In this document: in pieces, positions 1 through 30,899 of the stretch
Position numbering within the stretch: the stretch's first letter is position 1
Layout: every line of letters starts with the position of its first letter
Origin: a virus
DNA length: 30,899 nucleotides
Virus record (IMG/VR): IMGVR_UViG_3300030106_003002
Coordinates: 1-30,899 of that record
Reading direction: 5' to 3' (one strand)
Notes under the pieces: generated by a model
The model's input: the letters and a program-made list of their open reading frames with translations, nothing else
Told to the model about the DNA's origin: nothing
Database searches by the model: none
Made by a program: the position numbers and the translations under genes

Positions 1-98
1 ATAGCATTAATTGAGAAAGACTTACCTGAACCCCTACCACCTGTTACAACAAAGTATCTACTATCGTCTGTGGATATTGGTAGGTATTTCTTATGTAT
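1..98. repeat. Terminal direct repeat, left copy (circular assembly overlap)
   Basis: Positions 1-98 are identical to 30800-30897. The next base differs: A at 99, G at 30898. The repeat lies inside the terminase large-subunit reading frame, and joining the two ends restores that frame exactly. This is best read as the overlap of a circular or circularly permuted assembly. A true short direct terminal repeat cannot be excluded from sequence alone. The mismatch is silent (Asn AAT versus AAC), as expected for two variants in a population. Confidence 0.9.
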
Positions 99-110
99 AT
101 TAATCGACAA
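1..110 (-). CDS. terL: Terminase large subunit, N-terminal part (continues at the right end of the window)
   Basis: This stretch encodes the N-terminus and Walker A region of the packaging ATPase-nuclease whose remainder lies at 30799-29698. Reading through the circular join gives 1212 nt, or 403 residues. Walker A is G-G-R-G-S-G-K-S at residues 24-31, preceded by the RYFVVT strand typical of PBSX-type large terminases. The only usual start codon between the upstream in-frame stop and Walker A is TTG at 110-108. I choose it because the first ATG lies after Walker A and would remove the ATP site. The gene overlaps the end of the upstream terS-like gene by 11 nt. The TTG start is inference; the frame and motif are directly visible. 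Confidence 0.85.
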   Translation of the reverse strand, partial: MSINIHKKYLPISTDDSRYFVVTGGRGSGKSFSINA

Positions 111-354
111 ACTTAATTAAGTCCTTAAAGTTTATATTCAGCCCCTCAGATGAATTGATATCCATACTTTCTTTTGGCTTACCATATCGGTAACTGAGAT
201 ATAATTGAATTGCTCTCATATCGCCTTTTGCTACGAGTTCCCCTAACTTAGCGAGTGCTGTATCACTATCTATGATCGCATCTAAGCGTTCTACTAATTT
301 AGCTTCGTCTGCTTTGGGCTTTCTACCTGCCCCTTGTCTTGCGCCACCATGCAT
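100..354 (-). CDS. terS: Terminase small subunit-like protein
   Basis: An 84-residue protein immediately upstream of and overlapping terL. It begins with a Gly/Arg/Lys-rich segment containing GAGRKPK (residues 8-14), followed by predicted helices and the block YRYGKPKES near residues 56-64. Short proteins with a GAGRKP start and a YGKP motif next to the large terminase are usual small-terminase candidates, which recognise DNA and load the motor. It is shorter than a classical TerS (about 140-180 aa), so assignment rests on position and the basic N-terminus. It is the first gene behind the promoter-like element at 381-406 and therefore probably opens the late operon. Confidence 0.65.
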   Translation of the reverse strand: MHGGARQGAGRKPKADEAKLVERLDAIIDSDTALAKLGELVAKGDMRAIQLYLSYRYGKPKESMDINSSEGLNINFKDLIKFVD

Positions 355-380
355 CTTGAAAAAAGTTGATTATTCAATTA

Positions 381-406
381 TATAACGTATTTTTTTTAAA
401 TTTTGT
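381..406 (-). promoter_or_regulatory. Phage bipartite promoter-like element P1 (late, terS-terL)
   Basis: On the minus strand this reads ACAAAAT, 10 nt, then TACGTTATA, followed by TA. The core is at 389-381 and the upstream box at 406-400, touching the stop codon of the preceding gene. The start codon of the terS-like gene is 26 nt downstream. It is one of six copies in this window, all upstream of genes. I infer a promoter read by the phage sigma factor encoded at 6347-6844. Confidence 0.7.
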
Positions 407-1254
407 TAGACACCACAATATCCTGAATCGCACTCATTAAAATCATCATCAAATAGGTCTGTTTGTTTAAAGCTATCTCTTATTTGACTATATGTAACGC
501 CTTTCTTAAAAGTTCCTACATTAATCCCTTTGTGTTGTTCTGCTTCTATAAACCAATTATATTTTTCAGGATGTTTTTCACTCATTAGCTTAAGAAGTAC
601 TTCGTTTCTATGAAAGCACCCTATACAATTATTCATATAAGCAAATCTCACAGGTTTGTCTATCCAATACTTTTCTACTTGGTCTTTATATATGTTATCT
701 TTTATTAATGGGAACACAGGTCTTTGCCATCCTATATCTGCCCATTTGTTTCTCGTTCCTCTTTTGCCTACTATTGCTTTGTAAGTAGATAAACCCTCAT
801 CATTGAGTTTAGATAGCATTGTTTTAGCCCTGCTGTGTTCGTTTGCTCTATACCCTATTCGTGTTTTAATTGGTTTTCCTATCTCGCTTCGCCACCATTC
901 AAATATAGGTTTAAGTTTCATCTCAGTAGTGCAGAATCTTTGAGTAACATTTGGTAAGTATTTTTTATCGCCATGCACTATAATCTTGTCAAAGGTTTTA
1001 CCTGTAAGCCAAGTGATCTTTCTACCTATGTATTGCTCTAAGTCAAGCATAGTGTAGATAATGGTATCATCTTCTGCTGTGGCTATAAAGGGTGCTTGTA
1101 TTCTGTCCTCTACTTCCTGTCTTAGTTTCTTATCAGGGAACGTACATCTTTTATCTTCTATTCGTACCAACGCGAACACATCATAGTCAGCAGGATAGTT
1201 AGCTGCTATATAGCTTGAAGTCTTACCACCTGATAAACTATTTACTGTTTTCAT
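406..1254 (-). CDS. PP-loop ATPase, PAPS-reductase/DndC-like
   Basis: A 282-residue protein with an N-terminal PP-loop, SLSGGKTSS (residues 6-14). This is the ATP-pyrophosphatase signature shared by PAPS reductases, DndC and tRNA thiolation enzymes. Cysteines occur in FCTTEMK (Cys108), in NNCIGC (Cys210 and Cys213), and near the end (Cys275, Cys280). Cys108, Cys210 and Cys213 could hold an iron-sulfur cluster or carry sulfur, as in DndC-like enzymes. Such genes are frequent in phages and usually labelled PAPS reductase, but here no sulfate-assimilation partner is present. It closes the early gene string, just before late promoter P1. A role in nucleic-acid modification is inference; the PP-loop family is secure. 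Confidence 0.85.
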   Translation of the reverse strand: MKTVNSLSGGKTSSYIAANYPADYDVFALVRIEDKRCTFPDKKLRQEVEDRIQAPFIATAEDDTIIYTMLDLEQYIGRKITWLTGKTFDKIIVHGDKKYLPNVTQRFCTTEMKLKPIFEWWRSEIGKPIKTRIGYRANEHSRAKTMLSKLNDEGLSTYKAIVGKRGTRNKWADIGWQRPVFPLIKDNIYKDQVEKYWIDKPVRFAYMNNCIGCFHRNEVLLKLMSEKHPEKYNWFIEAEQHKGINVGTFKKGVTYSQIRDSFKQTDLFDDDFNECDSGYCGV

Positions 1255-1366
1255 TCTTTAATTCCTGCACCTCTTTAGCTAATTGATTAACCATTAAGTA
1301 GAGTTTTGTTGTAACTCTTTCTATCTGCTCAATCTTTTGTGCTTGTGTCCATTTTTTACTCTTCAT
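1238..1366 (-). CDS. Small coiled-coil protein (42 aa)
   Basis: A 42-residue ORF beginning MKSKKWTQAQKIEQIERV. It is charged and heptad-like throughout (leucine/valine at spaced positions after residue 20), so probably a short coiled coil. Its ATG overlaps the end of the upstream ORF by 11 nt, and its own end overlaps the PP-loop gene start by 17 nt, matching the compact layout here. No function is recognised. Confidence 0.55.
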   Translation of the reverse strand: MKSKKWTQAQKIEQIERVTTKLYLMVNQLAKEVQELKNENSK

Positions 1367-1496
1367 AATCTTGAAATATAATTTCTACATACCATAAGGC
1401 GAAGTCAATGATTATCGCTCTAAATTGGTTATGATAGTTAGTGAATGTTATCCCAAAGGATAGTTGATTATTTATTTTTCCTGTCTGTATTTTCAT
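1356..1496 (-). CDS. Small hypothetical protein (46 aa)
   Basis: A 46-residue ORF beginning MKIQTGKINNQLSFGITF and ending in an aromatic, acidic segment. The alternating hydrophobic pattern (SFGITF, RAIIIDFALWYVEIIF) suggests beta strands or a single amphipathic/membrane-associated segment. It overlaps the Cys-rich ORF upstream by 29 nt in another frame and the coiled-coil ORF downstream by 11 nt. I recognise no function. Support is mainly the continuous chain of overlapping start and stop codons. Confidence 0.45.
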   Translation of the reverse strand: MKIQTGKINNQLSFGITFTNYHNQFRAIIIDFALWYVEIIFQDYEE

Positions 1497-1599
1497 CTAA
1501 TTGTTTTTCGTATAGTGCGCAGTCGTTACATTGAAACACGCAGCGTGAGTAACTAAAATCATCATCAATACACACAAAATCATTTGCTGCCATCGTCAT
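1468..1599 (-). CDS. Small Cys-rich protein (43 aa), possible metal binder
   Basis: A 43-residue ORF with four cysteines, one near residue 10 and a CVFQCNDC cluster at residues 20-27. The CxxxCxxC spacing suggests zinc binding. The start at 1599 gives MTMAAND; an alternative ATG two codons later (1593) is equally possible. It overlaps the end of the preceding membrane ORF by 20 nt. No specific family is recognised. Confidence 0.5.
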   Translation of the reverse strand: MTMAANDFVCIDDDFSYSRCVFQCNDCALYEKQLDENTDRKNK

Positions 1600-1684
1600 A
1601 TCCTTTTAGGTATCCTATAAACCAAAAGAAAGCACATAGTACCATTGTTGTTAAGAACCCACTAAAATCCATATATAGTATCAT
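1580..1684 (-). CDS. Small single-span membrane protein (34 aa)
   Basis: A 34-residue ORF with one hydrophobic segment (about residues 8-24, including LTTMVLCAFFWFIGYL) followed by a charged tail KGYDDGSK. The pattern predicts an inner-membrane anchor with a short polar tail. Its ATG overlaps the stop of the upstream 43-aa ORF in the ATGA manner. Function unknown. Confidence 0.55.
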   Translation of the reverse strand: MILYMDFSGFLTTMVLCAFFWFIGYLKGYDDGSK

Positions 1685-1812
1685 CTTTTGTATTTAAGTT
1701 TAGGACTATCATCACTACTAAAGTGTTCTATCATTTTATCACAGTACTTTATTATCTTTTCATTGTCTGTGGTTGACTTCCAATGCTGATAATATCGTAT
1801 CATGTGTATCAT
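1681..1812 (-). CDS. Small hypothetical protein (43 aa)
   Basis: A 43-residue ORF beginning MIHMIRYYQHWKSTTDNE. It is polar with helical character. I use the ATG at 1812, which overlaps the methyltransferase stop as TGATG, rather than the longer in-frame start at 1890, which would lie well inside the methyltransferase gene. Function unknown. Confidence 0.5.
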   Translation of the reverse strand: MIHMIRYYQHWKSTTDNEKIIKYCDKMIEHFSSDDSPKLKYKR

Positions 1813-2408
1813 CAGAATAGTCTTTGTTGTTGTTTGTGTTGTTCTATTCGTTTCATGGCAGCTTCGTAGTAGTCTTTGTCGATTTCGCACCCTGTAAGCT
1901 GATATCCTAAATTATGACACGCTATTGCTATTGAGCCACTACCTAAATGAGTATCGAGTATCTTATCGTTTTCTTTAGCGTAATTCATTAAAAGCCATTC
2001 GTATAAACCTATTGGTTTTTGTGTAGGATGTATTCTTGTTCCGTTTCTTTGAAATGGTTTTAAGCTGTGATATCTTGCAACACTATTAAAAGAAGTCCAA
2101 GCCATTTCCCATTCGCTAAAAGTTCTGTTTTGCAACTCTCTTGTTTTTGTCCAAGCTAAAACGCATCTCGTTGGTGGCAAATCAAAATAATTACCACCCC
2201 ATATTATTTGGTTTTTACTAACTCTAAATAACTCATCAAAAAAAATTTTATCAGGCGTTTCTTTATCCCATTTTTTACCTTGACTTTTATTAAAGTATTG
2301 CCCACCATTTTCATAACCAATCCCATAGGGTGGGTCAACGATAGCAAGGTCGAAGTAGTTATCCTCATACCTTGCCATTAAATCCATGCAGTCCTCGTTT
2401 GTTATCAT
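1812..2408 (-). CDS. DNA adenine/cytosine-N4 methyltransferase (copy 1)
   Basis: A 198-residue amino-methyltransferase. Catalytic motif IV is DPPY at residues 25-28 and the SAM-binding motif I equivalent, DTHLGSGS, comes late at residues 152-159. This order is that of beta-class enzymes, which usually methylate adenine N6 or cytosine N4. It ends with the D12/N4N6-type tail TGCEIDKDYYEAAMKRIE. It is about 200 aa and has little room for a separate target-recognition domain beyond the central segment (residues 75-125). A paralogue lies at 6841-7455. There is no restriction partner beside it, so it is likely an orphan enzyme protecting phage DNA or marking it for other proteins. Its start overlaps the upstream gene by 4 nt (ATGA). 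Confidence 0.92.
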   Translation of the reverse strand: MITNEDCMDLMARYEDNYFDLAIVDPPYGIGYENGGQYFNKSQGKKWDKETPDKIFFDELFRVSKNQIIWGGNYFDLPPTRCVLAWTKTRELQNRTFSEWEMAWTSFNSVARYHSLKPFQRNGTRIHPTQKPIGLYEWLLMNYAKENDKILDTHLGSGSIAIACHNLGYQLTGCEIDKDYYEAAMKRIEQHKQQQRLF

Positions 2409-2878
2409 TCGACTGAGATTGCGTTTGCATCGTATATAGTCGCTTGTTGGTTTTTCGGTTGTATATTAAACCCTACTAACATAGCTTCTAAGCGTATTTT
2501 AACATCGTTTCTGCGTTCCTCAGGCACTTGGTCTATAAGTGAATACAAAGGATTCTCTATACGCTTTGCAATCAGCTCTATTGGCTTATCCTTTATATTG
2601 TAGAATATGTTATACACTTTGTCAAAGTCTGCTTTAAACTCTTTATCGTGTTTGTAGTAATGGGTAAACCTATTCAGGTGGTGTAGAACAGTTGCGTGGT
2701 TTTGCTTAAATGATTCTGAGATATGCCTTTTAACCACTTCCTGCTCTCTCATTATTCTATAAGCAATCATCCTACCCTTTACCACTTTGTGCTTACGATT
2801 GTTCTCAGTTATATCTATACCTAAGTGTTCTTTGATGATCTTCTCTAATCGTGTCTTGATGTCTTTTGTGTAAGTCAT
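2405..2878 (-). CDS. DnaA domain IV-like DNA-binding protein, putative replication initiator
   Basis: A 157-residue protein. Residues 28-71 resemble the C-terminal DNA-binding domain of DnaA: a basic RKHKVVKGRMIAYRIM helix, then a helix-turn-helix containing NHATVLHHL (60-68), close to the DnaA signature in which a His/Thr-containing helix reads the DnaA box. No AAA+ domain is present, so it cannot act as a full DnaA. The remaining C-terminal half is helical and unassigned. It sits between the ParB-like gene and a methyltransferase, within the replication block. I infer that it binds the phage origin and helps recruit the host replisome, since no phage polymerase or primase is seen. Confidence 0.75.
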   Translation of the reverse strand: MTYTKDIKTRLEKIIKEHLGIDITENNRKHKVVKGRMIAYRIMREQEVVKRHISESFKQNHATVLHHLNRFTHYYKHDKEFKADFDKVYNIFYNIKDKPIELIAKRIENPLYSLIDQVPEERRNDVKIRLEAMLVGFNIQPKNQQATIYDANAISVE

Positions 2879-3714
2879 TTAATCGTGCTTAATTTATTTT
2901 TAACAAATTGATTGTAATATGTAACAACGTTATCCTTTGTGGTGTTTAAATATGGTGGCATAGTTTTGTCGAGATACAGAGCAAACTTAACCAACTCTTT
3001 AAACATCTTATCTACATTATTCGTTTTGCGAATTACCTTATTAATGATAACTGCCAAAGCACACTTAGTCAGCTTGTGAGTCATTTTATCCCAATCAAGA
3101 TACTTATTGATCTCATCTATGTAGGATGATTGCAATAGATAATATAATCTCAATCGTGTAGATGCGTTGCTTTGTATTTTTGCGTTCCCTGTTCTAAAAG
3201 AATCGTTTGATGATTGAGTGAATAGCATCCTGATTGATGCGTGTGAGAATACACCATTAACACCCATAGCTTCATCAAGTTGCTTTGGCGTTTCAGGGCT
3301 GTTGTATATCTTGTTCCAAACAAACGTATAGAAGTTATCATTATCAAAAGGGTTCACACTTCGCTTAGTTGCGTGAAATCTAATATAGTCCTGTATCTGT
3401 AATGGCTTTCGTATATTGTTAAGAGATAGAAAAACATCCTCAGGTTTTACCTTTGTATCGTTTGGCACTACAACAGCGTGTATCTCTTGCTCAGGCATCT
3501 TCTCAATTACAGAGCTTAACCTTTGATATCCATCCTCTACTGAGTATAACCCTTTGCGTATTTCGTATAATGTTACTGCTGTTAAAAACCCATTCGCTTT
3601 GATTGAGTTGTTTAGATTGCTTATGTGATGTTTCTCTTTCCATCTTTGATGTAGGGGTATTGTTATTTGATTTTTTAAATCCCCTGCTTTAAATGTTCTT
3701 ACTTCCGTTCTCAT
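2875..3714 (-). CDS. ParB/sulfiredoxin-fold domain protein
   Basis: A 279-residue protein. Its N-terminal 100 residues match the ParB/Srx pattern: a stretch setting out required values (LHQRWKEKHHISNLNNSI), then SVEDGYQRLSSV at residues 58-69, which corresponds to the DGxHR-type motif of ParB-like nucleotide-binding and nuclease domains. The C-terminal two thirds are helical with no motif I recognise. It is overlapped by 4 nt by the DnaA-like gene downstream and spaced 1 nt from the exonuclease gene upstream. In phages such proteins can be DNases, partition-like clamps or modification-associated; which applies here is unknown. Confidence 0.75.
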   Translation of the reverse strand: MRTEVRTFKAGDLKNQITIPLHQRWKEKHHISNLNNSIKANGFLTAVTLYEIRKGLYSVEDGYQRLSSVIEKMPEQEIHAVVVPNDTKVKPEDVFLSLNNIRKPLQIQDYIRFHATKRSVNPFDNDNFYTFVWNKIYNSPETPKQLDEAMGVNGVFSHASIRMLFTQSSNDSFRTGNAKIQSNASTRLRLYYLLQSSYIDEINKYLDWDKMTHKLTKCALAVIINKVIRKTNNVDKMFKELVKFALYLDKTMPPYLNTTKDNVVTYYNQFVKNKLSTIK

Positions 3715-3715
3715 G

Positions 3716-4489
3716 TTATAAAATTCCTGTTAAACAATAATTATCTAAATCTGCGCCATGTATAAAAAAGGTCTCAAAAACTTCTATGGCTTCATGTGTT
3801 TTTCTTTTACCCTCATTGTAAAACTCTTCTGATACATCGTATATTGCTATGTCAAGAGTTCCCTTGTCCATTACACCAAACTTAAACTCTGTGTAAGGTA
3901 CGTTAAATAATTCACAATAAATATACACCTGTATATCATATCCATACTTTCGTGCCGAGTAAGGGAAGCCCTTTACGTCTGTTGTGGTCTTTAGGTCAAC
4001 GATCTTGTTTTTACCCAACACATCTGCTTTTCCTCTAAAGGGATAACCACCTATCATACCACAGGCAGGTACTTCAAACTCGCTGTTGTCTAAAAGTCTT
4101 AATGCCTGTTCGTTTCTTAGGAACGCATCAGCTAACCTTTCAGCATCTCGTTTCTCTTTTATCGTAAATACTTTGCCATGCTCTGATAGTGCTTCCTTAT
4201 ACTTCTTTGTGTTTTTGCTTTGTACATCTACAAAGATTTGATTATTAAACACATCAGGCTCTAAGATAGCTGTGTGAAACAACCACCCATCACGCATGGC
4301 CTGACTATCAGGCGAACCATAGTCTAAAATGTATTTATACTTTTTTGGGCTTTGGTGTAGCATCTTGATTGATGATGAGCTTAGAGCTGCCTTAGCCATA
4401 TAGCCATAGTAAAAGTCATCTTCTTTTAGTAAGTCTATGAGGGTGTCTTTCTTAAAGCGTTCCCCATTGAGTAGTACTATCTCGCTCAT
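3716..4489 (-). CDS. PD-(D/E)XK exonuclease, RecE/YqaJ-like
   Basis: A 257-residue nuclease. The motif series is visible in order: FH at residues 71-72, RGKADVLG with Asp156, IVDLKTT with Asp165 and Lys167, then YDIQ with Gln187. This H...D...DxK...YxxQ order is that of the RecB-family nucleases, including RecE/exonuclease VIII and lambda-type exonucleases. The likely role is 5'-3' resection of phage DNA ends for recombination-dependent replication, with the SSB-like proteins upstream as partners. No recognisable RecT/Beta annealing protein is adjacent. Its start overlaps the zinc-ribbon ORF by 4 nt (ATGA). Confidence 0.88.
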   Translation of the reverse strand: MSEIVLLNGERFKKDTLIDLLKEDDFYYGYMAKAALSSSSIKMLHQSPKKYKYILDYGSPDSQAMRDGWLFHTAILEPDVFNNQIFVDVQSKNTKKYKEALSEHGKVFTIKEKRDAERLADAFLRNEQALRLLDNSEFEVPACGMIGGYPFRGKADVLGKNKIVDLKTTTDVKGFPYSARKYGYDIQVYIYCELFNVPYTEFKFGVMDKGTLDIAIYDVSEEFYNEGKRKTHEAIEVFETFFIHGADLDNYCLTGIL

Positions 4490-4611
4490 CTTTGGTCTGC
4501 TTCAAAACAAGTTCCACTACAATACTCTGCTGACCTGCCTACTTCTGTACCACACATAGGGCATGAGTACTCAGGCTCTTCTATACATTTTAAATAATCG
4601 CTATATTCCAT
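4486..4611 (-). CDS. Small zinc-ribbon protein (41 aa)
   Basis: A 41-residue ORF with two Cys pairs: CPMCG at residues 17-21 and YCSGTC at residues 30-35. The CxxC...CxxxC arrangement is that of a small treble-clef or zinc-ribbon fold. It overlaps both neighbours (11 nt upstream, 4 nt with the exonuclease), so it is probably co-translated with the exonuclease. A structural or DNA-associated role is inference. Confidence 0.65.
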   Translation of the reverse strand: MEYSDYLKCIEEPEYSCPMCGTEVGRSAEYCSGTCFEADQR

Positions 4612-4873
4612 ATTTGTTCTCTTTTAAATTCTCTAACTCTTTCTCTGCTCGTCTTGCACGTTCTACAAGTCTTTGCACTGATAAGCGTTCCTGTTTTACA
4701 ATACGCTTATAACTATACCTTTCTAACTCTAATTGATTAATGTAGAACACAAGTCGTAAGGCTGCTTCTGATATCTTTTGCAGTTCCTCATTGTCTGACT
4801 TCTCTTGCCACTTGCTGATAGTTTCTAAAATCTCAGCAGAATCAATCATATACTGCAACTGACTAAAATCCAT
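4601..4873 (-). CDS. Helical coiled-coil protein (90 aa)
   Basis: A hydrophilic, almost entirely helical protein with heptad-like stretches in its second half (LERYSYKRIV through RAEKELENLKEN). Three ATG codons are possible: 4882, 4873 and 4849. I use 4873 (MDFSQLQYMIDSAE). The 4849 start would make an ATGA junction with the 26-aa membrane ORF ending at 4846, so it is a serious alternative. Function unknown; it is likely a small early accessory protein. Confidence 0.6.
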   Translation of the reverse strand: MDFSQLQYMIDSAEILETISKWQEKSDNEELQKISEAALRLVFYINQLELERYSYKRIVKQERLSVQRLVERARRAEKELENLKENKYGI

Positions 4874-4926
4874 ATCAAGCATATAATAATTCCTACAAGT
4901 CCTATCTGTGCGTAGTCTAACTTCAT
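4846..4926 (-). CDS. Tiny membrane peptide (26 aa)
   Basis: A 26-residue ORF, MKLDYAQIGLVGIIICLIW followed by ILVSCSI, nearly all hydrophobic after residue 8. Both junctions are overlapping stop/start pairs (TATGA upstream and ATGA downstream), which favours real translation. The length is close to the minimum credible; confidence is therefore moderate. Confidence 0.42.
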   Translation of the reverse strand: MKLDYAQIGLVGIIICLIWILVSCSI

Positions 4927-5063
4927 AGCTTTAAAAACTTTTTGGCTTTAGACCACCATACATTCTGAGTGTAGTACAAGTTAAACTCTGTTTGTGTCAT
5001 TACTTCTATCCTATCGCCTTTGTTGACGATATATAAACCTGTGGGTGTTATTTTAAAAACCAT
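4923..5063 (-). CDS. Small hypothetical protein (46 aa)
   Basis: A 46-residue ORF beginning MVFKITPTGLYIVNKGD and ending in a basic KAKKFLKL tail. Beta-rich first half with an aromatic WW near the end. I use the ATG at 5063 rather than an upstream in-frame ATG at 5117, because the shorter start overlaps the end of the membrane ORF 5048-5182, as is usual in this genome, and the longer one would lie inside it. Function unknown. Confidence 0.5.
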   Translation of the reverse strand: MVFKITPTGLYIVNKGDRIEVMTQTEFNLYYTQNVWWSKAKKFLKL

Positions 5064-5182
5064 GCTCTTAGTATATAGGTTAATAATAAGATATCTAAAA
5101 TAGCAACCCAAAAGCATAGAGCCATCAATGCCATATACATTGTACCCTCTATGTTATTAAAGTAATTGATTAATTTTCTCAT
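5048..5182 (-). CDS. Small membrane protein (44 aa), first gene behind a host-type promoter
   Basis: A 44-residue ORF with a long hydrophobic core (about residues 14-38, including MALMALCFWVAILDILLL) flanked by basic residues on both sides, so a single-span or hairpin membrane protein. It is the first gene after the strong host-type promoter at 5203-5232, with the ATG about 14 nt from the predicted transcription start. It is therefore likely to be among the earliest phage products. Function unknown; an effect on the host envelope is only a guess. Confidence 0.6.
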   Translation of the reverse strand: MRKLINYFNNIEGTMYMALMALCFWVAILDILLLTYILRAWFLK

Positions 5183-5202
5183 AAAATTGTTTTAATGTTA
5201 TA

Positions 5203-5232
5203 CAAATATAATAAAAAATTGTTAATAAACAA
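5203..5232 (-). promoter_or_regulatory. Host-type Bacteroidota sigma-A promoter
   Basis: On the minus strand TTG (5232-5230) is followed by 19 nt and TATATTTG (5210-5203). This matches the Bacteroidota primary sigma consensus TTG-N19/20-TAnnTTTG exactly. It lies in a non-coding gap of 54 nt, upstream of the run of small ORFs leading to the nuclease and replication genes. Early expression by unmodified host RNA polymerase is the natural inference. Confidence 0.75.
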
Positions 5233-5236
5233 CTTT

Positions 5237-5377
5237 CTACTTTTTTCTGTACTGAACAGCACACACAGCAAGTCTTTGATCTGTGTTAGGATACTCTTTC
5301 ATCATTGTAGGATTCCCCATACAGCGTGTCATAAAGTCCTTTCTGTCCTCTCGTGGTTTTGGTGTTGGTAATGGCAT
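5237..5377 (-). CDS. Small conserved-type phage protein (46 aa)
   Basis: A 46-residue ORF beginning MPLPTPKPREDRKDFMTRC. The pattern DFMTRCMGNPTMMKEYP...QRLAVCAVQYRKK resembles a short motif often fused to, or placed near, phage XkdF-type and portal-related proteins (DF-x-RCM...EFP...QR-x-AVC-x-xQ). Two cysteines sit at conserved-looking positions. The start is 2 nt after the upstream nuclease gene. Function unknown. Confidence 0.65.
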   Translation of the reverse strand: MPLPTPKPREDRKDFMTRCMGNPTMMKEYPNTDQRLAVCAVQYRKK

Positions 5378-5379
5378 AA

Positions 5380-6027
5380 CTATATATTTAAGTGCATTAT
5401 TGTATTAATCTTGTTTATCGTTTCCTGCTTATCTACAATTCCGTTATCATCGTAGTAAACATAAACGTAGGGGGCGAACATACGTGCATAGTTTTCGTTT
5501 TTTTCTTTGTGGTTTGCCTTTGCTCTATTCTGATAAGCTGTATTCATCATCTTGTAAGAGATAGGCTTTATTTGTATCCCTAAGATAATGTAATCATCTT
5601 TTATTATCTCAGCATCTATGCAATAGGTGTGGTCTTTTTCGAAGTCTGTTTTGACTATATCTATATTGGTAAACTCTTCTTTGAGTTCGTCTATTATGCT
5701 TAGTTCCTGTTGGTATCCGTTCCAAGTCTGTCCTATCACACGATAGAAAACATATTGCTTTACTTCCTCTAATGGTATCCATTGATTCTTTAGATGTATC
5801 CTTTGGCTTACATAAGATAGTTGTTTGTATCCTACTGTACACTTATACGAGTATTCCCAATCCTTATGCGTTTTGCCCTCGTGGTATTTATGAAAGTCGC
5901 TTATGAGCTTCATGCACTTACCTACATACTTAGTCTGAAAAAAATGATTGACACTCTTGTCTTTGTTTAGCTTTCGGTACAGCTCATCGTTTAAAGGTTG
6001 CTTATACTTATGCGTCATATATTTCAT
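5380..6027 (-). CDS. PD-(D/E)XK-fold restriction-endonuclease-like protein
   Basis: A 215-residue protein. The candidate active site is CIDAEIIKDDYIILGIQIKP (residues 136-155), with Asp138 and the pair Gln152/Lys154. This is an Asp...(E/Q)-x-Lys arrangement on two strands, as in restriction-endonuclease-fold enzymes whose second acidic residue is Gln. Upstream helices (YVFYRVIGQTWNGYQQE, 92-108) supply a possible Glu108. It could be a homing-type or host-DNA-degrading nuclease, possibly selective for unmethylated DNA given the phage methyltransferases. It overlaps the 69-aa gene upstream by 20 nt; a second ATG at 6018 is possible. Confidence 0.65.
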   Translation of the reverse strand: MKYMTHKYKQPLNDELYRKLNKDKSVNHFFQTKYVGKCMKLISDFHKYHEGKTHKDWEYSYKCTVGYKQLSYVSQRIHLKNQWIPLEEVKQYVFYRVIGQTWNGYQQELSIIDELKEEFTNIDIVKTDFEKDHTYCIDAEIIKDDYIILGIQIKPISYKMMNTAYQNRAKANHKEKNENYARMFAPYVYVYYDDNGIVDKQETINKINTIMHLNI

Positions 6028-6217
6028 TTATTTGGTCTACCCATTTTCTAAGACGCTTAGGTGAACAACCACAAGGTTCGTGGTATTTATGAGCGTATAG
6101 ATCAGCGTGTAATTCGCATATAAGTTTGTAGTGCTTAGGTGTCATATTGCCACTAAGAATCTTAGCGTAGGGCTTCCACCTATCTCTTTGCTCTTTGGTC
6201 ATTTTACCTTTTGGCAT
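6008..6217 (-). CDS. Small helical protein with CxC motif (69 aa)
   Basis: A 69-residue basic protein. It has a helical N-terminal part (MTKEQRDRWKPYAKIL) and a CGCSPKRLRKWVDQINEIY segment (residues 49-67). The CxC plus following helix may bind a metal or nucleic acid. It lies 1 nt after the 19-aa ORF and overlaps the endonuclease gene by 20 nt, so all three are likely one transcription unit from the element at 6302-6326. Function unknown. Confidence 0.65.
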   Translation of the reverse strand: MPKGKMTKEQRDRWKPYAKILSGNMTPKHYKLICELHADLYAHKYHEPCGCSPKRLRKWVDQINEIYDA

Positions 6218-6218
6218 C

Positions 6219-6278
6219 CTAAAATTTTATGTTATTCCACTTGTTTCTGCGCTCATCGCACCCACAATCTCTACCCAT
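6219..6278 (-). CDS. Tiny Cys-containing peptide (19 aa)
   Basis: A 19-residue ORF, MGRDCGCDERRNKWNNIKF, with a CGC motif echoing the CGC of the following gene product. It starts 23 nt below the promoter-like element P2 and ends 1 nt before the next ATG. It could equally be a leader peptide for the following genes. Length limits confidence. Confidence 0.4.
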   Translation of the reverse strand: MGRDCGCDERRNKWNNIKF

Positions 6279-6301
6279 AAGTTTGGATATCTTCTTTACT
6301 A

Positions 6302-6326
6302 TATAACGTATTCCTGTGTATTTTGT
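6302..6326 (-). promoter_or_regulatory. Phage bipartite promoter-like element P2 (early region)
   Basis: Minus strand: ACAAAAT (6326-6320), 9 nt, TACGTTATA (6310-6302), then TA. It sits in the 68-nt gap directly after the sigma-factor gene. It is the only copy in the replication region and the only one with a 9-nt instead of a 10-nt spacer. It should drive the 19-aa ORF, the 69-aa protein and the endonuclease-like gene. Confidence 0.68.
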
Positions 6327-6346
6327 GAAGTAAAATACTAAATCCC

Positions 6347-6844
6347 CTAATCCCATTCTATATTATTTTTGATTAAATCCTTAACTCTTTTGTATGTAAA
6401 GTACAGAGAATAATAAGATATGTTTGTCTTACGTGCCAACTCTGCAATAGGCATACCATCGCTAATTATCTCAAACACAGTACGATCATACCAAAAGGTT
6501 TTGTCAAGCAGATTATCCATTTTTTTCATAATGCCACAAACATCTATCTCTTTTGATTCGCCCTGCTCGTCTAAATAGTCAGCAAGATTATCTATGTTAG
6601 TTTTTATTATATTTTTCTCTTTTCGGTGCAGGTCTATAAACAAACCTCTTAAAACTCGATAAACGTAAATGTGGTTTATATCATCCCCATAGCTTATATC
6701 TGCACCTTTAGTAATGTAGGTGTGGATACGGATGTACATCTCTTGTACGATATCCTCAGCGATGGATTCTTTGCAGCCAAAAGATAACACAATCCTATGC
6801 CAATCATCGTGCTTCTCTGCAATCTTCTGTAAAGTAGTTTTCAA
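6347..6844 (-). CDS. Sigma-70 family (ECF-like) RNA polymerase sigma factor
   Basis: A 165-residue protein with the two domains of an ECF-type sigma factor. Region 2 is SIAEDIVQEMYIRIH (residues 27-41), then a region 2.3/2.4-like YVYRVLRGLFIDLHRKEK (60-77), corresponding to the core-binding and -10-recognition helices. Region 4 is FEIISDGMPIAELARKTNIS (about 124-143) continuing into SLYFTYKRVKDLIK, a helix-turn-helix for -35 contact. No sigma-1.1 or region 3 is present, and length is typical for ECF factors. The gene overlaps the methyltransferase by 4 nt (ATGA) and is followed at once by element P2. I infer that it redirects host polymerase to the six TACGTTATA promoters, switching on late genes. 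Family placement is from motifs; the promoter link is inference. Confidence 0.8.
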   Translation of the reverse strand: MKTTLQKIAEKHDDWHRIVLSFGCKESIAEDIVQEMYIRIHTYITKGADISYGDDINHIYVYRVLRGLFIDLHRKEKNIIKTNIDNLADYLDEQGESKEIDVCGIMKKMDNLLDKTFWYDRTVFEIISDGMPIAELARKTNISYYSLYFTYKRVKDLIKNNIEWD

Positions 6845-7455
6845 AATAATCTTTGTTGCACTTTATGGTTTTCTATTCGTTTCATAGCTGCATTATAATA
6901 ATCAGAATCAAGTTCACAAGCAGTAAGGTCAAAACCTAAGTTATGACAAGCTATAGCAATAGAACCTGAACCCAAGTGAGTGTCTAAAATCTTATCGTTT
7001 TCTTTAGCGTAATTCATAAGCAACCATTCATATAGCTTGACGGGTTTTTGTGTTGGGTGTATTTTACCACCTACTTTAGGTACTGACAATCTATAAATTT
7101 TAGCCAATTTATCAAAACTTGTCCAAGCTAATTCACACATAGCTAAACTAAAATCTTCGCTAATTTTTTTATCCCAAACTATAAAACATCTGCTACTTTG
7201 TAAATTATCTAAAAAATAATTACCACCCCAAACAATTTGATTTTGCGAAACCCTTTGCAATTCAATAAAATAATCTTTTGTTGGTGGTTTTATATCCCAA
7301 CCTTTATCAACTACTTCGTTAAAGTTCATTTTACCTGTTTTCCCACCTTTAAATTTATCACCAATCCCATAAGGTGGATCAACAATAGCTAACTCAAAAT
7401 ACCTGTCAGGATATCTTGACATCAATTCCATGTTATCTTCGCAAGTGATTTTCAA
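6841..7455 (-). CDS. DNA adenine/cytosine-N4 methyltransferase (copy 2)
   Basis: A 204-residue paralogue of the enzyme at 1812-2408. DPPY is at residues 26-29 and DTHLGSGS at 159-166, the beta-class order. The two proteins are nearly identical over a block around the SAM-binding loop (YEWLLMNYAKENDKIL, then HLGSGSIAIACHNLG). They differ strongly in the central segment (about residues 35-130), where target recognition is expected, so different target sites are likely. It overlaps the ATPase gene upstream by 4 nt and the sigma gene downstream by 4 nt. Probable role: modification of phage DNA against host restriction. Confidence 0.92.
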   Translation of the reverse strand: MKITCEDNMELMSRYPDRYFELAIVDPPYGIGDKFKGGKTGKMNFNEVVDKGWDIKPPTKDYFIELQRVSQNQIVWGGNYFLDNLQSSRCFIVWDKKISEDFSLAMCELAWTSFDKLAKIYRLSVPKVGGKIHPTQKPVKLYEWLLMNYAKENDKILDTHLGSGSIAIACHNLGFDLTACELDSDYYNAAMKRIENHKVQQRLF

Positions 7456-8360
7456 AATGGTAAATCTGTTTGTTCTTTGGTGTTGTAAGTTACTAAATTT
7501 TTTCCATCTATTTCAAATCCTACATTATTTAAGATACTTCTAAACTTTACAGGGTCATCTATTGGTGTGGGTTTGTACCCTAATTCCTGATTCTTAACCT
7601 TAGCTGAATATAGGTTTGAATATATCCAATCCGTTTCATGGTAGATATATCTGTGTATGATTAAAAAGTCATCAGCTCTATTCATACTCATACCCCCCAT
7701 CTCACTATCAGAAGCCATTGGTGGTATCGGTTGATTAGCGTAGTAATGCCCCTGTGGGTGTTTTTTCCTTAGTGCTTCTGTTACAGCATGAACACATATC
7801 CACGTAGTAATGTTATGCTGTTTGCAGAAGATTCGTATATCGGTAAGACTTTCATAGCTGTACTCGTAGCTATTTGAGTTCTTAGGGATATTCTTTTTTA
7901 AGCTATTAAGAGGATCAATTAAGAACCCTTGATAGTCCCATGCTTTTTTAATAGCAGTTGCAAGTTCTAAAAGGTCTTTGTATGTGTACGCTTTTTCAGT
8001 ATCTACAAACTTAAAATGATTAAATACCCAATCGTATTGCTTTTCAAAGTCCTCTTTCTCTATTTGGTTAATTGGTTTGCCCTCTGCAAACTCTATGAGC
8101 TTACGAATAAGTGCATAGGGTTCGTTCTCACTACTGAACACAAGCCACCTTACATTGTGCTTAAGTGAGTACAGAAACATAAGATAAAATACTAAGTGTG
8201 TTTTACCTGTGTTAGCGTGTCCTAAAATAAAGTTGAGATTTCCATATACAAGTCTAAAGTGATTGTCTAATCTATCAACCCCTAAGCGTAAACCCTCGTT
8301 TACTTTTCCTGCTCGTATATCATTAAGTTTCTTAAGGTGTTTGTCAAAGTTTATCAGCAT
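7452..8360 (-). CDS. DnaB/RecA-like ATPase (replicative helicase-type, RepA-like)
   Basis: A 302-residue P-loop ATPase of the RecA/DnaB superfamily. Walker A is GHANTGKT at residues 47-54. Walker B is in GFLIDPLNSL with Asp149 after hydrophobic residues. A sensor-like WICVHAV segment follows at about 192-198. It lacks the DnaB N-terminal primase-binding domain, so it resembles the compact hexameric RepA/Twinkle-type ATPases encoded by small phages. The C-terminus ends TDLPF, like an SSB tail. Probable role: unwinding DNA at the phage fork. A terminator hairpin lies just upstream (8374-8399), so it may need read-through or a promoter I did not find. Confidence 0.8.
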   Translation of the reverse strand: MLINFDKHLKKLNDIRAGKVNEGLRLGVDRLDNHFRLVYGNLNFILGHANTGKTHLVFYLMFLYSLKHNVRWLVFSSENEPYALIRKLIEFAEGKPINQIEKEDFEKQYDWVFNHFKFVDTEKAYTYKDLLELATAIKKAWDYQGFLIDPLNSLKKNIPKNSNSYEYSYESLTDIRIFCKQHNITTWICVHAVTEALRKKHPQGHYYANQPIPPMASDSEMGGMSMNRADDFLIIHRYIYHETDWIYSNLYSAKVKNQELGYKPTPIDDPVKFRSILNNVGFEIDGKNLVTYNTKEQTDLPF

Positions 8361-8373
8361 TTGGTAAAGTTAT

Positions 8374-8399
8374 AAAAAAAAAGGGGGTGGTTAGCCCCC
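8374..8399 (-). terminator. Rho-independent terminator after the SSB-like gene
   Basis: On the minus strand a 5-bp GGGGG/CCCCC stem (8399-8395 with 8387-8383) has a 7-nt loop and runs into about nine uridines. It lies 7 nt after the stop of the SSB-like gene and 14 nt before the ATPase start. It probably tunes rather than blocks expression of downstream genes. Confidence 0.7.
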
Positions 8400-8405
8400 T
8401 ATTGG

Positions 8406-8732
8406 TTAAAATGGTAAATCTGCTCTATCAGGTGCGTGTTCTTTAGCTTCGACACCCTCTGCTTGTTTGTGGATTTTCCATGCTTGTATTGTGTTAAATA
8501 CTTTGACTTCCCCCTGTGGGTTAGTCCATTCACGTCCTCTAAGGTTATACTGAACCTCTACATGATCGCCCTCTTTATATATATCTAAAGCTGTGCATTT
8601 ATCATTAGTAAATAAAACACTTAATATCTGAGGATATTGCTCTTTAGTGTTTAACACAAGTTCTCTAAATTGAAAATTCCCTTTTGTAGTAGTTTCGCCT
8701 ACTCGTTTGACAGTTCCTGTTATACTACCCAT
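8406..8732 (-). CDS. ssb: Single-stranded DNA-binding protein-like (DUF3127-type OB fold)
   Basis: A 108-residue protein with an OB-fold pattern: G-x-V-K-R-V near the start, FQFRELVLNT, EQYPQILSVLF, YNLRGREWTNP, then FNTIQAWKI. This is the arrangement of the DUF3127 family of SSB-like proteins common in Bacteroidota and their phages. The last residues, DRADLPF, mimic the acidic SSB tail that recruits partner proteins. It starts inside the end of the preceding gene (8-nt overlap) and is followed by a terminator, which ends the transcript coming from the recombination genes. Confidence 0.8.
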   Translation of the reverse strand: MGSITGTVKRVGETTTKGNFQFRELVLNTKEQYPQILSVLFTNDKCTALDIYKEGDHVEVQYNLRGREWTNPQGEVKVFNTIQAWKIHKQAEGVEAKEHAPDRADLPF

Positions 8733-9081
8733 TATTTACAAAGTTTATTAATAGTTGCGCATCTGCTATTACTGTTTGTATATCTGCGTTTGGTCTTGAT
8801 GCGTGAAAGTCAGCAGCAGCTTTTACCATGCTTTGTCTAATGATTTGTTGGTCTTTACTTTGACCTGTTTGCATGGGTTTGTTATAGATGAGCTTTGCTG
8901 TGTTGTATTGCTCATTCGTTATTTCAAAGTCGATGGTTTCGCCCACCTGCTTTTTAAATTCGCCTTTGGCTAAAAACTGATAGTTGTTACCATTTGCGAG
9001 ATACACCTGATACTTATTGAAAGTACCTGATGCGTTTGTATATGTACCTTTCGGTTCTATTTGAGTGATTTTACTCTGCAT
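8725..9081 (-). CDS. Putative OB-fold nucleic-acid-binding protein (118 aa)
   Basis: A 118-residue protein. The first 65 residues are beta-rich (KITQIEPKGTYTNASGTF, then YQVYLANGNNYQFLAKGEF), compatible with a small OB fold. A helical C-terminal half (QQIIRQSMVKAAADFHA) follows. Partners with an SSB-like gene immediately downstream, so a ssDNA-binding or annealing accessory role is plausible. I cannot assign a named family. Its ATG overlaps the end of the small coiled-coil ORF by 11 nt. Confidence 0.65.
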   Translation of the reverse strand: MQSKITQIEPKGTYTNASGTFNKYQVYLANGNNYQFLAKGEFKKQVGETIDFEITNEQYNTAKLIYNKPMQTGQSKDQQIIRQSMVKAAADFHASRPNADIQTVIADAQLLINFVNNG

Positions 9082-9181
9082 AATATAATTCTAATTGTTG
9101 TTCTAAAATTTCTATATGAGCTTCTAACTCTTCTATTCTATTGCTCATACTTTCTATTCTTGCCCTATCAAAGTCCCTCAT
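9071..9181 (-). CDS. Small coiled-coil protein (36 aa)
   Basis: A 36-residue ORF, MRDFDRARIESMSNRIEELE continuing as a leucine/isoleucine heptad to LELYYAE. Clear short coiled coil. It overlaps the end of the 60-aa gene by 14 nt and the start of the OB-like gene by 11 nt. Function unknown. Confidence 0.55.
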   Translation of the reverse strand: MRDFDRARIESMSNRIEELEAHIEILEQQLELYYAE

Positions 9182-9350
9182 GAGTTCCACTATATAATTT
9201 ATATCGCTTATCCTCTTCTATCTTAAACATATCAAGCACATCGTACAGATTGTTTAGGGTTTGATTAGACATATCGCCTTTGTTAGCGAGTGTGTGTGAT
9301 ACAGCGTAGAGTATTGCATCTTGCTGTTCCGTATTTAATTTGAAATTCAT
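9168..9350 (-). CDS. Small hypothetical helical protein (60 aa)
   Basis: A 60-residue protein beginning MNFKLNTEQQDAILYAVSHT, predicted all-helical with a polar C-terminus. It is the first gene after the promoter/palindrome/terminator cluster at 9397-9495, so its expression probably depends on read-through or control there. No family recognised. Confidence 0.6.
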   Translation of the reverse strand: MNFKLNTEQQDAILYAVSHTLANKGDMSNQTLNNLYDVLDMFKIEEDKRYKLYSGTHEGL

Positions 9351-9396
9351 AATAAAAGTTTTAATGTTTGTGTAAATATATAAATTATTTTTAAAT

Positions 9397-9420
9397 AAAA
9401 AAAGAGGGGCAAGTCGCCCC
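9397..9420 (-). terminator. Rho-independent terminator
   Basis: Minus strand: stem GGGGC/GCCCC (9420-9416 with 9410-9406) and a 5-nt loop, then TCTTTTTTT. It lies 53 nt after the NinG-like gene and, unusually, also downstream of a host-type promoter (9465-9495). It therefore ends either the upstream operon or a very short separate RNA. Confidence 0.75.
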
Positions 9421-9444
9421 CCCTTTAACGAGTAACATTAAAAC

Positions 9445-9461
9445 AGTACAAGATATGTACT
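9445..9461. promoter_or_regulatory. Inverted repeat at a predicted transcription start (operator-like)
   Basis: A perfect 6-bp inverted repeat AGTACA-N5-TGTACT. It begins 3 nt downstream of the TATCTTTG box and covers the predicted start point, where a repressor would block transcription. It could instead form a small hairpin at the 5' end of the RNA. No obvious repressor gene is present in this genome. Confidence 0.45.
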
Positions 9462-9464
9462 TTG

Positions 9465-9495
9465 CAAAGATACTATTTCATTTTATTTTTAACAA
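9465..9495 (-). promoter_or_regulatory. Host-type Bacteroidota sigma-A promoter (candidate)
   Basis: Minus strand: TTG (9495-9493), 20 nt, TATCTTTG (9472-9465), matching TTG-N19/20-TAnnTTTG. It overlaps the 3' end of the NinG-like gene. The predicted RNA starts near 9458 and meets a terminator within about 40-60 nt. Confidence 0.6.
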
Positions 9496-9871
9496 GATCT
9501 GTGTATTTAGTTATTAACCCTTGTAAGTCGTCATTTGAGTATTTAGTAATCTTTATGGCTTTATCGTGTAATGCCTCTGCTGTACCCTGCCCATAGTCTT
9601 TGTCTAATCTTAGCCCAAACTTGTACTGTTCGCCATATCTAAACACATTACAAGCAGAGCATTGCACTTGGCAGTTTGTTTCATCCCATCTTGTTCCGTA
9701 GTGCTTCCTACTTTGAAAGTGTCCGTTTTGCAATCGCTTCCAATGGTCTTTCTTACCACAGGTGTAGCACTCAGCTATGCCCTGAGCATTAGCGTTTCTA
9801 AGTCGTATGTACTGACTAAAGATATTATCTAAACGCTTTACAAGATTTTTACGTGATACCTTTTTAGGCAA
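9473..9871 (-). CDS. ninG: NinG/Rap-like recombination nuclease (HNH-type zinc protein)
   Basis: A 132-residue protein resembling lambda NinG (Rap), a structure-specific nuclease for D-loops and Holliday junctions. Visible features are CYTCG (Cys35, Cys38), the NGHF block with His51 followed by SRKHYGTRWDETN, and CQVQCSACN (Cys67, Cys71, Cys74). These are the zinc and HNH-like active-site elements. Shorter than lambda NinG (about 200 aa) and lacking its C-terminal extension. Probably acts with the RecE-like exonuclease and SSB-like proteins in phage recombination. It overlaps the 56-aa ORF upstream by 8 nt. Confidence 0.85.
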   Translation of the reverse strand: MPKKVSRKNLVKRLDNIFSQYIRLRNANAQGIAECYTCGKKDHWKRLQNGHFQSRKHYGTRWDETNCQVQCSACNVFRYGEQYKFGLRLDKDYGQGTAEALHDKAIKITKYSNDDLQGLITKYTDLVKNKMK

Positions 9872-10034
9872 CTGCGTTGTCTAAGATTTGAATTATATGG
9901 CGTATCTCAGATTTCTCAAACTTACCTTTAATTTCAGAGTTGTATGTTTTAAAAGTTAGATTGTACATATCTTTCTCTGCTGTATGCTTATCTTCTTTTT
10001 TACCTAAGTATTCTATTTTTAAATCAAATTTCAT
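9864..10034 (-). CDS. Small hypothetical protein (56 aa), first gene of the replication block
   Basis: A 56-residue ORF beginning MKFDLKIEYLGKKEDKH. Beta-rich first half, helical second half (KSEIRHIIQILDNAV). It is the first ORF after the AT-rich gap at 10035-10187, 22 nt below a TAACTTTG box, and overlaps the NinG-like gene by 8 nt. Function unknown. Confidence 0.6.
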   Translation of the reverse strand: MKFDLKIEYLGKKEDKHTAEKDMYNLTFKTYNSEIKGKFEKSEIRHIIQILDNAVA

Positions 10035-10187
10035 AATCTCTATACATATGTGTTCCCAAAGTTAAAAAAAAATTTTTTGCTTTATTATAATATATATATA
10101 TATATTTTAATTATAATAAATAATTATTATTATATTATATTATACTTAAGTACTATAATACTTATAATACTTATAATATACTATATA
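10035..10187. other. AT-rich non-coding region with short repeats; candidate origin and promoter
   Basis: A 153-nt gap between the holin (late end) and the replication genes, almost entirely A/T. It holds alternating TA tracts (about 10087-10105), an ACTTAAGT palindrome (10144-10151), tandem copies of ATAATACTT at 10155-10163 and 10164-10172, and a partial third. A TAACTTTG box at 10064-10057 (minus strand) matches the Bacteroidota -7 element, but no TTG is found at the right distance. Easily melted DNA with iteron-like repeats is compatible with an origin; this is inference. Confidence 0.45.
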
Positions 10188-10637
10188 CTACTTAGTGATT
10201 TTTTTAAATTTTTCAAAACCTCTACTACCAAAGTATGCCACATAGATTGTTACTAAAAGTGTTTTAAGTAATTCAATCCACGCTTCATCTATCTTGAAAT
10301 CTATCTGTAAACTATCAAGCACAATGTAAATTGTAGTCGCAAGAGTAAGGTATATAAGCGTTATTGGTCTTACATTCTTACTCAACCATGAATCACTTTG
10401 CATATCAGAATCCCAACGCTTAGAAATCTCTGAAAACTCTTGTGCATCAATCTCGATAAGTTTTAAGGCAGTTTCTTTGTCTTGTGGGGTTAGGGTACTA
10501 TCTTTTGCTATAAGTCGCTTAAACACGCCTAAAACGCCATTGTCAGGCAATATATCGCCCATTCCATCGCCAAGCGTAGAACCCACTGATGTTAAGAATT
10601 TACCTACTTTCGTGTCCTTAAACTTCTTTTTACTCAT
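10188..10637 (-). CDS. Holin-like protein (3TM-holin type)
   Basis: A 149-residue protein. The block SKRWDSDMQSDSWLSKNVRP (about residues 73-92) before two hydrophobic segments (LIYLTLATTIYIVLDSL and ELLKTLLVTIYVAYFG) is the pattern of three-helix holins found in phages and gene-transfer agents. A weaker hydrophobic stretch near residues 10-35 could be the third. I choose ATG 10637 (MSKKKFKDTKVG) over the upstream in-frame ATG at 10664, because it overlaps the preceding small ORF's stop (ATGAGTAA). Likely role: membrane permeabilisation at lysis, with the M15 peptidase just upstream. Confidence 0.75.
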   Translation of the reverse strand: MSKKKFKDTKVGKFLTSVGSTLGDGMGDILPDNGVLGVFKRLIAKDSTLTPQDKETALKLIEIDAQEFSEISKRWDSDMQSDSWLSKNVRPITLIYLTLATTIYIVLDSLQIDFKIDEAWIELLKTLLVTIYVAYFGSRGFEKFKKITK

Positions 10638-10773
10638 ATTTTCTAAATTGTAATTGAAAGACAAACAGGTATATATTTAGTTCGTTGAATTTGTACCTAT
10701 CTGTCGCAGGATAATAAGATGCACCTACTATAAACGAGGTAGGAAACAATAGTATAATTGAAAAACTACGCAT
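10630..10773 (-). CDS. Small hydrophobic protein in the lysis block (47 aa)
   Basis: A 47-residue ORF beginning MRSFSIILLFPTSFIVGASY. The N-terminus looks like a membrane anchor or signal peptide, followed by a polar centre (YYPATDRYKFNELN) and an aromatic-hydrophobic IYLFVFQLQF. Its ATG overlaps the stop of the peptidase gene and its stop overlaps the holin start, which argues for translation coupling. Possible extra lysis or envelope factor; function not established. Confidence 0.5.
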   Translation of the reverse strand: MRSFSIILLFPTSFIVGASYYPATDRYKFNELNIYLFVFQLQFRKYE

Positions 10774-11122
10774 AAGTCCATATTACTTCATCAGCTTTCT
10801 CAGGGTCTATATCTACGTGAATAAAAGTGTTTGCAATTCCTATACGCTTAAAACCTACGTCTAAAAGACAGTTGATTAAATGGTATCTATCAACAGAACT
10901 TGCACAAGCTATATCAGCAGCTAAACCTCTAAGGTGGCTACTATTTGGTGTACCACCTACTCTATCATTGTGTTTTTCTGTTCTATATCCTGATGTAATT
11001 CGCATAGGCTTTTCGTACTTATCCCTTGCTTGGTCCAACATCTCTAAAATATCAGGATGCATTTTCTGACCACTACCCACTTCATCAGGGCTGTCAAATT
11101 CTGTATAAGTAAAGTATTTCAT
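10766..11122 (-). CDS. Peptidase M15A-family endolysin
   Basis: A 118-residue zinc peptidase of the M15 (D-Ala-D-Ala carboxypeptidase/VanY-like) type. The active-site pattern is SSHLRGLAADIA, with zinc His63 and Asp70, plus FIHVDID with zinc His102. The leading SGYRTEKHNDRVGG block is also typical. No signal peptide, consistent with release through the holin encoded downstream. An in-frame ATG at 11155 would add 11 residues; I prefer MKYFTYTEFDSP, the usual start of this family in phages. It should cleave peptide cross-links of host peptidoglycan. Confidence 0.88.
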   Translation of the reverse strand: MKYFTYTEFDSPDEVGSGQKMHPDILEMLDQARDKYEKPMRITSGYRTEKHNDRVGGTPNSSHLRGLAADIACASSVDRYHLINCLLDVGFKRIGIANTFIHVDIDPEKADEVIWTYA

Positions 11123-11161
11123 ATTAACACAATCCACAATATACGCAAAATTCACACATAA

Positions 11162-11482
11162 CTATAATTTATCTATCACTTGTTGTATTTCGTTTAAGTC
11201 CACGTCTAACTTAAAACTTAAATCTGCTGACCATTGTCTTACAGCCTTATTACCTTTGTAAACAACTACAACAGGAACGTATTGTATTTGCTTTTTTAAT
11301 TCCTCACTTTGTCTTTCTAACAGCCCATATTGAACTTTGCAACCTCTAAGGCTGTTTAAGTTTACGTCATGATGTTTGTTCCAATGTGCATTTATTTGTA
11401 GCACAGTGATATCAGATGTTTCTACCTTACCTAAAGATGTAGGGGTAAATAGTAAAAACGCTAAGGCTATAAAAGTTCTCAT
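11162..11482 (-). CDS. Secreted thioredoxin-fold protein lacking CxxC
   Basis: A 106-residue protein with a signal peptide (residues 1-18, MRTFIALAFLLFTPTSLG). The mature part follows a thioredoxin plan: strand VLQINAHWNKHHD where the CGPC loop would be, a helix, strand CKVQYG, then YVPVVVVYKGNKAVRQW with the cis-Pro before a strand. The redox CxxC is absent; the only cysteine is in RGCKVQYG. It therefore cannot act as a normal oxidoreductase and may be a periplasmic binding or scaffolding protein. It lies within the lysis block, overlapping the membrane/coiled-coil gene by 4 nt, so a role at the envelope during lysis or superinfection exclusion is plausible. Confidence 0.65.
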   Translation of the reverse strand: MRTFIALAFLLFTPTSLGKVETSDITVLQINAHWNKHHDVNLNSLRGCKVQYGLLERQSEELKKQIQYVPVVVVYKGNKAVRQWSADLSFKLDVDLNEIQQVIDKL

Positions 11483-11751
11483 CTTAATTCATATACACGC
11501 TGCTCTATCAGTTCAAGTTTCTCAAAGTTTTTTTCGATCAGCTCACGATTGTTCATAATCTCTTTTCGGATGGCGTTATCTTTTAAGTCATACTCTTGTC
11601 TTGAGATAACAGGCTCAGGCAGTTTCATAGCTTCATCAATCTGTGCTTTTAAGCTAAAGTAAAACGCTGTTACAGTACTGATGCCTATTGCAAGAGATAC
11701 AATAGTTTCTATGCTCATACTGAATTTAGTATTTTTAGATAACTCTGCCAT
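11479..11751 (-). CDS. Single-span membrane protein with coiled coil (lysis-associated candidate)
   Basis: A 90-residue protein. A transmembrane segment lies near residues 14-34 (IETIVSLAIGISTVTAFYFSL), then a charged coiled coil to the end (KEIMNNRELIEKNFEKLELI). One N-terminal membrane anchor plus a coiled coil resembles inner-membrane spanins and pinholin-like proteins. Spacing of 2 nt from the upstream gene and 4-nt overlap with the secreted protein downstream place it in the lysis unit. Spanin is a hypothesis only. Confidence 0.6.
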   Translation of the reverse strand: MAELSKNTKFSMSIETIVSLAIGISTVTAFYFSLKAQIDEAMKLPEPVISRQEYDLKDNAIRKEIMNNRELIEKNFEKLELIEQRVYELR

Positions 11752-11753
11752 TT

Positions 11754-12083
11754 TTATTGTTCGTTAAAGTTCCACCCTGCAAAGGTATGTACACCATTAT
11801 CCTCAACAGATATTTCTTTAGACTTCCAACCATAAGGCGATTCATCTAAATCATTCCACAACACATCAACAGAGTACATATCAGATGCAACACCCTCAGT
11901 TTCTACATTACCCTCTTTATCAAAGGTAGGTTTTATTACCCATAGATAGCCAAGTTTTACGATTGTATGATTGCCCAATAAATACTCATTACCCTCATCG
12001 TCTGTACCATGTGGCAAAGCAGCAATCTTTTCTTCTGCTTGTTCCTGTGAGTTAAACTCGTATTTTTTAAATAGATATCCCAT
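11754..12083 (-). CDS. Hypothetical protein next to the tail-fibre genes (109 aa)
   Basis: A 109-residue acidic protein with alternating aromatic and polar segments (GYLWVIKPTF, YSVDVLWNDL, VHTFAGWNF). Likely beta-rich. It follows the carbohydrate-binding fibre gene by 4 nt, so it may be a fibre accessory or chaperone. I recognise no family. Confidence 0.6.
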   Translation of the reverse strand: MGYLFKKYEFNSQEQAEEKIAALPHGTDDEGNEYLLGNHTIVKLGYLWVIKPTFDKEGNVETEGVASDMYSVDVLWNDLDESPYGWKSKEISVEDNGVHTFAGWNFNEQ

Positions 12084-12087
12084 TTTC

Positions 12088-13335
12088 TTAACTTGTTAAA
12101 GTTGCTAATTCACTATCGCTTAATGCTTCGTTAAATACGATTAGCTGTTTGCATTTACCATAAAATATAACCCCATCATTGTCATCAAAAGAAAGCTCAT
12201 CTAAACCTATTGGTACGCTTCCTGATGTATCAGTTCCTACTTTTGTACCATTAATAAATAAAGAGAAGTCATCTACTTTATACTTAAAAGCAATTTTATT
12301 AAAATCTCTTATATCTGAAATTGTTGCCAATATATTAACCTGAGTTGATGACCTACTTATAAATGCTTGTATTTGATTTGTTGTGGTTGAAAAACCAAAA
12401 CCTACTCTTTCAAGTTGACCTGCACTCGCTTTAGCTATTCCAATCCTTGCGTTTCCTACATTAGTATCAAACGCTGCAATCTCAGCAAACAAAACGCCCT
12501 CGCTGTCGTTAAACTCTGCACTTGTGCCTGCACTATTACAAGCATCGGCAGATCGTGTTACCTGTCCTGAAGTAGTTTTGATATACGAAGTTGGATAGCT
12601 TCCTTGTTCAACAACAGCACCCCAAGCGTAAATACCTTTAACACCATCAGCACCTGAAAGAGTTTGACTACCATCTGAATTTGTAACGTAAATATGTGGC
12701 TGACCTGTGGTTGAAGTCGTAGTAATTGTAAAAGAACATCTGTACCATCCATTACCAAAATTTTCTATTGAAGATGAGCCACTTCCTGTAATAGAGCCAA
12801 CAGCACCTAAAGATAAATCAAACCAAGCATATTGCCCACCATCGATACGTATCATTCCAAAATCATAGCCACCTGCCTTTAAGAATACGCTATACGTATA
12901 AACAGTAGAGTTTGATAATGTCAAATCTTGATACACACCACCTGAAGAAGTTTGACCTGATTGCTGTATTATTTTTTCAGCGTTTTGTGAGCCATCAGGC
13001 GAAACAATATCGTTTGATGTTACAGAGCTTCTAAATGTAATCCAAGTTGTGTCTAATTCTTCTGAACGTAAAAGTACATTTGTTCTTTGTGGTTCTAAAA
13101 GTAAATGAGGACAATCGCCTACAACACCACTTGTCAAAGGGTAGTCTAATCGTGGTACGTTTGTAGCAACGCTTTCTATCAGTCCATCTTTGTTTACTCT
13201 TGTTGCTGTTGACCCTCTTGTAGCATTAAAATCCCCATTACCATTAGCAGGTAGAACAGAGTATAGGTTATCTGTAGAACCTGCTTTAAATCCACTTGGT
13301 ATTAACGCTACACTTGATTTATCGTATAAACTCAT
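12088..13335 (-). CDS. Receptor-binding tail protein with carbohydrate-binding and LamG/concanavalin-like domains
   Basis: A 415-residue beta-rich protein. The N-terminus (SLYDKSSVALIPSGFKAG, then LYSVLPANGNGDFNATRG) is a module seen in fibres of marine phages, ending with CPHLLLEPQRTNVLL at about 74-88. Residues 90-250 look like a carbohydrate-binding jelly roll (TVYTYSVFLKAG, GNGWYRCSFTI). Residues 275-410 look like a LamG/concanavalin domain with the characteristic FSLFINGTKVGT strand. No tape-measure or hydrolase motif is present, so it is a binder rather than an enzyme. It overlaps the upstream long fibre gene by one base, and probably binds host surface glycans. Confidence 0.75.
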   Translation of the reverse strand: MSLYDKSSVALIPSGFKAGSTDNLYSVLPANGNGDFNATRGSTATRVNKDGLIESVATNVPRLDYPLTSGVVGDCPHLLLEPQRTNVLLRSEELDTTWITFRSSVTSNDIVSPDGSQNAEKIIQQSGQTSSGGVYQDLTLSNSTVYTYSVFLKAGGYDFGMIRIDGGQYAWFDLSLGAVGSITGSGSSSIENFGNGWYRCSFTITTTSTTGQPHIYVTNSDGSQTLSGADGVKGIYAWGAVVEQGSYPTSYIKTTSGQVTRSADACNSAGTSAEFNDSEGVLFAEIAAFDTNVGNARIGIAKASAGQLERVGFGFSTTTNQIQAFISRSSTQVNILATISDIRDFNKIAFKYKVDDFSLFINGTKVGTDTSGSVPIGLDELSFDDNDGVIFYGKCKQLIVFNEALSDSELATLTS

Positions 13336-15395
13336 TAGTTCGCTATTAAAATTTCAAAATTTTGCATAATACTTGTAGCACCCTCTGAAGTGCCACTGTC
13401 TGATAATACTCTACTCGAATGATCCGTAGCAACACCTATAACTTTGTAAAGGTCATTGTTGCTAAATAGAGTTGATTTGATTTCGTTTACTGCCTTACGT
13501 CTTTCTGAGCTACTATCAAGCACAATAAACTCGTCTGTTTCTACCATATCAGCAGTCATATCTGTAAACTCTGATAGGTCTAAACTAAGTGCAGGGGTTG
13601 TAGTACCATTTGTAACATCTAAACCTGTGCCAACTGTAACCTCTGTAACTGTGCCTGTGTTTGTTGTGTATCCTGCACCATTAGTAAGTTGGTTGTTATT
13701 TGTTGGTATTGTTGGCGTTCCTGTCAAACTTGAGTAAGCACCATCAAAGTCAGAAGTACCTGCACCTATTGTAGTCCTAACTGCTGCTGCATCTGCATCA
13801 TCAAGGAACGTCTTAGCAAATGTGCTGATAGTTGTACTTGCAGGTAAACTTAAAGTCTTTATATCTGCATCTACTTCGCTATCCATCAAAGCCCCTGCTG
13901 CTGTAACATTTGCAGTATCGGTAACATCTGCGTTCTCTTCAATACCTGCTAACTTAGTAGATGAAGTGCTGTCAAAACTTATTTTAGCGTTGTTTGCTGT
14001 GATATTATTGGCTTGGGTAGTTGTTATGCCCACTTTAGCGTTGTTCGTGGCTACATCGCTCTCTAAAGTGTCTAAATCAACAGCCTGAGTAACACTTATA
14101 AAGCCTACTTTGGTAGCATCTGCACTTGGATAACTATTTTTAGCTGTGTTAGCTATAATGGCATTGGCTTGACTTGTGGTAATTCCGACTTTTGCGTTGT
14201 TAGTGGCTATGTCAGATTCCATAGTGTCTAAATCTACTGCCTGTGTTACAGTCAAGTGTCCTACCTTAGTTGCATCGCCTGATGGATAAGAATTCTTTGC
14301 AGTGTTTGCAGTGATCGCATTTGCTTGGTCAGTAGTGATACCCACCTTAGCTGTGTTTGCAGTTATTGCGTTTGCTTGTGATGTAGTAATACCTGTTTTA
14401 GCAGTATTTGCAGCAACTGCACTGTTGGCTGCCACACGACCATCTGTAAAGTAAAGATTTGAGCTACCCTCTGTTATATCATCTGTATCAAGCACAACTA
14501 CACCTGTCTGACTATTTACACTATCCACAGGGGCAGTACTTGTTAAGGTAGTTGGCTCAAATTTATTGCTTGATGTTTTAAATTGTAAAACCTGATTGTT
14601 TGATGGGCTTGAAGTAGATATATCTGATAATTCTTTTACTGATATACTATTCAAGGCAGTAGTAACATTAGCAACGTCTGTAACATCAGCATTCGCTTCA
14701 ATGCCTGACAACTTTGAGCTACTTGTAGAATCAAAACTAATCTTAGCTGTATTAGCTGTAATGGCGTTTGCCTGACTTGTAGAGATACCTACCTTAGCAT
14801 TGTTTGTCGTAATATCAGACGCTTGTTGTGCAGTTATGCCTGTCTTGGCATTGTTTGTAGCTACATTTGATTCTAAGGTATCTAAATCTACAGCTTGTGT
14901 TACTGTGATATGCCCTACCTTTGTTGCATCAGCAGAGGGGTATGTGTTTTTAAGAGTGTTGGCTGCTACGCTTGTATTTGCACTTACACGAGCTTCTGTG
15001 TAATATAGATTGCTTGTACCCTCGCTTATATCGTCTGTATCTAAGACCACATCGCCTGTCTGAGTGTTTACGCTTGTAACAGAATTAAGCTCTGTGCTAT
15101 CTACATAATCTTTAACTGCTGCTGTTGTTGGTATAGTCGTATCATTATCGTTACTTGAAATCCCATCTGCTTCATCAACAAACTTTGTGATCGTAATGTT
15201 TTCGCCTGTATCTTTCAAAGAACCAAAAGAAACAGTACCTGATGCCACTACACGACCATCAGTAGATACGCTAACCCCTGTACCATTACCTGCACCATCG
15301 GTAAGCTCAACCTCACTACTGATAGCATTGTTATCATTAGTTTTGATTAGCCCCTCGTAGGTGTCTTTTATTCTTTTGTTTTCAAGATTTGCCAT
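13335..15395 (-). CDS. Repetitive long tail fibre protein
   Basis: A 686-residue fibre. Three long repeats of DATKVGxxxVTQAVDLDTxE begin near residues 156, 374 and 426, with shorter ITxNxAKxGITTxQAN units between them. A second duplicated block, SVNxQTGxVVLDTDDI, occurs near 108 and 292. Repeated hydrophobic residues at regular spacing suggest a trimeric shaft. The C-terminal part (about 520-686) contains SDFDGAYSSLTGTPTIP, a common fibre element. An N-terminal 90 residues may attach to the tail. Repeat-rich DNA here could recombine to lengthen or shorten the shaft. The next gene is the receptor-binding protein. Confidence 0.8.
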   Translation of the reverse strand: MANLENKRIKDTYEGLIKTNDNNAISSEVELTDGAGNGTGVSVSTDGRVVASGTVSFGSLKDTGENITITKFVDEADGISSNDNDTTIPTTAAVKDYVDSTELNSVTSVNTQTGDVVLDTDDISEGTSNLYYTEARVSANTSVAANTLKNTYPSADATKVGHITVTQAVDLDTLESNVATNNAKTGITAQQASDITTNNAKVGISTSQANAITANTAKISFDSTSSSKLSGIEANADVTDVANVTTALNSISVKELSDISTSSPSNNQVLQFKTSSNKFEPTTLTSTAPVDSVNSQTGVVVLDTDDITEGSSNLYFTDGRVAANSAVAANTAKTGITTSQANAITANTAKVGITTDQANAITANTAKNSYPSGDATKVGHLTVTQAVDLDTMESDIATNNAKVGITTSQANAIIANTAKNSYPSADATKVGFISVTQAVDLDTLESDVATNNAKVGITTTQANNITANNAKISFDSTSSTKLAGIEENADVTDTANVTAAGALMDSEVDADIKTLSLPASTTISTFAKTFLDDADAAAVRTTIGAGTSDFDGAYSSLTGTPTIPTNNNQLTNGAGYTTNTGTVTEVTVGTGLDVTNGTTTPALSLDLSEFTDMTADMVETDEFIVLDSSSERRKAVNEIKSTLFSNNDLYKVIGVATDHSSRVLSDSGTSEGATSIMQNFEILIAN

Positions 15396-15475
15396 ACTTT
15401 ACTTTCGGTCTTTTGCAAAAATCTTTTTAGTTTAACTATGTTCTTATCTTTCGGTTTATATCTTACAGTACCCAT
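15368..15475 (-). CDS. Small basic protein bridging two structural genes (35 aa)
   Basis: A 35-residue ORF beginning MGTVRYKPKDKNIVKLKRF and ending VWQILKTKE. It is basic and helical. It overlaps the connector gene by 13 nt and the fibre gene by 28 nt in another frame, filling the only gap (67 nt) between them. The compact layout makes it plausible; function unknown. Confidence 0.45.
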   Translation of the reverse strand: MGTVRYKPKDKNIVKLKRFLQKTESKVWQILKTKE

Positions 15476-15963
15476 CCGTTAAATAAACTATCAGTATCAG
15501 GGTAAACATCACTATCTGAGTTACTTCTGTACTCAGGAAACAAATTATCATTAAAACTCATATAATCAATAAATCTACGAGTGTAATACTCGGCTGTATC
15601 TCGTGCCTTAGCTACTAAATAGTCAACCTCTGATTTACTTACGCTTTCTGCGTTTTCAGATGTATGCTTAAACACACCACCATTTTTAATTTGATATGCA
15701 GCGTAAGGTAGGTAGTTGACTTGCGCCCACCATATAAGCATGGGTTGTACATAATCATTCACAAGACTTAAATAATTACCTGCAAGTGTACCTGCAATAA
15801 TATCTGCGCTAATCTTATTGTAGAGATCAGTTCCTAAATAGTTCTGAATCTCAATCTCTTGTGCTATTTTGATAAATTGTATAAACTTGTCAGTGTCAGT
15901 ATTACCATCAATAATACTGTTCTTTACAAGGTCTGTACGTGATATAAATAGTGCTGTTGCCAT
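15463..15963 (-). CDS. Head-tail connector/adaptor protein
   Basis: A 166-residue helical protein directly after the portal gene. The N-terminal ALFISRTDLVKNS segment, an EIQNYLGTDLYNKI block (about 56-67) and a helical bundle resemble HK97 gp6-type adaptor proteins of Bacteroidota phages. The overlap of one base with the portal gene and its location support a role at the portal ring. Family call is by pattern and context only. Confidence 0.65.
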   Translation of the reverse strand: MATALFISRTDLVKNSIIDGNTDTDKFIQFIKIAQEIEIQNYLGTDLYNKISADIIAGTLAGNYLSLVNDYVQPMLIWWAQVNYLPYAAYQIKNGGVFKHTSENAESVSKSEVDYLVAKARDTAEYYTRRFIDYMSFNDNLFPEYRSNSDSDVYPDTDSLFNGWVL

Positions 15964-17741
15964 TATCCTTTATAATTTGGGTGGTGTCCGTTATTTGGCA
16001 TATCCTTTGGTGCTTTCTCTGCATCCTTATATCCTCGTGGTGTAGGCGAATAAGACTTAGGTATCTTATCTACTTCATCGTAGTTTTGGATAACCTTTTT
16101 CATAGTCTTAGATTTTAGTCTGTATAAGACCTCTTCCCATCTATGCCCACAGTTTACCCCACCTTTAAATCTAAATAAATCGTATGCTTTGCCTTTATGC
16201 CCAAAAGACTTATTTACACCTGCATTACTCGCTTTGTCAATATCCTCTATGCGATATACTACACCTCTACCACTTCTGCTCATCATAATACGACAGAATT
16301 GTCTTGATTTGCCTGAGCTGTACTTTTCAGCGTATCGGTATCTTACTTTATATAAGGATTTGTCCAAGTAGCTAAACCCACTTTTTTTAGAATCTATTGA
16401 CTTCTTTTCTAATTTCTCTTTTTTTGATTCAATGTGCTTTACAGCCCAATCCTCTATACTTTCGTTATCATCGCTTTGTTCTCTTACATCAACTGCTTCC
16501 CATCGGTTTGATATGGTTTCGCCCCTAAGCTCATCAAGGATAAGGTCAAATTCTTCATCGGTCAAGTCCTCTTTTGATAACTCACAGCATTGTTTGCTCA
16601 TTTTAACCCCTGTTTCCTCTTCTCGTGTTTCCATATCGGCTACATTGTCAAGGTCGGTAAACTCTAAAGGTTGTAAAGTCTTAAAGTATAGGTTAAGTGA
16701 GATATTATTATACGCAAGGATTTGATCAAAGTTTTCTATAAGCAAACGCTGAAATGGTCTAATTACTGTGTTGTCCAATAGCAAGGTAGCTGTTTTAAGC
16801 TCGTCTGCGTTATTTCCAAGCCCTGTATTGTCTTTAATTCCTAAAAGCATAGGGGATACTACCCTGTGTGAAACGAGTATCTTACGTGCACTCTCATCGC
16901 TTAAAAACTGATATTGATTATGAGCATCAGAAAGCTGTATTGGTTGTATATCAGCAGCAGTTTCAGCATTATCGTTAAATGCTAAGATAAACTTACCTGC
17001 GTTGCTACTACCACTAAACTTTTCATATATACGTCTTTCGATTAGTTCTCTTTGCTCAGGATCAGGTGTTCCGTTGTTAAAGTTAATAAGCATAGATGGC
17101 GCAAGACCATTCATGATATTGTTTAAGTGATAGTTGCTTATCTCTTCCTCTAATTCTGCATATTGAGTGCCACCTTGATAGTCAACAGGCGAATAATACT
17201 TAAATCCTGCTCTATAAGGTTTGATGTACATAATCTCTAACCCCTCTTTAGATGTACCAAAGGCAGGGATTCTTTTAAGTTCACTACTTCGCTTGTACTT
17301 AGACCAATCATTAAAATAAAAGTACGCTTCTATCTCGCCCTTGTCATTGCACTTCTCAGCTCGTAATGTTTCAACAGGTATGTGTTCAAGTGTTACAATC
17401 TTAGTTCTATCTTTTGAGTAAATTACTTGTAAAGCACATTGACCCATCAGCTTGTAGTCATAAACTAACTTGCGCACACAATCATCATTAAATAAAGACA
17501 CCATCTGTGCGTATTGATCAGGTTTTCTGTTGCTGTCAGTAGCATCTAAGCCCTTACCATAAATCATCTCACTAATTCCGTTAATGATAGCATTGTTAGT
17601 AGGGCTACCATTATATCTGTCTATAAGATATTGAAAGTAGTTGTTATCATCGCCATAGCTCACAAATTCCTGATTCCGTACTTCTTTTACAGTAGGGCTT
17701 GTGTAGGTGCTTAGGTTAACTATTCTTAAATCGTTTTTCAT
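15963..17741 (-). CDS. Portal protein with C-terminal extra domain
   Basis: A 592-residue portal. The first 400 residues show the portal plan: YGDDNNYFQYLIDRYNGS near the start, the wing/clip LEHIPVETLRAEK and SMLINFNNGTPDPEQ, then SHRVVSPMLLGIKDNTG near 290-310 in the stem and crown region. A distinct C-terminal part (about 430-592) is basic. It contains RQFCRIMMSR, VNKSFGHKGKAYDLFRFKGG, and a CGHRWEEVLYR segment (Cys and His near 535). This resembles the head-morphogenesis (MuF/SPP1 gp7-like) C-terminal motif ending CRHxW, so portal and minor capsid functions may be fused. It overlaps both neighbours by 1-4 nt. Confidence 0.85.
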   Translation of the reverse strand: MKNDLRIVNLSTYTSPTVKEVRNQEFVSYGDDNNYFQYLIDRYNGSPTNNAIINGISEMIYGKGLDATDSNRKPDQYAQMVSLFNDDCVRKLVYDYKLMGQCALQVIYSKDRTKIVTLEHIPVETLRAEKCNDKGEIEAYFYFNDWSKYKRSSELKRIPAFGTSKEGLEIMYIKPYRAGFKYYSPVDYQGGTQYAELEEEISNYHLNNIMNGLAPSMLINFNNGTPDPEQRELIERRIYEKFSGSSNAGKFILAFNDNAETAADIQPIQLSDAHNQYQFLSDESARKILVSHRVVSPMLLGIKDNTGLGNNADELKTATLLLDNTVIRPFQRLLIENFDQILAYNNISLNLYFKTLQPLEFTDLDNVADMETREEETGVKMSKQCCELSKEDLTDEEFDLILDELRGETISNRWEAVDVREQSDDNESIEDWAVKHIESKKEKLEKKSIDSKKSGFSYLDKSLYKVRYRYAEKYSSGKSRQFCRIMMSRSGRGVVYRIEDIDKASNAGVNKSFGHKGKAYDLFRFKGGVNCGHRWEEVLYRLKSKTMKKVIQNYDEVDKIPKSYSPTPRGYKDAEKAPKDMPNNGHHPNYKG

Positions 17742-18085
17742 AATATAATATAATCGTTATCGTAGGTAGTTTCTGTTGTGTATTCCCCTTGATTAACTGT
17801 ATAATAGTTATTCGTGTCTTGGTCAACTGTCTGATCTGTGCAAAACACTTTATCTTTATATATAACGCTTGTACCCTCTTTTATTGTTAAATCATAAAAC
17901 CTACCCTCTTTTAATGCAAGAGCTTGACTTATAACTAAGTGATTTTTGTTGGTAGTAGCAGATGATGTATATGTAACAGATGTGTTTGTAGAATCATCCC
18001 TAAATATCAAACTCACATTCGTTGCATATGAGCGTGGTATAACCTTTATGGTCTGAGCATCCGTTGATGTAGTTAGTTTTATCAT
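17738..18085 (-). CDS. Tandem structural paralogue 2 (115 aa)
   Basis: A beta-rich 115-residue protein. It matches the preceding gene product at the start (LTTSTD-x-Q-x-I-x-VIPR) and the end (FCTDQTVDQDTNNYY). It lacks the roughly 25-residue central insert of its partner. The position between the tail tube and portal and the beta composition suggest a head decoration or head-tail joining protein. Overlaps its paralogue and the portal gene by 4 nt. Confidence 0.65.
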   Translation of the reverse strand: MIKLTTSTDAQTIKVIPRSYATNVSLIFRDDSTNTSVTYTSSATTNKNHLVISQALALKEGRFYDLTIKEGTSVIYKDKVFCTDQTVDQDTNNYYTVNQGEYTTETTYDNDYIIL

Positions 18086-18498
18086 AATACTATAAACTCG
18101 TTATCAGCAGAGTGTGTTACATATTGGTTTTTGTTAATCTGATAGTAAGAGTTTGTACTTTGGTCTATCGTTTGATTTGTGCAAAACATCATACCCTTGA
18201 ATATCTTGCCTACTGTATCCTGCAACACAAAAGAATAGTATGTATCTTCTGTAAGGGTGTATTTATTGTTTATTCTTAAAAAAGTAGAACCCTCTGAAAA
18301 CGAAAACCCACTACCATTCCACTCTACCTGTGAACCACTAAACGTAGCTGTATATGTATCCCAATCTTGGTCTGCTGTATATTCAGTAACTATGTTCGTT
18401 GATTCGTTTCTTACAAACATTGTTAATGCACCTGATACAGCCCTGCGTGGTATTACATCTATACTTTGCGAATCTGTCGATGTAGTTAAGATATGCAT
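18082..18498 (-). CDS. Tandem structural paralogue 1 (138 aa)
   Basis: A beta-rich 138-residue protein homologous to its downstream neighbour (start LTTSTDSQSIDVIPR, end FCTNQTIDQSTNSYY). It begins only 5 nt below promoter-like element P3. The start is confirmed by alignment with the paralogue, so the close spacing is real. Probable virion protein, function unknown. It heads the portal operon. Confidence 0.65.
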   Translation of the reverse strand: MHILTTSTDSQSIDVIPRRAVSGALTMFVRNESTNIVTEYTADQDWDTYTATFSGSQVEWNGSGFSFSEGSTFLRINNKYTLTEDTYYSFVLQDTVGKIFKGMMFCTNQTIDQSTNSYYQINKNQYVTHSADNEFIVL

Positions 18499-18503
18499 AC
18501 CTA

Positions 18504-18529
18504 TATAACGTATAGATTCTGAATTTTGT
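18504..18529 (-). promoter_or_regulatory. Phage bipartite promoter-like element P3
   Basis: Minus strand: ACAAAAT (18529-18523), 10 nt, TACGTTATA (18512-18504). It is immediately downstream of a terminator (18535-18560) and 5 nt upstream of the ATG at 18498. The terminator-then-promoter order supports the promoter reading. Confidence 0.75.
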
Positions 18530-18534
18530 GTAAT

Positions 18535-18560
18535 AAAAAAGGGGGCTTTTACACCCCCCC
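18535..18560 (-). terminator. Rho-independent terminator after the major tail protein
   Basis: Minus strand: a GGGGG/CCCCC stem (from 18560 towards 18541) with an 8-10 nt loop, followed by six uridines. It lies about 58 nt after the tail-tube gene stop and ends the capsid/tail-tube transcript. Confidence 0.8.
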
Positions 18561-18617
18561 ATATTTAACTAAACCAAACTTAATGAAAAAACTATACGCA
18601 AATATACAAAAAATATA

Positions 18618-19139
18618 TTAAGGCGTAGGATTAATTGGTGATGATGAATCATCAGTCGGTAATGATGCTACAAAGAAAGGTGGTGCTGTTTCCTGAGCAG
18701 TAAGGGTAAGTGTAAATCCACTTAAATCCCCCATAGCTGCACCTGTAACAACTGTCCCCCCTGTAACTTCTGAACCATGATCTTTACCTACTAAAAAGCC
18801 GTTGCCATTGTAATCTTCAACAACAATTTGAGGTCTGCCATGAGCTAAGAGCTTAATCTGCTCTTGAGTAGCTACATCTAAAAACGTAAATGTAACATTA
18901 AGGGTTGATTCATAAAAAGTAGTGCCATTTTCTCTTGACGAGTTAATAGCAGTTTCTAATGATGAATTACCCTTGATTTCATATTTGTAGAAAGAAACAC
19001 TATCATCTAAAGTGATTGTACCTGAGCTGTCAGTTAAGGCAGCTGTGGTACTTGTATAAGGTCCAAAGTAAATGTTTTTCAGCCCACCTACACCACTCTT
19101 ACATGGTAACGCTCTTCCGTTTGATACTGCACAAGCCAT
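18618..19139 (-). CDS. Major tail (tube) protein
   Basis: A 173-residue beta-rich protein beginning MACAVSNGRALPCKSGVGG, the usual start of tail-tube proteins in Bacteroidota siphoviruses. Typical later elements are the strand YKYEIKGNSSLETAINSSR, NGTTFYESTLNVTF, and LAHGRPQIVVEDYNGN. It follows the major capsid gene after a hairpin that may limit expression. Tubes stack in hexameric rings around the tape measure. Assignment is by pattern and context. Confidence 0.8.
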   Translation of the reverse strand: MACAVSNGRALPCKSGVGGLKNIYFGPYTSTTAALTDSSGTITLDDSVSFYKYEIKGNSSLETAINSSRENGTTFYESTLNVTFTFLDVATQEQIKLLAHGRPQIVVEDYNGNGFLVGKDHGSEVTGGTVVTGAAMGDLSGFTLTLTAQETAPPFFVASLPTDDSSSPINPTP

Positions 19140-19155
19140 ATTAATTTTATTTTAA

Positions 19156-19196
19156 TAAAAAAGGGTAGGTAGGCACTCGGCTTACCCACCCTTTTT
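19156..19196 (-). terminator. Terminator-like hairpin after the major capsid gene
   Basis: Minus strand: GGGTGGGTAAGC pairs imperfectly with GCCTACCTACCC around a CGAGT loop (19191-19162), then a uridine run. It sits in the gap between capsid and tail-tube genes, which have no promoter between them. It probably reduces, rather than ends, transcription, or protects the capsid mRNA 3' end. Confidence 0.75.
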
Positions 19197-19214
19197 AAGT
19201 TAGAGAATTATTTA

Positions 19215-20111
19215 TTAAGAGTACAGCACTACATCGCTTCCTACCCCTATCTGTACACCTGCTGTGTATCTCATGATTACTCGAACATTTTGTGAGCCGT
19301 CTAAATCAGCCATGTCTAAAACACGAGTTTCATTTCTATCATTTAGCAAACCTGTGCCAAAGAATAGGTTAGACTTACGAGCAGCCATCATAGCGTTGTC
19401 GCCGAGACCTTTAGTTACAAATAATGGGATACCTTGGAAGTTCATCTCAGTTTGCCCTACGTTGTAAAGCTCACGATATCCTAATGCAGCTTGAGCAGCG
19501 ATATATTGCTTAGCGATATGCGATGAGATATAGATGTGTAAATCATCTGAACCATATACACCACTTGGGATTGCATCAACAACTTTAGCTATCTCAGCGA
19601 TAACATTTGAAGAAGTGATGGCAATACCTGATACATCGACTACGTCTGAATCAGCACCTGCAAGTGTAACAAGACCATCAAAATTACCCTCACCTGCACT
19701 TCCTGACCATATAGAAGTTTCAGTAGCTTGTGCAACCTCAGCAGCTACACGAGCGATAACGAAGTCAGAGAACAATGGTGGTAGCTCATCAAAAGCTGAA
19801 AAGCCCATTTGAGCAGCTTCCCAATCAGAGTGCAATTCTTTCTTACAAACTTGTAAGTTAACTTGCAATTCAGTTGGTGTAAGTACTTTCTCAGTTAGAG
19901 TAAGACCTGATGTAGTTGAATCAAAGTCGCAATCAGCAGATCGTACAAGATTTGAGAACGCACCTACTTTCATAGCAGCTTTGAATTTGATGTTAGGTAG
20001 AATTGTGATTCCACCCTCATCTAAAGTTTTAGCAGAGAACAAGGATGCAGCAATGTACTTACCTGCGAATTCCCCTGCATAACTTGAACCTGTAATAGTT
20101 GGATTTGGCAT
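19215..20111 (-). CDS. Major capsid protein
   Basis: A 298-residue protein directly downstream of the scaffold-like gene (12-nt spacing) and upstream of the tail-tube gene, the standard capsid position. Sequence features consistent with an HK97-fold shell protein include an N-terminal arm (MPNPTITGSSYAGEFAGKY), a long helix with CKKELHSDWEAAQMG near 89-103, a spine helix FSDFVIARVAAEVAQATE, and the P-domain-like YGSDDLHIYISSHIAKQYI. No fused delta/protease domain. Identity is assigned from position, size and composition. Confidence 0.82.
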   Translation of the reverse strand: MPNPTITGSSYAGEFAGKYIAASLFSAKTLDEGGITILPNIKFKAAMKVGAFSNLVRSADCDFDSTTSGLTLTEKVLTPTELQVNLQVCKKELHSDWEAAQMGFSAFDELPPLFSDFVIARVAAEVAQATETSIWSGSAGEGNFDGLVTLAGADSDVVDVSGIAITSSNVIAEIAKVVDAIPSGVYGSDDLHIYISSHIAKQYIAAQAALGYRELYNVGQTEMNFQGIPLFVTKGLGDNAMMAARKSNLFFGTGLLNDRNETRVLDMADLDGSQNVRVIMRYTAGVQIGVGSDVVLYS

Positions 20112-20123
20112 TTTTATTTAAAT

Positions 20124-20732
20124 TTAACTGTTAACAATTTTTGACATTACTTTATCCAAAGTGCTTAGTTTTCTGTTTTTAGCAAACTTTAGATTAACTT
20201 TTTGTTGTGGCTCAGGGTTATGAGTGATTGCTTCGGCAGCAGGTGTTTCGGATAGTTCCTCTTTCACTTGCTCTTCTACTTCGCTCATTTCCTCTTTCTT
20301 TTCAATCATCGCTTTGATTTCCTCAACCAATGATTTTACTTCTGCTAACTCTTCTTTGGTAGCATACTTAGCTTCCACCTCTTCCTCTTCAAGTTGCTCT
20401 TCAACTTGATCCTCAGACGCTTCCACTTCCTCTTCCTCTTTGGCTTCTGCTTTTTTGATTTCAGCAATCAAACCCTCTTCCTTAACGACAAGGATTTGAC
20501 CATCTTCCATTTGGTATTCGCCAACAGGAACAGCCACTTTCTCATCGTCTGTAAGGATAAAGATTTCATTACCTGATTCAAACGCTTCTGCTTCAAGGAC
20601 AGTTCCGTTATCGAGTTTCGCTTGTGCTAACTCTACTTTAACCTCTTGGTCTTGCTCAACATTTTCTACAATGTCAGCAGTATCTTCCCCAAGATAGGTT
20701 TTGATTTTACTTAGAATTTCTGTCGCTTTCAT
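20124..20732 (-). CDS. Scaffold-like capsid assembly protein
   Basis: A 202-residue, strongly acidic protein. A small beta domain (about 45-95; LDNGTVLEAEAFESGNEIFI, VGEYQMEDGQILVV) is followed by a Glu-rich coiled coil (95-165) and a basic tail (NLKFAKNRKLSTLDKVMSKI). An acidic coiled coil ending in a basic segment just before the major capsid gene fits a scaffold, whose basic tail binds the capsid protein. Starts 5 nt below promoter-like element P4, so it heads the capsid operon. Confidence 0.75.
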   Translation of the reverse strand: MKATEILSKIKTYLGEDTADIVENVEQDQEVKVELAQAKLDNGTVLEAEAFESGNEIFILTDDEKVAVPVGEYQMEDGQILVVKEEGLIAEIKKAEAKEEEEVEASEDQVEEQLEEEEVEAKYATKEELAEVKSLVEEIKAMIEKKEEMSEVEEQVKEELSETPAAEAITHNPEPQQKVNLKFAKNRKLSTLDKVMSKIVNS

Positions 20733-20737
20733 AATAG

Positions 20738-20763
20738 TATAACGTATTTAAAAATTAATTTGT
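20738..20763 (-). promoter_or_regulatory. Phage bipartite promoter-like element P4
   Basis: Minus strand: ACAAATT (20763-20757), 10 nt, TACGTTATA (20746-20738), and CTATT before the ATG. It is 5 nt upstream of the scaffold-like gene and heads the capsid operon. The upstream box is the least perfect of the six. Confidence 0.7.
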
Positions 20764-20771
20764 ATTTTGGG

Positions 20772-20915
20772 CTATACTTTCCCAATTCCTTGCGCCCTTA
20801 ATGAGCCATCACAACACTTAACGTGATATGTATTATCTTCACATAAACACCCACGCCTTGATGACTTAGGGCTTGTCCTTGATGGTGTGATAAATCTTTT
20901 TATTCGTCTAATCAT
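20772..20915 (-). CDS. Small Cys-rich structural-region protein (47 aa)
   Basis: A 47-residue ORF beginning MIRRIKRFITPSRTSPKSSR. A basic N-terminus is followed by RGCLCEDNTYHVKCCDGSL with four cysteines (CxC...CC) and GIGKV at the end. It looks like a small metal-binding or disulfide-stabilised protein. It overlaps the preceding 44-aa ORF in the ATGA manner. Its kind recurs in this position in related phages to my recollection; function unknown. Confidence 0.65.
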   Translation of the reverse strand: MIRRIKRFITPSRTSPKSSRRGCLCEDNTYHVKCCDGSLRAQGIGKV

Positions 20916-21046
20916 TTGCCTTGACCTCTGTATTTTTTCTTATATAGCTTTGAGCCTTTTACACTACTCATTTTGGTTTTAGCGTGTACACCCTTTCTGC
21001 GCACCTTTGGCTTAGATACTTTTATGTAATCTATCCTCTTAGCCAT
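20912..21046 (-). CDS. Small basic protein (44 aa)
   Basis: A 44-residue very basic ORF beginning MAKRIDYIKVSKPKVRRKG and ending KKYRGQGK. Almost every third residue is Lys or Arg, which suggests contact with packaged DNA or the capsid interior. TAATG links it to the gene upstream and ATGA to the gene downstream. Function unknown. Confidence 0.68.
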   Translation of the reverse strand: MAKRIDYIKVSKPKVRRKGVHAKTKMSSVKGSKLYKKKYRGQGK

Positions 21047-21408
21047 TATATTTTAGGATAGGCTTTTTTGTAGTCATTAATTATCCTAATTAACTTTACA
21101 TTGCTTTGGTTTGCTTTTGTAATCTCAGGTATATCATTCGGTCTTAAACCCAAGTCTATAAGTTGTTTAGCCACTTCGGCGCTATCATCAATTAGTTTCT
21201 CTACATCTTGCTCATATCCATTAAGCTCTTGTATAAAGTTTTGCCTTGCTTTTACATAATCTAAATATGCTCTATCTATCTTAGCAGAGCTTTTTGCCAA
21301 ACGACCATCTATTGCTTGTGATTCTTTTAAAATAGATGCAGGTTTTCTTGCTAACTCTACTTTCTCTTGATTGCTAAATAGCATCTTGCTTACATTTTTT
21401 ATACTCAT
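21046..21408 (-). CDS. Coiled-coil hypothetical protein (120 aa)
   Basis: A 120-residue helical protein with probable coiled coils across residues 20-85 (LARKPASILKESQAID, QELNGYEQDVEKLIDD) and a basic C-terminus. It lies between the protease and the small basic gene in the head-assembly region, 2 nt after the protease stop. A capsid-assembly helper is possible, but no family is recognised. Confidence 0.6.
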   Translation of the reverse strand: MSIKNVSKMLFSNQEKVELARKPASILKESQAIDGRLAKSSAKIDRAYLDYVKARQNFIQELNGYEQDVEKLIDDSAEVAKQLIDLGLRPNDIPEITKANQSNVKLIRIINDYKKAYPKI

Positions 21409-21410
21409 AA

Positions 21411-22958
21411 TTATTTATTTTTTTTTGGGTGTCCTTTTGGTAACAGATCAAAATCCCCTGTGTACTTAGGATTCTGAGGTCTGCCATTTTTAACTAAATA
21501 TAAAAACGCATTGACACGAGCAAAAGACCACTGTGAAGCACTTTTTACTCTTGGGCTATGTGATACATTAAACGCACCTAAACCACGCTGAAACACAGCT
21601 TTAAGCATACCTACGTTAACACCATAACCTAATTTGTCTTTGTATCTTTTATTGAAATCGTCTGACTTTTGTTTAAGGGTAGCTTCGTCTTTTTTAGATA
21701 CCTTTGCGCCCCTTGTTGTAGATGCATCGCCTTTAGCTGTACCCTTACCTTTTGGGTTTGGGTTTGGCGTGTCTGACTTAGGGGCTTTCTTTGAACGTCT
21801 TATACCACCACGTTCACCAACCTCAGCCATCTTCACGCACTTACCATAAACCTTTTTGTAACCATCAGGGCATTTTTTCATGTCCTCTTTTTTGTGAAAC
21901 TCACAAGGCATATACCATGTTTGCCCCTCAAACTCGTGTTCGTGATACCCCTCACAACCTAAGTCCTTAGCTATCTCTAATGCTTTTTCTTTGGTGTTAA
22001 AAGCAACTCTATCATCAATGATAGCTATATTCTCATTGACTACCATAGATTCTAATTCTATTTCGCCTAATTCTTTTAACTTGCTTTCAGACCAACGCTT
22101 ACCTGCTTTGCCACCCCATAAAAGATAAGAAATAGTACCACACGCTTTAGTGTCGCTTTCATCATAGTACTCTTCTGCTCTTGATAAGAAAGAGTACATA
22201 CGTTTTATAGTTTCTTTTGAGATCGGTTTGCCTTGTGCAAGTTGTTGCGCTCGTATCTTACCTACATCAGTAGCACATTTGTTGTTTACTTTTTGGTTAA
22301 GTTCAATACCACGCTTTGCATTATTCTTTACAGCACTTGGATAATCAGAGTAAGACTCAAGTTCCTCTTCTTTAACAATGCTTAATATATCTTTAAGCAT
22401 GTCCTTAGCTAAATCCTCATCAAAGTCATTGATAGGCTCTTTTGGGCGTTCCATTTTATCAGCAAAGTAACCCTCAATAGAGAATCCTTTAACCTTTCCT
22501 GTTTTTACAAACTGTTCCCATATCTCTTCGTTGTTGACCTTTACAGCCCCCATCCAAGTTCCCACAGGTACATTTAGTCCGTACTTTCTGCTTTTGTCGT
22601 GTTTCTCGTCTTCTACTATCCAACTCTCTACTAATGTTAGTCCGTTAATGCTATGTTGATGCTCTAATGTTGCTTTGTTTTGATTGCCATTCTGTAAGTA
22701 TAGCTGTGATGCCTTTTCTACTGTATCTTTTGAAAAGTAAATATAATACTCTTCATCGCCTTTGCGCCTGTATATGGGTTTGTTAGGTATCAATAACGCA
22801 CCAAGTAAAATACGCTTCTCAGCAGATACCTCAGCGAGTTTTATCTCTTCATTTTTTAGTGCAATAAAATCCTCTTCAATGGCAGGATTCTCTACAACTG
22901 AAATCGCTTCAATCCCTGTGATTTCTTCATCGTCTAAAATAAGTTCTACAATTCGCAT
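21411..22958 (-). CDS. XkdF-type prohead protease with extra C-terminal domains
   Basis: A 515-residue protein. Residues 40-165 match the XkdF/herpes-like assemblin protease domain: LLGALLIPNKPIYRR, TLEHQHSINGLTLVESWIVE with catalytic-type His100, and VKGFSIEGYF with Ser160. Residues 205-295 form a second module (NAKRGIELNQKVNNKCATDVG, SFLSRAEEYY, CGTISYLLWGGKAGKRWSE). Residues 325-380 hold a Cys-containing block, followed by a low-complexity basic Gly/Pro/Lys linker and a C-terminal domain ending WSFARVNAFLYLVKNG and YTGDFDLLPKGHPKK. The extra modules are unusual for a protease and could be a minor head protein fused to it. It starts 5 nt below P5. Likely processes scaffold and capsid. Confidence 0.75.
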   Translation of the reverse strand: MRIVELILDDEEITGIEAISVVENPAIEEDFIALKNEEIKLAEVSAEKRILLGALLIPNKPIYRRKGDEEYYIYFSKDTVEKASQLYLQNGNQNKATLEHQHSINGLTLVESWIVEDEKHDKSRKYGLNVPVGTWMGAVKVNNEEIWEQFVKTGKVKGFSIEGYFADKMERPKEPINDFDEDLAKDMLKDILSIVKEEELESYSDYPSAVKNNAKRGIELNQKVNNKCATDVGKIRAQQLAQGKPISKETIKRMYSFLSRAEEYYDESDTKACGTISYLLWGGKAGKRWSESKLKELGEIELESMVVNENIAIIDDRVAFNTKEKALEIAKDLGCEGYHEHEFEGQTWYMPCEFHKKEDMKKCPDGYKKVYGKCVKMAEVGERGGIRRSKKAPKSDTPNPNPKGKGTAKGDASTTRGAKVSKKDEATLKQKSDDFNKRYKDKLGYGVNVGMLKAVFQRGLGAFNVSHSPRVKSASQWSFARVNAFLYLVKNGRPQNPKYTGDFDLLPKGHPKKNK

Positions 22959-22963
22959 ATCTA

Positions 22964-22989
22964 TATAACGTATTTAGTTTAGTTTTTGT
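22964..22989 (-). promoter_or_regulatory. Phage bipartite promoter-like element P5
   Basis: Minus strand: ACAAAAA (22989-22983), 10 nt, TACGTTATA (22972-22964), then TAGAT and the ATG at 22958. It fills the 33-nt gap between the tape-measure and protease genes. Third case of an exact 5-nt distance to the start codon. Confidence 0.75.
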
Positions 22990-22991
22990 AT

Positions 22992-24602
22992 TTATCCTAT
23001 TGACGCACCCTCTACAATGTTTCTGTCTAATTCCTGTGCTGTGCTTACATCATTTGACACCACAAACGCCTTGACAGGTTGCTGTGCTTGACCACCTATT
23101 GCTTCTGCTAATTGGTTCGTATCTGATGCACCTACAATGTTAAATGCAGGGGGTACTGATTGTGATTGTGCTGCTGCTGTTGGTGCTGTGGGTGTTACTG
23201 ATGGCGCAGAGCCACCACCCAAACCACCTGCTACACTTTTTGACTTACCTACTGCCTGAGTGATTGCGCCAATGATACCAACTGCCTGTAATGCGTATCC
23301 AATTAACATCGGTATATTTTGAGGAAAACCAATTTTTGCTGTCTGTGCTGTACCCTCTGCCACTGCTGCCGTTGAACGAGCTGCCACTAAACTTGAAAAT
23401 GTAATTGTTTTACGAGCTTCTGCAATTAATTCCTGAGCATTTAAGAGTTGTTTAGCTATGAGTGCTGCTTTACCTGCTGCTGTTTCAGCACCAAACAATG
23501 CTATGGCTTGGTCAACTACTTTCTTTTTAGCATCTAACTTTCTTTGCTCTGCTTCAATCTCTGCTTCTGCATTTTCTAAAACTAAGTCTTTTCTTTCTCG
23601 TTCTAATGCATTAAGATTAGTCAACTGCTCACTTCTTAGCCCTGTAATAGTTGCTTCAACTGCTGCTAATTCGTTTTTAGCTTCTAACAGAGCTATTTCA
23701 TTTTCGTCATTTTTTAATTTGTCAAATTGAAGTTGAGCAGCATCTACTCTTGTTTGTAGAGCTTCTTTTTGCAGTTTCTCTTGCTCTTCAAGAATCCTAC
23801 CAAGCTCTTCATTTGCAGCTATTCTTTCATCAATAGTTTTACTTTCGTCATCTCTTATTTGTCTTTGTAATTCTGCTTGTCTATCAAACTGTTCAATTAA
23901 TAATTGATTAACTACTGCGCTCTTATCAGCTTTTTTAGTTGTTTCTACAATTTGTTTGCCCTGTTCGATAATTGATTGAGTGTAATCAGTTGTAGCTTTT
24001 GCTACTTTAGTTACTGTTTCAGTTACTTTATCAAAAGAATCATCAACACCTGTAACTACATCAACAAGCTCTTTACCTGCATTTTTTGCACTTTCGGCAG
24101 CACCTGCAAAATCTTTATTAAAAAGTTTTACAATAGCATCGCCTAAAAACCCAATGGCATCTAAAGCAGAAGTAAAACGCTCTATGATATTATCTTTAAT
24201 TGCTTTACCTAAGTTTTTAATAGATTGTAAAGGATCATCAAACACACTTTTAAAAAACCCTGTAACAGCACCTAAGTTGTTTACTAAAAAATTTACAAAG
24301 TCATTAAACGCAATAGATACAACCTCAAACGAAGTATTAAAAAAGTCTGCTGCTTTTTGGTTCTGTTGAAAAATCTCTGTGAGCTTAGCAAACGCTGCAA
24401 CAACAAGACCAATACCTGCTGCTTTAAGTGCAGTACCAATACCCTTAATACCTTTAGAAACGCCCTTTGTAGCATCCCCTACATCCTTAAAACCCTCTTC
24501 TGTTGACTTAGTGAGATTTTGGATTTCGCCTTTTACGTCCTTAATCTCTTTTATCGCCTTATCGGTTTTAGCTTCTAATTCTACTTGGATTTTTTTAGCC
24601 AT
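22992..24602 (-). CDS. Tape measure protein
   Basis: A 536-residue protein, mostly helical. An N-terminal charged coiled coil (residues 1-45) precedes a hydrophobic glycine-rich stretch (TALKAAGIGLVVAAFAKL). A long coiled coil spans about 220-350 (EQFDRQAELQRQIRDDE, EEQEKLQKEALQTRVD). A second hydrophobic region near 420-460 precedes a flexible Ala/Pro/Gln-rich tail. This is the pattern of a siphovirus tape measure, and its short length predicts a short tail. It starts inside the 50-aa ORF upstream (22-nt overlap). Confidence 0.85.
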   Translation of the reverse strand: MAKKIQVELEAKTDKAIKEIKDVKGEIQNLTKSTEEGFKDVGDATKGVSKGIKGIGTALKAAGIGLVVAAFAKLTEIFQQNQKAADFFNTSFEVVSIAFNDFVNFLVNNLGAVTGFFKSVFDDPLQSIKNLGKAIKDNIIERFTSALDAIGFLGDAIVKLFNKDFAGAAESAKNAGKELVDVVTGVDDSFDKVTETVTKVAKATTDYTQSIIEQGKQIVETTKKADKSAVVNQLLIEQFDRQAELQRQIRDDESKTIDERIAANEELGRILEEQEKLQKEALQTRVDAAQLQFDKLKNDENEIALLEAKNELAAVEATITGLRSEQLTNLNALERERKDLVLENAEAEIEAEQRKLDAKKKVVDQAIALFGAETAAGKAALIAKQLLNAQELIAEARKTITFSSLVAARSTAAVAEGTAQTAKIGFPQNIPMLIGYALQAVGIIGAITQAVGKSKSVAGGLGGGSAPSVTPTAPTAAAQSQSVPPAFNIVGASDTNQLAEAIGGQAQQPVKAFVVSNDVSTAQELDRNIVEGASIG

Positions 24603-24733
24603 TCCATGTCGTTTTTAAATTGTTTAAATGCCTGTCTAAAGTTCTTAGGCAGGTAATTTTTCCCTTTAGCTATTCGGATGTTTTCCGAGCCATCTTTTAC
24701 ATAGGGCAGTAACTCTAAGATATTCTGTATCAT
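24581..24733 (-). CDS. Small protein between tail-tip and tape-measure genes (50 aa)
   Basis: A 50-residue ORF beginning MIQNILELLPYVKDGSENIR. Basic second half ends FKNDMEWLKKSK. Its start makes an ATGA overlap with the tail gene upstream, and its end overlaps the tape-measure start by 22 nt. It fills an otherwise empty stretch. Possible tail assembly helper; function unknown. Confidence 0.55.
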   Translation of the reverse strand: MIQNILELLPYVKDGSENIRIAKGKNYLPKNFRQAFKQFKNDMEWLKKSK

Positions 24734-26799
24734 AATTCGTTTAATAGTTCTATGTTTGATTCGCCTGTTGCTAAGTTTGTTTCTATGCTGTTGATCTTAT
24801 ACCTTTTACCATTGATATCAAACCTATCAGCAAGGGTAAAGTTCAAAAGGATTCTAAGGGGTAGATATGCCTTTACTTTTGTAAGTCTGTTCTTTATGTT
24901 AAACACATTTGTAATATAGGTACTGTAATAGTTTTGGAACAATGTACCTGTAAAACTACTATCGCCTGTATATTCGTTTTTCTCTAAGTTAAAATTAATG
25001 TTAGCAGTCGATGTGCCTGAGCTAAAAGAAACGCTGTTAGATGGCATGTTTACACTGCCTGTGATTTCTGAGTGTGTGTTATATGTGCCATCTGCATTGA
25101 CTAAATCTATAAAACTTATTGATTCAGATGGGTTTGTATATACAGGGTAAAATAGTAATGGTTTTCCAATGTAGCTCTCTTGGTTATCATCTACTGACCA
25201 ACCTACTTGAATCTCTGTTTCATCTTCATTATCAAGATTCAATAGTTTTTCGTATTTAGGATGTCCGAATGGTGCTACAACACTATATAAAGCACCATCA
25301 ACTATATTACCACTGTCATCTGATTGTGTAAAGTCTGTTTTTGCCCACTCTTGATTGAACAGTTGATTGTGTGTAGCAGCTAAAAACGTATCTGTATCTT
25401 CAAAACTAAATGATACTTCCCTATAAGGCAAAGCTATATTAACCTGACTGCTTTTTACATCTACAAACTCACTTATATCGTACGCTGTACTTATTGACTT
25501 TTTATTGGTATAAAAGTTATCTAAGGTGTCAACGTATATAGTGCCATCATCCTCTACAAACGTAGTAAGGTTAAACATCTTAAACAATCCTGTCAAAAAG
25601 TCTATAACTTTGATTTCAGGTATTTGTTCGCTTATAATAAATTCAAAATCAGTTGGTGCTGTGTAGCTACCTGTATCATGTGTTGTTGTTATAAGCGTTC
25701 CACTATCTATAAGCCTTGTATCCCATTCTATATTTGTAAAAGTTAATATACTTGTATAAGTTAGTGTAACTGTATAAACTGCAGCAGTAGTCCAAAATGA
25801 ATCTATATCGATAACCTTTGATGTTGATGTAATGCCACTTTCAGAAAAAACCTCAACCCCATCTCTTGCTATACTTATATCATAAGGGTTTGAACCTGAC
25901 CTGCTTAATGTTAATCTAAACCTGCTTACTGTTGTTCCTGATGGGTTTGCCACATTTAGATTACCTGTTGATATTATACTAACAGGCAAACTACTCGATG
26001 GTGTTGTTACACTTGTTGCACCTGTAAAGTCAACAACATTTACAAAAGATGGCACTTGTGTTCCACTTGATACCTTACCTTTTTTTCTGTGTAGCCACAT
26101 ATATAAATCATAGTAAACATCATTTGAGCTATTAAAGAAGTCTGTGCTAAAAGTAATACCATACTTAGTTTGTATCGCTTCTATGATCTTGTGTATCCTC
26201 AAAGCATATTTAAGCTCTTCCCACGCAAGACCATGCTTTTGCCCACTACCATAATAAAGATTTCCTGTATCATGTGCGTTATCCCCACTATCATAGTAAA
26301 TTCTTTTTGAGTGAGTGATAATAGGCACTACCACATCGTTTGACGCAGGGTCTCTTTGTAGCGCAGTTTTAATGTTTGCAGGTGCAAAGGTTTCATTAAG
26401 ACTATTAAGACTTGTAAGTGCGTTTAATTTATCTTCCCCTAACAGATCTTTAAGTGTTACTGTGTTACCAAAGAATGTAATGCGATAAGCCTTTGGTCTG
26501 CGATTCTGCAAGTCAACACCCTCTAACTTTATCTTACCTTTTTTGAATGGTAAGTTGTTTAATTCGAGTGTAGCATCTTTTTTAGTTCTCGCATCAAAGC
26601 CCCCTGTGATATCAAAATTGTAATAATGCTTAAATATCTTGTTGTTTGCTTTAGATGCAGGTAGAGTAAACGTCTTGGTAAATTCTGTGAACACTTTAGC
26701 AATATCCTTGACGTTTTGGATAGACTGAGTGATGCTTACAGATTCGTCTTTAAACATATCCACTCTTTGCCCCTCAATAAATAGCTGTATGCTCTGCAC
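24730..26799 (-). CDS. Large tail/tail-tip structural protein (689 aa)
   Basis: A 689-residue, mainly beta protein. The N-terminus (SIQLFIEGQRVDMFKDESVS, then TEFTKTFTLPAS) is a module found in tail structural proteins of Bacteroidota phages. A central region (250-380) has repeated short strands like an immunoglobulin-like fold. The C-terminal part (430-689) contains SEFVDVKSSQVNIALPYREV and ends NSIETNLATGESNIELLNEL. Gene order with the tape measure directly downstream suggests a distal tail or baseplate hub protein. Assignment is by context. Confidence 0.65.
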   Translation of the reverse strand: MQSIQLFIEGQRVDMFKDESVSITQSIQNVKDIAKVFTEFTKTFTLPASKANNKIFKHYYNFDITGGFDARTKKDATLELNNLPFKKGKIKLEGVDLQNRRPKAYRITFFGNTVTLKDLLGEDKLNALTSLNSLNETFAPANIKTALQRDPASNDVVVPIITHSKRIYYDSGDNAHDTGNLYYGSGQKHGLAWEELKYALRIHKIIEAIQTKYGITFSTDFFNSSNDVYYDLYMWLHRKKGKVSSGTQVPSFVNVVDFTGATSVTTPSSSLPVSIISTGNLNVANPSGTTVSRFRLTLSRSGSNPYDISIARDGVEVFSESGITSTSKVIDIDSFWTTAAVYTVTLTYTSILTFTNIEWDTRLIDSGTLITTTHDTGSYTAPTDFEFIISEQIPEIKVIDFLTGLFKMFNLTTFVEDDGTIYVDTLDNFYTNKKSISTAYDISEFVDVKSSQVNIALPYREVSFSFEDTDTFLAATHNQLFNQEWAKTDFTQSDDSGNIVDGALYSVVAPFGHPKYEKLLNLDNEDETEIQVGWSVDDNQESYIGKPLLFYPVYTNPSESISFIDLVNADGTYNTHSEITGSVNMPSNSVSFSSGTSTANINFNLEKNEYTGDSSFTGTLFQNYYSTYITNVFNIKNRLTKVKAYLPLRILLNFTLADRFDINGKRYKINSIETNLATGESNIELLNEL

Positions 26800-27959
26800 T
26801 ATCTTATGTTATTTATTTTATCAAAAGCGTGTTCAAACTCTACTGTATAGTTTGCAAGTCTATCGTTTACACTTGTCTTGTATGTAATTGACTTTGTTAA
26901 TGGGATGACAGGTATTACTTTCTCTTCTGTTTCTGTTATCTCTGTGTAGTAAACCTGCTCACTTAACAATAGTTCCTCTAAAACAGAATTATGGTCATCA
27001 TTAACATAACCTGTGTTCATTGTAATTCTATCTTTACCTTGTGCTAAAAACGCCTGTTGTTGGTGTTGGTATGTTTTGTAGCTTAGGGTACTTTGATCAA
27101 ATATAGATGCTTTAAACTGCTCAGACGTTACGTTGGTTGATTCTACTGATTTCTTAAAAAACATAAGGTCTTGCAAAGCACCATACTTATTAACGAATGT
27201 AACTTTGTAAGGTTCGTATTTACATTCCTCTGTGCTTAGTATTTTAATAACCTCTGTACCTGCTGAGGATGCTACATAAACCTCATCAACAAGTCCTATA
27301 TCCAACTGCCTTAGAAAGTCTGTTAAACAGCTTGACGTTTCAAGCGTACCCCCATCAGCCACAACCCTTTCCTCATAGCTGTCGTTATTATCTTGACCAC
27401 TTACTGTAACATAGTCTATTTGTGCGTTTGTGTTTGTTGAGCTGCTTATTGCTTGTGTTCGCTTTTCAACACCTTGATAGAAAAATGCTACGCTTGTTGT
27501 ATCGCCTGTGTAAACAGGGATTCTCACATTACTATCGTTAAGTCTAAATATAGTGTTGTTTGAAATCAAAGCACCTTTGGATAGCTCAGGGTTTGTACCC
27601 TCGTGAAAGTATCCATAACCATCAAAGGCTACAAAGCCATTTGTGTTGTCAGGCGATACTGTTGCACTTGCAGAACCACTTGATACTGTTGTTGATATTA
27701 TTGCATTAACCCAAACAACTTGACTGCTATACGTGCCATCAAACTCTATTTCAAGATAATCTCTTATAAGCTCTGCAACCTCAAACACAATAAACCCTGA
27801 TGTAAGTACATCCTTTGTAATTGTGTATTTAGGGTTTGCTACTGATGCGTTTGCTACAAATGTACCTGTGTAGATATATAAGTTGAGTGTAGCTGTTGCT
27901 ATGTTTGTTTGCGATACCTTTAGGTAAAAGGGGCTTCTTACGTTTATCTTTGTAGCCAT
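26799..27959 (-). CDS. Tail structural protein (386 aa)
   Basis: A 386-residue beta-rich protein beginning MATKINVRSPFYLKVSQTN. Strand-rich repeats and a ECKYEPYKVTFVNKYGALQD segment near 245-264 are visible. It abuts its neighbours by a single shared base on both sides, so it is translated as one unit with the 689-aa tail protein. A distal-tail (Dit-like) or tail-tip role is possible but unproven. Confidence 0.6.
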   Translation of the reverse strand: MATKINVRSPFYLKVSQTNIATATLNLYIYTGTFVANASVANPKYTITKDVLTSGFIVFEVAELIRDYLEIEFDGTYSSQVVWVNAIISTTVSSGSASATVSPDNTNGFVAFDGYGYFHEGTNPELSKGALISNNTIFRLNDSNVRIPVYTGDTTSVAFFYQGVEKRTQAISSSTNTNAQIDYVTVSGQDNNDSYEERVVADGGTLETSSCLTDFLRQLDIGLVDEVYVASSAGTEVIKILSTEECKYEPYKVTFVNKYGALQDLMFFKKSVESTNVTSEQFKASIFDQSTLSYKTYQHQQQAFLAQGKDRITMNTGYVNDDHNSVLEELLLSEQVYYTEITETEEKVIPVIPLTKSITYKTSVNDRLANYTVEFEHAFDKINNIR

Positions 27960-28465
27960 TATATTAAGTTTTCTAAGTCTTTAGCAAATTGCTCTTGTAA
28001 TTCTTTAGGTAGGTTAGTAAATGCTTTCTCAAAGGGCTTAGTAAAAAACAGAGATGGTTTGATTCCATAGTTCTTTACTATTGTAGCAAGTGCAAACCCT
28101 GTCTGCTTGTAGCTTAAAAACCTACCCTTTTTATCTCTGAATTGTATTCGCTTTGCAGATGCCCACTTACCAAACGTGCCTGTGGCACTTTCTAAGCCAA
28201 TAAGATTAGAGGATTGCTTGTAACTAAAATTACTCAAAGACTTACCACCACGTACACCCTTAACACCTCTGTCTTGAAACATACCATAATCTTCCATCTC
28301 AAAGAACAATCTAAACCCTGCACTTACTTCCTCTAAGGTAAACCCAAGAGAATCATATAGCTCTTTAGATACATTCTTTTTGCCTTTAGTAAGGTTTGTA
28401 CGTGCCTGTTGCACTACATACTTACCAAAAGCTCTTAGAGCTGTCTGTGTTTCTTTTAGCTGCAT
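27959..28465 (-). CDS. Tail completion/connector-like protein (HK97 gp10-type, tentative)
   Basis: A 168-residue basic protein beginning MQLKETQTALRAFGKYVVQQ. An N-terminal helix with QQARTNLTKGKKNVSKELYD is followed by strands (SAGFRLFFEMEDYGMFQDRG) and a C-terminal helix. This is the broad pattern of HK97 gp10-like proteins that complete the tail connector. It overlaps the gene upstream by 10 nt. Identity is tentative. Confidence 0.6.
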   Translation of the reverse strand: MQLKETQTALRAFGKYVVQQARTNLTKGKKNVSKELYDSLGFTLEEVSAGFRLFFEMEDYGMFQDRGVKGVRGGKSLSNFSYKQSSNLIGLESATGTFGKWASAKRIQFRDKKGRFLSYKQTGFALATIVKNYGIKPSLFFTKPFEKAFTNLPKELQEQFAKDLENLI

Positions 28466-28929
28466 ACGTTAATATCATTTTCTATAAGCACATCAAAGGT
28501 TGTAGCCCACCCTGCAACAGAGTTCTCAAACCTATCATAAAAGGGTTCACAACTTGGATCGCCATCTAATTGATATTTTGATGTGTATAATGTGCCTATT
28601 CTAAGCACCTGTATTACTTTATTGATAACAGCAAGTTGAGTGTTAAGTACATCCTGCTCATTGTCGTTATCCCTAAACACATCTACTACTGCATCTTTGC
28701 TTTGATCAACAATATCCATTGTTAAGATACTCATACTAAACCTAAGCACCTGCTCTTCCAATGTTACGTTATTAATTACAATGTGTGCAAGTGGAAAGAT
28801 GGTTTGCTTGTTTAGGTCTATATCTGTTATATCGCCTGTGGTAACTGTATTGATGTTATCATCAGCGAGTAGTTGGTCTTTGATTGTGTTGGTTATTTGA
28901 TAAAACCCTCTTGCACCTTGATTAGCCAT
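28456..28929 (-). CDS. Tail terminator-like protein (tentative)
   Basis: A 157-residue protein beginning MANQGARGFYQITNTIKDQL. Alternating strands and helices (PLAHIVINNVTLEEQVLRFS, TMDIVDQ) with a C-terminal WATTFDVLIEND strand fit the tail-terminator/completion fold. Its start codon overlaps the stop of the frameshifted tail chaperone (ATGGCTAA). Identity rests on position among tail-completion genes. Confidence 0.55.
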   Translation of the reverse strand: MANQGARGFYQITNTIKDQLLADDNINTVTTGDITDIDLNKQTIFPLAHIVINNVTLEEQVLRFSMSILTMDIVDQSKDAVVDVFRDNDNEQDVLNTQLAVINKVIQVLRIGTLYTSKYQLDGDPSCEPFYDRFENSVAGWATTFDVLIENDINVCS

Positions 28930-29176
28930 TGAATTTGCTTTTTATTTGTCTTGCTTCTAACTCTGCTTTGTCTTTCATAAAACTTAGGGCATATAAACAT
29001 TGATGAGCATTTAATTTAGTGATATCTTCAAATCTTCCAATATCCCCCTGAGCGAGTGCGTAAAGTGATTGATACCACCCCCATTTTCTTCCGAAATTAG
29101 ATGCAGCGCTAAGTTCATCTCTTCGTTCCCCAAATAGTTCAGCATAGCTTTCGATAAGTCCATCCCTAAATTGTAA
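28922..29176 (-). CDS. Tail assembly chaperone, -1 frame extension (GT-like)
   Basis: This open frame has no start of its own. It joins the upstream chaperone frame after a -1 slip at the nine-T run (29183-29175), adding 84 residues and giving a 245-aa product. The extension begins LQFRDGLIESYAELFGERRD and contains FGRKWGWYQSLYALAQGDI and FMKDKAELEARQIKSKFNG. The WGWYxSxYxLAxGDI pattern is characteristic of frameshift products of tail chaperones. It ends in a TAA overlapping the next gene's ATG, and so accounts for the gap left by the shorter frame. In phage lambda the equivalent is gpGT, which recruits tube subunits to the tape measure. Confidence 0.85.
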   Translation of the reverse strand, partial: LQFRDGLIESYAELFGERRDELSAASNFGRKWGWYQSLYALAQGDIGRFEDITKLNAHQCLYALSFMKDKAELEARQIKSKFNG

Positions 29177-29658
29177 AAAAAAACAATAGAACCTAAGACT
29201 GCGCTCATGGGCATATCTTTCATCTTATCTGCATTATCTACACTATAGTCTTCTATATTGTACTTATCGCCATACTGATTCTTAATAGGTCTGTATAATA
29301 CATTCATAGCTCTGTGCATATTTTGCCAATCACCTATAAACGTATCTAAGTCTATATATTCACCAAAGCTCATATCATCTAACTTAGGTATAAACCCATA
29401 CTGCGTACCTTTCATCTTGAACATAGTTTGCAACTTGGGTGTGTTGTTTAGCATCTCAGTTAATATCTGCACTATGCTGTTAATATCAGTAGCTCTCATG
29501 AGTAGCACGTGATCGCCACGTATCCCACAAAATATCTCTATCATCTTAACAGCCAAAAACTTCTCGTCTTCGTTGTTATCTTGTATCTTTAGATATCTCT
29601 GATATTGGTCTAAAGTTATCTCATTAAGTGATTCAGGGATTTCTATATCTACTTTCAT
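29011..29658 (-). CDS. Tail assembly chaperone, unshifted form (G-like)
   Basis: A 215-residue helical protein beginning MKVDIEIPESLNEITLDQYQ. The ITLDQYQRY element opens many Bacteroidota phage chaperones of this type. It has a hydrophobic helix SAVLGSIVFFYNLG (about 152-165), inside which the slippery run lies. After that point the zero frame continues for 54 residues with less characteristic sequence. It heads the tail operon, 17 nt below element P6. Both forms are presumed to chaperone the tape measure during tube polymerisation. Confidence 0.75.
   Translation of the reverse strand: MKVDIEIPESLNEITLDQYQRYLKIQDNNEDEKFLAVKMIEIFCGIRGDHVLLMRATDINSIVQILTEMLNNTPKLQTMFKMKGTQYGFIPKLDDMSFGEYIDLDTFIGDWQNMHRAMNVLYRPIKNQYGDKYNIEDYSVDNADKMKDMPMSAVLGSIVFFYNLGMDLSKAMLNYLGNEEMNLALHLISEENGGGINHFTHSLRGILEDLKISLN
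29176..29182 (-). promoter_or_regulatory. Programmed -1 frameshift slippery site (T-TTT-TTT)
   Basis: In the zero frame the codons are GTT TTT TTT TAC, from 29184 down. The heptamer T TTT TTT at 29182-29176 fits the X-XXY-YYZ rule and allows both tRNAs to re-pair after a -1 slip, leading into TTA CAA and the 84-residue extension. A run of nine T in the DNA could alternatively allow polymerase slippage. Confidence 0.8.
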
Positions 29659-29675
29659 AACTTATTACTTATCTA

Positions 29676-29701
29676 TATAACGTAAAAAAAAATGATTTTA
29701 G
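29676..29701 (-). promoter_or_regulatory. Phage bipartite promoter-like element P6 (tail operon)
   Basis: Minus strand: CTAAAAT (29701-29695), 10 nt including eight T, TACGTTATA (29684-29676), then TAGATAAG. It lies in the 39-nt gap between terL and the tail chaperone gene, 17 nt above the ATG. The upstream box overlaps the terL stop codon. Confidence 0.7.
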
Positions 29702-30899
29702 CGAATAGCATATTTACCTCTGTTGGGATTCTGTAATTGATAGCCCACAGAATAGCGAATCGCATCAATTAAATGGTTGTAGGCATCAACAGGTGTGTTT
29801 GATTTGCGCTCTAACCATCTGTAATTATTTAGCTCTTTAATGAGGTTTGTACTATCAGGGCTTACCACAAGGTCGTAGTCTTGTAATAGGGATATCCCAT
29901 AGGTAACACTACCCTGTCCTTTGATTGATGGCTTTACGTTGCATCCTTTTGCTTTTATTTCGTGTAGTAGTCGTACCTCTGCGCTATCACCTACAATAAG
30001 CCCATCCTTAGCGTGTTTAAGGTTGAGTTGTGCTATCTGTGAGGTTGTAAGGCGTGGCAGGTAAAAACATTCCCTTAGATAGATTATTTTGTTATCTGTA
30101 TCTATGTTTGTTTCTACAAGGGTTGATGGATCAGCAGCAAAACCATAATCCTGCCCCCATACGCTTACACCTTTCTTTTTAAATTCGCCAATAGTCCAAT
30201 TAGTAAATATCACACCCTCAGCTTTACTCATCCACGAACCTAACATCTGTTGTTTGTACTTCTCAGGTCTGCGCTGTTTCATTTGCTGTATCTGCTCTAT
30301 GTAGCTTGTAGATAGATTGTCAATGTTATCTAAGTATGTGGTGTGAATGTAGGTGGTGTTGTCCTTTCGCGTATTGCTACCCTCTTGCACACCCTTATCC
30401 TCATAGAATCGTGTATATACAAAATGCTCTTTAGTTGTAGGGTTAAGTATCAAGATAACTCTGTTTTGTTTACCTTGCTGTCTTACTGATAAGTCAATGG
30501 TATCAAACTTCTGTTCGTCTGTTAGTTCCTCTGCTTCATCTACTACCCAAGTCGTAATACCTGTAAGTGATTTGAGGTTTGCTGTCTGATCGCCTGAGCT
30601 TGTCTTGATACCCCTAAAGATTATCTTGCTGTTTGAGTGTTTGTTTATTATCTCGTCTTTGGTAACGTGGAAATCGCCTATACAATCCATCAGCTCTAAC
30701 TTCTCTATAAACTCAGGTATGATAGAGATACGTGCAGATGTTAAAGTATATCGTGTAAATAGGATTGTATGCCCTCGCTCGTAAGTAAGAAGAACAAGCA
30801 TAGCATTAATTGAGAAAGACTTACCTGAACCCCTACCACCTGTTACAACAAAGTATCTACTATCGTCTGTGGATATTGGTAGGTATTTCTTATGTATGT
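29698..30899 (-). CDS. terL: Terminase large subunit, main part (5' end continues at window start)
   Basis: The main body of the packaging motor. Numbered from the TTG start across the join: Walker A 24-31, Walker B TWVVDEAEE with Asp124 and Glu125, then an RNase H-like nuclease with WGQDYGFAADPS (Asp254), LIVGDSAEV (Asp308) and NHLIDAIRYSV (Asp382), the three metal-binding acids. The family is PBSX/Terminase_3-like. An ATG at 30801 exists but follows Walker A and cannot be the start. It cuts and translocates DNA into the prohead through the portal. Downstream it is followed by P6 and the tail operon. Confidence 0.92.
   Translation of the reverse strand, partial: IHKKYLPISTDDSRYFVVTGGRGSGKSFSINAMLVLLTYERGHTILFTRYTLTSARISIIPEFIEKLELMDCIGDFHVTKDEIINKHSNSKIIFRGIKTSSGDQTANLKSLTGITTWVVDEAEELTDEQKFDTIDLSVRQQGKQNRVILILNPTTKEHFVYTRFYEDKGVQEGSNTRKDNTTYIHTTYLDNIDNLSTSYIEQIQQMKQRRPEKYKQQMLGSWMSKAEGVIFTNWTIGEFKKKGVSVWGQDYGFAADPSTLVETNIDTDNKIIYLRECFYLPRLTTSQIAQLNLKHAKDGLIVGDSAEVRLLHEIKAKGCNVKPSIKGQGSVTYGISLLQDYDLVVSPDSTNLIKELNNYRWLERKSNTPVDAYNHLIDAIRYSVGYQLQNPNRGKYAIR
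30800..30897. repeat. Terminal direct repeat, right copy
   Basis: Identical to 1-98, and lies within the terL reading frame. The following base (30898) is G, against A at 99. See the left copy for interpretation. Confidence 0.9.

Follow-up and report, generated by a model that had tools for sequence, protein, structure and literature searches.

The stretch of viral DNA analysed here, referred to as the window, comprises a record of 30,899 bases, in which the minus strand carries all main genes. Since the two ends share an imperfect repeat and terS continues towards terL across them, the record probably represents a nearly complete genome with circular permutation. In the early region (from about 10,000 to 400) lie the single-strand-binding, helicase, NinG-like, exonuclease, methylase and sigma genes, and in the late region those for terminase, tail, protease, scaffold, capsid and portal, where the tail, scaffold and capsid assignments rest partly on gene order. 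Direct BLAST of the sigma returned no match among cultured phages; the portal instead led to Nonlabens phage P12024S (Inhavirus), the nearest cultured phage by this protein (35% identical), which makes a flavobacterial host likely, and the host probably belongs to the marine flavobacteria. Between the late and early regions lies a very A+T-rich intergenic stretch (10040–10190) of similar make-up in several relatives, which is a candidate early promoter region or replication origin. The early region additionally carries an MjaI-type restriction endonuclease gene at 5380–6027 (Pfam RE_MjaI, E 1e-7), in a phage that also encodes two DNA methylase-like genes.

The 9-mer TACGTTATA occurs six times in the window, each time on the minus, coding strand, where 0.40 copies are expected and 0 of 100 shuffles reach six. 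Adding the upstream box at fixed spacing (YAAAW-N13-CGTTATA, 0.06 expected) leaves exactly five sites, at 381, 18504, 20738, 22964 and 29676 and all heading late units. The site at 381..406 (ACAAAAT-N10-TACGTTATA) precedes terS-terL, with the terS ATG at 354, and is conserved before terS in relatives. Identical in both boxes, the site at 18504..18529 heads the unit of 18498 and the portal gene, followed in genome coordinates by those of scaffold-capsid (20738..20763, ACAAATT-N10-TACGTTATA) and protease (22964..22989, ACAAAAA-N10-TACGTTATA); at these three sites, all conserved, the ATG lies 14 nt from the first base of the box. The fifth site (29676..29701, CTAAAAT-N10-TACGTTATA), kept in nearly all relatives, stands before unit 29658 and the tail genes. 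All five are minus-strand sites, and their gaps between box and start codon are 5, 5, 5, 17 and 26 nt, in agreement with the 5–26 nt given by a sequence-only reading of the window. The same reading had placed one site directly after a terminator, and an intrinsic-terminator-like hairpin is indeed found on the minus strand at 18539..18560, just upstream of the 18504 promoter. Directly below the terS -10 box, the terS leader (354–380) contains a near-palindrome, TTGAATAATCAA / TTGATTAATCAA, also present in relatives of all three promoter types described below, which may act as an operator or packaging site or form a hairpin in the leader.

Host-type TTG/TAnnTTTG boxes are missing from all five late sites, in agreement with the earlier claim, and are present at a few early intergenic places. 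Two possible host-type early promoters on the minus strand, a -7 box TATCTTTG at 9465..9472 with TTG about 20 nt upstream and a -7 box TATATTTG at 5203..5210 with TTG about 19 nt upstream, are matches to the consensus; in a scan for sigma-70-type promoters, matches were not above chance.

The sixth copy, at 6302–6310, had been counted as a member of the promoter set, and all six copies had been described as intergenic. Coordinates and coding strand of the six are as claimed, but this copy lies inside an open reading frame, and the fixed-spacing search reduces the set to five. It has an odd 9-nt spacer, is the only copy in the early region, and reads as codons (ACA AAA TAC ACA GGA ATA CGT TAT ATA, encoding T K Y T G I R Y I) of a conserved 45-aa ORF (6219..6356, minus strand, MGLGDLVFYFTKYTGIRYIVKKISKLMGRDCGCDERRNKWNNIKF). 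Relatives conserve the protein (YTGIKW, YTGIHW; e.g. MKLGDLIYLFTKYTGIKWLVDK...CGCNKRR) with other codons and without the DNA box, so the 6302 copy is regarded as a chance coding match and rejected as a promoter. The start of this 45-aa Cys-Gly-Cys protein overlaps the stop of the sigma gene, beside which it stands in most relatives, and no database family was matched by it.

The proposal of a two-domain sigma factor at 6347..6844 (minus strand, 165 aa, TTG start) holds for a real ORF with profile matches, relatives and ECF fold matches. It matches Sigma70_r2 at E 1.3e-4, narrowly below the Pfam cut-off, and phrog_1740 (sigma factor) at E 4e-6; a search of IMG/VR returned at least 593 relatives, and with a threshold of E 0.01 Sigma70_r2 is recognised in 31 of 52 relatives. 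The AlphaFold model built from 52 relatives (mean pLDDT 83.8, pTM 0.45) features two confident helical domains joined by a disordered, low-confidence linker, and its best fold matches in the PDB are SigE, SigL and SigH of M. tuberculosis and E. coli sigmaE (E 1e-4 to 2e-3), with global TM-scores that are low since the domain arrangement is not fixed in the model. Taken by itself, region 2 can be aligned with that of sigmaE bound to its -10 strand (4lup) at an rmsd of 3.4–3.7, though with an E of only 0.6–0.7. The protein would thus have the regions 2 and 4 of an ECF sigma factor, without 1.1 and 3, region 4 being recognised by fold and not by a sequence profile. A PDB sequence search with the sigma profile returned only SigR, at a non-significant E of 0.06, a pattern scan of GTDB bacterial genomes confirmed no sigma relative, and tblastn against 50,697 phage records gave zero matches at E 0.01. 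The latter search is weak, as it also missed gp33 of P12024S, which was found by profile. Judged by profiles and model, the predicted product of 6347–6844 is a divergent two-domain ECF-like sigma factor. The promoters show the corresponding features, namely a CGT/GTT-type -10 box with a -35 box about 17 nt upstream, both in the window dyad and at 197 sites of the family.

Whether sigma gene and motif co-occur in related phages had been posed as a check, and they do so throughout the larger records. An IMG/VR scan with ACAAAAT-N10-TACGTTATA alone yielded at least 120 loci, and 112 of 120 among the matches listed encode proteins of this family. The motif-only scan with a second promoter type gave 114 of 118 family loci among the matches listed; the CGATATA collection scan was loose, with family members at only 51 of 118 loci. 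Among family records selected by motif and no shorter than 24 kb, 19 of 19 encode the sigma factor, namely 8/8 near-complete ones (G019-G024, G026, G029) and 11/11 of at least 24 kb. Shorter fragments often do not include it, in line with what its distance from the late genes would predict, and among the near-complete family genomes none bears the motif without the sigma gene. One of them, the 53,010-base record G029, contains the late region twice and was apparently assembled from two related phage genomes. What is expected of a phage late sigma factor, a sigma gene together with similar, non-host promoters before structural genes, is thus found in the window and conserved in relatives.

Comparing the upstream regions of the five orthologous units across relatives revealed three box types, TACGTTATA as in the window, CGATATATA (G003, G042, G045) and GTTTATATATTA (G007-G009, G012, G015-G017 and others), with the A-rich -35 box retained across them. 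All sites of one genome share the same type, and from one sigma lineage to another the whole set switches, so that sigma and motif also co-vary. For the first two types, within-genome agreement amounts to 118 of 118 pairs, a count inflated by shared ancestry, compared to a shuffled mean of 87 and a maximum of 103 (0/5000). A whole-set switch to CGATATA is seen in three divergent sigma lineages (G003, G042 and G045, the last of which is not placed in the sigma tree). Close relatives illustrate the switch: L015 encodes a terS 96% identical and a sigma 80% identical to those of the window, and its terS promoter equals that of L009 almost base for base, save for CGT to CGA. In G015 and G017, terS-terL is 80–85% identical to that of the window, yet the promoter is of the type of their own sigma. 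Since relatives share ancestry, the co-variation is partly inherited, and with only two to three countable lineage pairs a sign test for independent switches is without power. Judged from these comparisons of sequence, the link between sigma and sites is well supported.

The base that differs between CGTTATA and CGATATA is the T matching T-10 of the G-11 T-10 T-9 box, on which Ile85 of SigH stacks (PMC6411747). Via the SigR alignment, Ile85 is equivalent to position 64 of the phage sigma. Leaving G030/L060 aside, Gln64 goes with a CGATATA set in every compared contig bearing both, and sets of CGTTATA or of the third type go with other residues at 64; the rule also holds for G042 and G043. The window sigma itself has Val64, and that of L015 Gln64. 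In a tree calculated without columns 60–68, the two Gln64 groups stand apart, with an AU p of 0.047 against their forming a single clade. G030/L060, initially regarded as a third Gln64 replicate, was withdrawn, since its AAAAT-to-ATG spacing is 25 nt and not 24, which leaves its -10 base not assignable; in the third-type clade, the register is shifted by one base and the -10 base likewise escapes assignment. Residue 64 as a complete code is rejected as well, since G045 has CGATATA at its late promoters together with Ile64, indicating that other residues can do the same. By analogy, we infer that region 2 of the phage sigma may read the -10 base as SigH does.

If the SigH register applies, counting from the first T of TACGTTATA puts +1 at the 15th base. 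An ATG lies exactly 14 nt from the first base of the box at 131 of 197 window-type sites and exactly at the predicted +1 at 69 of 99 GTTTATATAT sites, as well as at three of the five promoters in the window. The 14-nt spacing puts the predicted start on the A of the ATG, which would make these late mRNAs leaderless, and by this analogy many late mRNAs of the family are probably leaderless.

We propose a model in which the phage ECF-like sigma factor directs host RNA polymerase to five late promoters for the particle-building genes, and assign it a probability of roughly 0.88. The sigma gene, located among the early genes, would probably be expressed first from host-type promoters, and its product would join the host core RNA polymerase. 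The polymerase would thereby be directed to the five promoters, each consisting of an A-rich -35 box (TAYACAAAA-like) and the -10 box TACGTTATA, which in turn would drive the packaging, head and tail units in the presumed order from early to late. The evidence read from sequence that speaks for this model comprises the sigma gene, the five-promoter set, its conservation in position, its near-restriction to the family and the set-wise change of the box. A broader proposal, that in a widespread uncultured family the sigma and all five promoters have repeatedly switched specificity together, in part through a single residue contacting the -10 base, and that leaderless late mRNAs are the rule in it, could in our estimate equally well prove right or wrong.

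It is unlikely that another phage protein, for example the 45-aa Cys-Gly-Cys or the 69-aa protein encoded beside sigma, activates host polymerase at the five sites. Both genes directly follow sigma and are conserved in most relatives, so that they co-vary with the promoters too; the boxes are, however, arranged as in a bipartite ECF promoter, and ECF region 2 reads the very base that changes. Furthermore, neither protein matches a known DNA-binding family, and P12024S has a different small gene after its sigma with CGTTA promoters still present. Flavobacteria encode ECF sigma factors themselves, and the box resembles ECF promoters in general, so that the sites might serve a host ECF sigma and not that of the phage. 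With the box type tracking the phage sigma lineage and changing at all sites of a genome together, and with an own sigma in 19/19 motif-selected near-complete genomes, we consider such use by the host very improbable. A role of the box as a signal for translation start or in the leader, instead of as a promoter, would agree with the two thirds of sites at which exactly 14 nt separate the ATG from its first base, and carries in our view an almost negligible probability, since at two of the five sites in the window the distance is longer (26 and 35 nt), a further box is conserved upstream at an invariant distance, and the sites occur once per gene unit, one of them right after a terminator, and not before every gene.

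In this family, numerous minimal sigma factors would be available together with their complete promoter sets as they occur in nature, in three box types, and some close relatives have boxes distinguished by a single base. It thereby becomes directly testable how the late programme can stay intact while a regulator changes in concert with all of its sites, and P12024S is available as a cultured relative for experiments. In addition, compact sigma-promoter pairs for Bacteroidota are offered, and leaderless late translation is suggested for these phages. In the open-licence literature, no paper describing this sigma-promoter system was found.

In P12024S, the very divergent sigma is gp33, which matches the profile of the window sigma and is annotated only as a hypothetical protein with Sigma-70 region 2. 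Its genome has six ACAAA-N12-16-CGTTA sites on the late strand, compared to 0.7 expected, and at five sites with the box CGTTAATA the annotated start codon, an ATG, is found 12 nt from the C, the same distance as in the window family; no description of these promoters was found in papers. Bacterial ECF sigmas (SigH, SigE, sigmaE) resemble the window sigma in having two helical domains without region 1 or 3, and the GTT of TACGTTATA is the counterpart of their G-11 T-10 T-9 box. The window sigma differs from them in being phage-encoded, with about 14% identity over the fold match and no recognised anti-sigma, and its -35 box is A-rich, in contrast to the GGAA-like bacterial ECF box.

Phage sigmas acting at late promoters are established for phiEco32 (PMC4331800) and 7-11 (PMC8948821). 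In phiEco32, structural units are preceded by a small set of six late or middle boxes of 9 bp, tAATGTAtA, which the phage sigma gp36 serves (PMC4331800, PMC8948821). However, gp36 is without a recognisable region 4 and its promoters are without a -35 box, which the window family keeps, and phiEco32 encodes gp79, which inhibits the host sigma, whereas no gp79-like protein is known in the window phage. As is proposed for the window sigma, gp47 of Salmonella phage 7-11 has regions 2 and 4, uses the host core polymerase and acts at bipartite late promoters (GTAAtg-16-aCTA), its gene being first transcribed from host-type promoters (PMC8948821). The two phages differ in their boxes, host phylum and genome type, 7-11 being a podovirus, and the window family, unlike 7-11, has promoters whose distance to the start codon is fixed at 14 nt. 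By analogy, the window system is one that would work like that of 7-11, with the mechanism found in phiEco32 and 7-11, extending the principle to flavobacterial-type phages.
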